NCBI GenBank assembly: GCA_003225175.1 | Contig: QIBA01000051.1 | Coordinates: forward strand, 1-63,480 | Length of the DNA: 63,480 nucleotides | Reading direction: 5' to 3' | Source: Acidobacteriota bacterium | GTDB lineage: Bacteria; Acidobacteriota; Terriglobia; Terriglobales; Acidobacteriaceae | Shown here: positions 1-63,480 of the stretch, piece by piece | Position numbering within the stretch: position 1 is the stretch's first letter | How the letters are laid out: each line of letters opens with the position of its first letter | Program-made: the position numbers and the translations under genes | The notes under the pieces: generated by a model | The model's input: the letters and a program-made list of their open reading frames with translations, nothing else | What the model was told of the DNA's origin: nothing | The model's database searches: none

Positions 1-10
1 GAGCGGTGAA

Positions 11-1174
11 ATGATTCGGCCCTTCTGCACTCGCCTCTGCAGGTTGCTCATTCTGCTTACATCGTGTTGCGCCTTTGGCGGGATTCGGCCTTCGTTCATG
101 CTCGACTACTCCTCCTGGCATGCCACCGATATCGTGGTGGTCACTCCTCTGAGTGACGACGGCAGCTTTCAGGTGTTGGAGTCATGGAAAGGCGATCTGC
201 TCCCGGGAACTATCGTTGCTATTCCTGATTTGGCGCCAAAGCCCGATTCAGTGCCGATTAGCTGGTATCCGCGTGATTCCTTTTCACCTTTCAAAAGATG
301 GACTGAGGTCCCTATTGTTCCTCCGGGAAGCAGAATCGTGCTGTACCTGAAAGATGGGTCACAGGCTGCAGAGAGCAGAGGGAAAAGCTCCCGTTGGGTT
401 GCAGCTAATCTTTTCAGCGATATGAAGGCTTCGGCAGCATGGATCTACGACGGTCGTGCGTATGGATTCGTACAGATGATCAATCCCGGTCCGAGCGTAT
501 TTGTCCGTCTGTGGTATTCGACTGAACGGAATGCGGGGGAGGTCAGGAGGGAGGAGTTGTCAGAATCCAGCCTGAAAGAGAGGACTTTCGACGTTCTCCG
601 GCTTCAACAGCAAATCGAAGCCGCCGTCGCGATTGAAGATCGCAAGGCGCGTGCTGAGGCTTTGAGATCGTACGCCGATTCGAAAATTTACCCAGCCAAA
701 AACTTTGTGCTGGAGGAGCTGGGAAAATCTGGAGAGGCAGCACTGCCCACGATTCGTTCCATGTTGGACGATCCGAAATTTTCAAAAGACGATGGAACGC
801 TCATAGAACAATATGCCAAGGCGGGAGGAGCTGCGGCAGGTCCGGAGCTGACATCCAGGCTGGAAGCTGATGTGAAATATTGGCAGGCGATTGGCCCAAC
901 GCTGCCGGTAGGCTGGTGGAATCTGATCGACCAAAACGGCATTTGGGCTGAGACTCACGGTTACAGGGATCGCTATAGCCAGACAATCGCTCTTATACGA
1001 TCGCTGGATGAAATTCGGTACCAACCAGCCATCTTCGCAGCCGAGCAACTCCGGGATTTTTGGAAATCCCTGCCACAGTTGAACGATCCGTCTGGACTAA
1101 ACCAAACGGCCAATGAGGCCGACAAGCTTGTGAAGCACCTGCAGCCGGGGAATTCGGAAAGAGACGAACGCTGA
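11..1174 (+). CDS. Hypothetical exported protein, probable lipoprotein
   Basis: A 387-residue protein of no family I recognise. The N-terminus has basic residues, a hydrophobic stretch (about residues 9-20) and a lipobox-like LTSC at 16-19, so export and possible lipidation at Cys19 are likely. The middle is rich in Trp and aromatic residues. Residues about 195-300 are helical with charged, alanine-rich segments that resemble HEAT-like repeats. The start is the ATG at base 11, preceded by GAGCGG. It is followed by about 230 bases without a gene. Coding is supported by its uninterrupted length and plausible composition; function is unknown. Confidence 0.7.
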   Translation: MIRPFCTRLCRLLILLTSCCAFGGIRPSFMLDYSSWHATDIVVVTPLSDDGSFQVLESWKGDLLPGTIVAIPDLAPKPDSVPISWYPRDSFSPFKRWTEVPIVPPGSRIVLYLKDGSQAAESRGKSSRWVAANLFSDMKASAAWIYDGRAYGFVQMINPGPSVFVRLWYSTERNAGEVRREELSESSLKERTFDVLRLQQQIEAAVAIEDRKARAEALRSYADSKIYPAKNFVLEELGKSGEAALPTIRSMLDDPKFSKDDGTLIEQYAKAGGAAAGPELTSRLEADVKYWQAIGPTLPVGWWNLIDQNGIWAETHGYRDRYSQTIALIRSLDEIRYQPAIFAAEQLRDFWKSLPQLNDPSGLNQTANEADKLVKHLQPGNSERDER

Positions 1175-1321
1175 AGTGTTAGTGTGCCAAAAGGGGAGAG
1201 CCTGATCTGTTACTGAGTACTCCCGCTGACTACTGTCCCACCTGATACCTAAGCACCGACAAGGTTGGAGGTTGGAAGATAGGCGTATCTCGCATTCGTG
1301 TTCCCGATCTGTGAATCGGTC

Positions 1322-1345
1322 GTTCCGCCGCCCTCGGCCGGTATG
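1322..1345. repeat. Dispersed GC-rich palindrome, single copy of the CCGCCCTCGGCCGG type
   Basis: The gap 1175-1403 holds no convincing gene. It contains one copy of a short palindromic word (CCGCCCTCGGCCGGTA) that recurs at about 17360, 17490, 18770 and 27860, always between genes. No partner arm was found nearby. The remainder of the gap shows nothing recognisable. Confidence 0.6.
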
Positions 1346-1403
1346 CTGCGTCCCGCTCCTGGTCACTGCGATCTTCAATTCGTGGCCGAATCCTCGCGGC
1401 AGC

Positions 1404-1820
1404 TTAGGCGAGCCAGGGGTTAACTACAGGGACGGACAAATCTTCAAAGTGACTCAGGTTGCGCGTGGCGAGCGCAGCGTGATGCGCAACGACGATCCCT
1501 GCGATCATCGTGTCCCGCAGCTCTCCCGGTCGGCCTCGTCGTTTACGAGATGCCCTCAAGTCAGCCGCCTGCCTGGCCGCGGCGGCATCAAACGGTGCGA
1601 CCCGCTGGCTCATCATGTCGAGCAGATTTTCAAATGCTTGCATCAGCAAAGATCTGCGTTTTCCCCTGGCCATGATCTGCAGCCCGAATCGCACTTCGAG
1701 AAGCGTCAATGACGTAGTCCAGATCGATGTTCGGGGCTGCTGGTCGAGCCACGCCACAACTTTCTTATCGGGCTCCTGCTGCATTAATGCGGAAAGCACG
1801 TTGGTGTCGAGAATAATCAT
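1404..1820 (-). CDS. PIN-domain toxin ribonuclease, FitB/VapC-like
   Basis: A PIN-domain protein of 138 residues, the usual toxin length. The acidic metal-binding residues expected of the fold are visible: Asp5 in ILDTN, Glu42 in LLEVRFG and Asp103 in LRDTMIAG. The family cleaves RNA with Mg2+ or Mn2+ and is held inactive by its cognate antitoxin. The ATG overlaps the stop of the upstream antitoxin gene by 4 bases, so the two are translationally coupled, as in FitAB and VapBC operons. FitB rather than a generic VapC is suggested by the partner's FitA-like sequence. The RNA target cannot be read from the sequence. Confidence 0.9.
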   Translation of the reverse strand: MIILDTNVLSALMQQEPDKKVVAWLDQQPRTSIWTTSLTLLEVRFGLQIMARGKRRSLLMQAFENLLDMMSQRVAPFDAAAARQAADLRASRKRRGRPGELRDTMIAGIVVAHHAALATRNLSHFEDLSVPVVNPWLA

Positions 1821-2068
1821 GACTCGAACGATGCCGGGTTTATTTCGTTACCTCGCAATTCTGCAATGTCAGAGTGCAATCCGGTTTTGGCGAACAAGCG
1901 GGCAATCTCGGAGCCAAGTCCGCGAGCCGAGCCTTCATCATCATTAATGACCGCATTGCGAAGAATTTCACGCACCTCCTCCTCCATGCTTCGGCGATTC
2001 CGCCGGGCCCGCTGCTGCAACCGTTCCTTCACAGCGCTCGCGAGATTCCGCACCACAAGCTGCCCCAT
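1817..2068 (-). CDS. FitA-like ribbon-helix-helix antitoxin
   Basis: An 83-residue antitoxin. The N-terminal 40 residues (GQLVVRNLASAVKERLQQRA, then a SMEEEVREIL helix) match the FitA/Arc-type ribbon-helix-helix DNA-binding domain. The C-terminal part is acidic and probably wraps the PIN toxin. Such antitoxins neutralise the toxin and repress their own operon. It is the first gene of the pair and its stop overlaps the toxin start by 4 bases. A perfect 16-bp palindrome lies 22 bases upstream of the start codon and is the obvious operator. Confidence 0.9.
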   Translation of the reverse strand: MGQLVVRNLASAVKERLQQRARRNRRSMEEEVREILRNAVINDDEGSARGLGSEIARLFAKTGLHSDIAELRGNEINPASFES

Positions 2069-2090
2069 ATCTTCCTCCGATCTTATCGCT

Positions 2091-2106
2091 TGATATCATG
2101 ATATCA
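2091..2106. promoter_or_regulatory. Perfect palindrome, probable toxin-antitoxin operator
   Basis: TGATATCATGATATCA is a perfect 16-bp palindrome made of two TGATATCA half sites, itself AT-rich in a GC-rich region. It lies 22 bases upstream of the FitA-like start codon, where a self-repressing RHH antitoxin would bind. Being an operator is inference from position and symmetry. Confidence 0.65.
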
Positions 2107-2265
2107 CATCATTGGTGACGAGCCTATGCCGCGTGGTTCGGGCCGATGCAATTTGAGCGTAGGAGTCATCAATCGCAAAGGATCACCCGAAATGTGAACA
2201 ATCACCCAGTTCTCAGAACCGCTAACCGCAGCCGATCCGGGTGTTGTTCGGTACAATCCCCACCC

Positions 2266-4011
2266 ATGGCCTGGACCCAGACCTACGATCCGTTCGGACA
2301 TTGGTGGCTGTCCACGTTGTGCGCGGCGCTGCCGATTATTGTGCTCTTCGTGTTGCTGGCTGGACTGCAGGTACGTCCGCATCTGGCTGCGTTAGCCGGC
2401 GTGGCGACGGCGATGGTCGTCGCGACTACGGCGTTTCACATGCCTGTCTCGCTCGCCGCGGCTAGCTTTCTGTACGGTGTCTCATTTGGATTGCTGAAGA
2501 TTGTCTGGATCGTAGTGGCTGCCGTCTTTCTCTACGACGTCTCAGTCGAGGCCGGCAAATTCGAGATCATGCAGCGCTCGATTGCTCGCATCACTTATGA
2601 CCAGCGCCTGCAGGTGCTGCTCGTGGCCTTCTGCTTCGGCGCGTTCATCGAAGGCTGTGCCGGATTTGGATCGCCGGTCGCGATTGCCGGCGCGTTCATG
2701 ATCGGCCTGGGATTCCGTCCCTTCCACGCCGCTGCGCTCAACTTGATCGCGAACACCGCTCCAGTCGCATGGGGAGCGATCGGCATCCCGGTACACACGC
2801 TGGCTGCGGTTTGCGGCCTGCCTGAGCCGGATTTGAGCGCGATGATTGGACGCATCCTTCCCATCACGGCGGTCATAGTTCCATTTTGGCTGGTGCGCGC
2901 CATGGTGGGATGGGAGCTGACCTTCGAAGTGCTGCCGGCGATCCTCGTCGTTGGATTCTCCTTCGGCGCCACGCAGTTCTTCTGGGCGAACTACATGGAT
3001 AGCAATCTTGTGGATATCACCAGTGGAGTCGTCTCGATGATTGTGCTGGTGGTGTTTCTGAAGCTCTGGAAACCGAAGCGCTTATGGCGAGAGGGAAAGG
3101 TTTTTACAGCGACACTGAGTGTCACGACGAAGTCTCTGTCAAAGGAGGAGGCAGACCGCATTCGCCAGTCGCTGATCGATAACCCGCCGCCAGATCCGAA
3201 GGTATTTATGCGCGAGCGGCGCAAAGAAGCAGCATTGGCCTGGCTGCCGTTCCTCATTCTTTCCGTCATCGTGTTGCTTTGGGGCCTGCCAACCATTAAG
3301 ACCGCCATGAATCGCTACACAACTCCGGCATTCCAGCGCGGCGGCTGGGAGTTCCCGATTCTGCACAACAACGTGATGCGCGCGGCTCCTGTAGTGGCCA
3401 AGCCCACGCGCGAAGCGGCGAGGTTCGATTTCAACTGGCTCTCAGCCACGGGCAGCGGATGCTTTCTTGCCGCCGTCATCTCGGGTTTCATTCTGGGACT
3501 CAGTCCGCGACGGCTGCTGCGTGTCTTCGGCCACACCTTGTATCGAATGCGCTTTGCCATACTCGCGATCTCGTTCATGCTCGGCTTGGGCTACGTCACG
3601 CGATATTCAGGCCTCGATGCCGTTTTGGGACTCGCTTTTACCCGCTCCGGAAGGTTTTATCCATTCTTCGGAACCTTCCTGGGATGGCTCGGAGTGGCGC
3701 TCACCGGCAGCGACACGTCGTCAAACGCGCTCTTCGGCAGCCTGCAGCGCATTACCTCGCAGCAGCTCGGCCTAGATCCGGTGCTGATGTGCGCCGCCAA
3801 CAGCGCCGGCGGCGTAATGGGGAAGATGGTGGATGCGCAGTCGATCTGCGTGGCAACAGCAGCGACCAATCAGCTTGGAAACGAGGGCCAGATCTTCCGC
3901 TTCGTGGTGTGGCACTCGATCGCACTGGGAGCGATCGTGGGATTGATCGTTTTGATGTACGCCTATGTATTTCCCCAGGCAGTGCCACACGGACTGATCC
4001 TGGGACACTAG
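2266..4011 (+). CDS. lctP: L-lactate permease (LctP family)
   Basis: A polytopic membrane protein of 581 residues that resembles the lactate/glycolate permease family, which imports L-lactate with protons across the inner membrane. Family hallmarks include the N-terminus MAWTQTYDPFGHWWLS, the segment GAFIEGCAGFGSPVAIAGAF, ALTGSDTSSNALFGSLQ, and ANSAGGVMGKMVDAQSICVA near the end. The start is the ATG at 2266, because family members begin just before the YDP motif; the open frame continues 40 codons upstream but that part is not membrane-like. No Shine-Dalgarno is seen, while a TACAAT hexamer ends only 8 bases before the ATG, so a very short or leaderless mRNA is possible. A charged cytosolic loop sits near residues 275-330. 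No lactate dehydrogenase gene adjoins it. Confidence 0.93.
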   Translation: MAWTQTYDPFGHWWLSTLCAALPIIVLFVLLAGLQVRPHLAALAGVATAMVVATTAFHMPVSLAAASFLYGVSFGLLKIVWIVVAAVFLYDVSVEAGKFEIMQRSIARITYDQRLQVLLVAFCFGAFIEGCAGFGSPVAIAGAFMIGLGFRPFHAAALNLIANTAPVAWGAIGIPVHTLAAVCGLPEPDLSAMIGRILPITAVIVPFWLVRAMVGWELTFEVLPAILVVGFSFGATQFFWANYMDSNLVDITSGVVSMIVLVVFLKLWKPKRLWREGKVFTATLSVTTKSLSKEEADRIRQSLIDNPPPDPKVFMRERRKEAALAWLPFLILSVIVLLWGLPTIKTAMNRYTTPAFQRGGWEFPILHNNVMRAAPVVAKPTREAARFDFNWLSATGSGCFLAAVISGFILGLSPRRLLRVFGHTLYRMRFAILAISFMLGLGYVTRYSGLDAVLGLAFTRSGRFYPFFGTFLGWLGVALTGSDTSSNALFGSLQRITSQQLGLDPVLMCAANSAGGVMGKMVDAQSICVATAATNQLGNEGQIFRFVVWHSIALGAIVGLIVLMYAYVFPQAVPHGLILGH

Positions 4012-4038
4012 AATGGTCCCGAGTCGTGCTCGTTAAGA

Positions 4039-4211
4039 ACTGTCATCCTGAGGCGCGCTGTTGGCCGAAGGATCTCCCGGAATGAATCAGACTGACTCGC
4101 TGCATCCCGGCCCTTTCACGAGGATATTCGCCAAAGAGCCGTGAGGCAGCAAGTACGTTCCAAGGCATCGCGGGAGATCCTTCGGCCAACATCGGGCCTC
4201 AGGATGACAGT
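4039..4211. repeat. Long inverted repeat, 41-base arms
   Basis: Arm 4039-4079 begins ACTGTCATCCTGAGGC and includes GGCCGAAGGATCTCCCG; arm 4171-4211 is its reverse complement at 39 of 41 positions. The loop is 91 bases with no gene. The word GTCATCCTGAG...AAGGATCT resembles intergenic repeats I associate with acidobacterial genomes. It could fold into a long hairpin in RNA from either strand. Confidence 0.8.
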
Positions 4212-4258
4212 TTGGCCAGTCACAACATTTCTAGTACCCAGATCACCTAAAAATGGTG

Positions 4259-4322
4259 TGTGGCACAGGCGCCGTCGCCTGTGTACTATGCAGAGTCCAC
4301 AGCCGAGGGCGGCTGTGCCACA
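4259..4322. repeat. Inverted repeat of the TGTGGCACAG family
   Basis: Arms 4259-4283 and 4298-4322 are 25 bases each and complementary at 22 positions. Each arm is itself near-palindromic (CACAGGCG...CGCCTGTG). The second arm ends 12 bases before the sugar kinase start codon, so it lies in or next to the ribosome-binding region. A related copy is at 7750-7789. Confidence 0.8.
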
Positions 4323-4334
4323 TAGCTTCCTATC

Positions 4335-5252
4335 ATGGCTCTGCCCGCACACTTGGTAGTCGGCATTGGCGAAGCTCTGTGGGACATGCTTCCCACGGGC
4401 AAACATCTCGGCGGGGCGCCGCTCAACTTCGCGTACATCGCTTCCCTGCTGGGCGAGCATGCAATCATCGCCTCCCGAATCGGGAATGACTCGCTGGGCG
4501 CGCAGATTCAGTCGGAGCTCGCCGGACGCAATCTCGACACCAGCGGTATTCAGACCGATTTGAAACTTCCAACAGGTACCGTGGAGGTTCGATTCAGAGC
4601 CGGTCAGCCGGAGTACGAAATCCGCCAGCCGGTCGCCTGGGATGCGCTCGAATGGACCCCGAAATGGCGCGAAATAGCCGCTAACTGTGACGCCGTCTGC
4701 TGCGGAAGCCTGGCGCAAAGAACCCCAAAATCGCGTGAAACCATTCAAAATTTTCTCGAAAACACGCGCCCGGAGTGTCTGCGAGTCTTCGATATCAATC
4801 TTCGAAGGCCGTTTTATGAGCGCGGAATCATCGATTCGTCGCTCCATTTGGCGACCATTTTGAAGTTAAATGACGTGGAATTGCCCGAAATAGCGGCGAT
4901 CTTGGGCCTGAAAAGCGCTTCTAACGGCGCGCTAATGCGCGAATTGCTGGACAAATACGGCCTTAAAGTGGTGCTGGTAACGTGCGGAGAGCGTGGCGCA
5001 ATGGCTGCACAAGGCGAAAAAGTCGTGTCGCATCCCGGCTTTAAGGTGCGCGTGCGCGACACAATCGGCGCCGGCGACGCCTTTACTGCCGCCGCCATCC
5101 ACTGCATTTTGCGCGGATTAGAGCTGCAAAAGACGCTGGCATTTGCCAATAAATGGGCGTCCTGGGTGGCTTCGGAAGCGGGCGCAATGCCGCAAATGGA
5201 TGATGCGCAACGGCTGAAACTGCTCGCGGAAGCCGCAGTTTCCGTCTTTTAA
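4335..5252 (+). CDS. PfkB-family carbohydrate kinase, fructokinase-like
   Basis: A cytosolic ATP-dependent sugar kinase of 305 residues. The N-terminus has the PfkB signature region (VGIGEALWDMLP, LGGAPLNFAYIASLLG), and DTIGAGDAF near residues 242-250 holds the second signature with catalytic Asp248. The segment GGAPLNFA and the overall length favour a fructokinase or related hexose kinase over ribokinase, but the substrate is not certain. It stands alone between repeats, with its 3' end overlapping the convergent lipid kinase gene by 4 bases. No sugar transporter or regulator adjoins it. Confidence 0.88.
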   Translation: MALPAHLVVGIGEALWDMLPTGKHLGGAPLNFAYIASLLGEHAIIASRIGNDSLGAQIQSELAGRNLDTSGIQTDLKLPTGTVEVRFRAGQPEYEIRQPVAWDALEWTPKWREIAANCDAVCCGSLAQRTPKSRETIQNFLENTRPECLRVFDINLRRPFYERGIIDSSLHLATILKLNDVELPEIAAILGLKSASNGALMRELLDKYGLKVVLVTCGERGAMAAQGEKVVSHPGFKVRVRDTIGAGDAFTAAAIHCILRGLELQKTLAFANKWASWVASEAGAMPQMDDAQRLKLLAEAAVSVF

Positions 5253-6091
5253 GCGCTTAACAGGCGCAAAGCGCGAGGAATAACGTGCACATCAATCGGA
5301 GTTTGGCACACCGGTTCGCCATCCGCAAACACCCAAGTAGGCGGATTGCTCTCGATTCGCAGGCGCTCGGAGGAGAAAGAAGTGACTTCCTTAAGCTGCA
5401 AATGACGCACTCGAAGCAGCGCAATGGCGCTCCGAAGAAGCTTTAAACGTCCCATTTTCTGCACCAGAACGCACTCCAGTGCGCCGTCATCGAGCTTTGC
5501 GTGCGGCGCAATGCGCAATCCACCGCCAAAAGAAGGTGTATTAGCGAAGCTAAGCATGCAGGAATCCTGCGTAATTTCGCGTCCATTAGCGCAAATTCGC
5601 AGCCGCAAAGCCGGCGCTTGCAGCAGCGCACGAGTCATTCCAAGCACATAACCGCCGTTTCCACGAAGCCCGCGCGGCATAGAATTGGCGCATTCGGCTG
5701 CAATTGCGTCCAGTCCAAGGCCGCCAACACAGCAAAAAGGGATCTCGTAACCGTATTTATTGACGATGATTCCGACGTCTATCACGCGCAGGATGGCGTT
5801 TCCGGCGACGAATTGCCGCGCCAGATCCAGCGCATTTTGTGCTGTCGAGATGCTTACAGCCCGCGCCAGGTCGTTTCCACTGCCGCATGGAACCAGCAAA
5901 ACCGGGATTTTCACCCGCAAAAGCTGTGGAAGAAAGCGATGAATTGTGCCGTCTCCGCCCATAACAGCCACAAGATCGGCGGCGGATTGCGAATCACTGG
6001 TGTCCCAATGCTCAACCTTTAGGCCGGTGTCTCGCAGACGTTCTAAGTCGCTGTCCTGCGCTCCAGGTCCGAGAATGGCAAGAGCCCGCAT
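5249..6091 (-). CDS. Diacylglycerol/lipid kinase family protein (YegS/DagK-like)
   Basis: A 280-residue protein with the DAGK catalytic domain: VMGGDGTIHRF at residues 44-52 supplies the nucleotide-binding GGDGT, and PCGSGNDLAR at 68-76 is the second conserved loop. The C-terminal half has the beta-rich fold (FGGGLRIAPHAKLDDGALE) typical of DagK/YegS. The family phosphorylates diacylglycerol or related lipids with ATP at the inner membrane. The gene converges on and overlaps the sugar kinase by 4 bases. The exact lipid substrate is unknown. Confidence 0.87.
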   Translation of the reverse strand: MRALAILGPGAQDSDLERLRDTGLKVEHWDTSDSQSAADLVAVMGGDGTIHRFLPQLLRVKIPVLLVPCGSGNDLARAVSISTAQNALDLARQFVAGNAILRVIDVGIIVNKYGYEIPFCCVGGLGLDAIAAECANSMPRGLRGNGGYVLGMTRALLQAPALRLRICANGREITQDSCMLSFANTPSFGGGLRIAPHAKLDDGALECVLVQKMGRLKLLRSAIALLRVRHLQLKEVTSFSSERLRIESNPPTWVFADGEPVCQTPIDVHVIPRALRLLSA

Positions 6092-6201
6092 GCGGAAAGG
6101 ACGATATCGCGCAGCGTAGGTTAGCTTTGGACATCGGTTTCTTTCTGGTCTCCATGTTCAACCCGCCTTTTCCCGTAAAATGAAGGATTCCTGGAGCCCC
6201 G

Positions 6202-6486
6202 ATGATCTGCCTGACAGTTCATATCACCGTAAAAGCTGGCCGCGAACAGGAAACGGCCGATATGTTCCGTTCCTATGTCAAATTGGTACAAACTGAGCCC
6301 GGATGCATGCGTTTCGACGTGCTCCAGTCGCGCAAAGAGCCGCGAAAATTCATGCTTTACGAGCTCTATCGCGATGACACCGCGCTCGACGCGCATCGCC
6401 GCACCCCTCATTTTCTCGACTACACGCCCAAAATGCAGGACCTGACCGAGCAACGTGAGTCGGAGCTCTTTACCCATATCGCATGA
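6202..6486 (+). CDS. Antibiotic biosynthesis monooxygenase (ABM) domain protein
   Basis: A 94-residue single-domain protein with the dimeric alpha-beta barrel of the ABM/YgiN family: N-terminal beta strand [22 protein letters not shown] helix, [12 protein letters not shown], then [22 protein letters not shown]. Family members act as cofactor-free monooxygenases, quinol oxidases or haem degraders; the substrate cannot be read here. GGAG sits 6 bases before the ATG. Its stop overlaps the tyrS start by 4 bases, so the two are probably co-translated, although no functional link is obvious. Confidence 0.85.
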
Positions 6487-7736
6487 CCTTTCCTCAAGTT
6501 GACGAGCAGCTCGCATATCTAAAGAAGGGCGCGGTGGAAATTATTCGCGAGCAGGAACTGCGCGAGCGTCTGGAAAAATCGTTCAAAACCGGCAAGCCCC
6601 TCAAGGTGAAAGCCGGCTTCGATCCCACCGCGCCCGATCTGCATCTTGGTCACACGGTTTTGATTCGCAAGCTCAAACATTTTCAGGACATGGGTCACAC
6701 CGCCATCTTCCTGATCGGCGACTTTACCGGCTTGATCGGCGATCCCAGCGGACGTTCGGCCACCCGTAAGCCATTAACGCGCGAAGAGATCGACCGCAAT
6801 GCGGAGACCTATAAGGAGCAGGTCTTCAAAATTCTCGATCATCAAAAAACGGTGATCGACTTCAACAGCCGATGGTTCTCGAAATTCAGCGCCATCGATT
6901 TCATCCGCCTCGCTGAAAAATACACAGTGTCGCAATTGCTGGAACGCGACGACTTTCATGATCGCTTTCAAAAAGAGCAGCCAATCGCCATGCACGAGCT
7001 CCTGTATCCACTCGCGATGGGCTATGACTCCGTCGCTCTGGAAGCCGACGTGGAACTCGGCGGAACGGATCAGAAATTCAATCTTCTTACCGGCCGTGAG
7101 ATGCAACGCCAGCACGGTCAGCCCACGCAGGTTGTCCTGATGATGCCCATCCTCGAAGGGCTTGATGGCACGCAGAAGATGTCGAAGTCGCTGGGGAATG
7201 CGATCGGAATCAAAGAGCCGCCACTCGAGATGTACGGCAAGCTGATGTCGATCTCCGACGAGCTGATGTGGCGCTACTACACTCTGCTCACCGATTTGCG
7301 AACGGCGGAGATCGAGGACTTGAAGTCAAGGGTCGCGTCAGGCGCAGTGCATGCCATGCAAGCCAAGAAGGATTTGGCACGCAGAATTGTCAAGGATTTT
7401 CACTCCGAGCAGGCCGCGCACGAGGCGGAGGAGAACTGGGCGAAGCAGTTCCAAAAGCATCAGGTACCTGATGAACTGCCGCAATGCAACGTGCTTACTT
7501 CCCAGATTGGATTGGGTGGTGCTGCCGCCGATCCTCTTCCCATTGAGATCGACAAGCTGCTGGTAGTTTGTGCTCTCACGCCCTCGCGCACCGAGGCTCA
7601 AAGAAAAATTAAGGAAAGAGCGGTTCACGTTGAAAATGTGCTAGTGGAAGATCGAATCTTGAGACGGAGCCTTCCGAATCCATTTGTTCTCCGTTTGGGA
7701 AAAAGGATGCTGAAGGTTCATTTAAGGGCGGGCTGA
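6483..7736 (+). CDS. tyrS: Tyrosine--tRNA ligase
   Basis: Class I aminoacyl-tRNA synthetase charging tRNA-Tyr. HLGH at residues 54-57 is the HIGH motif and KMSKS at 232-236 is the second catalytic loop. [16 protein letters not shown] and the C-terminal S4-like RNA-binding domain ([20 protein letters not shown] onward) complete a 417-residue enzyme, the normal length. It belongs to the TyrZ-like bacterial type by its long insertion pattern, though this subtype call is tentative. The start ATG overlaps the ABM gene stop. No T-box leader is visible. Confidence 0.97.
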
Positions 7737-7749
7737 GAAAGAAAACCAA

Positions 7750-7789
7750 TGTGGCACAGCGGCCTCACAGCCGAGGGCGGTGTGCCACA
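7750..7789. repeat. TGTGGCAC palindrome, compact copy
   Basis: A 40-base element with ends TGTGGCAC and GTGCCACA and inner CACAGCCGAGGGCGG, closely related to the pair at 4259-4322. It lies between the converging tyrS and OPT transporter genes and could act as a bidirectional stem-loop. Confidence 0.7.
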
Positions 7790-7803
7790 AAGACAACAAT
7801 GGG

Positions 7804-10044
7804 TTAATTTTTTGCTGCTGTGCTTCCACCACTCCCCAGCGGTTTGCGGGCAAAGTGATAGAGAGACCACGCGAGCACAAGAAACGCAATAACCGCTACT
7901 ACATTCAACCCCAGTGCACCGAAACCCATCGCCGGCAACCGCGAACTGATGTCCAACGGGTTTGGCTTGTCGGCTCCAAATATGAGCTTCACACCAATAC
8001 CAGCCAGGCCCATGATTCCGCCCGCAGCGATCAGGCCGCTGGCATACAGAGAACCGGGGCTAACATCGGTTTCAGCCGGAGTTTCGCCGGCGCGTTTGGC
8101 GGCGGACTCTACGAGCCAGCGGACAACGCCGCCAGCGAAGATCGCAAGCGTCGTTCCGATCGAGATGTAAGCCCCCACAGCAAACGCCAAAGAGCGAATT
8201 CCCAGCAGCTCGACCACGATCACCAGGAACACTCCAAGCATTACCAATCCCCAAGGCAGCTTGCGTGTCAGAATGCCGTTGATCACAGTCGACATTAACT
8301 GTGCTTGAGGAGCGGGAGCACGCTCACTCCCGATGCCCTGGATCCACTGTACTTCGATCTGTCCCGATTTAGGGCTGTAGAGGTACTTGCCGCTGGCAAT
8401 TTCCGAGGAATTAATCGCATTCAGGACGTAGTAGTCATGCCCGGGGAGAGTGACCATCTGCCCTTGGGCATCGCGATAGCTGAAGCGATCGCGCGTGAAG
8501 CCGCGTTGCCCGTTGGTTTCTTCGACGGTGACTCCCGGCGGCAGACGATTGAGGTCTATCTGCCTAACAAGTGGCCGGAATTCTTCGAGCCCCTTGTTCA
8601 TCCCTGTCAGCGTGTAACCAACGGCGAATGTGGAAACGGTGACTCCGATCAGCAAGGCCGCCTGTTGCCACTTCGGAGTCGCCCCAATCAGATAGCCTGT
8701 CTTTAAGTCCTGCGAAGTGTCGCCGGCATTGGACGACGCGATACAAACTACTCCGCCGATGGTGAGCACGAGCGCGCCGAAAGCGGGAGCCGTCCAGCCC
8801 AACGCCAGAAAGATCGCGGAGGTAGCCATCAGCGTCGCGATCGTCATTCCTGAAACAGGATTGGCCGAGCTGCCGATCAGGCCAGTAATGCGCGAAGAAA
8901 CTGTAACGAATAAGAATCCAAAAACGACGACGAAGACGGAAGCCACGATATTGGCGAAGAGCGAAGTCTGCGCGCCTGGAACAGGCTTAAACGTGAGAAA
9001 CCCCCACATCATGATAATCAGCAGCACCGAGCCGCCAACCGTCACCCACATAGGCAAATCGTCATCTGTACGCAGGTTGGAGCGTTCGCTCTTTTCCGAG
9101 CCCAACTGTTTCACGCTGGTGCGTATTGCCGAGACAATGGTTGGCATGGTCTTCATCAGCGTGATCAGGCCGGCACATGCCACAGCGCCTGCGCCCATGG
9201 GGCGAACATACGTGCGCCAAAGATCGGTGGGCGACATCTGTGAGATCGGCATTGTGCCGGGATAGATGGGCGTGGCCAAGCCCGCGCCGAAGAAGTGGAT
9301 GGCCGGCATCAGCACGAGCCACGAAAAGACGCCTCCAGCGAACAGCACACCCGCGACTCGCGGTCCGATGATGTATCCGACGCCCATGTATTCGGAGGTG
9401 GTGTTGGCGCGAATCGACGCACCCGCATATTGCTTGATGTCCCACGTAGGCGTGCTAGGCCAGGCGGCGAGCAGATTCTCATTTTGGAAAAACGTGTAAA
9501 GCGCACCCAGGCCGAGTCCCCAGAAGACGCGGCCGGCGAAGCTGCCTCCCCGGTCGCCGGCAACGAGAACATCGGCACATGCCGTCCCTTCGGGATAGGT
9601 GAGGACGCCATGCTCCTTCACAATCAATTGCCGACGCAGAGGGATCATGAAAAACACACCGATGAGTCCACCGACAAGACTCAGCAGAAAAATCCGCGCA
9701 ACTTCGAGCTGAAAGCCTAGAAAGATGAGAGCGGGCAGAGTGAAGATCACGCCCGACGCGACGGACTGCCCGGCATTCCCAGTCGTCTGCACAATATTGT
9801 TTTCGAGAATGGTGGCCCGACCAAAGGCGCGCAGAATACTGATCGAGAGCACTGCGATGGGAATCGACGCAGAAACGGTGAGACCAGCGCGGAGCCCAAC
9901 GTACACCGTCACACCGCCGAAGAGAATTCCAAATATCGACCCGAGAATCAGCGCACGCGGAGTGAATTCTTTGAGCTTCGTCTCGGAAGGAACGTACGGT
10001 TCAAATCGCGCTTCCGGAGTTTTCGGTTCAGTGATGGTAGCCAA
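7804..10044 (-). CDS. OPT-family oligopeptide transporter
   Basis: A 746-residue inner-membrane protein with about 14-16 hydrophobic segments. The N-terminal region (SETKLKEFTPRALILGSIFG, then VYVGLRAGLTVSASIPIAVL) and the EFRPLVRQ region are typical of the bacterial OPT family, which imports oligopeptides or metal-chelate peptides with protons. A soluble, beta-rich loop lies around residues 495-585. The frame begins with TTG at 10044, preceded by GGGAGG seven bases upstream; the nearer ATG is out of frame, so TTG is chosen. It is a lone gene between a terminator upstream and a palindrome downstream. Substrate is unknown. Confidence 0.93.
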   Translation of the reverse strand: MATITEPKTPEARFEPYVPSETKLKEFTPRALILGSIFGILFGGVTVYVGLRAGLTVSASIPIAVLSISILRAFGRATILENNIVQTTGNAGQSVASGVIFTLPALIFLGFQLEVARIFLLSLVGGLIGVFFMIPLRRQLIVKEHGVLTYPEGTACADVLVAGDRGGSFAGRVFWGLGLGALYTFFQNENLLAAWPSTPTWDIKQYAGASIRANTTSEYMGVGYIIGPRVAGVLFAGGVFSWLVLMPAIHFFGAGLATPIYPGTMPISQMSPTDLWRTYVRPMGAGAVACAGLITLMKTMPTIVSAIRTSVKQLGSEKSERSNLRTDDDLPMWVTVGGSVLLIIMMWGFLTFKPVPGAQTSLFANIVASVFVVVFGFLFVTVSSRITGLIGSSANPVSGMTIATLMATSAIFLALGWTAPAFGALVLTIGGVVCIASSNAGDTSQDLKTGYLIGATPKWQQAALLIGVTVSTFAVGYTLTGMNKGLEEFRPLVRQIDLNRLPPGVTVEETNGQRGFTRDRFSYRDAQGQMVTLPGHDYYVLNAINSSEIASGKYLYSPKSGQIEVQWIQGIGSERAPAPQAQLMSTVINGILTRKLPWGLVMLGVFLVIVVELLGIRSLAFAVGAYISIGTTLAIFAGGVVRWLVESAAKRAGETPAETDVSPGSLYASGLIAAGGIMGLAGIGVKLIFGADKPNPLDISSRLPAMGFGALGLNVVAVIAFLVLAWSLYHFARKPLGSGGSTAAKN

Positions 10045-10139
10045 TGCTCATCCTCCCGCGCGGAATCCCGTACCGTGCTGTTCCGGCGACCGATGATTCT
10101 AAGGGGAAATGAGGAAAAGCAGGTAGTAGTTGCGTCTTT

Positions 10140-10178
10140 AGCAGAAAAATGAAAAGCGCACCGTACTTACGGCGCGCT
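10140..10178 (-). terminator. Rho-independent terminator of trxA
   Basis: The stem AGCGCACCGTA/TACGGCGCGCT (10155-10178, one mismatch, 2-base loop) is followed on the minus strand by CTTTTCATTTTTC. It lies 58 bases after the trxA stop, before the OPT gene start, so the OPT gene is probably a separate transcript. Confidence 0.75.
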
Positions 10179-10235
10179 CTGGATACAACAAAACTTGAGC
10201 TTCGCAGCTGAGAAGCTCAGCGGATTAGAAGCTGA

Positions 10236-10565
10236 CTACACATGCTTGTCTAATGCCTTCTGAATGGTGTCTTTCGGCACATACCCGACGATCTGCTCCG
10301 CCACCTTGCCGTCTTTGAAGATCAGCAGCGTGGGGATTCCGCGCACTCCGTAGCGCATCGGTGTCGAGTTATTGCGATCTACGTCCATTTTGTAGACCTT
10401 CGCCTTGCCGTTATAAGCCTGTGCTACCTCATCCACTACTGGCGACAGCGCTTTGCATGGGCCACACCATGTAGCCCAGAAATCCACCATTACCGGCTGT
10501 TCAGACTTGAGCACGCTCTGCTCAAAATTGGCATCGGTCACTTCCATTACCGCGTCACCTGCCAT
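10236..10565 (-). CDS. trxA: Thioredoxin
   Basis: A 109-residue cytosolic thiol-disulfide reductase. The redox motif WCGPCK (Cys34, Cys37) follows VDFWAT, and MRYGVRGIPTLLIFKDGK contains the conserved cis-Pro. Length and sequence are those of bacterial thioredoxin 1. The frame is open 15 codons further upstream, but the ATG at 10565 has GGGGGAGAA 4-5 bases before it and gives the family N-terminus. A terminator follows. Upstream lies a structured-RNA candidate (10647-10792) with its own predicted promoter; whether trxA is read from it is open. Confidence 0.95.
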   Translation of the reverse strand: MAGDAVMEVTDANFEQSVLKSEQPVMVDFWATWCGPCKALSPVVDEVAQAYNGKAKVYKMDVDRNNSTPMRYGVRGIPTLLIFKDGKVAEQIVGYVPKDTIQKALDKHV

Positions 10566-10646
10566 GTAAGTTCTCCCCCATCGAAATGGTCCAACCTTCA
10601 ATCCTAGCATTGGGCTAGCTGAAGTTGATTAGATGATGTCCCAGCC

Positions 10647-10792
10647 AAAAAGAAGCGGAGCCCAGAAGGCCTTGGCGCAGTAGAAGTTAAGGGGCTCGCG
10701 TTAACCCCCGTCAATAGCGAGCCCCGAAATTCAAAGCGCCTGCCGGCCCGAAAGCCGCAAGCGCCCGGCAGCCCTCCCCCAGAACTGCCTTC
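10647..10792 (-). ncRNA. Candidate structured RNA upstream of trxA
   Basis: The 330-base gap between trxA and the endonuclease-like gene has no credible protein. On the minus strand it can fold as a three-way junction. The closing stem pairs GAAGGCAGT (10784-10792) with ACTGCGCC and GGCCTTC (10665-10681). Stem two is CTGCCGG/CCGGCAG (10740-10746 with 10765-10771). Stem three is the perfect GGGGCTCGC/GCGAGCCCC (10691-10699 with 10717-10725). CTTCTTTTT follows near 10647. The 5' arm starts where a promoter at 10800-10828 would initiate. It could be a free small RNA (6S-like is one idea) or a trxA leader. I do not recognise the family. Confidence 0.4.
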
Positions 10793-10799
10793 GTGAGGG

Positions 10800-10828
10800 A
10801 GAATATTGTGAGTCACTGCCGCTGTAAA
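10800..10828 (-). promoter_or_regulatory. Predicted promoter of the structured RNA
   Basis: On the minus strand TTTACA (10823-10828) and TATTCT (10800-10805) are separated by exactly 17 bases. Initiation about 7 bases later would start at the GAAGGCAGT arm of the predicted RNA. The match to the sigma-70 consensus is moderate. Confidence 0.45.
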
Positions 10829-10897
10829 GACCTCTCTAGTAACTTCGTGGTAATCGCAAAAAGTTACTTGCTTGTGAATCGCTAACTCCTTGAAGCA

Positions 10898-11632
10898 CTA
10901 TGACTTGAGTCTGAATTCTGCCAGAAGTGGCAGGTGATCTGATGCCAGCAGCGAGAGCCGATTCCGAACTATTCGGAATCGAACAAGCTCCAACGAGGGA
11001 TCGAAGTAGATGTGATCAAGCTCCAATACCGGTATTGGGCCGGGAAAAGTTCCTCGTCTTTTTTGGTGTTCATGAAGATGGATCTTGCTGAATTGCTTGA
11101 CCATCAGCTCTGAGGTGAGGCCTCGCGTCCATTCATTGAAGTCCCCGAGAATCACGCGAGGGCCGGTGTGGGCGACATGGTTCAGCATTTCCTCGCTGAG
11201 CAGTAGAGGGCCTTGGGCCCGGCGCTCGAGGTAGCTTGTGCCAAGATGCACATTGAAGACGTGCAACAGCTCTCCTCTTTTCATACGAATGTCCGTGCGC
11301 AAGCACCCGCGGGGCTCGCGGTGCTTCCAGCTAAGGTCATACGTCTCGCTGCATGCAACCGGCAGCCGAGCGAGCGTGGCATTCCCATAATGGGAGCCGC
11401 GCAGGTCACGCGTCCGGCCAAAAAAAACTTCGTATTTCCCCGTCAGAGCATCTGCGATCGCCTCCGCCTGATTCACTCTCCCTAATGGAGAGCCGTCCAC
11501 TACCTCCTGCAGCGCAATGCAGTCTGCCTTTAAGGGCGCCAACACACGCGCAATGCGCTCCGGAGAAACACGGCGGTCCCAGCCGCGGCATTTGTGGATG
11601 TTGTATGTAACCAGGCGGATCGTGATCGCCAT
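10898..11632 (-). CDS. Endonuclease/exonuclease/phosphatase family protein
   Basis: A 244-residue protein of the EEP fold. The family motifs appear in order: TYNIHKC near the N-terminus (metal/phosphate contact), IALQEV with the metal-binding Glu, FNVHLG, GDFNEW with the Asp/Asn pair, and SDHLPL with the catalytic His near the end. These proteins hydrolyse phosphodiesters in nucleic acids or phospholipids. Its ATG directly follows the stop of the phospholipase D-like gene with no gap, which suggests coupled translation and a shared membrane-lipid or phosphodiester role. No signal peptide is seen. Confidence 0.85.
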   Translation of the reverse strand: MAITIRLVTYNIHKCRGWDRRVSPERIARVLAPLKADCIALQEVVDGSPLGRVNQAEAIADALTGKYEVFFGRTRDLRGSHYGNATLARLPVACSETYDLSWKHREPRGCLRTDIRMKRGELLHVFNVHLGTSYLERRAQGPLLLSEEMLNHVAHTGPRVILGDFNEWTRGLTSELMVKQFSKIHLHEHQKRRGTFPGPIPVLELDHIYFDPSLELVRFRIVRNRLSLLASDHLPLLAEFRLKS

Positions 11633-12898
11633 TTATTGCTGTCGCTGAAGAAACCACCCTGCGGTTTCGAAAGCACGCTCCCATACCGGCCGCTTTTTCC
11701 ACTGGTCGTAGGTGACTCTCCGGCATTCGGCGAGATCGTGCTGGAAATCTTGCGTCAAGCGAGAAGCAAGTTCGGGACTGCGAGTTGCAAGGTTTACCTC
11801 ATCGTTGATGCCGAGCGAGCGATTGTCGAAGTTCGTGGACCCAACTACAGACCAGTGTCCATCGACGATGAGCACCTTGGCATGGATCATTGTCGGGTTG
11901 TACTCGTAAATCTCAGCTCCCGCTTCCAGCAGATCGCCATAAAGCGCACGGCCGGAATTGCGAGTCATCGCATGGTCACTCTTGCGTCCTGGGGTAATGA
12001 TTCTGATCTGCACGTGACGCTCTTTGATGGCTCGCAGCATCTCCTCGCGAATGGAGGTGTCCGGAAGAAAATACGGAGTTGTAATGTAAATCGACTTATT
12101 TGCCGAACGTATCAAAGCTTGATAGAGAACGTGGGCCCGAGTCGATCCGCCGAACGACGGACTGCTGTCGATCACGAATCCCTGCGCGCTTCCATTCGTC
12201 GGAAGCTCCGGAAAGAAGTCGTTTCCAGCAAGAATCTCGCCCGATGAATTGAGCCAGTTCTCGAGAAAGACGCCCTGCAGTCCAGCAACTGCTTCACCGC
12301 GCACACGACAGACCGTATCGCGCCAGCGTGGCTGCCGGCGAGTACCGGAGAGCCACTGATCGTCAATTCCAGCTCCTCCGATAAACCCAACTTCGCCATC
12401 CACCACCATCAACTCACGGTGCGTTCGATTGTTCACCCTGGTCCAGTTGTTCCATCGTAGCGGGTGATACCACTCCATATGTCCGCCAGCCTCGAGCAGA
12501 GGCTTGAAAAAATGTCGCGAGGTACTGAAGCTTCCCAACGCATCGACCACAATGCGAACCTGCACTCCGGCTCGTGCGCGCTCGACCAAGGCTTCCAGAA
12601 AGCGGTTGGCGATTTTCCCATGATGGAAGATGTAAGCCTCGAGATTGATATTCCGCCTTGCCTTGCCGATCGCCTCGAGCTCAGCTTCATAAAAATTTTC
12701 TCCATTTGTCAGCACATCAATGGAGACAGCGCGCTGCAGCCTGGTATCCGTCATCGCTTCCAGTTGGCGAACGAAATCGGGTGAGTCGATGGAACCGTCA
12801 GGCGTTTGCGCCAGGTGGTATTTAGGCGCGGGCTGCAGCAATACGATCAGCGCCCATGCAATGCCGACGATGGTGACGATGATCGCGAGCGTGCTCAT
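11633..12898 (-). CDS. Phospholipase D-like protein, cardiolipin-synthase type
   Basis: About 421 residues: one N-terminal membrane helix (residues 3-21) and two PLD domains. The second has a canonical HxKxxxxD (His339, Lys341, Asp346, in MIHAKVLIVDG) followed by STNFDNRSLGINDE, as in cardiolipin synthases. The first reads His160-Arg-Glu-...-Asp167, with Glu where Lys is usual; this may be a subfamily trait or an impaired half site. The frame is open to 12991, but MSTLAIIVTI at 12898 gives a cleaner membrane anchor; neither start has a good Shine-Dalgarno. The stop abuts the endonuclease-like start. Cardiolipin or other phosphatidyl transfer at the inner membrane is the likely role. Confidence 0.82.
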   Translation of the reverse strand: MSTLAIIVTIVGIAWALIVLLQPAPKYHLAQTPDGSIDSPDFVRQLEAMTDTRLQRAVSIDVLTNGENFYEAELEAIGKARRNINLEAYIFHHGKIANRFLEALVERARAGVQVRIVVDALGSFSTSRHFFKPLLEAGGHMEWYHPLRWNNWTRVNNRTHRELMVVDGEVGFIGGAGIDDQWLSGTRRQPRWRDTVCRVRGEAVAGLQGVFLENWLNSSGEILAGNDFFPELPTNGSAQGFVIDSSPSFGGSTRAHVLYQALIRSANKSIYITTPYFLPDTSIREEMLRAIKERHVQIRIITPGRKSDHAMTRNSGRALYGDLLEAGAEIYEYNPTMIHAKVLIVDGHWSVVGSTNFDNRSLGINDEVNLATRSPELASRLTQDFQHDLAECRRVTYDQWKKRPVWERAFETAGWFLQRQQ

Positions 12899-13318
12899 GT
12901 TGTGGTGCCGGTGAAAAAGACGCGGATTCTTATGAAGCCTGAGAGTGCGCGGCCGGTGACTGGAACTCGCGGAATTCGCAGTACGCAGCATCAGAAGCTT
13001 GGATGCTGACGGGAATAGGGCTGTGGTTTAGCGATCGAGAGATTTCGCGACACTTTCGGAGAACCGACGTGTTGAGCTCACCTCAATCCCTCCCATCCTG
13101 TGCCCCTCCTTTGGGCGAAGGATCGCCGGCGATCATTCGATTCCATGCCGTTTCGTGGCTCTTATACGACAAATCCTCGTGAAAGAGCCAGGATGCAGCA
13201 ACGGAGTTCGGCTCATTCCGGCAGATCGTTCGGCTAAAGGAGAGGCTCAGGATGCCGGTTTCATAATGGACAGCGCCGGGTACAAAGCCTTGCGACTGAC
13301 ATTGGCTTGACGGTCGAG
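12899..13318. other. Gap without a recognisable gene
   Basis: About 420 bases between the beta-CASP and phospholipase D-like genes. Part of it (12899-12991) could be a longer N-terminus of the latter. The rest has only frames of implausible composition, no strong hairpin and no clear promoter match. Confidence 0.5.
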
Positions 13319-14734
13319 CTAGTGACCGATCTCCACCTTCTGGAGCCACTGCGCGACATCCACTTTCCACCCAAGCTTCTCGCTAATTGCATCGCGCAGA
13401 GCTGCAGCCGCCGGCGGTTCGCCGTGGACCAGATACGTCTGCGACGGGTTTTGCGTGAACGTCGAAAGCCACTTCAGCAACTCCGGCGTGTCGGCATGAT
13501 CGCTGAACTGCTCGAGTGCGGCGACCTGCGCGCGAACGTGGACCTCTTCGCCGAACAATTTGACTGATGATGCACCAGCTTTTATCAGAGCACCTCGCGT
13601 GCCTGGTGCCTGAAAGCCAATGAAGATTACAGTGTTTCTCGGGTCTGAAAGCCGATGGATCAAGTGATGCACAATGCGCCCGCCGGTCACCATGCCGCTG
13701 GAAGAGATGATGATCATCGGATAGCGCGCGTCGTTTAGTTTGCGCGAGTCTTCCTGCTTCTGATCGAAGAAGAAGCTGTCCCACTGGAGAGGAGAGCCAT
13801 AACGCGCGATCAATCCACGCGTCTGCGGCGTGTATTCCTCGGAGTGCTTCAGAAAGACCTGAATCGCGGAGATAGCCATGGGGCTATCGATATGGACGGG
13901 AATGCTCGGAATCTGCTTCTCCTCCATCAGTTCCTTAATAAGGAAGAGAAGCTTTTGCGTGCGCTCGACGGCGAAGGCAGGAATTACAACGGTGCCACCA
14001 CGCGCAGCGGTATCGGAGATGAGTTTCGCCAGCTCGGGACGAACGTCGCTGGTCGGATGCAGGCGATTCCCATAAGTGGATTCCATCACGAGCACGTCGG
14101 CAGACTCGCCCTCTCGCGGACCAAAGTGTTGAACCTTTCCCGAAGAAACCTCGTCATCATGTACGCGGCCGATATCTCCGGTAAATAGCAATCGCTTATT
14201 TCCACCGTTCAGCGTCAGCTTAATCTCGGCCATCGACGAACCCGCGATGTGGGCCGCCGGCACAAATCGAAATTGAAAAAACGAGCCGAGCTGCGCGGGC
14301 CTCTCGAACGGAATAGGCTCGAAGTACTTCAGAGAATCCTGTGCCTCGGAGAGTGTGTAAAGCGGCAGAGCGGGATTGTGCTTCGAGGATTTATTACGGT
14401 TGTAATGAGCTGCATCTTCTTCCTGCAGATGTCCTGAATCGGGAAGGAGAATCCCACATAAGTCGATGGTTGCCGGGCTGGCATAAATCCGTCCACGAAA
14501 ACCCTGCTTGACCAGCTTGGGAATCCATCCGGAGTGATCCAGGTGCGCGTGCGTGAGAACCACCGCATCGATCTCGCTTGCCGGAATCGGCAGCGGCTGC
14601 CAGTTGCGTTCGCGCCACTGCTTCAGTCCCTGGAAGAGGCCGCAGTCGACCAACACCTGCTTGTCTCCAGTATTGATCAGGTGTTTCGATCCGGTCACGG
14701 TGCCGGCGGCGCCGAGGAATTGGATATATGCCAT
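13319..14734 (-). CDS. Beta-CASP metallo-beta-lactamase-fold ribonuclease-like protein
   Basis: A 471-residue protein with the metallo-beta-lactamase motif THAHLDHSG (His62, His64, Asp66, His67), LLFTGDIGR with the metal-binding Asp, STYGNR, and the C-terminal beta-CASP and RNA-specificity (RMMBL) parts, including SSGMVTGGR, FSDHAD and YLVHGEP. Proteins of this layout are zinc-dependent RNases of the CPSF73/YhfI-like group. It is 12 bases downstream of the M1-like gene and probably in the same leftward transcript as rlmB, which would fit an RNA-related cluster. The RNA substrate is unknown. Confidence 0.92.
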   Translation of the reverse strand: MAYIQFLGAAGTVTGSKHLINTGDKQVLVDCGLFQGLKQWRERNWQPLPIPASEIDAVVLTHAHLDHSGWIPKLVKQGFRGRIYASPATIDLCGILLPDSGHLQEEDAAHYNRNKSSKHNPALPLYTLSEAQDSLKYFEPIPFERPAQLGSFFQFRFVPAAHIAGSSMAEIKLTLNGGNKRLLFTGDIGRVHDDEVSSGKVQHFGPREGESADVLVMESTYGNRLHPTSDVRPELAKLISDTAARGGTVVIPAFAVERTQKLLFLIKELMEEKQIPSIPVHIDSPMAISAIQVFLKHSEEYTPQTRGLIARYGSPLQWDSFFFDQKQEDSRKLNDARYPMIIISSSGMVTGGRIVHHLIHRLSDPRNTVIFIGFQAPGTRGALIKAGASSVKLFGEEVHVRAQVAALEQFSDHADTPELLKWLSTFTQNPSQTYLVHGEPPAAAALRDAISEKLGWKVDVAQWLQKVEIGH

Positions 14735-14746
14735 TCAGCTTCCTTT

Positions 14747-16504
14747 CTATTGAGTGGCAATTCGTATTGGAGTGATGTTGTCGGATCGATCCGCTTCCGG
14801 AACACTTCCGTCATTGACGGTCAGCTCAATGGGACGGCTGCCGACTTCGATTCGGACCGCTACTTTGCTGTGTCCTGGAACGCGCTGGCGAGTCGGAACA
14901 TCTCCCTTGTCGGTGTGCACGATAACCGGCACTTCCGCCGCCGCAGCTCCTTTGTTCTCGATGGTTGCGGACACTAGATAAATACCCTGCAGGCTCGCAC
15001 GCGCATATCCATTGCTGGCGGTAAATTCCGGAAGGCCACGGTCCTGGTAAACCCAATCATCGAAGAACCACTCCAGATCCTTGTGCGAATTCTTTTCGAG
15101 AAGCTTCTGGATATATGACGGCTCTTTATCCACATCGGGATCATACTGCTGCAAGGAGTCGAGCAAAACGCGCTGCCCGACGGCTTCACGCAGCATCCAC
15201 CAGACATACATTGCCTTGGTGCGAAAGAAGACTTCGCTCGTTGTGTTCACCAAGCTGCTGCTCTTAGCCGATTCAGGAGCGGTGGAGTCCACAAGCAGCA
15301 GTGGCGTGAGGCGCTGCTGCATGTAGCTGATGGCAGCGGCGCGCCCATCCTGCTGTTCGCGCATCAGCGCCTGGGCGAGGTGGGCGGCACCGGCGTAGAT
15401 CCAGGCGCGAGGCGACCACAGGGTCTGATGAGCAAGCATGTACGCAGTAGTGACTTCCAGTGACTTCCGATCAATCGTTTTGAGGGGTGTGAGAAGTATC
15501 GTATCAGCTTCGAATGTTGAATCCTCTGCTTCTGGCAATTCCAGCACCGAGGCTAGCGGCGGAAATTTTGAATTGCGGATGATCGGAGCCACGGTGTTGC
15601 GGATCACACGAGCATAGTCGTCGGCTTGCGCTTCGTGTTCAGGTAAGAAGCGGATCGTGAAAACGCTATTGACATCGTTTCTGGCAAGTACGGAACGATA
15701 TTGAGCGCCCACAAGCACAGGTCCGGAGAGGCCAAGGTGATACCAGGAAAAAGTCCGCAAGCCATGGCCTAGTTGCCCATTGGAAACGAACCCGAATTTC
15801 TGCGCATTCGCAGAAAAGTAGTCAATTTCGGGTACGTCCGAATCCGATATGTTTAGGGTCATGCGGGACATGGAATGTCGCACCGCCCATGCGCTCGTCT
15901 CCTCAAACACGCGATTGCCCTGTGCGAGAATCGCCGGCGAGATCGAAACAGGAAACCAGAGCACATGGCCGACCCCGCGCAGACAGGTAAAGCTGGGCGT
16001 GATGCGGTCATAGTCACTCGCTACACGCGCTGCGAGAGGCGCCCCAAGCTGCGCGAGACGTGTGGTGTCGAGCGAGACAGTTCCGCTGTAGCCGACTTCC
16101 AACTCAAGCGATGCTCCCGGTGAAAGCGGCACAGGCAGCGTGATCGCTGCCTCCTGCACATTGCCACTGTGATCCAGATCGGAACGTACTTTGGAAGCCG
16201 TGAAGGGAATCGAGCTGCCGTTTTGCTTGATGGATGCCCACTTCAATGACGATGAGATCTGAAGCGGAATCTGGCGCTGTGGCTGATCAGAGTCGTTGCG
16301 CATGGTGATCTTGCCGCGCACAGAGAGAGATTCTGAAGCCGTCTCGATGCGGAGGTTGAGATCCCAATTCAGGAAAGTAAAGGCACTGCGATCGAGTTCG
16401 GTCGATTTCTCAGGCGATTGGATTAACGCATCCGTGGAGACGCAGCATGCTGCATCTTCGCTTAAGAACGCCAGCGCGAAGCCCAGGGCGATGACCAATC
16501 TCAC
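14747..16504 (-). CDS. Exported M1-peptidase-like protein lacking the zinc motif
   Basis: A 585-residue protein with an N-terminal signal sequence (about residues 1-19), a beta-rich domain resembling the M1 aminopeptidase N-domain, and a helical domain. Where M1 enzymes carry HExxH and a downstream Glu, it reads MLAHQTLW followed by AWIYAGAAHLAQALM, so zinc ligands are missing and peptidase activity is unlikely. A C-terminal beta domain follows the FFDDWVYQDRGLP segment, which is typical of the M1 superfamily. The start codon is GTG, overlapping the rlmB stop (GTGA). Codons 15-23 include a copy of a dispersed palindrome. Role unknown; a scaffold or binding function is a guess. Confidence 0.72.
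   Translation of the reverse strand: MRLVIALGFALAFLSEDAACCVSTDALIQSPEKSTELDRSAFTFLNWDLNLRIETASESLSVRGKITMRNDSDQPQRQIPLQISSSLKWASIKQNGSSIPFTASKVRSDLDHSGNVQEAAITLPVPLSPGASLELEVGYSGTVSLDTTRLAQLGAPLAARVASDYDRITPSFTCLRGVGHVLWFPVSISPAILAQGNRVFEETSAWAVRHSMSRMTLNISDSDVPEIDYFSANAQKFGFVSNGQLGHGLRTFSWYHLGLSGPVLVGAQYRSVLARNDVNSVFTIRFLPEHEAQADDYARVIRNTVAPIIRNSKFPPLASVLELPEAEDSTFEADTILLTPLKTIDRKSLEVTTAYMLAHQTLWSPRAWIYAGAAHLAQALMREQQDGRAAAISYMQQRLTPLLLVDSTAPESAKSSSLVNTTSEVFFRTKAMYVWWMLREAVGQRVLLDSLQQYDPDVDKEPSYIQKLLEKNSHKDLEWFFDDWVYQDRGLPEFTASNGYARASLQGIYLVSATIENKGAAAAEVPVIVHTDKGDVPTRQRVPGHSKVAVRIEVGSRPIELTVNDGSVPEADRSDNITPIRIATQ
16436..16459. repeat. GAGACGCAGCATGCTGC palindrome inside a gene
   Basis: A copy of the GACGCAGCATGCTGCGTC family. 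On the minus strand it is read as codons for DAACCVS just after the signal peptide of the M1-like protein. Other copies lie between genes at 20267, 21196, 37267, 46149 and 53087. Confidence 0.8.
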
Positions 16505-17283
16505 GAGCCGAGGCCCTTACGCTGTTTGGCTGGACGGTCGACTGATACCGTATCCAGCGCGCGCCTCTGGCGCGCGACTTCATACATCACGATTGCCCCT
16601 GCGACCGACACGTTCAATGATGGAACCTTTCCCGCCATGGGAATCGAGACGAGGTAGTCGCATTTCTTGCGAACCAAATCGTGTAAGCCGTGACCTTCGG
16701 CTCCCAGTACCATCGCGCAATCCATCCGGTAGTCGAGTTGGTCGTAGCTGCGATCACCGCGCTCATCCAGACCGACAATCCAGATGTTGCGTTCCTTCAT
16801 CTCTTCGAGCGCTCGCGCCAGGTTGACGACGCGGGCGATGTTCACGTGCTCAGAAGCGCCCGCCGATGCCTTCGCAACTGTCGCGTTAACCGCCGCAGCT
16901 CGACGCTCGGGAATCACGACTCCGTCGACTCCGGCGCCATCAGCGGTGCGGATAAGCGCCCCAAGGTTGTGCGGATCCTCCACACCGTCGAGCACGACGA
17001 CAAAAATGTGCTTTCCGTTTTTATGAGCAAGAATTTCATCGAGTTCGGAATAATTTTTGCCGGTTACGACGGCAACGACTCCCTGGTGCGACTTGGTTCG
17101 CGCAAGGCGGTCAAGCTGTTCACGAGGAACAAAGCGCAACGAAACGCCCTCTTGGCGCGCCAGATCGATCAATGCCTGCAGCCGCTGATCGTGCCGCTCT
17201 CGAGCGACTTCCACGTGATCCAGCGAGCGGCTGCGTGCGCGCAACGCCTCTTCCACCGCATGGATTCCGTAGAGAGCATCCAT
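16501..17283 (-). CDS. rlmB: 23S rRNA 2'-O-methyltransferase RlmB (SpoU/TrmH family)
   Basis: A 260-residue SPOUT methyltransferase. The N-terminal part (LYGIHAVEEALRA) is the RNA-binding substrate domain. The catalytic domain holds the three SpoU motifs: LDGVEDPHNLGALIRTADG, ALVLGAEGHGL-like AMVLGAEGHGLHD, and IPMAGKVPSLNVSVAGAIV, which forms the trefoil knot binding S-adenosylmethionine. RlmB methylates G2251 of 23S rRNA; a tRNA-directed paralogue cannot be fully excluded. First gene of the leftward run; its stop overlaps the GTG start of the M1-like gene. Confidence 0.92.
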   Translation of the reverse strand: MDALYGIHAVEEALRARSRSLDHVEVARERHDQRLQALIDLARQEGVSLRFVPREQLDRLARTKSHQGVVAVVTGKNYSELDEILAHKNGKHIFVVVLDGVEDPHNLGALIRTADGAGVDGVVIPERRAAAVNATVAKASAGASEHVNIARVVNLARALEEMKERNIWIVGLDERGDRSYDQLDYRMDCAMVLGAEGHGLHDLVRKKCDYLVSIPMAGKVPSLNVSVAGAIVMYEVARQRRALDTVSVDRPAKQRKGLGS

Positions 17284-17350
17284 CGCAGACAGTGTACAAG
17301 CCCAGGATGTTCAGATTCTGCGACGCACCCTGCGACGCCCCTGCGCTGCC

Positions 17351-17514
17351 TACGTGCTTCCGGCCGCCTCGGCCGGTACGCTGGTTGGGATGTCCATTCA
17401 TCGGAGTAGAACGAAACGCTAAATCTCACAACCTCATTTTGAGAGAGCATGGGCTTTAGACATACGGCTTGGGTGCTTCAGCCTTCTACGGGCCGAGGCG
17501 GCCGGAACCACGTA
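17351..17514. repeat. Inverted pair of GC-rich palindromes
   Basis: Arm 17351-17380 (TACGTGCTTCCGGCCGCC...) and arm 17486-17514 are reverse complements apart from a few positions, enclosing about 105 bases with no gene, between rlmB and the thiolase gene. The same word in the same arrangement occurs at 27853-28012, so this is a unit of about 160 bases. Confidence 0.75.
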
Positions 17515-17574
17515 AGCAAAGGCACACCAACTGCTACGATTGAGAAAGGACTGTTCTCACAGTAAGGAGCTTTT

Positions 17575-18756
17575 TTGTCTGACGTCTTTATTCTCTCTGC
17601 CGTGCGCACGCCTATCGCCAAGTTTGGCGGCTCGCTTGCCCACATGACTGCTGCCGATATGGGAGTCATCGCGGCCAAGGCTGCGCTGGAGCGCGCCGGA
17701 GTCTCATCCGAACGGGTTGAAGAAACCATCATTGGCAACGCACGACAAGCTGGTGGAGGGCCTAACGTCGCGCGCCAGATATCCATCCGCAGCGGCGTTC
17801 CCGAAACTGTACCGGCCTATACGGTGAATCAGGCATGCGCCTCGGGACTAAAGGCGATCGCGTTGGGGTTTCAGGAGATCGCAAACGGAAGTCTGGAATG
17901 TGTGCTGGCCGGAGGTACGGAGTCGATGTCCAGGCTACCTTATTACCTTGACGGTGCGCGTTGGGGATACCGTCTGGGGAATCAGGAGCTGGTCGATGGC
18001 ATGTATCGCGACGGCTTTTTCTGCCCCATGGCGCAGATGGTGATGGGGGAAACGGCTGAAGTCTTGGCGCGGGAATTCCAGATCTCCAGAGAAGAGCAGG
18101 ACCGGTATGCGCTCTGTTCTCAGCAGCGTGCTGAACGCGCCATCCAGAGTGGACGCTTTGACGCGGAGATCGTTCCGGTCGCGATCGAAAGCAAAAAAGG
18201 TAAGCAGGTATTCGCACGCGATGAGCATCCGTTGCCCGCGGCATCTCTCGAAAACATGGCAAAGTTAAAACCAGTCTTTTCCGGAGAGGGAACTGTGACA
18301 GCAGGGAATGCCTCTGGGATCACAGATGGAGCGGCCGCAGTGGTATTGGCAAGCGAGGAGTTCACGAACAAACACAAGCTGAAGCCGCTCGCGAGAATTG
18401 TTGGCGCGACCACGGCGGGAGTCGATCCCAAGCGCATGGGTATCGGTCCAGTGCCTGCGTTGAAGAAGCTAGAAGAAAAGTACGGCATCAAGGTTTCCAA
18501 TGTCGACTTGATCGAGCTGAACGAGGCTTTCGCAGCACAAGTCCTGGCCTGCGATCGCCAGCTGCATTTTGATTACGAAAAGCTCAATGTGAATGGTGGG
18601 TCGATTGCGTTGGGCCATCCCATTGGCTGCACCGGCACGCGAATTACGGTCACGTTGCTGCACGAGGTGCTCAAGCGGAAGGCCAATCTCGGGATCGCGA
18701 CATTGTGCGTGAGCGGCGGGATGGGGATTGCCATGGCGATCGAAAACGTGGCGTAG
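17575..18756 (+). CDS. Acetyl-CoA C-acetyltransferase (thiolase)
   Basis: A 393-residue thiolase with all catalytic residues: Cys88 in NQACASGLKAI, His348 in LGHPIGCTGTR and Cys378 in LCVSGGMGIA. Thiolases of this length condense two acetyl-CoA (biosynthetic) or cleave 3-ketoacyl-CoA in the cytosol; AtoB/PhbA-like condensation is the more likely reading. The start is TTG at 17575, giving SDVFILSAVRTPI and preceded by TAAGGAGC at good spacing; no in-frame ATG fits the family N-terminus. It is isolated from other beta-oxidation or PHB genes in this window. Confidence 0.94.
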   Translation: MSDVFILSAVRTPIAKFGGSLAHMTAADMGVIAAKAALERAGVSSERVEETIIGNARQAGGGPNVARQISIRSGVPETVPAYTVNQACASGLKAIALGFQEIANGSLECVLAGGTESMSRLPYYLDGARWGYRLGNQELVDGMYRDGFFCPMAQMVMGETAEVLAREFQISREEQDRYALCSQQRAERAIQSGRFDAEIVPVAIESKKGKQVFARDEHPLPAASLENMAKLKPVFSGEGTVTAGNASGITDGAAAVVLASEEFTNKHKLKPLARIVGATTAGVDPKRMGIGPVPALKKLEEKYGIKVSNVDLIELNEAFAAQVLACDRQLHFDYEKLNVNGGSIALGHPIGCTGTRITVTLLHEVLKRKANLGIATLCVSGGMGIAMAIENVA

Positions 18757-18765
18757 CCTGGCTTG

Positions 18766-18793
18766 CGTGGTTCCGGCGCCTCGGCCGGTATGC
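18766..18793. repeat. GC-rich palindrome copy after the thiolase
   Basis: CGTGGTTCCGGCGCCTCGGC and the following CGGTA lie directly after the thiolase stop. This is the same word as at 17351 and 27853, here without a partner arm. Confidence 0.65.
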
Positions 18794-18795
18794 TG

Positions 18796-18973
18796 CCAAA
18801 GAACTCCAAAGGGTATCTTTAAGAATACGAATGCCTGCCCGCAGTGCCGCTTTCAATTGGCGCCGACCTGCCCACAATGCCAGCGCACGGTACGCATCAC
18901 TGACGCTTTCTGCGGCAATTGCGGCGAGAGTCTTACGGCGGACCATGTTTATCAGGATCGGGAAAAGCGTTAG
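18796..18973 (+). pseudogene. Double zinc-ribbon fragment
   Basis: A frame open from within the thiolase gene to the TAG at 18971 encodes, in its last 45 residues, three CxxC pairs (CPQC, CPQC, CGNC) in the spacing of a double zinc ribbon, ending SLTADHVYQDREKR. Upstream the frame runs through the palindromic repeat and has no sensible start codon near the zinc ribbon. It is probably the remnant of a zinc-ribbon protein whose 5' end was replaced by the repeat; a short real protein with an unusual start cannot be excluded. Confidence 0.35.
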
Positions 18974-19032
18974 ACAACCAGCAGCCTGCTAAACTCTGAT
19001 CGCTTGGAAACGAGCTTCAGGACTCGATATGC

Positions 19033-19060
19033 AAAGAGGCGCAGGATGCTGCGCCTCTTT
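19033..19060. terminator. Strong stem-loop after pstS
   Basis: AAAGAGGCGCAG and CTGCGCCTCTTT form a perfect 12-bp stem with a 4-base loop, 22 bases after the pstS stop. The stem itself ends in TTT on both strands, so it may work in both directions, though no longer U tract follows. Confidence 0.6.
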
Positions 19061-19082
19061 CAAGGAAGTACAGGGGAGGAGT

Positions 19083-20087
19083 TTACTGCAGGTTTTGAAT
19101 GGTATTTTTTACGCGGCCCTGGAGCTCCGGCGGAAGGGGAGCATAGTTCAGCGATTCCACCATCTTCTGGCCATCGTCGATCATCCAGCTGAGAAAGTCC
19201 TTGATGATTTTCGCTTTATTTGCATCGGATGGTTTGGTCGGAATTAGCAACCAGGTGAAAGTTGAAATTGGGTATGCGTCCTTCTTGGGGGAATTGGTGA
19301 TAGAAACGCGGTAGTCGTTGGGGATTTTTACGCCGTTCGAGGCCGCGCTGGTGTTCTGCAGATCGGCCTTCACGAATGCGCCGGCCGCATTCTTTACCGA
19401 GCCGTACGGGATCTTGCTCTGTAAGGCGTAGATCAACTCGACATATCCGATGGCGCCATCAACCGCGCGAATCGTTCCGGCAACACCTTCGTTGCCTTTG
19501 CCGCCAATTCCCACTGGCCACTTTACTGATGTCCCACTGCCAACACTGTTCTTCCATTCGGGGCTGACCTTGGACAAATAATCGGTGAACACGCCTGTGG
19601 TGCCGCTACCGTCAGAGCGATGAACCACGTTAATGTTCTGGTTGGGGAGTTTCAGATCGGGATTGATTTTTTGAATCGCTGGATCGTTCCAGCTCGTGAT
19701 CTTGCCAAGGAAGATGTTAGCCAGAACCTCAGGGGTGAACTTCAGATCTTCTTTAACTCCGGGAACGTTGTAAGCCGGTACTACCGAACCCATTACCGTT
19801 GGAATGAGCTGAATAGGCGACTTCGCCTGCTTCATCTGCTCATCAGTCATGCCCACGTCACTGGCGCCGAAATCAACGGTTCCAGCGATGATTTGGCGAA
19901 TGCCGCCGCCGCTGCCAATCGACTGATAGTTGATCTCAACCTCAGGGTGCTGCTTGTGGTACTCGCTAAACCACTTGGAATAAATCGGATATGGAAATGT
20001 AGCGCCTGCTCCGTTCAAAGTCGTTTGGGCTGCCGCAGAACCGACCAGCAGCGCTGCAATTGTAAGGGTCCGCTTAAGACCTCTCAT
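19083..20087 (-). CDS. pstS: Phosphate ABC transporter substrate-binding protein PstS
   Basis: A 334-residue periplasmic phosphate-binding protein. After a signal peptide (RGLKRTLTIAALLVGSAAAQ) the mature protein shows the PstS pattern: LNGAGATFPYPIYSKW, YQSIGSGGGIRQI, DFGASD, HRSDGSGTTGVFTDYL and GIGGKGNEGVAGTI, which include the phosphate-contacting Thr/Ser/Asp/Arg. The ATG at 20087 is preferred over the upstream in-frame ATG at 20123, because AAGGAG precedes it and the signal peptide is of normal length. pstC, pstA, pstB and phoU are not adjacent, which is unusual. A Pho-box-like repeat 51 bases upstream suggests induction by phosphate limitation. Confidence 0.95.
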   Translation of the reverse strand: MRGLKRTLTIAALLVGSAAAQTTLNGAGATFPYPIYSKWFSEYHKQHPEVEINYQSIGSGGGIRQIIAGTVDFGASDVGMTDEQMKQAKSPIQLIPTVMGSVVPAYNVPGVKEDLKFTPEVLANIFLGKITSWNDPAIQKINPDLKLPNQNINVVHRSDGSGTTGVFTDYLSKVSPEWKNSVGSGTSVKWPVGIGGKGNEGVAGTIRAVDGAIGYVELIYALQSKIPYGSVKNAAGAFVKADLQNTSAASNGVKIPNDYRVSITNSPKKDAYPISTFTWLLIPTKPSDANKAKIIKDFLSWMIDDGQKMVESLNYAPLPPELQGRVKNTIQNLQ

Positions 20088-20137
20088 TGGCGATTTGCTC
20101 CTTCTATGGGTACTTAACTTCATATTCCGAGGGAGGT

Positions 20138-20155
20138 GTTACAGAATGGTTACAG
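20138..20155 (-). promoter_or_regulatory. Pho-box-like direct repeat upstream of pstS
   Basis: On the minus strand CTGTAAC-CATT-CTGTAAC is an exact repeat of a 7-mer with 11-base period, the architecture of the PhoB box (CTGTCAT-N4-CTGTCAT). It lies 51 bases before the pstS start. A TATGAA hexamer about 13 bases downstream may be the -10. PhoB control is inference from motif and target gene. Confidence 0.65.
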
Positions 20156-20266
20156 CGAAATAAATTTGCAGTAAAAGGCCGCGAACTCAGTTTGAGGATA
20201 GGCGGATGCCGTCTTGATGATGCGGCAAAGAGCACAGTAGGGCGGAGGATAAAGTTTGCCGCAGGT

Positions 20267-20288
20267 GGAGACGCAGCATGTTGCATCT
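20267..20288. repeat. GACGCAGCATG palindrome copy
   Basis: GGAGACGCAGCATGTTGCAT is a slightly decayed copy of the dispersed GACGCAGCATGCTGCGTC palindrome, in the spacer between pstS and the small hypothetical gene upstream. Confidence 0.65.
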
Positions 20289-20307
20289 GTACCGGTGAGC
20301 CAGGCAC

Positions 20308-20646
20308 CTACGGCATCATGCGGGCCAGAGCGCGGCGCAAACTTGCCACTCTCTTCGAAAGCCCCGAAGCCGCATTACTCAACGAACTAAACTTAGAGTG
20401 TGGGTGCCGGAACTCCGCTGGCTCGGCCGCGAACTCGCGCAAATAAAATTCATTAGAGAACGGACGCGGATCAAGCATCGGCATCGAAAGTTGACGCCTG
20501 AAATCCTCAAATGAAACTGTCTGCGAATCGAGCTGCGATTTCAGTTCAGAGGCAGGAGCCGAATACTGCCTGGTGGGAACGCTCGCGGTTGCAGGAACGA
20601 CGAAGGTCATGACCCCGAACAGGAACACTGGCATAATTCGGCGCAC
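20308..20646 (-). CDS. Small hypothetical exported protein
   Basis: A 112-residue protein with a plausible signal peptide (RRIMPVFLFGVMTFVVPATA), then a short polar sequence with no domain I recognise. The frame opens with GTG at 20646; an ATG four codons later would lose the basic residues before the hydrophobic core, so GTG is kept. No clear Shine-Dalgarno. It lies between folK and pstS on the same strand, 53 bases after folK. Whether it is expressed is uncertain. Confidence 0.5.
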   Translation of the reverse strand: MRRIMPVFLFGVMTFVVPATASVPTRQYSAPASELKSQLDSQTVSFEDFRRQLSMPMLDPRPFSNEFYLREFAAEPAEFRHPHSKFSSLSNAASGLSKRVASLRRALARMMP

Positions 20647-20699
20647 CCAGAGATTCTACCCAAATCCAGAGCTGCGTGCTCGTCTTGGGAGCAAGAAAA

Positions 20700-21188
20700 T
20701 TACTTAGCCGCAAGACGCCGGACGATTCCATTTTGTGGATGTAAGTTTTGCAGCAGCTCCCATGCTGTACGCCCCAAAATAGGATGTCGTACCTCTGGCG
20801 CAATCTCCGCAAGTGGTTCCAGGACAAACCTTCGATTGTGCATCGCGGGATGCGGCAGCTGCAAATCCTTCGTTTCAACAACTGTCGAGCCGAGAAGAAG
20901 GATGTCGATATCAATTGTGCGAGGCCCTTTGAGAACTTCGCGTGTGCGCCCGAGGTCAGCTTCAATCCGCCGGATGTTGGCTAAGAGTTCCTCCGGGCTG
21001 AGTGAGGTTTCGAGCTCCACAACACAGTTTATGAACCACGGCTGCTCCCGCAATTCCATGGGCTCGGTTTCATAGAAGGAAGAGACCTTACTCACGCGTC
21101 CAGCCGAGCCGAGGAGGACAATACATTCGCGAATGTTGGCCACTCGATCGCTGATATTGGAGCCGAGGGAGAGATAGGCAGTGTTCAT
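20700..21188 (-). CDS. folK: Hydroxymethyldihydropteridine pyrophosphokinase FolK
   Basis: A 162-residue cytosolic enzyme of folate synthesis that transfers pyrophosphate from ATP to 6-hydroxymethyl-7,8-dihydropterin. The N-terminal YLSLGSNISDR, SSFYETEPM, WFINCVVELET, and the signature GPRTIDIDILL (with the two metal-binding Asp) followed by LPHPAMHNRRFVLEPLAEI are diagnostic. It stands alone, divergent from the malate synthase gene; other fol genes are not present nearby. The start ATG at 21188 yields the family N-terminus. Confidence 0.96.
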   Translation of the reverse strand: MNTAYLSLGSNISDRVANIRECIVLLGSAGRVSKVSSFYETEPMELREQPWFINCVVELETSLSPEELLANIRRIEADLGRTREVLKGPRTIDIDILLLGSTVVETKDLQLPHPAMHNRRFVLEPLAEIAPEVRHPILGRTAWELLQNLHPQNGIVRRLAAK

Positions 21189-21195
21189 GAGTCAG

Positions 21196-21221
21196 GTAGA
21201 GACACAGCATGCTGCGTCTCC
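21196..21221. repeat. GACGCAGCATGCTGCGTC palindrome between folK and malate synthase
   Basis: GTAGAGACACAGCATGCTGC and the following GTCTCC make a near-perfect palindrome immediately upstream of the folK start, followed at 21224-21237 by a partial second copy. It lies in the shared divergent promoter region. Confidence 0.75.
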
Positions 21222-21306
21222 TCGATGCAGCATGTTATGCCAACCCAGCATGGTGCTCGCTGCAAAGGATGCGCGACTGACTCACGCCTGTTACAGTTTC
21301 ACCAGC

Positions 21307-22872
21307 ATGGACCAACTGCACGGTTTTGACATCAACTCCGCGCCTCAGAACTTCGATCCAAAGCGTACACTCCCGAGCGGATTTCTTGAATTCTTTCTTC
21401 GTTTGCATGAGCGTTTCACGCCAAGACAGCGCGAGCTCGTTGGCAAACGCAAACGCGTACTGGCCGATGCTCATGCAGGGAAGATGCCGAACCATCTTCC
21501 TCCATCGGAGGCAACGCAGGCGAAGTGGAGCATCACATTACCAGAATGGTGCCAGGACCAACGCAACCAGATGACTGGCCCGGCAGATGACGCCGAGTTA
21601 GTCGTCAAAATGCTCAACTCCGGCGCTCCCGGCGTGATGCTCGACCTGGAAGATTCGATGGCGAACTTCTGGGACCATCTCGAGCTTGGCATCAATAACA
21701 TTCATGCGGCCCTGCGCGGCGAACTGACTTATTTCGACAAGAAGCGGAATAAGCAAATTGGAATTAACGAGAGCAAGACGGTGATCTTCACTCGTGCGCG
21801 AGGACTGCATCTTTCTCAGCGCCTGCCGGGAATCAAAGGTGACGATCTGGCCTCGGCTTCGCTCTACGATGTGTGCCGCATGGCGTTTGACGTAGATCCC
21901 GGCAAGTTGAAGCATCCGCTGTCGTTCTACATTCCCAAATCAGAATCAGCCGAGGAAGCCCTATGGTGGAATGATTTGTTCAATGAGATCGAGAAGCTGC
22001 GCGGGTGGCAGCACGGCTACATCAAATGCATGGCACTGGTCGAGTCGCATCCCCAGGCATTCCAGATGGAGGAGTTTCTCTACAACCTGCGGGATCACAT
22101 GCTCGGCTTAAACCTCGGGCGTTGGGATTACATGGCCTCGCTGATCCACTTCAATCTCAACGATCCGGAGTGGGTACTTCCCGACCGCAACACGATCCCG
22201 CACGACATCGCATTCTTCCAAAACCTGCGCGATCTGCTGGTCTCGATCTGCCATGGTCGTGGCACGTTTGCCATTGGCGGTATGACCGCACTGTATCCTG
22301 ATCGTACAAATCCTGAGCTGAACGCTCGCGCATTGGCAGTTCTGGAAAAAGATAAGAAGAATGAATCCGACCGTGGCTTCGACGGCGCCTGGACGGGGCA
22401 CCCGGATCAAAACCAAATCGCCGTAGATCAATTCCCATTTCCGAATCAGATCAAGACGCACAGGCCAGTCGGCGAACGCTATCCCGACCTGCGCCCAAAA
22501 CCGACTCGCGTAGGCAAGCGCACAATTAGTGGCACGCGCGCGGCTGTGCGCACTGTAATTCGCTATCGAAATGGAGTGCTGAACGGCAAGGGTGCCAGCC
22601 TGCTCGACGGCTACATGGAAGACTTGGCCACGGACCGCATCTATCGCCTAATGATCGCGCAGCGCGTGACACATCGCGACAAGGTCCCATTGACCGACGA
22701 CAATGGCAAGCCCGTAAAGCACACGCCGGAACTGATCACCCGCCTCTTCGACGAGGAGCTGGAGAAGCTGATAAATGCTCTCCCTGACGGAGATCCGCAA
22801 ATCAATACCTTCCGCCAGGCTCGCAAGATCGCCGAAGCCATGATCGTGAACGGCGAAATCGATCCGGTGTGA
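21307..22872 (+). CDS. aceB: Malate synthase A
   Basis: A 521-residue enzyme condensing glyoxylate with acetyl-CoA to malate. It matches the A isoform in length and motifs: GAPGVMLDLEDSMANFWDH, VIFTRARGLHL with the catalytic Arg, DYMASLIHF, HGRGTFAIGGMTALYP and DGAWTGHPDQ. The frame is open to 21181, but this extra part runs through a dispersed palindrome; the ATG at 21307 gives the expected N-terminus (MDQLHGF). No strong Shine-Dalgarno precedes it. Isocitrate lyase is not in the window, so the other half of the glyoxylate shunt must lie elsewhere if present. Confidence 0.94.
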   Translation: MDQLHGFDINSAPQNFDPKRTLPSGFLEFFLRLHERFTPRQRELVGKRKRVLADAHAGKMPNHLPPSEATQAKWSITLPEWCQDQRNQMTGPADDAELVVKMLNSGAPGVMLDLEDSMANFWDHLELGINNIHAALRGELTYFDKKRNKQIGINESKTVIFTRARGLHLSQRLPGIKGDDLASASLYDVCRMAFDVDPGKLKHPLSFYIPKSESAEEALWWNDLFNEIEKLRGWQHGYIKCMALVESHPQAFQMEEFLYNLRDHMLGLNLGRWDYMASLIHFNLNDPEWVLPDRNTIPHDIAFFQNLRDLLVSICHGRGTFAIGGMTALYPDRTNPELNARALAVLEKDKKNESDRGFDGAWTGHPDQNQIAVDQFPFPNQIKTHRPVGERYPDLRPKPTRVGKRTISGTRAAVRTVIRYRNGVLNGKGASLLDGYMEDLATDRIYRLMIAQRVTHRDKVPLTDDNGKPVKHTPELITRLFDEELEKLINALPDGDPQINTFRQARKIAEAMIVNGEIDPV

Positions 22873-23173
22873 AAAAAGCGGCGAAGGTACGGAGCTCATT
22901 CGCATTATCCGTCCGTTCTGTTCTTTTGTCCCATCCTCATCGATGACACCGTGAGTGGCTTAATTTGCTGAAACTTTGGAAGAAGCTCCGCAATCTGACA
23001 AATGCAGTCCACCGCGAGACTTTTTCTTTGCGCTGCATGGTCTCTTTATGGTTTGAGACATTTGGTTGAGTGGCGCGTGGGATCTGCTGTTTCGCGTTTT
23101 CAAAGAAAACGCAGATGCCTCCAGGCCGCAGCAGCCTTGTTGTCCCATCGGCGGCTGAGAGGCGGTTTGAGGC
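22873..23173. other. Gap after malate synthase
   Basis: A 300-base stretch without a convincing gene. It holds one clear hairpin, GCGTTTTC/GAAAACGC with a 3-base loop at 23094-23112, without a U tract. Nothing else was recognised. Confidence 0.5.
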
Positions 23174-24106
23174 ATGACAGTCTCTGGGTTTCAGCGAGCG
23201 ATGAGAACATCACCTGAGGATTCAGTCTGGCACGAGGGCGAACTCGCTGTTCAACTGCGTGCCGGGGTTGGAGAAGTGTCTCGGCGCGGGATTCATTCGC
23301 AAATCCCCGACGGACTTGTCGGTTTTCTTAGCGAGCGACGTCTGGTTGTGTTTGCCAGCATTGATTCCGACCGCAGGACCTGGGCATCGCTGCGACTCGC
23401 AGAACCGGGCTTTCTGCGCGTGTTGGATCGGCTCACGTTGGAGACGGGTGCTGCCGACCTGGACGGAGATCCGCTCTTGCCAAATCTGAAGCAGAATCCC
23501 AATCTCGGCATGGTGATCATTGATCTAGCTACTCGCCGGCGCGTTCGTATTAATGGTGAGGCGGAGGTCTTGCCCCACGACGGCTTGCGGGTTCAAGCTC
23601 GTCAGGTCTACGGTAATTGCCAGCAGTACATCCAATTGCGAGTGGCGGAAGAAGCGCGACAGACTAACAGGGCATCGAGCCTGATTTCGCGCGGCACTCA
23701 ATTAACCCCAGTGCAGCGCGAATGGATCGCGCATGCCGACACGCTCTTCATTGCGAGCGCTCATCCTGAGCGCGGAGCAGACGCCTCCCATCGCGGAGGC
23801 AGACCTGGTTTTGTAAGAGTCGACGGAGATTCCCGTCTTACCATCCCGGATTACAGCGGCAATAGGATGTTCAACACGCTGGGCAATATCGAAGTAAGCC
23901 CGCGCGTCGGCTTGGTCTTTCCCGATTTTGCACAGGGACGCACTCTGCAGCTTTCTGGCTCGGCAACGATCGACTGGGACTCCGATCGCGGCGCATTTCC
24001 GGGAGCCCAGCGCCTGCTCAGGTTCGAGATTGAGAAGGTTATCGAAATCGGGCAGCCTTGGCTGGCGAGTTACAGGCTCAGGGAATATTCGCAATTCAAT
24101 CCTTAG
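23174..24106 (+). CDS. Pyridoxamine 5'-phosphate oxidase family FMN-barrel protein
   Basis: A 310-residue protein with two split-barrel FMN-binding-like halves. The second half has LFIASAHPERGADASHRGG followed by FVRVDGDSRLTIPDYSGNR and NIEVSPRVGLVFPDF, a pattern typical of the large flavin-reductase-like PPOX subfamily. The first half keeps VGFLSERRLVVFASID and LGMVIIDLATRRRVRINGEA. The substrate is unknown; members bind FMN, F420 or haem. The ATG at 23174 is chosen as the frame's first start and fits the length of relatives. It lies alone upstream of the YCII cluster. Confidence 0.85.
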   Translation: MTVSGFQRAMRTSPEDSVWHEGELAVQLRAGVGEVSRRGIHSQIPDGLVGFLSERRLVVFASIDSDRRTWASLRLAEPGFLRVLDRLTLETGAADLDGDPLLPNLKQNPNLGMVIIDLATRRRVRINGEAEVLPHDGLRVQARQVYGNCQQYIQLRVAEEARQTNRASSLISRGTQLTPVQREWIAHADTLFIASAHPERGADASHRGGRPGFVRVDGDSRLTIPDYSGNRMFNTLGNIEVSPRVGLVFPDFAQGRTLQLSGSATIDWDSDRGAFPGAQRLLRFEIEKVIEIGQPWLASYRLREYSQFNP

Positions 24107-24251
24107 TCGCTCAACCCGGCTCTCCCCAAGCTGACACACCCAGTCGCGCAGCAAAATATTTCTCCAAAAAAAGAGATTGGACTTGTCGATTACCGCCTTT
24201 CCCATACGCCGTCTGAGTGAAGGCAAGATTCTTCATCAGGAGAAAATAGCA

Positions 24252-24686
24252 ATGAGAGTCATCGTGATCGTTAAGGCCAGCAAAGATTCGGAGGCTGGCA
24301 AGTTACCGAGCGAGAAATTGCTCACTGAAATGGGAAAGTTTAACGAGGAGCTGGTGAAAGCTGGAATCATGTTGGCCGGCGAGGGTTTGCATCCGAGCTC
24401 GAAGGGCGCTCGCGTGCAATTTTCCGGGACGAAGCGCAGGGTGATCGACGGACCTTTTAGCGAAACTAAGGAGCTGATCGCGGGATTCTGGCTGTGGAAG
24501 GTGAAGTCGCTTGAGGAAGCCATTGAATGGGTGAAGCGCTGCCCCAATCCGATGGAAGGGGAAAGTGAAATTGAGATCCGCCCGATCTTCGAGGCAGATG
24601 ATTTCGGTAAGGAGTTCACGCCGGAGCTGAGGGCACAAGAGGATCGCATTCGCCAGCGGATAGCTGCGAACACGAACAAGAGATAG
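24252..24686 (+). CDS. YCII-related (DGPF domain) protein
   Basis: A 144-residue small protein of the YCII/DGPF family. The DGPF motif appears in RRVIDGPFSETKELIAGFW; around it are LLTEMGKFNEELVKAG and the EEAIEWVKRCPNPMEGESEI strand-helix element. The ATG at 24252, preceded by AGGAG, is preferred to the frame's opening at 24177. Such genes are known companions of ECF42 sigma factors, one of which is encoded at 28650. The biochemical role of the family is not established. The next YCII gene begins 38 bases downstream. Confidence 0.9.
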   Translation: MRVIVIVKASKDSEAGKLPSEKLLTEMGKFNEELVKAGIMLAGEGLHPSSKGARVQFSGTKRRVIDGPFSETKELIAGFWLWKVKSLEEAIEWVKRCPNPMEGESEIEIRPIFEADDFGKEFTPELRAQEDRIRQRIAANTNKR

Positions 24687-24724
24687 AGATCCTGAAGAAG
24701 AGATTAGAGCCTCAGGAGAAAGAC

Positions 24725-25150
24725 ATGCGATTCCTCATCATGGTAAAAGGCAACAAAGAGACAGAATCCGGCAGATTGCCCAAGGACCGGCTGATTGCGG
24801 CTATGGCAACGTACCACGAGGAGCTGGCAAGAGCTGGCGTGCTGCTGGATGCATCTGGGCTGCAGCCGACGTCAAAAGGCTGGCGCGTTCGCTATTCGCG
24901 CGCCAAGCGGACGGTGATTGACGGCCCGTTTACCGAGTCGAAAGAGCTGGTCGCGGGATATACATTGATCCAGGCGAAGTCTCGAGAAGAAGCTCAACAG
25001 TGGGTGAAGCGCTTCCCTGCTCCTTTCGGTGAAGATGCCGAGGGAGAGATCGAGGTTCGGCAGTTATATGAGCTGGATGATTTCCAACCCAGTGATGCGG
25101 TGGAACGCTTTCGCGAGATGGAGAAGGATTTCGTGGGAAAGCAGAAGTAG
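24725..25150 (+). CDS. YCII-related (DGPF domain) protein, second copy
   Basis: A 141-residue paralogue of the upstream gene, with RTVIDGPFTESKELVAGY and EEAQQWVKRFPAPFGEDAEG. AGGAGAAAGAC precedes the ATG. The two copies are similar along the whole length, so they likely arose by tandem duplication. 50 bases separate it from the DoxX-VOC gene, so one transcript is likely. Possible target of the ECF42-type sigma factor at 28650. Confidence 0.9.
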   Translation: MRFLIMVKGNKETESGRLPKDRLIAAMATYHEELARAGVLLDASGLQPTSKGWRVRYSRAKRTVIDGPFTESKELVAGYTLIQAKSREEAQQWVKRFPAPFGEDAEGEIEVRQLYELDDFQPSDAVERFREMEKDFVGKQK

Positions 25151-25200
25151 CAGTATCCCTTCAAAATTCCTGGATTGAATACAGGCGAGGTGGAGAAGAA

Positions 25201-26103
25201 ATGCAATCAGCGACTCAAATTTCTTCAGTATCGAAGGAGATGCTGTCGACTGGGCGCGTTTTCAGCGGACTTGCTGTCCTGTTTCTCCTTTTTGATAGCA
25301 TCTTCAAGCTTCTGAAGCCTACTCCGGCCTCGGTAGTAGATGCGTTCAACAAGGTCGGATATCCTCCGACGCTCGCCATGAACATCGGACTGCTCCTGCT
25401 GGCCTGCGTTGTCGTGTATGTCATCCCGAGGACGGCGGTGCTGGGAGCGATCCTGCTGACCGGTTATCTGGGAGGCGCAGTAGCAACTCACCTGCGCGTG
25501 GGGGACCCATTGTTTAGCCACGTCCTCTTCCTGTGTATAGGGTCTGTTTATCTGGGGAGGGCTTTACTTTCGAGAGGACCGCGTGCGAGCGCTCATTCCT
25601 CTACGCCATTGAGTGAAAGGAATAATGCAATGCAGAAGATCACCCCATTTCTTTGGTTCGATAACAACGCCGAGGAAGCAGTTAATTTTTATCTCTCTAT
25701 CTTCAAGAACTCGAGGATCGTGAACATGTCCCGCTGGGGAGATGCTGGTCCTGTTCCAAAAGGAACCGTGATGTCGGTCACCTTTGAACTGAACGGACAG
25801 GAATTTATGGCTCTGAACGGCGGTCCCACTTTCAAATTCTCTCCGGCCATATCGTTCTTTGTGAAGTGCGAAACGCAGCAGGAAGTCGATGACTATTGGG
25901 AAAAACTTTCTGTTGGGGGAACGAAAGAACGTTGTGGGTGGCTCAAGGATAAATTCGGAGTATCGTGGCAAATCATTCCCGATGCCTTGAGTAAGTTCTT
26001 GCAGGAAAAAGATGTCGCCAAATCGAAGCGAGTGATGAACGCCATGTTGCAGATGCAGAAGATCGATATCCAGGGTTTGCAGCGGGCGTACGAGGAAGCT
26101 TAG
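25201..26103 (+). CDS. DoxX-like membrane domain fused to a PhnB-type VOC domain
   Basis: One uninterrupted 300-residue frame with two parts. Residues about 15-125 form a four-helix DoxX-like membrane domain (GRVFSGLAVLFLLFDSIFKL, then LLLLACVVVYVIPRTAVLGA and GYLGGAVATHLRVG). From residue 143 (MQKITPFLWFDNNAEEAVNF) it is a 3-demethylubiquinone methyltransferase-like/PhnB VOC domain, with FMALNGGPTFKFSPAISFFV and GVSWQIIPDAL. An internal ATG at 25627 has GGA upstream, so a separate VOC protein could also be made from the same frame. DoxX-like and PhnB-like genes often neighbour each other with YCII genes; here they are joined. Confidence 0.85.
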   Translation: MQSATQISSVSKEMLSTGRVFSGLAVLFLLFDSIFKLLKPTPASVVDAFNKVGYPPTLAMNIGLLLLACVVVYVIPRTAVLGAILLTGYLGGAVATHLRVGDPLFSHVLFLCIGSVYLGRALLSRGPRASAHSSTPLSERNNAMQKITPFLWFDNNAEEAVNFYLSIFKNSRIVNMSRWGDAGPVPKGTVMSVTFELNGQEFMALNGGPTFKFSPAISFFVKCETQQEVDDYWEKLSVGGTKERCGWLKDKFGVSWQIIPDALSKFLQEKDVAKSKRVMNAMLQMQKIDIQGLQRAYEEA

Positions 26104-26131
26104 AAGCGGCAAGCGTTGGGGAAGGGCATCG

Positions 26132-26260
26132 CTTCAGCCGTGCCGTGTAGAACAAATCAGGGCCTCCGGCTTTAGCCACTGAGGTGCCTTCCAAGAGATG
26201 ACAGTACCTCGTGGCTAAATCCATACGAATTGCCGTTTTTCTTTATCGGCACGGCTGAAG
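26132..26260. repeat. Large imperfect palindrome after the DoxX-VOC gene
   Basis: CTTCAGCCGTGCCG (26132-26145) is exactly inverted at 26247-26260. Inside, GGCTTTAGCCACTGAGGT is inverted as ACCTCGTGGCTAAAT, so the whole 129 bases can fold as one long interrupted hairpin. It fills most of the 278-base gap before the BNR gene. Confidence 0.75.
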
Positions 26261-26381
26261 CCGGTGTCCTCTCCTAGCACTTGTAGTACTTACAGAAATT
26301 TCACAGTAATGTCGTGAACATTCGTGCTCGTCCGTCGTATCAGTGGACTGGGCAACGACCTAACTTCATAAGGAGCGAAGA

Positions 26382-27554
26382 ATGAGTAAGGTGCGGGTTT
26401 TGGTTGGTACGCGCAAAGGTGCGTTCGTTCTGACGGCAGATGGAAAACGGGAAAAGTGGGAGGTAAGCGGTCCGCACTTCTCCGGTTGGGAGATGTATCA
26501 CCTGAAGGGGTCGCCTGCGGATCCGAATCGCATTTACGCTTCGCAGACGAGCGGGTGGTTTGGACAGGTGATTCAGCGATCGAATGATGGTGGCAAGACG
26601 TGGGAGTCTCCGGGCGGCGGGCTTACCGCTGAGGGCGGCAGGCCGAAGGTGAGCAACAAGTTCGCGTATGACACCTCGGCCGAGACGGGCAAACCTCTTA
26701 CGACGCACCAGTGGTACGACGGGACTCAGCATGCCTGGGAGTTCAAGCGCGTTTGGCACCTTGAGCCTTCGCTTACTGATTCGGACACGGTCTATGCCGG
26801 CGTTGAAGATGCTGCCATCTTCCGCTCGACCGACGGAGGAAGTTCATGGCACGAGCTGCCCGGCCTGCGCGGCCATGGCACAGGACCAAAATGGCAGCCG
26901 GGGGCAGGCGGAATGTGTCTGCACACGATCATTCTTGATCCCAGCAATCCCAAACGGATATTTATCGCGATCTCTGCGGCCGGAGCGTTTCGCACGGATG
27001 ATGGCGGCAAGACGTGGAAACCGACCAACCAGGGACTCCATTCCCAGTACATTCCCGATCCGAAAGCGGAAATTGGGCACTGCGTTCACCACATGGCCAT
27101 GAACCCGAAGCGTCCAAACGTGCTCTTTATGCAGAAGCACTGGGACATCATGCGCAGCGACGATGCCGGCGATTCCTGGAAAGAAGTGAGCGGGAACATC
27201 CCCACTGACTTTGGCTTCGTAATCGACATTCACGCACACGAACCCGACACGATCTATGTTGTGCCCATCAAGAGCGATGCGGAACACTTCGTGCCGGAAG
27301 GCAAGTTGCGTGTCTATCGTAGTCGCAGCGGCGGAAATGAGTGGGAGCCGCTCACCAAAGGCCTGCCGCAAAAAGACTGCTACGTGAACGTGCTGCGTGA
27401 TGCCATGGCCGTCGATTCGCTTGATAAGTGCGGCATTTATTTCGGGACGACAGGTGGACAGGTGTACGCATCGGCCGACGCGGGAGACACCTGGGCTCCG
27501 ATTGTGCGGGATCTTCCCGCCGTGTACTCAGTGGAAGTGCAGACGCTGTCGTGA
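26382..27554 (+). CDS. BNR/Asp-box beta-propeller protein
   Basis: A 390-residue protein made of WD40/YVTN/BNR-type blades. Asp-box motifs are visible as [33 protein letters not shown] and SADAGDTW, with a degenerate one (RSGGNEW) between. It starts [19 protein letters not shown] with no signal peptide, so it is probably cytosolic, unlike secreted sialidases; sialidase activity is not supported. AAGGAGCG precedes the ATG. The stop overlaps the GTG start of a MoaD-like gene (GTGA), which implies that the two products work together. Function is unknown. Confidence 0.88.
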
Positions 27555-27850
27555 AGATCCGAGTCGAACTCCCCCAGCATCTGCGCACGTTGGCGAAAAC
27601 AGGCCGAGAGGTGCAGCTCGAAGTCCAGCCCCCGGTGACGTTGCGCTCCGTACTCGACGCACTCGAAGCGAAGTATCCGATGCTGCGTGGCACTATCCGC
27701 GATCACGTCACGCTGCAGCGCCGGGCGTTCTTGCGCTTCTTCGCATGCGAACAGGATTTGTCGCATCAGTCGCCGGACGCTCCCCTGCCGGATGCGGTTG
27801 TCTCGGGCAAGGAGCCCCTTCTGGTGATCGGCGCCATTGCGGGCGGTTAA
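27551..27850 (+). CDS. MoaD/ThiS-family sulfur-carrier-like protein
   Basis: A 99-residue ubiquitin-fold protein: [14 protein letters not shown], a [15 protein letters not shown] helix, [20 protein letters not shown], and a C-terminus [10 protein letters not shown]. The terminal Gly-Gly is what sulfur carriers use for adenylation and thiocarboxylation, so a carrier or protein-modifier role is possible. The GTG at 27551 is chosen because it overlaps the upstream stop and gives the family N-terminus. It is somewhat longer than MoaD (about 80). No moeB, moaE or thiF partner lies nearby, so molybdopterin synthesis is not implied. Confidence 0.85.
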
Positions 27851-27852
27851 CC

Positions 27853-28012
27853 TTACGTGGTTCCGGCCGCTCTCGGCCGGTACAAGGCTGACGATGTCCA
27901 CACGCTGTGGTGAGATAAGAAATTAGCGGAATGCCATACAACGACGGAGTATCGCAATCGCTAAGCGCCAAAGAGCTATCAGCCTCGTACCGCCCGGGGG
28001 CCGGCACCACTA
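27853..28012. repeat. Inverted pair of GC-rich palindromes, second unit
   Basis: Arm 27853-27883 (TTACGTGGTTCCGGCCGC...) begins two bases after the MoaD-like stop; arm 27986-28012 is its imperfect reverse complement (CGTACCGCCC...GGCACCAC). Size and arms match the unit at 17351-17514. No gene inside. Confidence 0.65.
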
Positions 28013-28142
28013 GTCAAAACAAATTATGTGAACTGTCGATTTTCAACGTGGGCGTTCGCCGTGTAAGTGAGGGCAGGAAGAACCGGGGAGAGCGCTCGGA
28101 GATCCAGCTCAAACTCAAAATCGAATTGAAGGAGATGTCACC

Positions 28143-28547
28143 ATGCCGCGATTTCTATCGATTTATAAAACTGTTGAGAGAACCTCGCCTCCATCCCCCG
28201 AAGAGATGGCCCGAATGGGAAAGCTGGTTGAGGACGGCTTCAAGAGCGGTTTTCTGGTCGCAACTGAAGGGTGCTTGCCGACCACATTAGGCGCGCGCGT
28301 CAGGCTTTCACAGAACAAATTTAGCGTTACCGACGGGCCCTTCACGGAAGCGAAGGAGGTCGTCGCCGGCTTCGCGATCCTGAATGCGAGTTCGAAGGAA
28401 GAGGCGATCAAGTTGACGAAGGATTTCCTCCAGGTGGCCGGTGAAGGCGAATGCGAGATTCGCCAGATCTTTGAACCAGGCCAGGGCTGCCCAGGGTTGG
28501 CGACTGACGCGGCGGATAACAAAAAGGAACCTGCTCTAGCGAGCTAA
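28143..28547 (+). CDS. YCII-related (DGPF domain) protein, third copy
   Basis: A 134-residue YCII/DGPF protein: MGKLVEDGFKSGFLVATEG, SVTDGPFTEAKEVVAGFA, EEAIKLTKDFLQVAGEGECE. It is more diverged from the first two copies than they are from each other. GAAGGAGATG lies before the ATG at good spacing. It lies 102 bases upstream of the ECF42-type sigma gene, in the order typical for ECF42 loci, so regulation by that factor is likely. The C-terminal 20 residues look unstructured. Confidence 0.9.
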   Translation: MPRFLSIYKTVERTSPPSPEEMARMGKLVEDGFKSGFLVATEGCLPTTLGARVRLSQNKFSVTDGPFTEAKEVVAGFAILNASSKEEAIKLTKDFLQVAGEGECEIRQIFEPGQGCPGLATDAADNKKEPALAS

Positions 28548-28561
28548 TTGAGCCAGACCGA

Positions 28562-28599
28562 TTTAGGGAGGGCCGGGACGGAATCCGTGCCTCCCTGAA
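28562..28599. repeat. TTAGGGAGG palindrome between YCII and sigma factor genes
   Basis: TTAGGGAGGGCCGGGACGGA continues into ATCCGTGCCTCCCTGAA, an imperfect palindrome with related sequence in both arms of the element at 38582-38731. Confidence 0.65.
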
Positions 28600-28649
28600 C
28601 AGCTCTCTGGCTTGCGCCTTCGGTGCCGAAGATGGTGTGATGAGTAGCT

Positions 28650-29906
28650 GTGACTGTTACGGACACCCATCGCGCCATCGACGCGGTCTGGAAGATCGAG
28701 TCAGCTCGACTGATCGCGGGACTCACGCGAATCGTGCGCGACGTCGGAATTGCCGAAGACCTTGCCCAGGATGCTCTGATCTCAGCGCTCGAGAGCTGGC
28801 CCAAATCCGGAATTCCAGAGAATCCCGGGGCCTGGCTCATGGCTGCAGCGAAGCACCGAGCCATCGACTTCTTCCGCAGGAACAAACTGCTGGAACGCAA
28901 GCACGAAGAGCTGGGTCGTGAGCTTGAGGCGCAGGAGATGGCTGTACCGGATCTGAATGCCGCAATCGACGACAACGTCGGCGACGATCTGATGCGGCTG
29001 ATGTTTATCTCCTGCCATCCGATTCTCTCCACAGAAGCGCGAACAGCGCTCACGCTCCGCCTGCTTGGCGGTCTTACGACTGATGAAATTGCGCGCGCGT
29101 TCCTGGTGCCGGAAGCGACGGTTGCACAGCGCATCGTTCGCGCCAAGCGAACGCTATCCGAGGCTCACATCCCTTTTGAGGTCCCTCGCGGAGCAGAGCT
29201 CGCTTCGCGGCTCTCGTCGGTACTCGAAGTCATTTACCTCATCTTCAACGAGGGCTATTCGGCCACGGCGGGCGACGATTGGATGCGTCCCGCTCTCTGC
29301 GATGATGCGCTGCGCCTCGGCCGAATCCTGGCGGAACTCGCTCCAAACGAGCCAGAGGTGCATGGCTTGGTTGCTCTGATGGAAATCCAGGCATCGCGCT
29401 CACGTGCACGAGTTGGTCCGTCAGGGGAGCCGATTCTGCTGCTGGATCAGGACCGCAGCCGCTGGGATCAGCTCCTCATCCACCGAGGATTCGCAGCTCT
29501 CGAGCGAGCCGAGAAGCTCGGCGGCGCCGGACCGTACGTCCTTCAAGCCTCCATCGCAGCATGCCATGCACGTGCCGGGAGGAGCAACGAGACTGACTGG
29601 TCACGCATTGCGACGCTTTACGCTCGACTGGCTGAACTGACATCGTCTCCAGTTGTGGAACTGAACCGCGCGGTTGCGCTCTCGTTCGCCTCCGGTCCGG
29701 CCGCGGGGCTGGAACTGGTCGACAAGCTCACCTCAGAACCTTCGCTGAAGAGTTATCACTTGTTGCCCAGCGTCAGGGGGGATTTGCTGAAGAAGCTCGG
29801 CCGCCTCAACGAGGCGCGGATAGAGTTTGAGCGCGCTGCCACCCTTACGCGCAATGCCCGTGAGCGCAAGCTGCTTCTTGATCGTGCAACCGCCTGCGGA
29901 AATTAG
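28650..29906 (+). CDS. ECF42-type RNA polymerase sigma factor with helical C-terminal extension
   Basis: A 418-residue sigma-70 family protein. Residues about 10-75 form region 2 (IVRDVGIAEDLAQDALISAL, PGAWLMAAAKHRAIDFFRR) and about 110-165 form region 4 (TLRLLGGLTTDEIARAFLVP, ATVAQRIVRAKRTL). The remaining 230 residues are a helical, TPR-like extension (SVLEVIYLIFNEGYSATAG, LRLGRILAELAPNEPEVHGL) that marks the ECF42 group. No anti-sigma gene is visible, as usual for this group, in which the extension is thought to control activity. The start is GTG at 28650; no in-frame ATG fits. Neighbouring YCII genes are the expected partners. Confidence 0.93.
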   Translation: MTVTDTHRAIDAVWKIESARLIAGLTRIVRDVGIAEDLAQDALISALESWPKSGIPENPGAWLMAAAKHRAIDFFRRNKLLERKHEELGRELEAQEMAVPDLNAAIDDNVGDDLMRLMFISCHPILSTEARTALTLRLLGGLTTDEIARAFLVPEATVAQRIVRAKRTLSEAHIPFEVPRGAELASRLSSVLEVIYLIFNEGYSATAGDDWMRPALCDDALRLGRILAELAPNEPEVHGLVALMEIQASRSRARVGPSGEPILLLDQDRSRWDQLLIHRGFAALERAEKLGGAGPYVLQASIAACHARAGRSNETDWSRIATLYARLAELTSSPVVELNRAVALSFASGPAAGLELVDKLTSEPSLKSYHLLPSVRGDLLKKLGRLNEARIEFERAATLTRNARERKLLLDRATACGN

Positions 29907-30140
29907 CTCCTGAAGCTAGGTGCTTGACAGGTGTAGGCAGTCCTTAATCAAGGTTAAGGCCAATCTCTGAGCAACAAGTATCATCTAATTTCCCACTTTG
30001 GAAACTAAGGGTTAGGGCGGTTCCTCCCATTACGTTAGGCCGAACCCCTCTTGTGAGTACGCGGATTTTCGCGGTATAACTTTCCTATTTGGCCCAGCCC
30101 TATGGGGCTGCTTTTCCCAGTATTTCCTGAGGTTCCTGGA

Positions 30141-32129
30141 ATGAATTTCGTACCAATTCGTCGACTCTTGCCGGTTAGATTTGTCCTCGTCGTTGTGTTG
30201 GCGCTCTCTTGCCGCAGTTTTGCGTTCGATGACTGGCGTCCTATTTCGCAGGAAGAGCTCAAGATGACCAGCGAACCGCAAGCTCCGGGAGCTCCGGCCA
30301 TCATCTTGTGGCGCCAAGTAGATCGCGACGATCGTGGGCACACTCCTCACGAAGTGGACTACATCAGGATCAAGATTCTTACCGAAGAAGGCCGAAAGTA
30401 CGCCGACGTAGAGATTCCCTTCTCCAAGAGCATTGGAAATGATGTGGTGCATATCAGCGCGCGAACCATCGAGCCAGACGGGTCGATAACAAACTACGAT
30501 GGCAAGGCATTCGAAAAGTACATTGTGAAGGCCAAGGGAGTGAAATACATGGCGAAGACCTTCACACTCCCTAACGTCCAGGTTGGCAGCATTATCGAGT
30601 ACTACTTTACGGTTGATCTCGCCGAGTACAAGATCTTCGACTCGCATTGGATTCTGAGTCACGAGCTGTTCACGAAAGACGCCAGCTTCTCGCTGAAACC
30701 GTACACGAGCAGCTATTACCCGATCAACATCCGCTGGAGTTGGCAAGGATTGCCGCCTGGAACCGAGCCTCCGAAGGAAGGCCCGGATCACGTGGTTCGC
30801 ATGCAGGCGCACAATATCCCTGCGTTTCACACCGAAGACTTCATGCCTCCCGAGAATGAGTTGAAGTCGCGGGTGGACTTCACTTACAGCGACGAGCTTC
30901 CGGAGAAGGATGCCAAGGAGTTCTGGAAGAAAAAAGGCAAGAAGCTGAATGGTTCCGTAGAGAGCTTTATTGGTAAGCCCAAAGCAATGCAGCAGGCGGT
31001 AGCCGAGATTGTTTCGCCAAACGATTCTTCCGAAGTGAAACTGCAGAAGATCTATGCCAAAGTGCAGCAACTTCGGAACACTTCTTACGAGGTTCGCAAG
31101 ACTGAGCAGCAGCAAAAGCGCGAGAAAGAAAAAGAAGCGGCCAACGTCGAGGAGGTTTGGAAGCGGGGTTACGGCGATGGAGTACAGCTGACCTGGCTAT
31201 TTCTGGCTCTCACACGTGCAGCTGGCTTTGAATCGTACGGCGTGATGGCGTCGGATCGCCGTAACTACTTTTTCAATCCCATTGTGATGGATGCATACAA
31301 GCTGGACGCAAACGTCGTGCTGGTGAAGCTTAACGGCAAAGAGATGTACTTCGATCCGGGAGCGGCGTTCACACCCTTCGGAATGCTGGCCTGGTCAGAG
31401 ACTGGCGTTCAGGGATTGCGTCTCGACAAGGATGGCGGTACCTGGGTTCATACAACTTTGCCCGAAAGCTCAGAGTCACGCATTGAGCGGAATGCTGCTT
31501 TGAATTTGTCAGAAACCGGCGATCTGGAAGGCAAGCTCACTATCACCTTTGTAGGCCTCGAAGCCATGCAGAGGCGTGTAGAAAAACGGAATGAAGATGA
31601 GTCGGAGAAGCAAAAATTTCTCGAAGACGAGGCCAAGGAGTACGTTCCTGCCGCGAGTGAAATCGATTTGACCAATAAGCCAGACTGGGGCAGTTCTTCC
31701 ACACCCTTGGTTGCGGAATACAAGGTAAGGATTCCCGGATGGGTTTCCGGAGCAGGACGGAGAGCGATGCTTCCCGTCGGTATCTTTACCGCGTCGGAGA
31801 AGCGCGTGTTTGAACACGCGCAGCGAGTGCATCCGATCTACTTCGAGTATCCGTTTGAAAAAATCGACGATGTAAGCATCATGCTTCCAATTGGCTGGCA
31901 GGTGAGCAGCCTTCCTCCTGCCAAGACTCAGGATGCCAAGGTTGTTCTCTACTCACTGAAAGCTGCGAACGACAAAAACACAATTCATCTGAATCGGAAA
32001 TTGAAGGTTGACTTGTTGTTGTTGGAGCCGAAGTACTATCCGGCACTGCGCAATTTCTTTCAGGTCGTGAGGTCAGGAGATGAAGAGCAAGTTGTCTTAC
32101 AGCCGGTGGGCGCCAGTGCAAGCAACTAA
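30141..32129 (+). CDS. DUF3857 / transglutaminase-like exported protein, active site lost
   Basis: About 662 residues. A signal peptide (RRLLPVRFVLVVVLALSC...) precedes a DUF3857 domain (residues about 40-220) and a transglutaminase-like domain. In the place of the GDCxDKA active site it reads YGDGVQLTW, with Gly347 where the Cys belongs, and the following His motif is DANVVLVKL without His; only the FDPG Asp remains. Catalysis is therefore unlikely. The ATG at 30141 is preferred over the frame's opening at 30102 because it gives a normal signal peptide. The next DUF3857 gene starts inside its last 50 bases. Probably a structural partner of that protein. Confidence 0.8.
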   Translation: MNFVPIRRLLPVRFVLVVVLALSCRSFAFDDWRPISQEELKMTSEPQAPGAPAIILWRQVDRDDRGHTPHEVDYIRIKILTEEGRKYADVEIPFSKSIGNDVVHISARTIEPDGSITNYDGKAFEKYIVKAKGVKYMAKTFTLPNVQVGSIIEYYFTVDLAEYKIFDSHWILSHELFTKDASFSLKPYTSSYYPINIRWSWQGLPPGTEPPKEGPDHVVRMQAHNIPAFHTEDFMPPENELKSRVDFTYSDELPEKDAKEFWKKKGKKLNGSVESFIGKPKAMQQAVAEIVSPNDSSEVKLQKIYAKVQQLRNTSYEVRKTEQQQKREKEKEAANVEEVWKRGYGDGVQLTWLFLALTRAAGFESYGVMASDRRNYFFNPIVMDAYKLDANVVLVKLNGKEMYFDPGAAFTPFGMLAWSETGVQGLRLDKDGGTWVHTTLPESSESRIERNAALNLSETGDLEGKLTITFVGLEAMQRRVEKRNEDESEKQKFLEDEAKEYVPAASEIDLTNKPDWGSSSTPLVAEYKVRIPGWVSGAGRRAMLPVGIFTASEKRVFEHAQRVHPIYFEYPFEKIDDVSIMLPIGWQVSSLPPAKTQDAKVVLYSLKAANDKNTIHLNRKLKVDLLLLEPKYYPALRNFFQVVRSGDEEQVVLQPVGASASN

Positions 32130-34113
32130 GCGCAGTACTACAGCAGTTCTATTTTGGGTCGTAGCCAGCGTTCTCACGTTTGTGCCGCAGCTCGCTGCGT
32201 CAGGAGACGCCCCTTCGTGGATGCATGCGCAGGTAAACGCGCCATTGCCTGCACACGACGAGAAGACCGACGCAGCGTTGCTCTACGGTGAGACGAATGT
32301 CAACGTCATCTCGAGTGACAAGATCAAGATTACTGTTCGTAGGGCGTACAAAATCCTGCGTCCCGGCGGTCGCGAATACGGCACCGTCGTCGTCTTCCTG
32401 AATTCCAACCGCAAGGTGACAAGCCTGCACGGCTGGTCCATTCCGGCACAGGGCAAAGACTACGAAGTGAAAGATAAGGACGCGATGGAGGTATCGCCGC
32501 CGAAGGTTGAAGGCAGCGAGCTGGTTGCAGATGTAAAGGCGAGAGTGCTCCATATACCGGCTGCCGATCCGGGAAATATTGTCGGATACGAGTACGAAGT
32601 TGAGGAACATCCCCTGCTATTGCAAAAGAGTTGGGATTTTCAGGAGGAGAATCCAGTTCGGGAAATCCACTACTCGCTGCAGTTGCCCAGCAGCTGGGAA
32701 TACAAGGTGTCATGGCTGAACTATCCAGAGGTGAAGCCAACGCAGTCCGGATCAAATCAATGGCAGTGGGTGCTCACCGACATAAAGGGAGTTCGCAAGG
32801 AAGACGACATGCCGCCCATGGCGGGGCTCGTGGGACAGATGATCGTCTCGTTTTATCCGCCAGGCGGCGCCGGAATGAACGGCTTTTCGACCTGGCAACA
32901 GATGGGGACCTGGTACGCAAACTTAACCGCCGGACGTCGCGATGCGTCCGATGCGATCAAGCAGCAAGTCACGACGTTAACCACACAAGCTCCCAATCAG
33001 CTCGACAAGATGAAGGCCATCGCCAGATTCGTGCAACATGAGATTCGTTACGTCGCAATCGAGCTTGGCATTGGCGGCTGGCAGCCTCATCCTGCAACCG
33101 ACGTCTTCTCGCATCGTTACGGCGACTGCAAAGACAAAGCCACGCTGATGAGCTCGATGCTCAGCGCGATGGGCGTGGAGTCTTATTACGTCATCATCAA
33201 TACGGAGCGGGGATCGATTACGGCGGACACGCCTGCGCACAATGGTTTTGACCATGCGATTCTTGCGATCAAGCTGCCAGATGGAGTAAGCAGCCCAACG
33301 CTCGTTTCGACATTGCAACATCCTAAATTGGGAAGGCTGCTCTTCTTCGATCCCACGAACGAGCTGACTCCTCTTGGCCAAATCGGCGGCTACCTGCAAG
33401 CGAATTACGGCTTGCTGGTCACACCTGACGGTGGAGAACTTGTCGAGCTGCCGAAGCAGCCCGCGTCGCTGAACAGCATCCAGCGAACAGCAAAACTCAC
33501 GCTGGATACAACTGGCAAGCTGCAAGGGACGGTTGAGGAAGTGCGGGTGGGCGACCGAGCGTGGTCGCAGCGGCATGCTCTGCGTACAGTTTCCAACAAC
33601 GCCGATCGGTTGAAGCCGATTGAGAACCTCCTTTCCGGCTCGCTCTCGAACTTCCGGATTACGAAGGCGTCGATTGTGAACCTCAATATGAGCGACCAGC
33701 CCTTTGGCTTCAACTACGCATTCGAGGCCGATAACTATGCTAAGAATGCCGGCAACTTGCTCCTGTTAAGACCGCGCGTCTTCGGAAGCAAAACCCGGGG
33801 AATACTCGAAACCAAAGATCCTCGCCGCTTCCCCATTGAGTTCGACGGGCCGGTGCAAGACACAGACAACTTCGAAATCACTTTGCCTCCCGGATACGCA
33901 GTTGATGAACTGCCTCCTCCGGTTGATGCCGACTTCAGCTTCGCCAGCTACCATTCCAAAACCGAAGTGAAAGGCAACGTGATCGGATACACGCGTACCT
34001 TCGAAGTAAAAGAACTGAGCGTACCTGTGAGCAAAGCAGAAGAATTGAAGAAGTTTTATCGAATCATTGCCGGAGACGAGCGCAATACAGCCGTGCTGAA
34101 GCCAGCACAGTAA
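32080..34113 (+). CDS. DUF3857 / transglutaminase-like exported protein, active-site triad intact
   Basis: A 677-residue protein with a signal peptide (ending LTFVPQLAASG), DUF3857 domain and transglutaminase-like domain. The triad is visible: Cys350 in YGDCKDKATL, His392 in GFDHAILAI and Asp424 in FFDPTNE. Such proteins are common in Bacteroidetes and Acidobacteria and act in the periplasm, as peptidases or crosslinkers of unknown substrate. The ATG at 32080 lies inside the upstream gene (50-base overlap, different frame) and is preceded by GAGGTCAGGAG. The pair looks like a duplication in which the upstream copy lost its catalytic residues. Confidence 0.85.
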   Translation: MKSKLSYSRWAPVQATKRSTTAVLFWVVASVLTFVPQLAASGDAPSWMHAQVNAPLPAHDEKTDAALLYGETNVNVISSDKIKITVRRAYKILRPGGREYGTVVVFLNSNRKVTSLHGWSIPAQGKDYEVKDKDAMEVSPPKVEGSELVADVKARVLHIPAADPGNIVGYEYEVEEHPLLLQKSWDFQEENPVREIHYSLQLPSSWEYKVSWLNYPEVKPTQSGSNQWQWVLTDIKGVRKEDDMPPMAGLVGQMIVSFYPPGGAGMNGFSTWQQMGTWYANLTAGRRDASDAIKQQVTTLTTQAPNQLDKMKAIARFVQHEIRYVAIELGIGGWQPHPATDVFSHRYGDCKDKATLMSSMLSAMGVESYYVIINTERGSITADTPAHNGFDHAILAIKLPDGVSSPTLVSTLQHPKLGRLLFFDPTNELTPLGQIGGYLQANYGLLVTPDGGELVELPKQPASLNSIQRTAKLTLDTTGKLQGTVEEVRVGDRAWSQRHALRTVSNNADRLKPIENLLSGSLSNFRITKASIVNLNMSDQPFGFNYAFEADNYAKNAGNLLLLRPRVFGSKTRGILETKDPRRFPIEFDGPVQDTDNFEITLPPGYAVDELPPPVDADFSFASYHSKTEVKGNVIGYTRTFEVKELSVPVSKAEELKKFYRIIAGDERNTAVLKPAQ

Positions 34114-34114
34114 A

Positions 34115-34130
34115 GCGGCGACTTCGCCGC
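34115..34130 (+). terminator. Short stem-loop after the DUF3857 pair
   Basis: GCGGCGA/TCGCCGC with a 2-base loop begins 1 base after the stop of the second DUF3857 gene. The following GTATGATTTC is only weakly U-rich, so this is a weak terminator candidate. The rest of the gap to 34369 shows nothing else. Confidence 0.4.
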
Positions 34131-34369
34131 GTATGATTTCCCGATTTTGTCTGCAACACTGAAAATCCAATGGTCGCCGGCGAAAACAGCAGATCCCCCG
34201 CGCCGCAACACCAATTCTTTGACAAAGACCATGGTTGACGCGGCTCGAGGATGACACTTCTTGAGTTTATTGCCTCCATCGTGCTCTTGAACTTACGAAT
34301 GTGGTTTCCTCCTTCCTAGTTAGCAATCTTGATGTTTTTCGCTACACTGTCGAACAGGTGAACTGACTG

Positions 34370-35518
34370 ATGCGAGTTGCCGTCTTACGCGAAACCCTGC
34401 CCGGCGAGGCTCGGGTAGCATTGGTTCCTGAATCTATCAAGAAGCTGACTGCCGCCAACAACGAAATGTGGGTAGAGGCTGGCGCGGGCGAAGCTGCGGG
34501 CGTGAACGACGCGGATTACGAAGCTGCAGGCGCCCGGGTTACGTCTGATCGCACACAATTGCTTCCGGCTGCCGAGGTCTTGGTCTGTGTGCAGCGTCCA
34601 GCACCGTCTTATATGGCGGCGATGCGTCCGGGATCGGTCGTGCTTGGGTTCCTTCGTCCCTTGGATGAGCCCGGAGCTCTCGAGCCTGCTGTCGGACTCA
34701 AGCTCACTACATTTGCCGTTGAATTGATACCGCGCATCACGCGCGCCCAGGCAATGGACGCACTCTCATCGATGGCAACGGTTGTCGGTTACAAGGCTGT
34801 CTTGATGGCGGCCTCGAGTCTTCCGCGCATGTTTCCCATGCTGATGACGGCGGCGGGAACTGTCGCTCCAGCAAAAGTGCTGGTGTTAGGCGCGGGAGTC
34901 GCTGGTCTGCAAGCGATTGCAACGGCGAAAAGGCTCGGCGCAGTTGTGGAAGCCTACGACGTGCGCGCTGCCGCGGGCGAGCAGGTGAAGTCGCTTGGTG
35001 CGACCTTCCTTGAAGTCGATCTAGGCGGCATCGCGACAGAAGACGCGGGAGGATACGCGCGTGAACTCACTCCAGAAGCCCTTAAGCGCGGGCGCGATTT
35101 GATTGCAAAGCAAGCTCGCAACGCCGACGTGATAGTCACGACCGCGGCGGTCCCGGGCAAACATGCTCCACTCATGATGGACGACCAGGCGGTGCTCGCC
35201 ATGAAGCGAGGATCGGTCATCGTCGATCTTGCCGCATCTACTGGAGGAAACGTCTCGTTGAGCCGTCCCGACGAAGTGGCAACGACTGCCAACGGCGTCA
35301 CGATTTTTGCGCCACTGAATCTGGCGGCAACGGTTCCCTACCATGCCAGTCAGCTTTTTTCCCGTAACATGACTTCGTTTCTTCAGTTGCTCAGCAAAGA
35401 TGGTCAATTGACGATTGACATGCACGACGATGTCGTGGGCCCTTCTTGCGTCACTCACCAAGGGCAGGTAGTGAATGCCCGTGTGGCCGCTCTCTTGGGC
35501 GAACCCGTAACCAGATAG
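34370..35518 (+). CDS. pntA: NAD(P) transhydrogenase subunit alpha, soluble domain
   Basis: A 382-residue NAD(H)-binding component (domain I) of the proton-translocating transhydrogenase. Shared with alanine dehydrogenase: VAVLRETLPGEARVALVPES at the N-terminus, then VLVLGAGVAGLQAIATAKRL, the Rossmann dinucleotide fold, and KRGSVIVDLAASTGGN. In this three-gene arrangement the membrane part of alpha is a separate gene 13 bases downstream, as in Rhodospirillum-type systems. The enzyme uses the proton gradient to make NADPH from NADH. AGGTGA precedes the ATG. First gene of the pnt operon. Confidence 0.95.
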   Translation: MRVAVLRETLPGEARVALVPESIKKLTAANNEMWVEAGAGEAAGVNDADYEAAGARVTSDRTQLLPAAEVLVCVQRPAPSYMAAMRPGSVVLGFLRPLDEPGALEPAVGLKLTTFAVELIPRITRAQAMDALSSMATVVGYKAVLMAASSLPRMFPMLMTAAGTVAPAKVLVLGAGVAGLQAIATAKRLGAVVEAYDVRAAAGEQVKSLGATFLEVDLGGIATEDAGGYARELTPEALKRGRDLIAKQARNADVIVTTAAVPGKHAPLMMDDQAVLAMKRGSVIVDLAASTGGNVSLSRPDEVATTANGVTIFAPLNLAATVPYHASQLFSRNMTSFLQLLSKDGQLTIDMHDDVVGPSCVTHQGQVVNARVAALLGEPVTR

Positions 35519-35531
35519 TCGGAGGAAATGA

Positions 35532-35879
35532 ATGGAGCAATTGGTTTTTGATCCGCGAGTTCTGATGGCCTCACTGTACGTATTTGTCCTGGCTGCGTTT
35601 CTGGGTTACCAGATTATTTCGCGAGTCCCTCCCCTGCTGCACACTCCGCTAATGTCGGCAACCAACGCGCTCTCGGCAATTTCGGTAGTTGGCGCGATCG
35701 TCGTCGCCGGACGCGGGCATGCCAATGAGAGCCCGGTCGCGACGTGGCTTGGCTTCATCGCCGTGATTTCCGCCTCGATTAACGTAATTGGCGGATTCAT
35801 GATTACGGACCGCATGTTGAAGATGTTCAAGCGCGAGCCGCCCGTGAAGCCTGCCGGAAAGAAGGGGAACTCGAAGTGA
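35532..35879 (+). CDS. pntAB: NAD(P) transhydrogenase subunit alpha, membrane domain
   Basis: A 115-residue membrane protein with three to four hydrophobic helices (ASLYVFVLAAFLGYQIIS; TNALSAISVVGAIVVAG; WLGFIAVISASINVIGGFMI), matching the C-terminal part of E. coli PntA as a separate small subunit. The segment LMSATNALSAISVVG is family-specific. GGAGG lies 7 bases before the ATG at 35532. Its stop overlaps the GTG start of pntB by 4 bases. It contributes part of the proton channel. Confidence 0.93.
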   Translation: MEQLVFDPRVLMASLYVFVLAAFLGYQIISRVPPLLHTPLMSATNALSAISVVGAIVVAGRGHANESPVATWLGFIAVISASINVIGGFMITDRMLKMFKREPPVKPAGKKGNSK

Positions 35880-37246
35880 ATATCTACATCGAGTTCTGTT
35901 ACCTCGGAGCTTCCATCCTGTTTGTCTTTGGACTGAAGGGACTCACGCATCCGGATTCTGCCCGGCGAGGCATGCTGCTTGCCGCAGCGGGAATGGCTGC
36001 GGCAATTATCGGGACGTTGTTCCATCCCGAAATCGTCACGCGAGAGTGGATATGGATTGGACTACTTATCGGCGGCTCGATTGGCGCAATCATGTCCATC
36101 TGGATGCCGATGACCGCTATGCCCGAGCGAACTGCGCTCTCGCACGCATTCGGTGCGTTGGCCGCTGCACTTGTGGGCATCGCGGAGTATGCGAATCATG
36201 GTGCCAGTCTCGGCCCACTGAAAGTTGGAGCACTCGGCTTCGAAATCATGCTTGGCTGCCTCACCTTCACCGGCAGCTTGATCGCCTTCGGAAAATTGTA
36301 TGGAGCCGTGAAAGGCACTCCGATCACGTTCAAAGGTCAAAACATTTTCAACATGACCTTGCTCGCCGTGATGGTCGGATGCTTTGTCTTCCTGATTTAC
36401 GACGCGAGCGCGGCGGCAGCTTTTTACATCATGATGACGCTGGCCTTCTGCTTCGGCGTCTTGCTCGTAATTCCGATCGGCGCCGCTGACATGCCGGTGG
36501 TGATGTCGCTACTGAACTCCTACGCCGGACTTGCTGCAGCCGCCACGGGATTCGTTCTCGGCAACAATGTTCTCATCATCGCTGGAACGCTGGATGGATT
36601 CTCCGGATTCATCCTTTCCGTGCTCATGTGCCGGGCAATGAATCGCTCAATGAAGAACGTCCTCTTTGGTGCTTTCGGAGCTGTCTCTGAAACCGCGGCA
36701 GGCGCAGTGACAGGAAGCATGCGAGAGGTCTCGCTCGAAGATGTCGCCACGCAACTTGCCTACGCCAAGCAGGTGGTCTTCGTTCCCGGATATGGCATGG
36801 CCACCGCACAAGCGCAGCACGCTGTGCGGCAACTGGCAAATCTTCTGGAAGCGCGGGGCGTGGGCGTGAAATTCGGTATCCACCCGGTGGCAGGCCGAAT
36901 GCCGGGACACATGAACGTGCTGCTAGCGGAAGCAAACGTGCCTTACTCACTCCTCTATGAAATGGATCAGATCAATCCTGATCTCTCACAGACCGACGTC
37001 GCTGTAGTCATTGGCGCTAATGACGTGGTCAATCCCGATGCTCGCGATAATCCCAAGAGTCCCATCGCGGGAATGCCCATCATCGAAGTTGACCGCGCGA
37101 AATCGGTAGTGGTGCTCAAGCGCGGTAATGGCAAAGGCTTTTCGGGATTGGAGAATCCCCTCTTCTTCAAGCCTGTTACGGGCATGCTCTACGGCGACGC
37201 AAAGTCGTCTCTGACGAGCCTGACTCAGGCTGTGCAGGAAGTCTAG
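35876..37246 (+). CDS. pntB: NAD(P) transhydrogenase subunit beta
   Basis: A 456-residue inner-membrane protein. The first about 270 residues contain the helices of domain II. The C-terminal part is the NADP(H)-binding domain III, with VPGYGMATAQAQHAVRQLAN, GVKFGIHPVAGRMPGHMNVL, VIGANDVVNPDAR and VVLKRGNGKGFSGLENPLFF; these contain the fingerprint residues contacting NADP. The start codon is GTG in a GTGA overlap with the upstream stop. With the two upstream genes it completes the enzyme. A palindrome follows the stop. Confidence 0.96.
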   Translation: MNIYIEFCYLGASILFVFGLKGLTHPDSARRGMLLAAAGMAAAIIGTLFHPEIVTREWIWIGLLIGGSIGAIMSIWMPMTAMPERTALSHAFGALAAALVGIAEYANHGASLGPLKVGALGFEIMLGCLTFTGSLIAFGKLYGAVKGTPITFKGQNIFNMTLLAVMVGCFVFLIYDASAAAAFYIMMTLAFCFGVLLVIPIGAADMPVVMSLLNSYAGLAAAATGFVLGNNVLIIAGTLDGFSGFILSVLMCRAMNRSMKNVLFGAFGAVSETAAGAVTGSMREVSLEDVATQLAYAKQVVFVPGYGMATAQAQHAVRQLANLLEARGVGVKFGIHPVAGRMPGHMNVLLAEANVPYSLLYEMDQINPDLSQTDVAVVIGANDVVNPDARDNPKSPIAGMPIIEVDRAKSVVVLKRGNGKGFSGLENPLFFKPVTGMLYGDAKSSLTSLTQAVQEV

Positions 37247-37266
37247 AGCAAGTTGCATAGTAAGAG

Positions 37267-37373
37267 GTAGAGACGTAGCATGCTACGTCTTCTCCATACT
37301 GTGAAGAGCGCCACATTTTTGCGGATTCTCCCGCAGCATGTTAGAGGCGCCCGCCGCGGCGGGATGCGTCTCT
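37267..37373. repeat. Two dispersed palindromes between pntB and the aminotransferase-like gene
   Basis: At 37267-37292 lies GTAGAGACGTAGCATGCTAC with CGTCTTC following, a copy of the GACGCAGCATGC family in which paired bases are changed on both arms (GACGTAGC/GCTACGTC), so pairing is kept. At 37343-37373 AGAGGCGCCCGCCGCGGCGG and the following GATGCGTCTCT form a second palindrome. Compensatory change suggests that structure matters. Confidence 0.7.
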
Positions 37374-37410
37374 ATTTTCGAGGCAGGCCGTTTGCTGGAA
37401 CGAGGTTTTT

Positions 37411-38565
37411 ATGCTCACCCGACGAAGCTTTCTGCAATCTCTTGGGGTAGGCGCAGCGGCTGGAGCAGCGCTTTCTTCTCCGTTTCCGCTTGCAGCTTTC
37501 GAGCCTTCTCGCTATGGACAAGCCGTCGGCGCCAAAACCGCGCTGGGCGCATCGCGCGCCAATGCGATTCTGCTCAACAGCAACGAAAACGCATATGGTC
37601 CGCTACCGAAGACCGTCGCTGCCATGCAGGAGGCGATCCGTTGGGCAAACCGTTATCCCGATTTCGACTATGACGGGCTGGTGTGGACGATCTCAGACCT
37701 GCACAAAATAAAGCCGCAGCAAGTAGTCACCGGCTGCGGATCGACTGAGATTCTGCGAGTAGCGGCTGCGGCCTTTCTCGGACCGGGGAAGAGATTGATC
37801 GTTGCCACTCCGACATTCGAGGCTATAGGTGAATACGCGGCGGCGACTGGAGCAGAAATTGAGAAAGTTCCGCTCACGAGCAGCTACGCTCACGATCTGG
37901 AAGCGATGCTGGCGAAGGCTGGTTCCTCCCCGTCACTTATCTATATCTGCAATCCGAACAATCCCACTGCCAGTCTGACGCCTCGCAAGGGGCTCGACGC
38001 TTTCATGAACAATCTGCCCGCAACCAGTTATATCCTCATCGACGAGGCCTATCATCACTTCGCTATAGAGTCGCCTGAGTACGCCTCCTTCCTTGATCAG
38101 CCAACGGATAATCCGCGCGTCATCGTGGCCCGAACCTTCTCCAAGATTTACGGAATGGCAGGCATGCGCCTGGGCTATGGGGTCACGACGATTGAGAACG
38201 CGCAGCGTCTGCGTATTTTCCAGACTCAGGACAACGTAAACATGATGGCCGCCCAAGGTGGGGTTGCCGGGTTGCAGGACACGGCCGAAATGCAGGCGGC
38301 GGTACGACGCAACGCCGCCGATCGGCAGGAGTTCTTTACACAAGCCGAGAAACGCGGTCTGAAAGCGATCCCCTCATTTGCAAACTTCGCCATGATGGAT
38401 GCAGGGCGACCAGCAACTCAGGTCATGAATTACTTCAAGCAGAACGGGATTCTCATCGGCCGGCGCTTTCCTGGTATGGACAACTTCGTCCGCATTTCCT
38501 TTGGCAAACCTGTGGAAATGCAGAGGTTCTGGGCAGTTTGGGATCGCATGGGAAGGGCATCCTGA
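37411..38565 (+). CDS. Tat-exported class I/II aminotransferase-like protein, HisC-related
   Basis: A 384-residue fold-type I PLP protein of the histidinol-phosphate aminotransferase group. NSNENAYGPLPKTVAAM, YICNPNNPTASL, ILIDEAYHHF and TFSKIYGMAGMRLGYG carry the family pattern; the Schiff-base Lys is Lys245. The N-terminus MLTRRSFLQSLGVGAAAGAA is a twin-arginine signal (RRSFLQ), so the protein should be folded with its cofactor and exported, which is unusual for this family. The substrate is unknown. It is alone, flanked by palindromes on both sides. Confidence 0.88.
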   Translation: MLTRRSFLQSLGVGAAAGAALSSPFPLAAFEPSRYGQAVGAKTALGASRANAILLNSNENAYGPLPKTVAAMQEAIRWANRYPDFDYDGLVWTISDLHKIKPQQVVTGCGSTEILRVAAAAFLGPGKRLIVATPTFEAIGEYAAATGAEIEKVPLTSSYAHDLEAMLAKAGSSPSLIYICNPNNPTASLTPRKGLDAFMNNLPATSYILIDEAYHHFAIESPEYASFLDQPTDNPRVIVARTFSKIYGMAGMRLGYGVTTIENAQRLRIFQTQDNVNMMAAQGGVAGLQDTAEMQAAVRRNAADRQEFFTQAEKRGLKAIPSFANFAMMDAGRPATQVMNYFKQNGILIGRRFPGMDNFVRISFGKPVEMQRFWAVWDRMGRAS

Positions 38566-38581
38566 GTGGCTGCTGATGGAC

Positions 38582-38731
38582 TTAGGGAGGGCACGGATTC
38601 CATCCGTGCCGGTTCAGGAAATGGCCCTTTCAAAGATTCAGCGGCTTCAGCACAGCTGAAAAGCCGCTGAATACACGAGAAGTTGAGGCAACACTTTTTT
38701 CGGCACGGATAGAATCCGTGCCCCTCCCTAA
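38582..38731. repeat. Nested palindromic element of 150 bases
   Basis: Outer arms TTAGGGAGGGCACGG... (38582-38611) and ...CCCCTCCCTAA (38701-38731) are near-exact inverses, each with inner symmetry around GGATTCCATCC. In the centre TTCAGCGGCTT/AAGCCGCTGAA (38637-38671) makes another 11-bp stem. It fills the gap between the aminotransferase-like and PilZ genes and resembles a small non-autonomous palindromic element. Confidence 0.8.
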
Positions 38732-38815
38732 ACCTGTCCTAAGTTCCCCGAATTGCCTTGACGGCAGGCGGTATCCGAGTCATTCTCATAAAGTCCCCGC
38801 GCGAGGTTAACTCTT

Positions 38816-39157
38816 ATGGCAACATCAGCCACCAAGACCGAGCAGAGAACCAGCCGTCGGTTCGCACTCAAGCTACCGGTCTCGATCCGCTGCGAGAACG
38901 GACAGATCACCGAAGTACCGGCCGAAACGCGTGACGTAAGCGCCCAAGGCGTTTTCTTTTATACCGGTTCCAAGCTGTCTCATGGTTCCAAGGTGGAATT
39001 CACCCTTACGTTGCCTCCGGAGATCACACTCACGGAGAGCATCCGCGTGCGCTGCCGTGGACGAGTCGTTCGCATCGACGAGGCACGTCCGCACCAGACC
39101 GGTATCGCTGCGATAATTGAGCAATATGATTTCGTGCCGGAGACAGCCGACGCGTAA
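38816..39157 (+). CDS. PilZ-domain protein
   Basis: A 113-residue single PilZ domain. The c-di-GMP-binding residues are visible: the RRFALKLPVSIR segment matches RxxxR, and TRDVSAQGVFF matches D/NxSxxG. Such proteins read cyclic di-GMP in the control of motility, adhesion or exopolysaccharide. The start ATG at 38816 follows GCGAGGTTAACTCTT. It is followed 31 bases later by a FecR-like exported protein; a terminator-like hairpin lies within that gene's first codons, so the PilZ transcript may end there. Confidence 0.92.
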   Translation: MATSATKTEQRTSRRFALKLPVSIRCENGQITEVPAETRDVSAQGVFFYTGSKLSHGSKVEFTLTLPPEITLTESIRVRCRGRVVRIDEARPHQTGIAAIIEQYDFVPETADA

Positions 39158-39188
39158 ATTTTTGCCTCCAGCGCTGCACTACCCTCCC

Positions 39189-40235
39189 ATGTCAAAGACC
39201 CTACGCCAAAGGCGTGGGGTCTTTGTTTTAATGGCTTGCCTAATATCCAGCATCGCGGGAGCACAGCGCATTGGCGACGTCTATGCCTCCGACGCGACGG
39301 TTAAGGGCAGCGTACGCTATACCTCGACCGGCTTGGAAGTCGATAACGGATCGGTGATCACGGCGGGACAGCATTCTGCCTCAGTGCGTCTGGCGCGTGG
39401 CGGCCAGGTGCGGATCTGTCCTGGAACAAACCTCACCGTCAACAGCTCGCCAAAGGGGCAGGAATTGATGTTCGCCATGAGTGCAGGATCGTTTGAAGGA
39501 GAATACGATCTGCCTCCTACTGCCGATGCGATTCTGACGCCGGATTTTCGCATTCTCATTTCGGGACCGGCAAAAGTGAACGTCTCTATCACCGCTCAAT
39601 CGAACGGCGATGCCTGCGTGCGCTCGCACGGAGAAGACTCTTACGTCGTTATCTCCGAGCTGATGGGGGATGATTTCTATAGGCTACAGCCCAATGAGCA
39701 AGCCATCTTTCATCCGGGGAATGTGAAGAAGCCGGAGGTAAACGATACGGCGAACTGTGGATGTCCGGCTCCACCAGCGGTCAAGACTGCTGAAGTTGCG
39801 CCTGTGGCGCCGCGGGCGGAAGTTCCTGCGGCACCCGTTCCCTCGGCACCTGCCTCTCAAGTAGCTACTCCTTCGATCGCAACTCCTCCGCCGGAAACTC
39901 GTCCGGCGCCAACGCCACAACAAAAGGCGGCTGCGCTTGCCGCCGTCCAGAATGAACCGGCCGTGGCAGCCGCAGCCAGCGCGGCAGCCTCACTCCCGCA
40001 GCAGTCCGCAGCGCAAGTCCAGGTTCAGGTCGATGCCCCAATGGTTTTTCGTGGCGCCAGCACAGCCACAGACGGCGACGTGACCGCGACGCTCGCCCGT
40101 GTTCATATCGAGCGCTTACCCTGGCCTGAGACCCCAACCATCACTCCGCAGCCTCCCTCCGCGTCGAAAGCAAAGGTACAAACTAACGAGAAAAAGGGGT
40201 TCTTCCATAGGCTGGCAAAGGCTTTGTTTGGCTAG
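39189..40235 (+). CDS. FecR-like exported protein with a Pro/Ala-rich region
   Basis: About 348 residues. The N-terminus has a basic region (KTLRQRR), a hydrophobic core (GVFVLMACLISSIAG) and an AQ cleavage site, a textbook signal peptide. The next about 180 residues have the FecR-like pattern NGSVITAGQHSASVRLARGG and LTVNSSPKGQELMFAM. Then follows a long Pro/Ala-rich stretch (about residues 210-300) and a basic tail. The frame opens at 39117, but 39189 gives the signal peptide. Its first codons form a 14-bp hairpin followed by TTTT. Function is unknown; surface or envelope attachment is a guess. Confidence 0.78.
   Translation: MSKTLRQRRGVFVLMACLISSIAGAQRIGDVYASDATVKGSVRYTSTGLEVDNGSVITAGQHSASVRLARGGQVRICPGTNLTVNSSPKGQELMFAMSAGSFEGEYDLPPTADAILTPDFRILISGPAKVNVSITAQSNGDACVRSHGEDSYVVISELMGDDFYRLQPNEQAIFHPGNVKKPEVNDTANCGCPAPPAVKTAEVAPVAPRAEVPAAPVPSAPASQVATPSIATPPPETRPAPTPQQKAAALAAVQNEPAVAAAASAAASLPQQSAAQVQVQVDAPMVFRGASTATDGDVTATLARVHIERLPWPETPTITPQPPSASKAKVQTNEKKGFFHRLAKALFG
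39194..39229 (+). terminator. Intrinsic-terminator-like hairpin inside signal-peptide codons
   Basis: AAAGACCCTACGCC, a 3-base loop and GGCGTGGGGTCTTT form a 14-bp stem (one G-T pair), followed by GTTTTA. It begins 37 bases after the PilZ stop and overlaps codons 2-14 of the FecR-like gene. It could end the PilZ transcript or attenuate the downstream gene. Confidence 0.7.
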
Positions 40236-40322
40236 TTGGTTTTCTGAGTTGCTGAGACATCACTCGCTAATCCAGAGACATCGCATAGGAGGCGCCACTC
40301 TGAATCTGAGGGGAGGACAAGC

Positions 40323-40865
40323 ATGAGCCTTCGAAGGCGGAGTCTCGTCTTGGCGGTCTTCATCTTTTTTTCCTGCTTTGGTCTTGCCCAATCGCCCGCA
40401 GCGCGAGGAGGGATCTCATACCATCCGTACGAGGCATCCGCCGCGTTTGCTCACATGCTTACTGATGGAAGCTACGGAAATGGTGTGAGTCTCAACGGAT
40501 TTACGGCCTCCATCAGCGCTGGGGTCCTGCCTTCCGTACGCGGAACGGGAGAATTCGGGAACTACCGCGGCCACGGAGTTTCCTTAACTTCATTCCTTGC
40601 TGGACCGCAGGTCGGATTTCATATCTACCGATTTCAACCATTTGTTCGCGGACTCTTCGGACTTTCGCACACGAGTATCAACTCACGCGGTTTCGGGAAT
40701 AGTTTCACCATCGCTACTGGCGGAGGATTGAACTATCCCCTGACCGACCAGCTGGCGATACGAGCACTTCAGGTCGACTACTTCCGGCCTATTGGCGGTG
40801 GATATCACGCTGCGGACTTCCTGCGTGTAGGCTGCGGGATCAGCTACGAGTTTGGAACGCGCTAG
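40323..40865 (+). CDS. Outer-membrane beta-barrel-like hypothetical protein
   Basis: A 180-residue protein with a signal peptide (RRRSLVLAVFIFFSCFGLAQ). The rest has alternating hydrophobic/polar beta strands (FTASISAGVLPSVRGTGEFG, GPQVGFHIYRFQPFVRGLFG, FLRVGCGISYEFG) and ends close to an aromatic residue, as eight-stranded OmpA-like/OmpW-like barrels do. GGGAGGACAAGC precedes the ATG. It overlaps the convergent Nudix gene by 26 bases. A specific function cannot be assigned. Confidence 0.8.
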   Translation: MSLRRRSLVLAVFIFFSCFGLAQSPAARGGISYHPYEASAAFAHMLTDGSYGNGVSLNGFTASISAGVLPSVRGTGEFGNYRGHGVSLTSFLAGPQVGFHIYRFQPFVRGLFGLSHTSINSRGFGNSFTIATGGGLNYPLTDQLAIRALQVDYFRPIGGGYHAADFLRVGCGISYEFGTR

Positions 40866-41295
40866 AGTTTCTGGCCGCGTTCAGACCCTTGTGAATCACA
40901 TCGCGTGTCTCTGGTGTGATCCCCAATTCCTGTAGTTTTTCAAGAGGCACCCAGCGAATCTCGCTGACGTCCGTGCCTGGACAAGCCTCGCCCGATACGA
41001 TGCGGCATAAGTAATCGATCACGACGAAGTGATATTGCACGCGCGAATCACCGTCGCGCAGGATGCGTTCGAAGACTTCGACTAAATCCAGTGGCTCGAC
41101 GATGAGACTAGTTTCTTCGCGGATCTCGCGAATGAGCGCTTCTCTTGTAGTTTCACCGGTTTCAACGAGGCCGCCCGGAACGGACCACTGTCCCTGTAAC
41201 GGAGGATGGCTGCGGCGAACCACGAGAACTTGTTCGTTTCGAACGATAACTGCGCCCACGCCAAGGAGAGGACGATCAGGATAATCGCGCTTCAA
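40840..41295 (-). CDS. Nudix hydrolase
   Basis: A 151-residue Nudix protein. The Nudix box lies at residues 42-65 (GLVETGETTREALIREIREE then TSLI): Gly42, Glu48, Arg56, Glu57, Glu60 and Glu61 follow GX5EX7REUXEEXGU, with Ser63 in the last Gly position. The family hydrolyses nucleoside diphosphates linked to another moiety. The preceding strand GVGAVIVRNEQVLVVRRS fits ADP-ribose or MutT-like enzymes; the substrate is not determinable. It overlaps the convergent beta-barrel gene by 26 bases and lies 33 bases after the NTF2-like gene on the same strand. Confidence 0.92.
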   Translation of the reverse strand: MKRDYPDRPLLGVGAVIVRNEQVLVVRRSHPPLQGQWSVPGGLVETGETTREALIREIREETSLIVEPLDLVEVFERILRDGDSRVQYHFVVIDYLCRIVSGEACPGTDVSEIRWVPLEKLQELGITPETRDVIHKGLNAARNSSAFQTRS

Positions 41296-41328
41296 AGGAG
41301 AGTGGAATCCACGGTGACAATCGCACCG

Positions 41329-41901
41329 TCATGAGAAGAAATTTCGAGGCTGCAGATCAACGATCTTCCAACCTTTGTCGCCGCGTTCCATTTCGAAACG
41401 GAGCTGATCCCGCTTCCGGACGGGCTGACCGTCCGCCGCTCGCGGGAGTTCTTCCATCTCGAAGTCAATAAGTGCCACTCCCTTGCTTGCTTCCGTGCTG
41501 GTTTCGGAGATGCGGAAGTGAACGCGGAATGAATCATAAGTGCGAAAAAAGGTCATAATCTGCTGTTCAAAGTTGAGATATCCCGCCATCTTGCTGTCGT
41601 CGAATACTGAGAGCATCAACCGATCGCTGCGCCCTTCCAGGCCATCGGCCAGCTTTTCTAGCAGGCTCTGGGCGACAGCTTCAGAAAAAGTGGATGAAGC
41701 AGTTACATCGTCAATATTTCCTGTGTCTTTATTCTTTTTCTTTTTCTCCTTTTTGGCTTTGTTGCTCTGCTGCTGCGGATCCTGACGAGCCTCACTACTC
41801 TTCATACTAGCAGTACGTGAGGAAGTCCCTGACGTCTGATCCTGAGTAACGGCCGGGGTAGCAAAGACCAGAGCCGTCAGAAGAAGGACGAGTTTGCTCA
41901 T
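41329..41901 (-). CDS. Exported NTF2-like hypothetical protein
   Basis: About 190 residues: signal peptide (KLVLLLTALVFATPAVTQ), a lysine/glutamine-rich linker (residues about 35-60, with a KKEKKKKNKD run), and a C-terminal domain with a SnoaL/NTF2-like pattern (LMLSVFDDSKMAGYLNFEQQ, VALIDFEMEE, WKIVDLQPRNFF). The frame is open to 41958, but the ATG at 41901 gives a clean signal peptide and has AGAAGAG upstream. It lies 23 bases after the CHASE2 cyclase stop, so it is probably in one transcript with it. Role unknown. Confidence 0.75.
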   Translation of the reverse strand: MSKLVLLLTALVFATPAVTQDQTSGTSSRTASMKSSEARQDPQQQSNKAKKEKKKKNKDTGNIDDVTASSTFSEAVAQSLLEKLADGLEGRSDRLMLSVFDDSKMAGYLNFEQQIMTFFRTYDSFRVHFRISETSTEASKGVALIDFEMEELPRAADGQPVRKRDQLRFEMERGDKGWKIVDLQPRNFFS

Positions 41902-41924
41902 GAGACTCTTCTCTGCTCCAGATA

Positions 41925-44303
41925 CTACTTGGTCTTCATTGCGTACACACCGTCCCAATCAGGTTCTGGTGGCACGTCCATCAGCTCCTGCGAGCGCTGA
42001 ATAAATGTTTCTGCGGGACCATCGTCGGAAAACTTCGCTTTGATCTTGCTGAACAAGTCAATTGCTTCGTGCCACTCTTGCCGGCGGTAGGCTGTAAGCG
42101 CCTCGGAAAAGCGCACGATGCGTTCAGTGTAGAACGATTCGTTTCGCGTCCAATCGAGCAATTCATAGATGGTCACCGGAACCGTCTTACCTTTAACTTT
42201 GATCCGGTCGATTTCGCGGAAAACATATTGCTCTTTCGCCGCGCGATAGGTCGCTTCGGAAACGACGCACTGGACGTGATATTCCTTGGTGATTCCCTCG
42301 AGACGAGAAGCCAGGTTCACGTTGTCGCCCATCACCGTCCACGAAAAGCGTTTCGAGGAACCCATGTTGCCGACATTCACTTCCCCAGTATTGATTCCAA
42401 CTCCAATCGCGAGCTGTTTGCGGCCTTCAGCGTCCCACTTCATGTTTAACTGCTGAAGCCGCGTGCGCATATCCAGAGCGCAGGCGCAGGCACGAAGGGC
42501 ATGATCATTCTGCGGGAACGGCGATCCCCAAAATCCCATAATGGCATCGCCGATGTACTTGTCGAGCGTTCCCCAGCGTTTGAAGAGGATGTCGGTCATC
42601 TCGCCCAGATACTCGTTAAGAAGGCGAACGAGCTCGTCCGGCGTCAGCCCTTCTGAGATCGTAGTAAACGACCGGATGTCGCTGAACATGACCGTAAGCT
42701 CTTGAGACTCACCGCCTGTCTTGAAATACTTCTTCGGGTTCTTCTCCATCAACGCGATGACGCCGGGAGAGACGTAGCGCTCAAAGGTCTTCCGGACCTT
42801 TCTCTTTTCGCGCTCTTCAAAGATCATGCGGAAGCTGGTGATGCTCGCATAATTTGCAACCAATGTTCCCGCAGGAAGAATGAAGCTTAACCACATCCCA
42901 TAATGGGAGAACGCCAGGTACACAATAGCAGCGAAGATGCACAATGCAGGAAACAGACCAAGCGTTGCCGTCAGCGGTTTGGTGCGGCTGAACCAGTAGC
43001 CGAGACCGAGGCCGAAGGTGAGGATGAACAAGAGATCGATCGCCTCCTCCTTGTAGCCACGCGTTATGAAGCCGCGCCCTGGTTCAGCGGAATGAAGGAT
43101 GTTGTCGATAACGTTCGCATGGATCTCCACTCCCATGTAATCTGCATCGTGAAAGGGCGTGGTGCGTGTGTCGCCAACGGCAACTGCTGTGGCGCCGAAG
43201 ACCACTAGTTTGTTCTTGAATGTTCCCGGAGCAAATCGCCCATCGACCACATCAACCATCGGATAGTGCTTGTACGTCCTGTAAGGGCCAGCATAGTTCA
43301 CCAGGACCGTGCCGTCTCGACTCGTGCGTAAGTTGTGCGAGCCGAGCTCGATATGATCAATGCCGTTTTCGGCGATATATGCAACGATATTTTCCCACTG
43401 TATGTTCTGGTATTGGCGTACAGCTTCAAGATCGAGCGACGGGTAAAACTGTTCGTCGTAATTCCCATATTTGTAACTGACCAGGAGAGGCGTTCTGCGG
43501 AAGGTTCCATCGGAGTCCGGAGTCTCGTTGAAGAATCCAAATGATCGGGCCGAAGCCGCGAGTATATCCAGATTCGCGTAGATCCCACTCGCGTTCAAAT
43601 CACTATATTCGTTTGCCTCGGCGGTAATCTGTTTCCAAACTTGAGCCGGCGAGACTGCGCCTATCGAAATCACTTGCGGGAATGGATGAGCGGACAATGT
43701 CGCGAAATATTCCTGTGCCCCAGCGGCATCAACAGACTTAGCACGCTCGGCATCCAGAAAGAGATGACCTAGAATGACGTTCCCTGCGTCTTTCAGGGAC
43801 TTGGCTAAAATCTTGTCGTTGTCGCTGGTTGCTTCAATTTCGCGAATCTTCTGAACTACCGCCGCATTTGCCTGGCCCTCAATACTCCTTTCCAACTTCT
43901 TCAAAGCGTCTACTGCTGAGTTCTTCTCCGGGAGAGGAAAATTGACGTCGAAGACAAGAAGCCTTGCTCCGTCCCTGCGCAGCTGATCGACCATCTTCGC
44001 GTACGCGTTGCGCGGAATGGGAAACGCACCAACCTTTTGTAGTGTTGTCTCCTCCAGGCCAACGATGACGATGTTCTCGTCATGAGAGCGCGCTCCTCGC
44101 AAGTTGAAGCGTGCATCCAGAGAGCGTGCCTCGACATTCTCGATAAAGCGTAGGCCCGCAGCATTCCGGCCGCTGATTTGGGTGTAGATGTAAATCGCGA
44201 GAGCAACAAAGGTGACGAAGATAGCCAATCCAAGATCAACACGTTTGATTCCCTTGCTTCGGGAAAGGAACTTTGCCAGGAGTTGTTGGATCTTTCTCTT
44301 CAT
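41925..44303 (-). CDS. CHASE2-domain class III adenylate cyclase
   Basis: A 792-residue membrane protein. A first helix (residues about 25-43) is followed by a CHASE2 sensor domain outside the membrane (about 50-410), three to four helices (about 420-500) and a class III cyclase domain (about 535-715). Metal-binding Asp542 is in MFSDIRSF and Asp586 in YIGDAIMGFWG; Lys582 in LDKYIGD is the residue that selects ATP, and GDNVNLASRLE supplies the transition-state Asn/Arg. So it should make cAMP in response to an unknown periplasmic signal. The tail (about 720-792) is helical. A small exported protein gene follows 23 bases later. Confidence 0.95.
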   Translation of the reverse strand: MKRKIQQLLAKFLSRSKGIKRVDLGLAIFVTFVALAIYIYTQISGRNAAGLRFIENVEARSLDARFNLRGARSHDENIVIVGLEETTLQKVGAFPIPRNAYAKMVDQLRRDGARLLVFDVNFPLPEKNSAVDALKKLERSIEGQANAAVVQKIREIEATSDNDKILAKSLKDAGNVILGHLFLDAERAKSVDAAGAQEYFATLSAHPFPQVISIGAVSPAQVWKQITAEANEYSDLNASGIYANLDILAASARSFGFFNETPDSDGTFRRTPLLVSYKYGNYDEQFYPSLDLEAVRQYQNIQWENIVAYIAENGIDHIELGSHNLRTSRDGTVLVNYAGPYRTYKHYPMVDVVDGRFAPGTFKNKLVVFGATAVAVGDTRTTPFHDADYMGVEIHANVIDNILHSAEPGRGFITRGYKEEAIDLLFILTFGLGLGYWFSRTKPLTATLGLFPALCIFAAIVYLAFSHYGMWLSFILPAGTLVANYASITSFRMIFEEREKRKVRKTFERYVSPGVIALMEKNPKKYFKTGGESQELTVMFSDIRSFTTISEGLTPDELVRLLNEYLGEMTDILFKRWGTLDKYIGDAIMGFWGSPFPQNDHALRACACALDMRTRLQQLNMKWDAEGRKQLAIGVGINTGEVNVGNMGSSKRFSWTVMGDNVNLASRLEGITKEYHVQCVVSEATYRAAKEQYVFREIDRIKVKGKTVPVTIYELLDWTRNESFYTERIVRFSEALTAYRRQEWHEAIDLFSKIKAKFSDDGPAETFIQRSQELMDVPPEPDWDGVYAMKTK

Positions 44304-44473
44304 AAGTGCTGATCGCTATTGCTCATCTCTCGAGGACGCTGCGCAAGCATTCTGGCGAGACGGGCCACCAAATGAGCAGACGACAACGCAAACCGGGGCA
44401 ATTAGTGCGTTCCATATTCTCATGATTCCATGAGATTCCGAGGTCAGCAGTAGGAGATTTGGCGGTCTCAGGG

Positions 44474-45136
44474 TTAGAGAGGGAGCGGGTTTCCGAAGCG
44501 TTCGGCAAAAATTACGCGCTCTGAAGGGAATCGCCCACCATAATGCTTATCCTCGCCTTCGCAGTGGCCGATGGCAAGCAGACAAATGACCTCCATGCGG
44601 TCGGGAGCACCTACGACTGACCTAACCTTCTGTTCTTCGAACCCCTCCAACAATGCCGTGTCATATCCAAGGGCTTCGGCCATCAACATCATGGTGGTGA
44701 GCGCAATCATGACCTGACGGTTTAACCACATGGGCATGTTCTCATGCTCAGTGAAGTACTTCTCAATCACGTGGCGCATTTCGCCCGACTTTGAGGGATG
44801 AGCATACCCATGCTCGGCGCCGATCCGAATCATCGCGTCCAGATCGCCTTCTTGCCAGCCTAGCGGGTCCCCCAAAGCCACAATCACGACAGGAGCCTGC
44901 TCGACTTTTGGTTGATCATGCGAGGCCGCTCGTAACCTGCGGCGCTGCTCCAGAGTTTGGATGACGACAAATCTCCAGGGCTGGAGGTTGTACCCGCTAG
45001 GAGATTCCAAGCCAGCCACAACAATTCGTCTTAGATCCTCTTCCTGGATTGGGGTGGATGCGAAACGCGGCGTGGAGCGACGATCTGCGATCACGGCGCT
45101 GATTGTCTTCTCCCGACTTTGCTCAATCACCTTCAT
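44474..45136 (-). CDS. Nitroreductase-family FMN oxidoreductase
   Basis: About 220 residues of the FMN-dependent nitroreductase fold: TISAVIADRRSTPRF at the N-terminus, LESPSGYNLQPWRFVVIQ as the FMN/phosphate contact region, LTTMMLMAEALGYDTALLEG and LLAIGHCEGEDKHYGGR near the end. These enzymes reduce nitro groups, quinones or other acceptors with NAD(P)H. Two ATGs are in frame (45142 and 45136); 45136 is chosen since GGAG then lies 8 bases upstream instead of 2. It diverges from the ICMT-like gene. Physiological substrate is unknown. Confidence 0.88.
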   Translation of the reverse strand: MKVIEQSREKTISAVIADRRSTPRFASTPIQEEDLRRIVVAGLESPSGYNLQPWRFVVIQTLEQRRRLRAASHDQPKVEQAPVVIVALGDPLGWQEGDLDAMIRIGAEHGYAHPSKSGEMRHVIEKYFTEHENMPMWLNRQVMIALTTMMLMAEALGYDTALLEGFEEQKVRSVVGAPDRMEVICLLAIGHCEGEDKHYGGRFPSERVIFAERFGNPLPL

Positions 45137-45228
45137 CTGCATATCTCCATTGGACGCAATGGTTGCTACGATGCTAGAGCGAGCTCGAACTCGACGTTAT
45201 ACTTCGTCGGATGATCCGGAGGTGCAGT

Positions 45229-45762
45229 GTGGGCCAACGGGTGTTCCTCGCTCTTCGCAGTCTGTTGTACGTAACCGGCTTTGCCCTGGTCTGGCTCTGG
45301 TTGATGCCACAGTGGATCAACCTTCGTACGTCGACCAGCTTTCCCTCACAAACTCCCTCACGACGGCTTGGGCTCATTCCCTTAGTATTGGGTGCAGTGC
45401 TTGCGTTCAACTGCTTTGCCAGATTTCTGTTTGCTGGAAAGGGTACTCCGGCTCCTTTTGACGCGCCTCGGCGGCTTGTAATCAGCGGACCTTACCGCTA
45501 TGTGCGTAATCCGATGTACCTTGGCGCGGGGCTCGTTCTCACTGGCAGCGCAATCCTTTTCGCGAAATTTTCGGCCGTGCTGGCGGCCTATGCAGCGGCA
45601 ATAATCGTCGTCGTGAACCTGTTCATTCTGTTCTACGAAGAGCCCACGCTTCGGCTGAAGTTCGGGGACGAATACTACGAGTACTGCAAGAACGTGCGGC
45701 GATGGACTCCACGCGCCACGGCATGGTATCCGGGCAAGAAGCAGGCGGTGGCAGAAGGATAA
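45229..45762 (+). CDS. Isoprenylcysteine carboxyl methyltransferase-like membrane protein
   Basis: About 177 residues with four to five membrane helices and the ICMT/PEMT motif GPYRYVRNPMYLG followed by FYEEPTLRLKFGDEYYEYC, which forms the S-adenosylmethionine-binding site. Bacterial members methylate lipids or small hydrophobic substrates; the target is not known. The frame opens with ATG at 45211, but GGAGG at 45218-45222 sits 6 bases before GTG 45229, which is taken as the start. Divergent from the nitroreductase gene. Confidence 0.82.
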   Translation: MGQRVFLALRSLLYVTGFALVWLWLMPQWINLRTSTSFPSQTPSRRLGLIPLVLGAVLAFNCFARFLFAGKGTPAPFDAPRRLVISGPYRYVRNPMYLGAGLVLTGSAILFAKFSAVLAAYAAAIIVVVNLFILFYEEPTLRLKFGDEYYEYCKNVRRWTPRATAWYPGKKQAVAEG

Positions 45763-45767
45763 CAGTA

Positions 45768-46013
45768 CTAAAATGGGAGCGGATCCTTCTCGTCTCCCTC
45801 AATCTCCTGGCGTGCGGTTAAAAATTCCTCGCTCCAGGGCTTCCCATTGCATTTTGGGCACTCATCGATGATTCCACCAATGCTGAAGCAGTGATAGCAC
45901 TCGTGGCCGGAGGCGTCCGCTGGAAACTTCTTGCATTTCGGACATACATCGTAGAACTCTCGTTCAAGCGCCTGATGATCATTGAATAACTGCAGCTCGC
46001 ACAGCATGCACAT
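45768..46013 (-). CDS. Small zinc-ribbon protein
   Basis: An 81-residue hydrophilic protein with four CxxC pairs or close (CMLC near the start, CPKC, CYHC, CPKC), suggesting two zinc sites. The C-terminus is acidic. The frame is open to 46091, but the ATG at 46013 has GGAG 7 bases upstream and places the first CxxC at the N-terminus. It lies downstream of the ribosomal superoperon, beyond its terminator. Function is unknown. Confidence 0.65.
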   Translation of the reverse strand: MCMLCELQLFNDHQALEREFYDVCPKCKKFPADASGHECYHCFSIGGIIDECPKCNGKPWSEEFLTARQEIEGDEKDPLPF

Positions 46014-46148
46014 AAGTCGGCTCCAAAAATGCGCCGAGCATTTTCGCACAGAGTTGGGCTGGTGCGCACCGTTAGAGACGTAGCATTCCACGTTTCAAAC
46101 CATGCATTTAGGTACCTAAGTGCCATTCGGACTACTTAAGCCCGCGTA

Positions 46149-46176
46149 GTCGAGACGCAGCATGCAGCGTCTCGAC
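46149..46176. repeat. GACGCAGCATGC palindrome after the ribosomal operon
   Basis: GTCGAGACGCAGCATGCAGC then GTCTCGAC is the most symmetric copy of the family (two mismatched positions in 28). A decayed copy lies at 46072-46101. Together they fill the gap between the zinc-ribbon gene and the terminator. Confidence 0.8.
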
Positions 46177-46188
46177 CAAAACGGAGCC

Positions 46189-46220
46189 AAAAAAAGGCGC
46201 GGAGGTATCCACGCCTTTTT
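46189..46220 (-). terminator. Terminator of the ribosomal superoperon
   Basis: AAAAAGGCG-GGA and TCC-CGCCTTTTT form a stem of about 13 bp with a 4-base loop, 17 bases after the rplQ stop, with a T run on the minus strand (CGCCTTTTTTT). It is also symmetric enough to work from the other side. Confidence 0.85.
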
Positions 46221-46236
46221 CACCGGTGTTAAAAAT

Positions 46237-46734
46237 TTACTCTGACTTGGCCTCGCTCGCGGCTGGTCCGCCGCTGGCCTCAAGATTCGCTTGTTGCTCC
46301 TGCATTGCTTTCTCGATCTCCTCGCGGCGCTTGGCGCGTAGTTCCGCGCGTTTTTCGCGACGTTCGTCGAGAATCTTCTCGGAGCCGATGAGCTCGATGA
46401 AGGCCTTCTCACCGCCGTCGCCTTTACGAAAGCCCGTCCGCACAATGCGAAGATAGCCACCGTTACGATCGCCATAGCGGGGCGCTACTTCGCCAAAGAG
46501 GCGATCTACGGCCTCACGAGAAGTAAGAAAAGATGCGGCAAGGCGCCGCGCAGCTACATCTCCACGCTTGCCGAAAGTGATCATCTTCTCGACGTGAGGA
46601 CGCATCGCCTTGGCCTTCGCCACAGTGGTTTCAATGCGCTCTTCGAGAATGAGAGAGCTCACCAGATTTCGCAGCAGTGCGCGACGATGGCTGGTGTTAC
46701 GTCCTAATTTCCAAGTTGCTTTCAGATGACGCAT
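46237..46734 (-). CDS. rplQ: Ribosomal protein L17
   Basis: 50S subunit protein near the tunnel exit. The first about 115 residues are canonical ([52 protein letters not shown]). The 165-residue total is longer than the usual 115-130; the last 45 residues are a charged helix ([20 protein letters not shown]) with an Ala/Gly-rich end. Last gene of the superoperon, separated from rpoA by 168 bases with an inverted repeat; the terminator follows. Confidence 0.97.
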
Positions 46735-46787
46735 GTGTATTCCTAACTTGCGATATTGTCACGCGAGCAGTGTCGCGCTTTAAACCA

Positions 46788-46900
46788 AGCACTCAGCACT
46801 CAGCTGTCAGCATTCAGCCGCTAAACTGCCTCGCCAAGTTAGAGTCATGCCGCCATGCAGTCAGCACTAGCTGAATGCGGAGTGCTGACGGCTGAATGCT
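46788..46900. repeat. Intercistronic inverted repeat, rpoA-rplQ
   Basis: Arm 46870-46900 (on the minus strand AGCATTCAGCCGTCAGCACT...) begins 2 bases after the rpoA stop; arm 46788-46817 is its imperfect inverse (AGCACTCAGCACTCAGCTG...). The words AGCATTCAGC and AGCACTCAGC repeat within each arm. Loop about 52 bases. Part of a set of six in this operon. Confidence 0.75.
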
Positions 46901-46902
46901 TT

Positions 46903-47970
46903 TTAGAACCCGCCTGCTGGTTCTTCCTCGTCGAGTTCGTCTTCCGGAGTGGAATACGCGCCGGCCAATACAGCCGCCGGTGGCTGGCTGGTTGGACCGG
47001 GAACCGCATTTCCGTGCTCGTCGATCTTCATTCCCAGACTGAGACCCATCTGGGCGAGGATTTCTTTGATCTCGTTCAACGACTTGCGTCCGAAGTTCTT
47101 CGTCTTCAGCATCTCGGCTTCGGATTTCTGAACCAGTTCGCCGATCGTCTGAATGTTAGCGTTCTTCAGGCAGTTGTAGCTGCGGACCGACAACTCCAGC
47201 TCTTCGACAGAGCGATTGAGATTTTCGTTGCGGATCTCTGGCTTGCGATCTTCTGCGCTTTCAGCCTCGTGCTCTTCCTCGAAGTTGATGAAGATGCTCA
47301 TGTGGTCCTTCACCAGCTTAGCCGCGAGACCGATCGCATCTGCGGGAACGACTGCGCCGTTGGTCCAGACTTCGAGAGTGAGCTTGTCGTAGTCCGTGAT
47401 CTGGCCCAGACGAGCCGCTTCTACCGTGTAGTTGCACTTACGAACGGGCGAATGTACTGAGTCGATCGGGATGAATCCCAATCCGAGGTCCTCGTCGAAA
47501 TTCTTATCTGCGGAGACATAGCCGCGTCCGCGCTTCAGACGCATTTCCATGTCGAGCTTTCCGCCTTCGCTCACTGTGGCGATGTAAATATCCTTGTCGA
47601 GGATCTCGACGTCGCCATCAGCTTCGATCATGCCGGAGGTGATCACGCCTGGCTGGTCGGTCTTCAGGTAGATCGCCTTGGGATTTTCGCTGTTTAACTT
47701 GAACGGAATCTGCTTGAGATTCAAGATGATGTCGGTGGCGTCTTCTACCACGCCGGGAATCGACTGAAATTCATGCAGAACGCCCTCGATGCGAACCGCG
47801 GTGATAGCCGCGCCTTCGATCGATGAGAGCAGAACGCGACGAAGCGCGTTTCCAATCGTGGTTCCGAAACCACGCTCAAACGGCTGCGCATAGAACTTGC
47901 CGTATTTATCAGTGAGCGTGTCGGTATCAGCGGCAAGCCGCTTTGGTTTTTGAAATCCCTTCCAGAGCAT
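46903..47970 (-). CDS. rpoA: RNA polymerase subunit alpha
   Basis: A 355-residue alpha subunit. The N-terminal domain (residues about 1-235) drives dimerisation and core assembly ([20 protein letters not shown]); the C-terminal domain (about 265-330: [33 protein letters not shown]) binds UP elements and activators. A Pro/Ala/Asp/Glu-rich tail extends beyond it. The opening [11 protein letters not shown] is like acidobacterial relatives. It sits in the alpha operon after rpsD, with inverted repeats in both flanking spacers. Confidence 0.98.
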
Positions 47971-48099
47971 GTCTTTGTCCTTTTCCTTTAATTCAGTGAG
48001 CTGAAGTTTCCTGCGCGGCTAATGGCGTCGCGAAGCATTCTGCAACGGCCGCGCCGATGTCCTTTCGCGTTGGTGGTTAGTCTCCGGTTTATCGCATCG

Positions 48100-48217
48100 G
48101 GCTGTCGGCGATCAGCTTTCGGCTTCGGCCAGTCAACCCAGATTGCTCAGTTCAACAACTCTTAGAAGCGCCGCTAAAAGTGATTGCCCGAACGCCGAGT
48201 GCCGATAGCGAACAGCC
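48100..48217. repeat. Intercistronic inverted repeat, rpsD-rpoA
   Basis: Arm 48182-48217 (minus strand GGCTGTTCGCTATCGGCACT...) begins 4 bases after the rpsD stop; arm 48100-48134 is its imperfect inverse with small bulges (roughly 80 per cent). The spacer of 251 bases has no gene; the remainder (47971-48099) shows no clear feature except the rpoA ribosome-binding region. Confidence 0.65.
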
Positions 48218-48221
48218 TCTC

Positions 48222-48851
48222 TTACTTCGAATACAACTCAACGATCAACTGTTCGTTGACCGGCAAATTGATGTCCTCGCGCTTCGGCAACGCAGTTACG
48301 CGCCCTTTGTAGTTGTCGCGATCGACTTCCAGCCAGTTCACTGCCGGCTGATGACTGGTGAATTCTTTCGACGTCTCAAGCACAGTCATCTTTTTGCTGT
48401 TGTCGCGCACTGCGATCTCTTCGCCGACCGCAACCTGGTACGAGGGGATGTTCACCTTGCGACTATTGACTGCTACGTGCCCGTGCCGAACCAACTGGCG
48501 AGCTTGGCGACGGGAAATCGCGAATCCTAGGCGATACACGACGTTGTCGAGGCGACGCTCAAGTTGTTCCAGCAGCTTTGCGCCGGTTACACCCTTGGAG
48601 CGCGCGGCCTTCTCAAAGTAGTTGCGGAACTGCTTTTCCAGCGTGAAGTAGATGCGCTTCGTCTTCTGCTTCTCGCGGAGCTGCAAGCCATAGCCAACTA
48701 CTTTGGCTTTGCGGTCTTTGCCATGTTGTCCAGGGGCGAAGTTGCGCTTCTCGACTGGGCACTTATCGCTAAAGCACTTCGTGCCCTTGAGAAATAACTT
48801 CATGCCTTCGCGTCGGCAAAGGCGGCAAACTGGTCCTTTATATCGTGCCAT
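48222..48851 (-). CDS. rpsD: Ribosomal protein S4
   Basis: A 209-residue 30S assembly protein that binds 16S rRNA first and can act as a translational repressor of the alpha operon in some bacteria. The N-terminus keeps the zinc-type cysteines (CRLC and two further Cys in [16 protein letters not shown]); the S4 RNA-binding domain is in [20 protein letters not shown] and VRHGHVAVN. Standard length. Spacers on both sides contain inverted repeats. Confidence 0.98.
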
Positions 48852-48917
48852 CGTTTCTCCAAACTTCGGATTATTGCGATCGGTTTACAGGCGGCACGCC
48901 CTTCCTCCCGATCAGAA

Positions 48918-49020
48918 AGCACTCAGCATTCAGCGGTCAGCATTCAGCCTCTGACCAGATCTTGCCGAGTAAGAAATCATTGTGTCCCCCATGCACTGCA
49001 TTGGCTGAATGCTGAGTGCT
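48918..49020. repeat. Intercistronic inverted repeat, rpsK-rpsD
   Basis: AGCACTCAGCATTCAGC at 48918-48934 is exactly inverted at 49004-49020, with additional partial copies (GTCAGCATTCAGCC) beside it. It begins about 20 bases after the rpsK stop in the 190-base spacer. Loop about 69 bases. Confidence 0.8.
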
Positions 49021-49041
49021 GACGGCTGGCTGCTCGCGTCG

Positions 49042-49479
49042 TCAGACGCGCCTCCGCTTCGGCGGACGGCATCCATTGTGCGGGATCGGCGTTACGTCGC
49101 GGATCACACGCACTTCCAGTCCGGCTGCCGCAAGGGCACGAATTGCCGACTCTCGTCCCGATCCGGGACCACTCACGCGAACATCCACGGATCGCATGCC
49201 GTGATCCCGCGCCTGATTGGCGGCGTTCATAGCGGCCTGTTGCGCCGCGAACGGAGTTCCTTTTCGGGAACCGCGGAAGCCGAGCGAGCCGGAGCTTTTC
49301 CACGACACCACCTTACCCTCAATATCCGAGATGGTGATGATCGTATTGTTGAAGGAGGCTTGAATGTGCGCCAATCCGAACGGGACATTCTTGCGCTCTT
49401 TCTTCTTAAACTGCTTCTTCTTGCCCTTTTTATCGGGCGCTGCTGCAGCGCCGCCTGTTGTTGCTGCCGGTTTCGCCAT
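49042..49479 (-). CDS. rpsK: Ribosomal protein S11
   Basis: A 145-residue 30S platform protein. The conserved part starts near residue 30 ([60 protein letters not shown]). Compared with the usual about 129 residues, the N-terminus carries an Ala/Gly/Lys-rich extension ([17 protein letters not shown]). Its ATG follows the rpsM stop by 2 bases. Confidence 0.98.
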
Positions 49480-49481
49480 GG

Positions 49482-49868
49482 TTATGTCTTAGCCGCCGCT
49501 TTCTTCTTGTTCGCCACTGTTCCTTTGCGTGGACCTTTCCGGGTACGGGCGTTGGTGTGTGTCCGCTGTCCGCGAACCGGGAGGTTACGACGATGACGGA
49601 ATCCACGATACGAGCCGATTTCGATCAGCCGCTTGATGTGCATCGAAACATCTTTGCGGAGGTCGCCTTCGACGTTGCCTTCGCTTTCGATGACTTGGCG
49701 GATGCGATTGACCTCGTCTTCGTTCAGGTCCTGCACCTTCTTGTCCGGATCGACTTTGGCTGCTGCCAGAATGCGCGCCGAACGCGGATTGCCGATTCCG
49801 TAAATATATGTCAGCGCGATGACCACGTGTTTATTGCGCGGAAGATCGACGCCTGCAATGCGTGCCAT
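49482..49868 (-). CDS. rpsM: Ribosomal protein S13
   Basis: A 128-residue 30S head protein contacting the 50S subunit and P-site tRNA. Canonical [60 protein letters not shown]. The C-terminal Lys-rich tail (NKKKAAAKT) that touches P-site tRNA is retained. Follows rpmJ by 9 bases. Confidence 0.98.
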
Positions 49869-49877
49869 ATGTGTTCC

Positions 49878-49991
49878 TTATCCCTGCCGCTGCTTATGCT
49901 TGGAGTTCTCGCAGATCACCCGCACCACGCCACGGCGATGGATGATCTTGCACTTATCGCAAATCTTCTTTACTGAGGCTCGTACCTTCAT
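49878..49991 (-). CDS. rpmJ: Ribosomal protein L36
   Basis: A 37-residue zinc-binding 50S protein, [20 protein letters not shown] then [17 protein letters not shown]. The ligands Cys11, Cys14, Cys27 and His32 are all present, so this is the zinc-containing (C+) form. It lies 21 bases after infA and 9 bases before rpsM, its usual place in the spc/alpha junction. It was found by translating the minus strand between these genes. Confidence 0.97.
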
Positions 49992-50012
49992 GATTCCTTA
50001 GCTCTATTCGGT

Positions 50013-50231
50013 TTACTTATACCGATAAACGATTCGGCCACGGTTCAAGTCGTAGGGGGAAAGCTCCACTGCTACACGGTCACCGGGCAAAATCTTGATG
50101 AAATTCTTGCGCATACGTCCGGAGACATGAGCGAGAACCTGATGCTTGTTCTCCAGCTCCACCCGGAACATTGCATTGGGCAGCGGTTCCAAGACTACTG
50201 CCATTACTTCAATCGCGTCTTCTTTGCTCAA
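50013..50231 (-). CDS. infA: Translation initiation factor IF-1
   Basis: A 72-residue single OB-fold factor that occupies the A site during initiation. [40 protein letters not shown] and [20 protein letters not shown] are diagnostic. Normal length. Located between map and rpmJ as in most bacteria. Confidence 0.98.
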
Positions 50232-50253
50232 TCGATCCTTAAGTATTCAGTTT

Positions 50254-51006
50254 CTATGCTGTCAAAATCACTGGGCCGTCTTTGGTTACAGCCACTGAGT
50301 GCTCAAAATGGGCACTCAAACTTCCATCAACAGTTACGGCGGTCCACTTATTATCGAGCAGCTTCGTGTCTGGCCTCCCGACATTCACCATCGGCTCGAT
50401 CGCCAAGACCATTCCTTCACGAAGTCGAGGCCCGTGTCCTCGCGTTCCGTAATTGGGAACCTGAGGTTCTTCGTGTAGCTTAGTACCGATTCCGTGTCCT
50501 ACGAACTCTCGAACCACGCTGAAGCCGTTGGCTTCCACCATTTCCTGTACCGCGGCGCCAACATCGCCGACTGTACTGCCGATCCGCGCCGTCTGGATCG
50601 CTCGCTCCAGCGAGGCCTTAGTCACTTCCAGCAGCTTCTTGATCTCCGGCCTAAGATGATTTCCTACCGGAACCGTCACCGCGGAGTCGGCGTAGTAACC
50701 ATCCAGAACCACGCCACAATCGATCGAGACGATATCACCTTCCTTTAGCACGCGCTTCGGGGAAGGAATACCGTGCACAATCTCCTGATTCACCGACGTG
50801 CACAGCACGCACGGATAATCGTAATAGCCCTTAAACGCCGGCTTGGCTCCCAGCTCCTCGATCTTGGCGGCGGCTACTGCCTCCAAGTCCATCGTCGTAA
50901 TGCCAGGCTTCACTGCTGCCACGGTTGCGTCGAGTACCTGACGAACGATGCGCCCACTGCGGCGCATCTTCTCAATCTCACCAGCCGACTTGCACATAAT
51001 GGCCAT
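50254..51006 (-). CDS. map: Methionine aminopeptidase, type I
   Basis: A 250-residue metalloenzyme removing the initiator Met. Metal ligands are visible in IDCGVVLDGYYADSAVTV (two Asp), VGHGIGTKLHEEP (His), LAIEPMVN (Glu) and the C-terminal EHSVAVT (Glu). The substrate His is in NQEIVHGIPS. Standard type I length, no zinc-finger extension. It follows secY after a 208-base spacer where adk is commonly found. Confidence 0.97.
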   Translation of the reverse strand: MAIMCKSAGEIEKMRRSGRIVRQVLDATVAAVKPGITTMDLEAVAAAKIEELGAKPAFKGYYDYPCVLCTSVNQEIVHGIPSPKRVLKEGDIVSIDCGVVLDGYYADSAVTVPVGNHLRPEIKKLLEVTKASLERAIQTARIGSTVGDVGAAVQEMVEANGFSVVREFVGHGIGTKLHEEPQVPNYGTRGHGPRLREGMVLAIEPMVNVGRPDTKLLDNKWTAVTVDGSLSAHFEHSVAVTKDGPVILTA

Positions 51007-51214
51007 CAGGCCACGCTCTCACAAAACACAGAATTCCGCACAGGCTCGTTTCCTCGTCGGAGAACGGCATCGGAACCTTCAGGCGTTAGATGAATCCGCC
51101 GGGGCGGACTGCCGAGGGCGGGACACGGACCACGTCCGGAGAGCCGTTGCAATATTTGATTATAACCGATGCACTTAGGACGCAGCCAGCTTCCGGCCAT
51201 CGGTTTCCAGCTAC

Positions 51215-52606
51215 TCACCATCGCCGCCCGCGAATCCGGCCACTCTTGGGAGTAAAGCCCTCATAGTGACGCATTACCAGCTGCGCCTCGATCTGATTCA
51301 CGGTATCCATCGCGACACCGACGACAATCAGCAAGGAAGTACCGCCAAAGTAGAACGTGACGCCCAAGCCGTTGGTAAACCATGTCGGAAAGCGCTCGAA
51401 GAAATTTCCCAGCACGCCGGGCAGGTGGTTCAGGTGGATGCCGCCGATCATCCACTGCGGAATGATCGAGACAATGCAGAGATAGAGGCCTCCCACCAGC
51501 GTGAGCCGGGTAAGGATGCTATTCACATATTCCTGCGTGCGCTTGCCGGGACGAATGCCGGGAACAAACCCACCATATCGCCGCATATCGTCGGCCACCC
51601 GGGCCGGATCAAAGATGATCGAGACGTAGAAATAAGCGAAAAAGATGATGCCGATAATGTACAGAAACTCGTACAGCGGCTCGCCGCCACGCAGCTGATC
51701 GAAAATCCAAGAAAATCCACGGGTGTTCTTGAAGTATTGCCCCAAAAATAAAGGCGCGCTGAGGATCGACGAGGCAAAGATCACCGGCATCACGCCGCCA
51801 GCATTCACGCGGAAAGGCATGTATGTACTTTGTCCGCCCATCATCTTCCGTCCGACGATGCGCTTTGCGTACTGCACCGGAATACGCCGTTCGCTGCGTT
51901 CAACGAAGACGATGAACGCGACCACCACGATCATTACTGCAATCAGCAGCACCATCGCTGGCACCGTAAAGCCGCCCCATGCTTGTGTCTTTACCTTCTC
52001 GTATAGGTCGGCAATGCCGCGCGGCAGTCCTACGACGATTCCGGCAAAGATCAGCAGCGACATTCCGTTTCCGATGCCACGTTCCGTAATCTGCTCGCCC
52101 AGCCACATGATGAAAGCTGTTCCAGCCGTTAGCGTGATGACCGTCATCAAGATGAACCCAGGACCTGGATTGGTGACAAACTGGACGCCGCCAGAATTCT
52201 TCTGCAGCGTGATAGCGATACCAAATGACTGCAGGGCACCGAGAACAACGGTGAGGTAGCGGGTCCACTGCGTGATTTTCTTGCGCCCGAGCTCCCCTTC
52301 CTTCTGCAGCTTCGCCAATGGTTCGTAGACGACGGTCAGCAACTGCAGAATGATCGATGCCGTGATATACGGCATGATGCCCAGGGCAAATATCGTCAGG
52401 CGGCGCAGGTTGCCGCCGCTAAACAGGTCCACAAAGCCGAGCACGGTTCCACGCTGCTGGTCGAAGAACTGGGACAGCAGATCCGCATTAATACCAGGCG
52501 TAGGAATGTGACCACCCAGACGATAGACAGCCAGCATCGCCAAGGCGAACAGAACACGCGTCCGAAGATCCGGGACGCGAAAGATGTTCGCTAACTTCTC
52601 AAACAT
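51215..52606 (-). CDS. secY: Preprotein translocase subunit SecY
   Basis: A 463-residue channel protein with ten membrane helices. MFEKLANIFRVPDLRTRVLF, YRLGGHIPTPGIN, YITASIILQLLTVVYEPLAK and PVQYAKRIVG are characteristic; RYGGFVPGIRPGKRTQEYV is the conserved cytosolic loop that contacts SecA and the ribosome. It forms the SecYEG channel in the inner membrane. Starts 14 bases after the rplO stop. Confidence 0.98.
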   Translation of the reverse strand: MFEKLANIFRVPDLRTRVLFALAMLAVYRLGGHIPTPGINADLLSQFFDQQRGTVLGFVDLFSGGNLRRLTIFALGIMPYITASIILQLLTVVYEPLAKLQKEGELGRKKITQWTRYLTVVLGALQSFGIAITLQKNSGGVQFVTNPGPGFILMTVITLTAGTAFIMWLGEQITERGIGNGMSLLIFAGIVVGLPRGIADLYEKVKTQAWGGFTVPAMVLLIAVMIVVVAFIVFVERSERRIPVQYAKRIVGRKMMGGQSTYMPFRVNAGGVMPVIFASSILSAPLFLGQYFKNTRGFSWIFDQLRGGEPLYEFLYIIGIIFFAYFYVSIIFDPARVADDMRRYGGFVPGIRPGKRTQEYVNSILTRLTLVGGLYLCIVSIIPQWMIGGIHLNHLPGVLGNFFERFPTWFTNGLGVTFYFGGTSLLIVVGVAMDTVNQIEAQLVMRHYEGFTPKSGRIRGRRW

Positions 52607-52620
52607 AGTGGACCAACTTC

Positions 52621-53064
52621 TTAAGCACCGCCGATGATTTCTGCCTTGCCGCCGGCTTTGGTGATTTTTTCCTGGGCAGACTTCGAGAACTTATGAGCCT
52701 GCACGTTAACCTTCTTCTTCAGTTCGCCATCACCCAGAACTTTGACCAGGGCGCCGTCCTTAACCAAACCGGCTTTGACCAGCGTTTCGAGCGTCACATC
52801 GCCTTCACCAAGTGAGGCAATCCGGTCGATGTTCAGGACCGTGTATTCGGTCCTGAAAATATTAGTAAAGCCGCGCTTGGGTAAACGACGGTGGAGCGGC
52901 ATCTGACCGCCTTCAAAGCCACGCATCATGCGCGACCCAGAGCGGGAGCGCTGTCCTTTGTGTCCGCGGGTCGAGGTCTTACCCATCCCCGAACCCATGC
53001 CGCGTCCGACACGCTTCTTGTTCGAATTCGCCTTCTTGGGCGCTCGCAAATTGGAAAGATTCAT
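52621..53064 (-). CDS. rplO: Ribosomal protein L15
   Basis: A 147-residue 50S assembly protein. The Gly/Arg/Lys-rich N-terminus ([40 protein letters not shown]) and the C-terminal [16 protein letters not shown] region are typical. The spacer upstream (to rpmD) holds a dispersed palindrome. Followed by secY. Confidence 0.98.
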
Positions 53065-53086
53065 AGTGTTCTCTTACTGCATGGCG

Positions 53087-53109
53087 GAAACGCAGCATGC
53101 TGCGTCTCT
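53087..53109. repeat. GACGCAGCATGCTGCGTC palindrome in the spc operon
   Basis: GAAACGCAGCATGCTGCGTC followed by TCT lies in the 58-base spacer between rpmD and rplO, immediately upstream of the rplO ribosome-binding region. The same word is found at 16436, 20267, 21196, 37267 and 46149. Confidence 0.8.
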
Positions 53110-53122
53110 ACTTTGCTGCTGA

Positions 53123-53338
53123 TTACTGAACAAACTCAAGCAGGTGCGGAATCTTCTTCACCATTCCACGAATCGACGGCGTATCTTCCCGTTCGACTAC
53201 TTGGTTCAGGCGTGTAAATCCCAAGCCCTTGACGATTTTCTTATGCTTCACCGGCGAGGCAATGTACGACCGCACCCAGCGGATACGCACCGTTCCCTTT
53301 GCCCCTGACTTCTGAGAGCTAGCTTTTTTCTCTGCCAT
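53123..53338 (-). CDS. rpmD: Ribosomal protein L30
   Basis: A 71-residue 50S protein. The conserved part is VRIRWVRSYIASPVKHKKIV, KGLGFTRLNQVVERED and IRGMVKKIPHLLEFV. A short Lys/Ser-rich N-terminus makes it about 10 residues longer than usual. The frame is open to 53413 within rpsE, but the ATG at 53338 (MAEKKASSQKS) with AGGAG upstream is the likely start. It lies 4 bases after the rpsE stop. Confidence 0.95.
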   Translation of the reverse strand: MAEKKASSQKSGAKGTVRIRWVRSYIASPVKHKKIVKGLGFTRLNQVVEREDTPSIRGMVKKIPHLLEFVQ

Positions 53339-53342
53339 CTGT

Positions 53343-53855
53343 CTACAGCTCCTGGGCGGTCTTGCCGCGAAGGGCGGCCACTTCCGCCCGATCACGAAGC
53401 TTGCCGAGTGCATCGAAGGTGGCTTTGATCACATTGTGCGGATTCGCCGTGCCCAGCGACTTCGTGAGCACGTTCTGCACTCCTGCCGAAGTCATCACCG
53501 CACGCACTGCACCGCCGGCGATCACGCCGGTTCCTTCCGGAGCCGGCTTCAGAAGAACATGTCCCGAACCGAAGCGTCCGAGCACCGCGTGCGGGACCGT
53601 CGTCTGCGTGAGGTTCACCTTAATCAGGTTCTTCTTCGCTGACTCGATACCCTTGCGGATGGCCTGCGGAACTTCCTTGGCTTTGCCGGAACCATAGCCC
53701 ACTACTCCGGCGGCCGGATCTCCAACGACTACCAACGCGGCAAACGACAGGTTCTTGCCGCCCTTAACTACCTTCGTAACGCGATTGATGGCGACGACCT
53801 GGTCCTTAAGCTGAAACTGACCAGCATCGATTCTCTTCTTTGCGGTTGCTGCCAT
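53343..53855 (-). CDS. rpsE: Ribosomal protein S5
   Basis: A 170-residue 30S protein involved in decoding accuracy. [40 protein letters not shown] and [20 protein letters not shown] are family patterns. The frame extends to 53891 inside rplR, but the ATG at 53855 lies just after the rplR stop, has GGAG upstream and gives [13 protein letters not shown], so it is preferred. Confidence 0.97.
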
Positions 53856-53859
53856 TCGT

Positions 53860-54231
53860 TTAAAACTCCAATCCTGCTTCGCGCGCGGCATCAGCGAGAG
53901 CCTTGATGCGTCCGTGGTACAGATAGCCGCCGCGGTCGAAGACTACCTTCTTGATACCTTTTTCCTGTGCCCGCTGCGCGACCAGCTTGCCAATTTCCTT
54001 GGCCGACGCGAGATTGCCACCAGTCTTTTTCTTGCTTTTCCCTTCCTTACCGCTTGCCGTGGAGGCAGACACCAAGGTGACACCGCTGCCGTCGTCAATC
54101 ACTTGCGCATAGATGTGATTCAGCGAGCGGTAAATGTTCAGGCGGGGACGCGCATCGCTTCCCTGAAGCGCCTTACGGATTCGCGTGTGAACCCGTCGCC
54201 GTACTGCATCTTTTGAAATCTGGGGAATCAT
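53860..54231 (-). CDS. rplR: Ribosomal protein L18
   Basis: A 123-residue 5S rRNA-binding protein. [40 protein letters not shown] and [20 protein letters not shown] match the family. A Lys-rich insertion ([12 protein letters not shown]) sits in the middle. It follows rplF with a 69-base spacer. Confidence 0.97.
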
Positions 54232-54300
54232 GTTTTTCTATTGCAGCATCTTCGCCGCTGCATCCTTTCCTTCGCAGAACACCCTGGTTCCGCGATGAAG

Positions 54301-54840
54301 TTACTTCGCTCCCGTCTTACCGACCTTCTTCTTCAGGCGCTCGCCTGCGTAGCGAACACCCTTGTTCTTATACGGATCTGGTGGCCGCAGCGCACGCATA
54401 TCGGCAGCGACCTGTCCAACCTTCTGGCGGTCAATTCCAGTGAGGGTCAATCGCGTCTGCTTGGGATCGACCGCAACATCAATGCCCGTGGGTAGCGGGA
54501 ACTCGATGGGATGGGAGAATCCCAAGGTGAAGACCACGGTGCCCTTACCCTTCATCTCCACGCGATAACCAATTCCAACGATCTCGAGTTCTTTCTTCCA
54601 GCCGTGGGTCACGCCTTCGACCGCGTTGAAGACCAGAGCGCGCGCTAATCCATGAAGAGCCGCCTGCGAATCGTTCTCGCGTATGGCAACGAGGTGTCCG
54701 TCTTTTTGTTCGACCTTGATTCCGCCTGGGACTGGAGTATCCAGCCTGCCCTTGGGTCCCTGCACCGAAACGAGATTGCCCTGGATGTTCACTTTCACCC
54801 CACTGGGCACTTCGATCGGCTTTTTTCCAATTCTCGACAT
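54301..54840 (-). CDS. rplF: Ribosomal protein L6
   Basis: A 179-residue 50S protein near the GTPase centre, made of two similar domains. [33 protein letters not shown] and the C-terminal [20 protein letters not shown] are diagnostic. The frame is open to 54885; the ATG at 54840 has AAAGGAAC upstream and gives the canonical N-terminus. Confidence 0.98.
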
Positions 54841-54902
54841 AAGTTCCTTTCGGTGAGTCGTCCCAGGGTTACTGGAAGTCCACAACCGTGATTAGCTCTT
54901 AA

Positions 54903-55301
54903 CTACCAAACCTCGCAGAGGATTTCGCCGCCGATTCCGCTCTTGCGCGCCTGGCGGCCGGTCATCACGCCTTTTGGAGTTGTGAGAATGTTGATTCCCA
55001 ACCCGCCGAGAACGCGCGGAATCTCTTCGTGGCCAACGTACACGCGGCAGCCCGGGCGCGAGATGCGCGCGAGGTTCGTGATGGCGGCGTCGTTGTTCGA
55101 GCTGTACTTCAGATATACGCGCAGAACTTTGCGCCCGTTCTCTTCGGTGGCCTTGAAGTTGGAAATATAGCCTTCCTCTTTCAGGATGCGCGCGATTTCC
55201 ATCTTCAGCTTCGAAGCGGGCACGTCCAGCTTCTGCTGGCGTGCGCTAACAGCGTTACGAATTCGGGTCAACAAATCTGCGACCGGATCGGTCAAACTCA
55301 T
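54903..55301 (-). CDS. rpsH: Ribosomal protein S8
   Basis: A 132-residue 30S assembly protein and, in E. coli, the spc operon repressor. MSLTDPVADLLTRIRNAVSA, LKMEIARILKEEGYISNFK and MTGRQARKSGIGGEILCEVW are canonical. A 152-base spacer with an inverted repeat separates it from rpsN. 62 bases before rplF. Confidence 0.98.
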   Translation of the reverse strand: MSLTDPVADLLTRIRNAVSARQQKLDVPASKLKMEIARILKEEGYISNFKATEENGRKVLRVYLKYSSNNDAAITNLARISRPGCRVYVGHEEIPRVLGGLGINILTTPKGVMTGRQARKSGIGGEILCEVW

Positions 55302-55378
55302 TCTTATCTCCTCTTATCGTTTCGCGTTAGCCCCGGTCTGCCCGGGAACCGGTCCGAAACGTACTGCAGTGAGCACCC

Positions 55379-55449
55379 GGCTTTCGGCACTCAGCCTTTG
55401 GCCTAAACCATCATGGGCTCGACCGGCCGAACGCTGAGTGCCGAAAGCC
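55379..55449. repeat. Intercistronic inverted repeat, rpsN-rpsH
   Basis: Arms 55379-55403 (GGCTTTCGGCACTCAGCC...) and 55425-55449 pair at 23 of 25 positions with a 21-base loop. On the transcript the first arm begins 4 bases after the rpsN stop. This is the most compact of the six elements. Confidence 0.85.
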
Positions 55450-55453
55450 TCTT

Positions 55454-55678
55454 TTACCAGGACGACTTGGAGACGCCTGGAATTTCGCCGCGAAGAGCGA
55501 GTCCGCGGAAGCACAGGCGGCACACGCCGAACTTGCGCAGGTACGCGCGTGGCCGTCCGCACAGCTTGCAGCGGTTATGTCTGCGGGTTGAAAACTTGGG
55601 TAGCGCACCTTTGCTGCCGCGCGCCTGCTCAAACTTTTTCTCGATCTTCGCGTCCTTCACTCGTTTTGCTGTGGTCAT
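55454..55678 (-). CDS. rpsN: Ribosomal protein S14, zinc-binding type
   Basis: A 74-residue S14 of the zinc-containing (Z) type: [20 protein letters not shown] supplies the four cysteines, then [18 protein letters not shown]. The usual type Z length is 61; the extra about 13 residues are N-terminal ([20 protein letters not shown]). Located between rplE and rpsH as expected. A 152-base spacer follows. Confidence 0.97.
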
Positions 55679-55719
55679 GCAATCCTTAGAAATTTCAGAA
55701 CTAACTACTGGTAACTTCG

Positions 55720-56265
55720 TTATGCAGCGCGGAACGGCATTCCGAAGCTGCGCAGCAGTGCGCGGGCTTCGTTGTCGTTCTTGGCCGTTGTCACGATGGT
55801 GACATTCATCCCTTTGAGTTTGTCCACCTTCGCGTAATCAATCTCTGGGAAGATCAACTGATCTCGCAGTCCAAGCGTGTAGTTGCCGCGCCCGTCGAAG
55901 GACTTCGTCGATACTCCGCGGAAATCGCGCACGCGAGGCAGCACGACATTGATGAGACGGTCGAGGAACTCGTACATCCGATCACCCCGCAGAGTGACCA
56001 TGGCGCCAATCGGCATCCCTTCGCGAACCTTGAATGCGGCGATCGACTTCTTCGCCTTCGTGACTACCGGCTTCTGTCCAGTGATCTGGCCAAGTTCGCC
56101 AACAGCGGGATCGAGGACCTTCGCGTTCTGCGTAGCCTCTCCGACTCCCATGTTCACAACGATCTTGTGCAAACGCGGAACCGCCATCGGATTCTTCAGC
56201 GACAGTTCTTTCTGGAGCGCCGGAGCGATGTCTTTGTGAAATCTCTCTCGTAATCTCGCACTCAT
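55720..56265 (-). CDS. rplE: Ribosomal protein L5
   Basis: A 181-residue 5S rRNA-binding protein of the central protuberance. [60 protein letters not shown] and [20 protein letters not shown] are conserved. Follows rplX by 3 bases. Confidence 0.98.
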
Positions 56266-56268
56266 GGC

Positions 56269-56598
56269 TTAACTCTTCTCCAGCGTGGTCTTGCAGCGTT
56301 TGCAAACGCGCACGCTTTTGTCGCCGTGCCGCTCATGGCCAGCCCGCACTGGGCCACAACTCGGACAGACGAGCTTTACGTTCGAGATTGCGATCGGGCT
56401 CTCCTGCTCGGCGATGCCACCCTTGATATTCTTCTGCGGATTCGGCCGAACGTTCTTCTTCACCATCATTACGTGCTCAACGAGCACGCGGGCCGTATCG
56501 GGAAACACGCGCAACACACGCCCTTCTTTGCCTTTGTCTCGACCGGCAATGATCTTTACCTGATCATTGCGGCGGATGTCATAAGTTTTCTGCATCAT
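56269..56598 (-). CDS. rplX: Ribosomal protein L24
   Basis: A 109-residue 50S assembly-initiating protein with a KOW motif (RRNDQVKIIAGRDKGKEGRV). VEHVMMVKKNVRPNPQKNIK and the C-terminal CPSCGPVRAGHERHGDKSVR, VCKRC add a zinc-ribbon-like set of four Cys. The frame opens with TTG at 56604; the ATG at 56598 is more likely, with GAGAGAG upstream. Confidence 0.96.
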   Translation of the reverse strand: MMQKTYDIRRNDQVKIIAGRDKGKEGRVLRVFPDTARVLVEHVMMVKKNVRPNPQKNIKGGIAEQESPIAISNVKLVCPSCGPVRAGHERHGDKSVRVCKRCKTTLEKS

Positions 56599-56623
56599 CG
56601 TCAAACTCTCTCAACCAGCTTGC

Positions 56624-56995
56624 CTAGAGAACCTCTGGGGCAAGCGAAACAATCTTCAAAAACTTCTTCTCACGCAGCTCCCGGGCGACAGGACCAAAGA
56701 CACGCGTCCCAATCGGCTCGCCGGCTTCGTTGATCAGTACTGCTGCATTCTGGTCAAAGCGGATGTAGGTGCCATCACGTCGCCGCGATTCCTTGCGCAT
56801 CCGCACAACGACGGCCTTCACTACGGTTCCCTTTTTTGCCGTGCCATCCGGCGATGCTTCTTTCACTGCAGCGGTGATGATGTCACCCAATCCGGCACTT
56901 AAACCGCTCGATCCACCCAGGGGCAGAATCATCTGCAACTTACGCGCGCCGGAGTTATCGGCAACTTCCAACATGCTTCGCATCATTACGGCCAT
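56624..56995 (-). CDS. rplN: Ribosomal protein L14
   Basis: A 123-residue 50S protein at the subunit interface. [40 protein letters not shown] and [20 protein letters not shown] are highly conserved. GAGGAGAAA precedes the ATG. It lies between rpsQ and rplX. Confidence 0.98.
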
Positions 56996-57025
56996 AATCT
57001 TTTTCTCCTCGTCTGCGAAGTAACC

Positions 57026-57349
57026 CTAACTCGCCTGCTCGATCTTTTCCGCACCAGGCACGATCGCAGCTCGCTGAATGATCTCAGCAAGACGCCACCG
57101 CTTCAGCTTGGACAAAGGACGAGTCTCGACGATCCGCACAACATCCCCGGTACGAGCGCTGTTCTCTTCATCATGCGCGTAGAACTTCTTGGATTTCGCA
57201 ATGACGCGCTTGTATTTCGCGTGTGACTTGCGCATCTCCACCTCTACCACAACCGTCTTCGCCATCTTGGTGGAGGTTACGTAACCGATCTTTTCATTCC
57301 GGTGCGAATCCGTCTTCTGCGTCTTTGCTCCGGTTGCCTGTTCAGCCAT
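57026..57349 (-). CDS. rpsQ: Ribosomal protein S17
   Basis: A 107-residue 30S OB-fold protein. [40 protein letters not shown] and [20 protein letters not shown] are conserved. N-terminal ([16 protein letters not shown]) and C-terminal extensions make it longer than the usual 84-88. Follows rpmC by 41 bases. Confidence 0.97.
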
Positions 57350-57390
57350 TCAAAATCTCCTTCATCCCGCTCGAGCGGGAGCGCGAAGAA

Positions 57391-57777
57391 CTATCGCTTC
57401 GCCTTACTTTTCTTTGCTGCGGCCTTTTTCTTCGGCGCAGAAGCCTTCTTTGCAGCGGCTGACTTCTTCTTTGCGACAGCTCTCGAGGACTTCTTGCCCG
57501 GCGGCTCCTTCGTAGCTGCTGCAGGAGCCGCTTCCTGCGTCGGGCTTGCCGTGGCAGTGGCGGCGTTGCTCACGCGAGTATTGTCGATTCCCAATTCGCG
57601 CTCGCGTGCGATCGTCTTGATGCGTGCCAAATCCTTGCGCAACTCGCGCATTTTCTTCACGCCGGTCGTCTGTCCCATTTTGAGCTGAAACTTCAGGCGA
57701 AAGAGCTGATCAGCCGCATCGCGCTGCTGATGCGCAAGCTCGTCAGGACCAAGATTTCTGATCTTCTCAATGTTCAT
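57391..57777 (-). CDS. rpmC: Ribosomal protein L29 with long Lys/Ala-rich tail
   Basis: The first about 65 residues are canonical L29 (NLGPDELAHQQRDAADQLFR, LKFQLKMGQTTGVKKMRELR, KDLARIKTIARERE), a two-helix 50S protein at the tunnel exit where SRP and trigger factor bind. Residues about 70-128 form an unusual tail: a Thr/Ala/Pro-rich linker, then histone-H1-like Lys/Ala repeats (AKKKSAAAKKASAPKKKAAA). Twice the usual length. Confidence 0.96.
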   Translation of the reverse strand: MNIEKIRNLGPDELAHQQRDAADQLFRLKFQLKMGQTTGVKKMRELRKDLARIKTIARERELGIDNTRVSNAATATASPTQEAAPAAATKEPPGKKSSRAVAKKKSAAAKKASAPKKKAAAKKSKAKR

Positions 57778-57779
57778 TT

Positions 57780-58193
57780 CTAGTGTCCTTCGCGTGCAAC
57801 AAACTTGGTCTTTAGCGGGAGCTTGTGCGATGCTAGCCGCATCGCTTCCTGCGCATCGGTCTGACTTACCCCTTCCATCTCAAAGAGGATCTTTCCCGGG
57901 CGAACCACGGCTACCCAATGATCCGGCGCTCCTTTGCCCTTACCCATACGGGTTTCGGCAGGCTTCTTGGTTACGGGCTTATCAGGAAACAATCGCAGCC
58001 AAACTTTGCCGCCACGCTTCACGAACCGAGTCATGGCCACACGGCTTGCTTCGATCTGGCGGTCAGTAATGTAACCGCATTCCAGGACCTTGAGTCCGTA
58101 ATCACCGAAAGAGAGCTGCGAACCCCGCCATGCTTTTCCGGCCATGCGCCCGCGCTGCGTCTTGCGGTACTTAACTTTTTTCGGCATCAACAT
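57780..58193 (-). CDS. rplP: Ribosomal protein L16
   Basis: A 137-residue 50S protein near the peptidyl-transferase centre. [60 protein letters not shown] and [20 protein letters not shown] are diagnostic. Starts 28 bases after rpsC; stop 2 bases before the rpmC start. Confidence 0.98.
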
Positions 58194-58221
58194 AGAAATC
58201 CGTTTCCCAATCTTTTAATTA

Positions 58222-58884
58222 CTAGAACCCCGTAGCTACCTGCGGCTCGCGCTTCTTCTGCGCGAGAATTTCGCCTTTGTAAATCCACGTCTTTACACCG
58301 ATCACGCCGTACGTTGTGCGGGCTTCGCTGAAACCATATTCAATGTCCGCACGCAGCGTGTGCAGCGGAAGACGTCCCTGCAGATACCATTCGGAACGGG
58401 CGATTTCGTTTCCGTTCAAACGTCCGGAGACGCGAACCTTAATTCCCTTGCAACCAAAGCGCAGAGCGGAATCCACAGACTTGCGCATCGCGCGGCGGAA
58501 GCCAACGCGCTTCTCGAGCTGGAGTGCGATCGACTCAGAAACCAACTGAGCATCGAGCTCCGGCTTATGCACTTCCTGAATGTCGACAAAGACATCTCGG
58601 TTCGTCCGCTTCTGCAGCTCAACCTTTAGCTTGTCGATCTCGGCGCCTTTGCGTCCAATGATGATTCCGGGACGCGCGGTCTTGATGATGATCCGCAGTT
58701 TGTTTCCCGGACGCTCGATCTCAATCGCGCTCACGCCCGCAGACTTGAGCTTGTCCTTTAGCTCCGCCTTCAGCTTCACGTCTTCGAGGAGAAGCTTGTC
58801 GTAGTCCCGCTCAACGAACCAGCGCGACTTCCACGGTTTGGTGTAGCCGAGCCGAAATCCGTAGGGATGTACCTTCTGACCCAT
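58222..58884 (-). CDS. rpsC: Ribosomal protein S3
   Basis: A 220-residue 30S protein at the mRNA entry site, with an N-terminal KH domain. [40 protein letters not shown] (KH GxxG loop) and [31 protein letters not shown] are canonical. Its ATG lies 2 bases after the rplV stop. Confidence 0.98.
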
Positions 58885-58886
58885 AG

Positions 58887-59372
58887 TTATCCTTTCGCCG
58901 TTGCTTTCTTCGAGGCGGTCTTCTTTTTTGCGGCTTTGCCGGGCGTGCGCTTCTTGGTAGTCGCGCTCTTCTCACCTACTACGGTCGCAGCACCGGCACT
59001 TTCTGCGCGAAGCCGTTCCGCAAGAGCGATTTCAATGTGTGCCATGCGGCGCTGGTAGCGATATGCCCTTCCCATCGGAGCCGGACGGATACGTTTCATG
59101 CGAGGACCATCGTTGGCGATCGCCCGCTTCACATAGAGCTGATCGACATCGACATCCAGACCCTTCTCCTGCCCAAGATAGTTCGCGTTCTCGACCGCGG
59201 AGCGCAGCAGCTTCTCGATCGAGGGAGCGATTCCCTTTTTGGTAAAAGCAAGCGTATTCATCGCATCTTCCACGCGACGGCCTTTAATCAGATCCAAAAC
59301 CAAGCGTACCTTCTGCGGCGAGACACGCTGAAAGCGGGCTTCTGCTCGAAATTCCTGTTCAGCAAAATTCAT
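58887..59372 (-). CDS. rplV: Ribosomal protein L22 with basic tail
   Basis: A 161-residue 50S protein lining the exit tunnel. [40 protein letters not shown] and the tunnel loop region [20 protein letters not shown] are canonical and complete by about residue 118. The last 43 residues form a Lys/Ala/Thr-rich tail ([16 protein letters not shown]) similar in composition to that of L29. Confidence 0.97.
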
Positions 59373-59385
59373 ATTCGTCTCTCCG

Positions 59386-59700
59386 TTATTTCGCCGGTGC
59401 TGGCGCTGGAGCCGGCTTGGCTGCAGTCTCCGTTGCCGCTGCCTTTACCGAGTGACCTTTGAAGTTGCGCGTCTGGCTGAATTCACCCAACTTGTGTCCG
59501 ACCATGTTCTCGGAGATGTACACGGGAATAAACTTGCGGCCGTTGTGCACTGCGATCGTGTGTCCAACCATGTCGGGATGGATCGTCGAGCGGCGCGACC
59601 AAGTGCGTACAACCTTCTTGTCGTTGGCCCGGTTCATCGTTTCGATCTTGACCATCAGGTGCTCGTCAATAAACGGCCCCTTCTTTGTGCTTCTCGCCAT
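59386..59700 (-). CDS. rpsS: Ribosomal protein S19
   Basis: A 104-residue 30S head protein. [40 protein letters not shown] and [20 protein letters not shown] are canonical. A C-terminal Ala/Pro-rich tail ([15 protein letters not shown]) adds about 12 residues beyond the usual 92. Lies between rplB and rplV. Confidence 0.97.
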
Positions 59701-59706
59701 AAAACC

Positions 59707-60531
59707 TTATTTCCCTCTGCGGCTCACAATGAATTTGTCGGTCCGCTTGTTATTGCGCGTCTTGTAACCGCGAGTCGGCTGTCCCCAAGGCGTAACCGGA
59801 TGACGTCCGCCGGAGGTCTTTCCTTCACCACCGCCATGGGGATGGTCGACTGGGTTCATCGCCACACCGCGGTTTACTGGACGGCGTCCCAACCATCGCT
59901 TACGACCAGCCTTACCGATCGCGACGTTCTCATGGTCGGTATTCCCAACTTGGCCCACAGTCGCCATGCAATCCATCAGCACCTTGCGCGTCTCACCGGA
60001 AGGAAGCTTCAGCGACGCATAATCGCCTTCCTTCGCCACTAGTTGCGCAGCCCCGCCAGCCGAGCGAACCATCTGCGCGCCCTTGCCGGGCTTCAGCTCG
60101 ATGTTGTGCACCGTCGTACCGGCGGGAATGTTGCGCAGTGGAAGCGCGTTGCCCACCAGGATGTCGGCGTCAGGCCCGCTGACGATCTTCTGTCCAACCT
60201 GCAATCCCACGGGCTGCAGGATGTAACGCTTCTCGCCATCTGCGTACGACAGCAGCGCGATGCGCGCCGAACGATTGGGATCGTATTCAATCGACGTTAC
60301 CGTCGCGGGAATACCATCCTTATCGCGCTTGAAGTCGATGATGCGAATCTTGCGCTTGTGTCCTCCGCCACGATGCCAGCTCGTCAAATCGCCGGAATTG
60401 CGGCGGCCGCCCGTGCGCAGCTTGATCTCGGTCAGCGGCTTGTGCGGACGATCGGTCGTGATCTCGTCGTTGACCAGCGTCGTCTTAAATCGTAACGACG
60501 GAGTCAGCGGTCTGTATGTCTTAATCGGCAT
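59707..60531 (-). CDS. rplB: Ribosomal protein L2
   Basis: A 274-residue 50S protein needed for peptidyl-transferase activity and subunit association. [42 protein letters not shown]-like [20 protein letters not shown] and [20 protein letters not shown] include the conserved catalytic-site His. Preceded by a 202-base spacer that contains an inverted repeat, unusual in the S10 operon. Confidence 0.98.
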
Positions 60532-60570
60532 TGGTTATAACTCTCAGCCGGGGCATTGCCCCAATTACTG

Positions 60571-60727
60571 AATCGGGTGATCGGATGATCGGATGATCGG
60601 GTGAAGTAACTGCAATTGTTTACTTCGCCGAAACCCTAGCACCGACTCGCGCCGATCTTTGTTTTCCGGGCGCGTCACCTGGTGGGTCTTACTTCGCACG
60701 ATCACCCGATGACTCGATCACCCGATT
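60571..60727. repeat. Intercistronic inverted repeat built of 8-base units, rplW-rplB
   Basis: Each arm (60571-60609 and 60689-60727, 33 of 39 paired) is made of tandem 8-mers: CGATCATC, CGATCATC, CGATCACC then CGATT on the complement of the first arm; the second reads CGATCACC, CGATGACT, CGATCACC, CGATT. Loop about 79 bases. The element starts 7 bases after the rplW stop. Confidence 0.85.
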
Positions 60728-60733
60728 TCTTTC

Positions 60734-61075
60734 TTACGCGTTGTCCGCGTATTCGGGCATCTTCTCGCCCACTTTCAATCGAACGTACGCTTTTTTCCAG
60801 TCCGGACGATGTCCTGCAAAACGTCCGCGGCGCCGCTCCTTACCGTGAAAATTCGCAGTACGGACGGTATCGACCTTGACCTTGAACACTTGCTGTACAG
60901 CGTTCCGGATCTCGGTCTTCGTAGCTTTCGCGGCAACTTCAAATACGAGCTGGCCGGAGGTCGCTTCTTTCTTTCGCGGACTCTTGTCCTTCGCAGCCTT
61001 CGGATCGAATTCCTTGGCGCGCTCAGCCTTTTCCGTGATCACGGGCCTGCGGATGATTTGATATGCAGATTTCAT
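60734..61075 (-). CDS. rplW: Ribosomal protein L23
   Basis: A 113-residue 50S tunnel-exit protein, the docking site for trigger factor. YQIIRRPVITEKAERAKEFD, LVFEVAAKATKTEIRNAVQQ, VFKVKVDTVRTANFHGKERR are conserved. A charged insertion (DPKAAKDKSPRKKEATSG, about residues 24-41) lengthens it. The ATG overlaps the rplD stop by 1 base. Confidence 0.97.
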   Translation of the reverse strand: MKSAYQIIRRPVITEKAERAKEFDPKAAKDKSPRKKEATSGQLVFEVAAKATKTEIRNAVQQVFKVKVDTVRTANFHGKERRRGRFAGHRPDWKKAYVRLKVGEKMPEYADNA

Positions 61076-61749
61076 TAGGCCACCTCCGCCTTCTGCCGCT
61101 TGGAGACGGCCTTCTTCAGCGTCTCCTGCAACTGCTCAATCGCAGGCCGCGAGAAGATCGCACGATCATAACGAAGCAGGTGATACGGATGTACTTCCGA
61201 ACCAGACACCAGCTCTACGCCGTCGAGATTCCGCGCACTCAGGTACAGATTGCGATCATGCTCCCGGGTGTCAGAGTTCACGTTCGCGACAATCAAAGAA
61301 GTTTTCTCAACGCCCAGCGTGTCCAATGCTTCGCGCAAGTCTTTCGTCTTGCCCGACAGCGAGTCGAGACCATCAACCACGGTCAGCTTGCCATCAGAGA
61401 ACTTTGTCGCCAGAGCCGAACGCAATGCTCCGAGCAGTTTCTTTTTAGGAAACGCGAAATCGTAGCTTCGCGGCTGAGGTCCGTGGACCGTGCCACCGTG
61501 ACGCCAGAGAGGCGAACGAATCGAGCCAACACGCGCCCGGCCAGTTCCCTTCTGCTTCCACAGCTTTCTGCCTGCGCCGGAGACGAGCTTCTTATTCTTG
61601 GTCGCGTGGGTACCCGCGCGCTGAGCTGCGCGGTAATGCGTGACCGCCTCCCAGATCAGGTCTTCATTGATCGTGCCGAAGACCTCGTCTGCCAGCTCGA
61701 AGCTGCCGACTTTCTTGCCCTTCAGATCTACAATGTCAATCTTTGCCAT
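61075..61749 (-). CDS. rplD: Ribosomal protein L4
   Basis: A 224-residue 50S protein lining the tunnel and, in E. coli, the S10 operon repressor. Key segments are YRAAQRAGTHATKNKKLVSG, KLWKQKGTGRARVGSIRSPL, WRHGGTVHGPQPRSYDFAFP and LSARNLDGVELVSGSEVHPY. Starts 2 bases after the rplC stop. Confidence 0.98.
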   Translation of the reverse strand: MAKIDIVDLKGKKVGSFELADEVFGTINEDLIWEAVTHYRAAQRAGTHATKNKKLVSGAGRKLWKQKGTGRARVGSIRSPLWRHGGTVHGPQPRSYDFAFPKKKLLGALRSALATKFSDGKLTVVDGLDSLSGKTKDLREALDTLGVEKTSLIVANVNSDTREHDRNLYLSARNLDGVELVSGSEVHPYHLLRYDRAIFSRPAIEQLQETLKKAVSKRQKAEVA

Positions 61750-61751
61750 GG

Positions 61752-62522
61752 TTATTTCTTGGCCTTTCCGGCAGCGGCTTTCTTCGCAGCCTTCAACGGA
61801 TCGACCGTTTGCGCGCCTGCAAATCCACGACGCTCACGCGGCGCCTGCTTGGCCTTATTGATGACTACGTATCCGCCTTTGGGACCAGGTACCGCGCCTT
61901 CGACCATCAACAGATTTTCTTCAAGGTCGATCCCGAGAATGCGCAGATTGCGGACCGTGCACTGCTCGACGCCCATATGACCAGACATGCGCTGTCCGGG
62001 GAAGGTTCGCGATGGGAACGACGATGCGCCGATTGAGCCCTGCACCTGGAACATGTGTCCGTGTGACTTTGGACCACCGCCGAAATGATGTCGACGAACG
62101 ACGCCGGCAAATCCGCGTCCTTTGCTGGTTCCGGTCACATCGACGAATTTTTCATCCTGGAAGATATCGACCAAAACCTTGTCCCCGACCTTCACCTGAC
62201 CGTTGCTCTCCGCCGCCGGATTCTCACCCTTCGCTTGCTTCTCACCCGCTTCAACCGGAGTTGTAACGGCGACTTCCTTCATGAACTTCACCGGCGGTAG
62301 ATTGTGCTTCCCGAAATGGCCCTGCATCGCCTTCGTGACGCGCTTGCCTTTCACGAACTCGACGAGACCAATCTGAACCGCGTCGTATCCGTCACGGGCA
62401 GCGTTCTTGCGCTGGGTGATCACGCACGGACCAGCCTGCAGCACCGTGATCGGGCGAACCTCACTCCTATCATCGAAGAGCTGCGTCATGCCGACTTTTT
62501 TTCCTAAAATTCCGGAAACCAT
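61752..62522 (-). CDS. rplC: Ribosomal protein L3
   Basis: A 256-residue 50S protein that reaches the peptidyl-transferase centre. [40 protein letters not shown] and [30 protein letters not shown] are canonical. Longer than the usual about 210 through an insertion near residues 90-108 ([18 protein letters not shown]) and a Lys/Ala-rich C-terminus. Confidence 0.98.
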
Positions 62523-62582
62523 TTTTTCTTCTTCTCCTCATCATCCCTTCAAGGGACTGTAGGCTCTCTCGCGAGAGTTTCT

Positions 62583-62900
62583 CTAACTTCCAAATGCCTT
62601 GATCTCGACGTCCACGCCGGCCGGAAGATCGAGCTTCATCAGCGCATCAACCGTCTGCTGTGTGGGATCCAGGATGTCGAGCAGCCGTTTGTGCGTGCGG
62701 ATCTCAAAAGCTTCCCGAGACTTCTTGTCGACGTGCGGCGAACGCAGCACACAGTACTTATTCTTAATCGTTGGCAACGGAATCGGTCCCGCTACCTGCG
62801 CTCCGGTGCGACGCGCGGTTTCCACGATCTCACCAGTCGACTGGTCAAGAACGCGATAGTCGTAAGCCTTCAACCGGATGCGTATTCTCTGTCCTACCAT
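62583..62900 (-). CDS. rpsJ: Ribosomal protein S10
   Basis: A 105-residue 30S head protein that also acts as NusE in antitermination. [40 protein letters not shown] and [20 protein letters not shown] are conserved. The frame is open to 62960, but the ATG at 62900 ([14 protein letters not shown]) has GAGAGA upstream and is the normal start. First gene after tuf, with an inverted repeat in the spacer. Confidence 0.98.
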
Positions 62901-62960
62901 TTGTTGTCTCTCAAAGATCTGCTGCGGTCGGTTTGCCGCTGCGGTCAAAAAAGTTCTCAA

Positions 62961-63005
62961 TTTTCAGTAATTAGTTGTCACTGAATGAAAACTGATTACT
63001 GAATA
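62961..63005. repeat. Intercistronic inverted repeat, tuf-rpsJ
   Basis: TTTCAGTAATTAGTT (62962-62976) pairs with AACTGATTACTGAAT (62990-63004) at 13 or 14 of 15 positions, loop 13 bases. On the transcript it follows the tuf stop by about 18 bases. AT-rich, unlike the other five elements, but the same layout. Confidence 0.75.
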
Positions 63006-63022
63006 CTCGTTTCTGCACTTGC

Positions 63023-63480
63023 TCAGGCAAGAATTTCTGAAATCGTTCCCGCGCCTACCGTGCGTCCACCTTCGCGGATGGCGAAGCGCAAGCCCTTTTC
63101 CATAGCCACCGGCGTAATCAGCTCGATGGTCAGCGCTACGTTGTCTCCAGGCATGACCATCTCTGTGCCGGCCGGCAGCTCGGCGACTCCCGTCACGTCC
63201 GTCGTTCGGAAGTAGAACTGCGGACGATAGCCTTTGAAGAACGGCGTATGACGTCCACCTTCTTCCTTCGTCAGCACATAGATCTCGGCCTTAAACTTGG
63301 TATGCGGCGTAATCGATCCCGTCTTGGCCAGCACCATGCCGCGCTCCACGTCTTCCTTCGCGATACCGCGCAGCAGCAGTCCAGCGTTGTCTCCAGCCAG
63401 ACCTTCATCCAGCTGCTTCTTGAACATCTCGACGCCGGTTACCACCGTCTTTCTCGTCTCGCGGAAGCCCACGATCTCTA
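63023..63480 (-). CDS. tuf: Elongation factor Tu, C-terminal part (runs off the window)
   Basis: The C-terminal about 152 residues of EF-Tu, covering domains 2 and 3: [80 protein letters not shown] and [20 protein letters not shown]. The GTPase domain and true start lie beyond the right edge. It delivers aminoacyl-tRNA to the ribosome. Placement directly before rpsJ is the standard str-S10 junction. Confidence 0.98.

Follow-up and report, generated by a model that had tools for sequence, protein, structure and literature searches.

Inverted tandem-word repeats in ribosomal operon spacers of an Acidobacteriota genome are dispersed elements with probable relatives that carry four-helix-bundle genes

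Introduction

The IVS of 23S rRNA holds an ORF for a four-helix-bundle protein (4HB; S23p) that lies in inverted repeats. Tandem heptamers immediately precede this ORF, and the whole has been termed a selfish element (PMC4990558). The proposed full-length relatives of the repeats described here share this arrangement. The IVS is located within 23S rRNA and is excised by RNase III (PMC4990558), whereas our spacer copies have no ORF and stand between protein genes.

Other likenesses concern the words themselves. In Geobacter metallireducens, classes 1-3 of putative global regulator sites, read as possible IHF/HU sites, were found by comparison of intergenic regions; our elements are likewise mostly intergenic. 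According to the parts of that report used here, both consist of paired, opposite-strand tandem words of 7-9 nt, the distance being variable in classes 1 and 2; the class 2 word TCTCCGTS[Y] resembles CACGGAG words of the present set, while the other words differ, and those parts connect neither 4HB nor GxxExxY genes with the sites, unlike the case made below (PMC2700814). The P6b stem of the Nostoc tRNALeu(UAA) intron holds degenerate seven-nucleotide motifs, NNTGAGT (five fixed and two free positions) or TDNGATT, and one motif class has repeatedly been swapped for the other at the same site; it differs from our elements in being one intron locus and in that the sections of the source used here describe no gene link (PMC4476775). 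TAACTGA heptamers of the Beggiatoaceae form dispersed, mostly intergenic arrays, some in ribosomal protein operons, but these are direct rather than inverted and lie just upstream of start codons (PMC4679880).

REPIN-RAYT systems, as far as the excerpts considered here go, also comprise many inverted doublets around a diverse spacer and a gene with the same ends; however, their ends are palindromic REPs and their gene is a Y1 transposase, whereas here the ends are tandem words and the gene is 4HB or GxxExxY (PMC8049555, PMC3733652). REPs are palindromic and have a GTAG or CGTC tag (PMC3733652).

Here we analysed the ribosomal operon in a window of 63,480 nt. The genome of the window is called G000, and the relatives used for spacer comparison G001, G003, G004 and G005.

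Results and Discussion

Five inverted repeats and one weak array pair in the operon

An earlier note on this DNA had claimed inverted repeats in six spacers of the operon, and our inverted-repeat search recovered five of them, all on the minus strand. The rplW-rplB element (60571-60609 / 60689-60727; arms of 39 nt, loop of 79 nt) consists of inward-facing arrays of the octamer ATCGGGTG across 60571..60727. Inward-facing TCAGCnn heptamers build both the rpsK-rpsD element (48918-48949 / 49003-49034; arms 32 nt, loop 53 nt) and the rpoA-rplQ element (46787-46818 / 46870-46901; arms 32 nt, loop 51 nt), and inward TCGGCnn/TCAGCnn arrays the rpsN-rpsH element (55379-55403 / 55425-55449; arms 25 nt, loop 21 nt). 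For the tuf-rpsJ element (62963-62980 / 62986-63003; arms 18 nt, loop 5 nt), comparison with G001 favours a degenerate TCAGTnn heptamer as the word. The sixth spacer, rpsD-rpoA, gave no ungapped inverted repeat even at the lowest threshold used; it has just a weak pair of inward TCRGCnn arrays, 70 nt apart (48105..48205, minus strand).

The repeats begin shortly past the upstream stop codon, as had been claimed (1-21 nt in the five real ones), and words are indeed shared, namely the TCAGC/TCGGC heptamers, with the octamer in rplW-rplB. The statement that the remaining spacers are only a few bases long was wrong, since secY-map measures 208 nt, infA-rpsM 144 nt, and rpsJ-rplC, rplF-rplR, rpsH-rplF and rpmD-rplO 58-69 nt. 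The six spacer copies contain no ORF and lie between ribosomal protein genes, and Rfam gave nothing in the window at or above the gathering score of a family.

The repeats are copies of short dispersed elements

These inverted repeats are not specific to ribosomal genes. We observed 112 intergenic repeats of score at least 13 in G000 (1.63 Mb) against 1 in one shuffle, and 87 against 1 in G001; the count in coding DNA equalled that of its shuffle. Each arm is a tandem run of 7- or 8-nt words, and the two arms point inward around mostly unique DNA, the central stretch reaching about 130 nt, which is the upper limit of the repeat finder used. Among array pairs within 250 nt, 75 were inward, 4 outward and 15 direct. 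The words are often of 7 nt with about five fixed and two free positions, some families having 8-9 nt, and many unrelated families occur within one genome, the elements in places being nested inside one another. The operon elements have terminal inverted repeats, a trait of MITEs; no transposase was seen inside word arms.

Equivalent spacers of related species are occupied by repeats of other words. The rplW-rplB spacer is 202 nt long in G000 and 78-87 nt in G001, G003 and G005, and some spacers of 2-6 nt in G000 are of 81-140 nt in relatives. At the rpsK-rpsD site, CTAGC-type words are present in G004 and a GTCATTYCGA-type repeat in G001 and G003. The rpoA-rplQ element is common to G004, where RpoA is 99% identical, but the loop differs. 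Turnover is very fast between genomes with 95-99% identical RpoA. The ortholog overlap between G000 and G001 is small (163 orthologs, 123 adjacent pairs). One suggestion of the earlier note, that the spacers are sites targeted by a repeat-inserting process, is supported: the elements are genome-wide, intergenic and of many word families, words differ at orthologous spacers, and relatives have extra DNA where G000 has a few nucleotides.

Pairing of the arms as RNA

The other suggestion was that of post-transcriptional elements, in which the stems would be selected as RNA hairpins, either as RNase III or other processing sites or for stoichiometry control of the operon. The position of the elements fits this idea: they sit at a median of 22 nt after the stop codon against 53 nt before the start (p = 2e-5, 97 co-directional spacers), and divergent spacers are depleted (2.25 against 4.4-4.7 elements per 10 kb). 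Folding each spacer against 200 dinucleotide shuffles, the check proposed in the earlier note, went partly in its favour, with four of the six spacers more stable than shuffles (z of -6.9 for rplW-rplB, -5.7 for rpsN-rpsH, -3.5 for rpoA-rplQ and -2.6 for rpsK-rpsD) and two near them (tuf-rpsJ, -1.5; rpsD-rpoA, -1.3). However, three of six comparison spacers, none of which has an inverted repeat at threshold, also folded better than shuffles (rplF-rplR, -3.9; rpmD-rplO, -3.1; rpsJ-rplC, -2.8), and folding alone therefore fails to mark the element spacers out.

The arms themselves speak against RNA selection. On the transcribed strand, arm mismatches showed no significant excess of G.U (75) over A.C (64; p = 0.40), and in arms around 4HB genes the counts (53 against 82, p = 0.016) ran opposite to what selection on sense RNA would give. 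At the free positions of 36 TCRGCnn elements, arm-to-arm match was 0.264 against 0.230 when permuted (p = 0.26), although the small TTAGC (7 elements, p = 0.07) and GTTTC (5 elements, p = 0.17) sets lean towards matching. Since no covariation links the two arms in the commonest word and G.U is not above A.C, what is conserved is not RNA pairing. Sequence is not kept at orthologous sites, which have other words or no repeat; the conserved sequence or structure with compensatory changes of a ribosomal-protein autoregulatory leader is likewise absent from the elements, and the alignment of the rpoA leader was too mixed to yield a consensus structure. Moreover, the elements occur genome-wide, divergent spacers included, and their density in convergent spacers is as high as in co-directional ones. 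We conclude that selection as RNA hairpins is unsupported and very unlikely. An incidental effect of the elements on mRNA is possible.

4HB genes between inverted arms

A 4HB (PF05635) locus was scored as bracketed if its inverted flanks reached z>4. In relatives, 18 of 20 4HB loci lie between such arms, compared with 8 of 300 control genes. The same was observed for 57 of 77 loci in named genomes from many phyla (20 without flanks of z>4) and for 4 of 6 on cyanobacterial plasmids (2 without), and all three 4HB genes of G000 first inspected by eye have inverted flanks. Left arms of the 57 bracketed loci were periodic in 34 cases (period 6-9, at least 65% self-match) and weakly or not periodic in 23; among the 52 loci retained, the period was 7 in 29 of 36 periodic arms, with a median of 4.5 units. 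Across many phyla, most of these 4HB genes are placed between inverted, mostly tandem-word arms, which is a new gene link. Protein-nearest 4HB neighbours have alike words (cosine 0.185 against 0.042 at random; maximum 0.091 of 2000), and the proposed full-length relatives have the make-up of an IVS, a 4HB (S23p) ORF in inverted repeats with tandem heptamers. Both solved homologues, 2gsc and 2rld, are five-chain structures.

No 4HB gene was matched in phage records, and a search for the empty orthologous site of three G000 4HB genes met no homologous region in the G001 stretches searched. The protein of locus L194 was also compared with the Avd model of diversity-generating retroelements (NF033474) and, at 23.5 bits, stayed below its cut-off of 80.

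GxxExxY genes (PF13366) are a second family, set in 8/9-nt words; five of six loci in G000 and G001 and 4 of 8 on plasmids were bracketed, and no GxxExxY gene was confirmed in viral contigs.

We propose, at a probability of about 0.65, that the elements in the spacers are gene-less copies, and that complete versions of such elements contain a 4HB or GxxExxY gene. A full-length element would be one small gene between word arrays, the gene being either 4HB, with mostly 7-nt words, or GxxExxY, of PD-(D/E)XK fold, with 8/9-nt words. By analogy with REPIN-RAYT, but with other proteins, we infer binding of the words and mobilisation by these proteins. The protein from a gene-carrying copy would bind the word arrays as DNA and, helped by enzymes of the host, would copy doublets into new intergenic sites; 4HB might bind as a pentamer in which each subunit takes about one word. 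In an operon as tightly packed as the ribosomal one, new copies would be tolerated in the spacers, right after stop codons. PF05635 and PF13366 are widespread and have no known function in the family models and literature surveyed, and finding their genes inside arrays of the word proper to each points to a function that can be tested in both cases. If the protein does move the arrays, they would form a class of bacterial mobile element with no recognised transposase.

Other ways to form or use the arrays

Y1 genes are found in 33 of 41 genomes, with 10 matches in G000, and two conserved inverted ends around a diverse spacer are a REPIN-like layout (PMC8049555, in the portion used here); in one place the Y1 genes of G000 (C71) even stand amid TCAGCnn words. 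The words might thus be REP sequences moved by the RAYT (Y1) transposases of this genome. We tried RAYT as the mobiliser and rejected it, as the Y1 gene there is flanked by palindromic REPs of its own. Moreover, inverted arms were present at 22 of 27 RAYT-type loci and none of the 22 passed the periodicity threshold, and TCAGCnn, TCAGTnn and ATCGGGTG are tandem, not palindromic, without GTAG or CGTC. A REPIN-RAYT origin is extremely improbable.

Arrays could also form where they stand: slippage, with template switching at hairpins, would make them, the small genes would be passengers and no mobiliser would be involved. Tandem words are typical of slippage, 23 of 27 TCRGCnn elements have a loop of their own, and an ordinary ORF can be bracketed: arms of ATCGGGTG enclose one of 177 aa and elsewhere nested elements, and the few places inspected had no gene in common. 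Against this, 4 of the 27 share part of the loop with another, as expected of copies (other G000 families, e.g. GTCATCC, do share loops); one word occurs at 4 to dozens of sites per genome and is missing from most relatives; and the same two gene families recur in arms across phyla, against 8 of 300 control genes. We consider it highly improbable that the arrays arose without a mobiliser.

The arrays may instead be bound by a global regulator of the DNA-bending or nucleoid type, as proposed for the Geobacter repeats, perhaps with 4HB as this regulator and not a mobiliser. Such sites would have the anatomy of the paired opposite-strand GTTGCTYN, TCTCCGTS[Y] and MTYCTGA arrays that the part of the Geobacter report used here describes (PMC2700814), and the word is conserved and polar with no sign of pairing selection. 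Yet the very fast turnover among close relatives, the nesting and the many unrelated words per genome speak against regulator sites, and this reading is unlikely.

Returning to gene-less copies of gene-carrying elements, we put forward tentatively, and at less than even odds, that IVSs, Nostoc P6b stems, Geobacter sites, cyanobacterial heptamers and the present spacers are one transposase-less selfish class, present in many bacterial phyla. A pentameric 4HB, or GxxExxY as the sister system, would recognise four to five words per arm, each subunit about one, and drive the copying of gene-carrying and gene-less doublets alike. Each protein lineage would have its own word, so words would turn over at the same spacers. 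Separately described repeats, the IVS heptamers, Geobacter paired sites and Nostoc P6b stems, would then be united. Inverted repeats can reside in a ribosomal operon for a time without being its regulators, which calls for caution in searches for RNA structures.

Words and their genes

Six 4HB arm words were followed in 41 genomes. Three, counted where two or more stood in tandem, were confined to a single genome, the one with the matching 4HB gene, which occupied one of the sites: GGTNTTAGG (12 sites), GGTTGCTGG (9 sites) and ATTAGGC (4 sites). The three others were found in 16, 4 and 10 genomes, beyond those known to carry that 4HB gene. Among the 100 ATCGGGTG arrays listed of 112 matches in G000, none lay near its four 4HB genes, and this octamer of rplW-rplB has been paired with no gene. 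Operon words showed no significant excess of matches to 4HB arms of the same genome over those of other genomes (p = 0.29), in a test covering part of each genome's 4HB arms. When any 4HB arm was allowed, 30 of 73 operon repeats matched, against an average of 21.75 (maximum 27) for shuffled arms. The number of operon repeats rose with the number of 4HB genes (rho 0.53, p 0.027, 17 operons), a value that excludes four partial operons, including that of G002, a genome in which PF05635 gave 12 matches and none of 18 operon spacers had a repeat.

Inverted repeats in the ribosomal operon

The tuf-S10-spc-alpha cluster occupies about 46237-63472 on the minus strand; its genes were named from the encoded proteins. 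The earlier note had described inverted repeats in six of its spacers. We found five of these at the places named, while the sixth, rpsD-rpoA, holds just one inward-facing pair of TCRGCnn arrays (TCAGCnn or TCGGCnn). The accompanying statement that the other spacers span only a few bases does not hold for secY-map or infA-rpsM, nor for four others that measure 58-69 nt. When folded against 200 dinucleotide shuffles, four of the six spacers were more stable (z -6.9 to -2.6) and tuf-rpsJ and rpsD-rpoA not clearly so (z -1.5 and -1.3); three of six other operon spacers having no such repeat likewise beat their shuffles in the same test (z -2.8 to -3.9). An Rfam search of the window gave zero families at gathering scores.

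Just upstream of rpsD (48852-48915, minus strand), a short hairpin ending GTAAACC-GATC is kept in most of 20 relatives, with two-sided standard changes in 6 of 8 consensus pairs; it is a candidate ribosomal-protein leader, matching nothing in Rfam at the gathering score. A block, ATCGGCGCGGCCGTTGCAAAATGCTTCGCGACG..., is strongly kept upstream of rpoA (about 47971-48075, minus strand) in the genus and some relatives. The secY-map spacer (51007-51214) measures 140-298 nt within the genus, against roughly 720-880 nt in those other relatives where its length was taken, which suggests that a gene, perhaps adk by its usual place in gene order, was lost or moved in the window's genus.

Conservation of the word and its polarity

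The elements consist of words of 7-9 nt, standing in tandem in two inward-facing arms around a loop, and their conserved features are the word and its polarity. Array pairs up to 250 nt apart (11 word patterns from the window's genome, G000, from G001 of the same genus, and from 19 operons) were inward in 75 cases, outward in 4 and direct in 15; the orientation label of a word was assigned after seeing the elements, but consistency within a word was not so set. For TCRGCnn alone, the corresponding numbers were 37, 2 and 1.

Pairing is not the conserved feature in this commonest word, as its two free positions, in 36 elements, matched across arms no better than across elements (0.264 versus 0.230, p 0.26). 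Two smaller sets lean the opposite way, namely TTAGC (7 elements; 0.381 versus 0.216, p 0.07) and GTTTC (5 elements; 0.633 versus 0.484, p 0.17). Arm mismatches on the transcribed strand comprised 75 G.U and 64 A.C. The TCRGCnn loops are mostly unique: a part common to another loop was seen in 4 of 27, and no loop had a second place at E <= 1e-6 in the 2.44 Mb examined. The GTCATCC and TTCACTGTTAA repeat families of G000, whose loops are more widely common among copies, are separate from TCRGCnn.

Genome-wide spread and turnover

The window corresponds to contig C51 in a genome assembly of 268 contigs, 5.73 Mb in total. All 44 repeats scoring at least 15 in an 826-kb sample were intergenic, with 0 in coding DNA and 0 in one shuffle. 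At a score of at least 13, we counted 112 between genes against 1 shuffled in G000 (1.63 Mb) and 87 against 1 in G001 (0.82 Mb; one shuffle each), whereas coding DNA gave 7 against 5 and 2 against 5, respectively, a contrast unaffected by the non-random choice of stretches. Per 10 kb, there were 4.4-4.7 repeats where the flanking genes are co-directional or convergent and 2.25 where they diverge; these densities may be inflated, part of the stretches having been chosen for a word match and other contigs named by earlier searches. In 97 co-directional spacers, repeats stood nearer the preceding stop codon than the following start, at medians of 22 and 53 nt. Word families are many (TCAGCnn/TCGGCnn, TTAGCnn, ATCGGGTG, GATTTCGT, ACACGGAGG, TTCACTGTTAA and others), and 38 of 199 arms passed a strict periodicity rule, 18 with period 7, 14 with period 8 and 3 each with periods 9 and 11.

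The same operon was compared in 20 relatives, complete or partial. At rpsK-rpsD, where G000 carries TCAGCnn words, G004 (its RpoA 99% identical to that of G000) carries CTAGC-type ones, and both G001 and G003 have a GTCATTYCGA repeat. The rplW-rplB spacer, 202 nt long in G000, is shorter in G001, G003 and G005 (78-87 nt). Two spacers are longer in G003 than in G000: rplP-rpmC, 2 nt in G000, contains a GTTTCnn repeat in G003 and measures 140 nt, and rplB-rpsS, 6 nt in G000, contains GATTTCGN words in G003 and measures 86 nt. As words and lengths differ at orthologous spacers, each lineage has had its own insertions or replacements. Among 123 gene pairs conserved between G000 and G001, a repeat was present in both genomes at 7, in G000 only at 8, in G001 only at 14 and in neither at 94.

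Distinct from the word arrays is a MITE-like family of GTCATCCTGAGG...CGAAGGATC inverted repeats (4038-4212 and 13094-13254), with loops alike across copies. Further paired REP-like palindromes lie at 17347-17518, 26131-26261 and 38589-38723 (GTTCCGGCCGCCTCGGCCGG, GCTTCAGCCGTGCC, GGCACGGATNNNATCCGTGCC).

Genes between word arrays

A hunch about the protein of 23S rRNA intervening sequences prompted a search for PF05635, which was present in 30 of 41 genomes; some of its coordinates coincided with word positions already found. By name this is a four helix bundle (4HB) protein (TIGR02436). Two solved homologues have five chains each, and the Xanthomonas one is described as a homopentamer (PMC4990558). 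The protein scored under the cut-off for the retroelement protein Avd.

The three 4HB genes in the G000 DNA examined all lie between inward arrays, of three different words. Inverted flanks at z > 4 were observed at 18 of 20 further loci; of 300 small control genes, which were not screened for 4HB, 8 had them. At the two 4HB loci below this threshold, tandem words were still visible by eye. From named genomes (Acidobacteriota, Planctomycetota, Chloroflexota, Verrucomicrobiota, Bacteroidota, Cyanobacteriota, Nitrospirota, Gemmatimonadota, proteobacterial lineages, candidate phyla and archaeal MAGs) 80 loci were taken, of which 77 were testable; 57 exceeded z 4 and 40 exceeded z 6, the two archaeal loci in the test not being among them. 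Word arrays account for not all of the 57: 34 left arms had a period of 6-9 at >=65% self-match, and 41 had some period at >=60%. Inverted flanks were present at 4 of 6 cyanobacterial plasmid 4HB genes. The gene on Pseudanabaena galeata plasmid pPg_01 is flanked by cas6 and cas4, with GCTAAAA-type arrays of at least 10 heptamers on each side. Heptamer repeats called STRR are also known from cyanobacteria.

For word analysis, 52 of 97 loci were kept (z > 4, arms up to 75 nt, usable protein). Their left arms were periodic in 36 cases (period 7 in 29, period 8 in 6, period 9 in 1; median 4.5 units). Period-7 arms have ~5 near-fixed and two variable positions, a contrast exaggerated by sorting positions by conservation.

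Among 910 predicted genes that encode 80-300 aa, an unbiased scan placed 11 between inverted repeats: one 4HB, two Y1 (RAYT-type) transposases, three GxxExxY and five others. The second Y1, on G001 contig C102, was recognised by position among earlier Y1 matches, and two other 4HB genes in the scanned DNA, one broken, were missed. GxxExxY (PF13366/TIGR04256) belongs to the PD-(D/E)XK superfamily. Its arms were of 8/9-nt words at 5 of 6 loci examined, including the ATTGAACACGGAGG word of G000, and 4 of 8 plasmid loci had such arms by z > 4; plasmid neighbours include radA and a FAD protein gene (arms) and fabD and fabG (no clear arms). By contrast, Y1 loci had inverted arms at 22 of 27, periodic at 0 of 22.

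Pairing of word and gene

Across the 52 loci, the word cosine of protein-nearest neighbours averaged 0.185, against 0.042 for random partners (maximum of 2000 draws, 0.091), and a Mantel test of protein versus word gave rho 0.10 (p 0.01). Shared descent contributes to this likeness. The 4HB genes of G009, from the window's family, and of a Phycisphaerae MAG are 60% identical and have GTTCTC/GTTGTC words in common.

Six 4HB arm words were searched in 41 genomes, and three were each present in one genome alone, that of the 4HB gene with the word in its arms: GGTNTTAGGTNTTAGG (G011; 17 matches at 12 sites), GGTTGCTGGTTGCTGG (G039; 12 at 9) and ATTAGGCATTAGGCA (G013; 9 at 4), each with one of its sites at the 4HB gene. 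The wider words were GTTTCnn x3 (16 of 41 genomes), GTTCTC x3 (4 of 41) and GGGNACAGG x2 (10 of 41). Genomes richer in PF05635 matches tended to have more operon repeats per spacer (rho 0.53, p 0.027, 17 operons), with four partial operons omitted, including that of G002 (12 matches, 0 repeats in 18 spacers). Against such a link, the match of operon words to 4HB arms was not significantly greater within a genome than between genomes (p 0.29; each genome had 1-4 known arms). The ATCGGGTG octamer of rplW-rplB has no gene assigned to it: none of the 100 listed among 112 G000 matches lay at the four 4HB genes.

A proposed REPIN-RAYT analogue

The simplest reading is that the spacer elements and the gene-carrying elements would together form an analogue of REPIN-RAYT. 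Like that system (PMC8049555, PMC3733652), they comprise dispersed doublets and a gene between the same ends; unlike it, 4HB or GxxExxY replaces the transposase. We infer that these proteins may bind DNA and confer mobility. In the titles and abstract openings of mostly open-access papers, with PF13366 and GxxExxY not searched by name, we found no report that connects PF05635 or PF13366 genes with dispersed word arrays. Other literature consulted covers paired tandem repeats of Geobacter metallireducens (PMC2700814), Nostoc tRNALeu(UAA) intron stems (PMC4476775) and heptamer repeats of Beggiatoaceae (PMC4679880), besides PMC5524665. In the Coxiella 23S rRNA intervening sequence, tandem heptamers adjoin the S23p ORF, together with inverted repeats (PMC4990558). 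This arrangement fits the link between gene and array.

Elements are also nested: within ATCGGGTG arms lie both a TCGGCnn and a GTCATCC element. At G000 C63:23650-24350, two adjacent ATCGGGTG elements have near-identical loops and a nested TCGGCnn element in each, which is local duplication plus nesting. At G000 C42:200-1200, ATCGGGTG arms enclose an ordinary ORF of 177 aa with no known function. Finally, a ParA-like gene (G000 C30:111994-112809 and flanks) stands between two TGTTCCACGTGGAACA palindromes, which we take to resemble parS partition sites.
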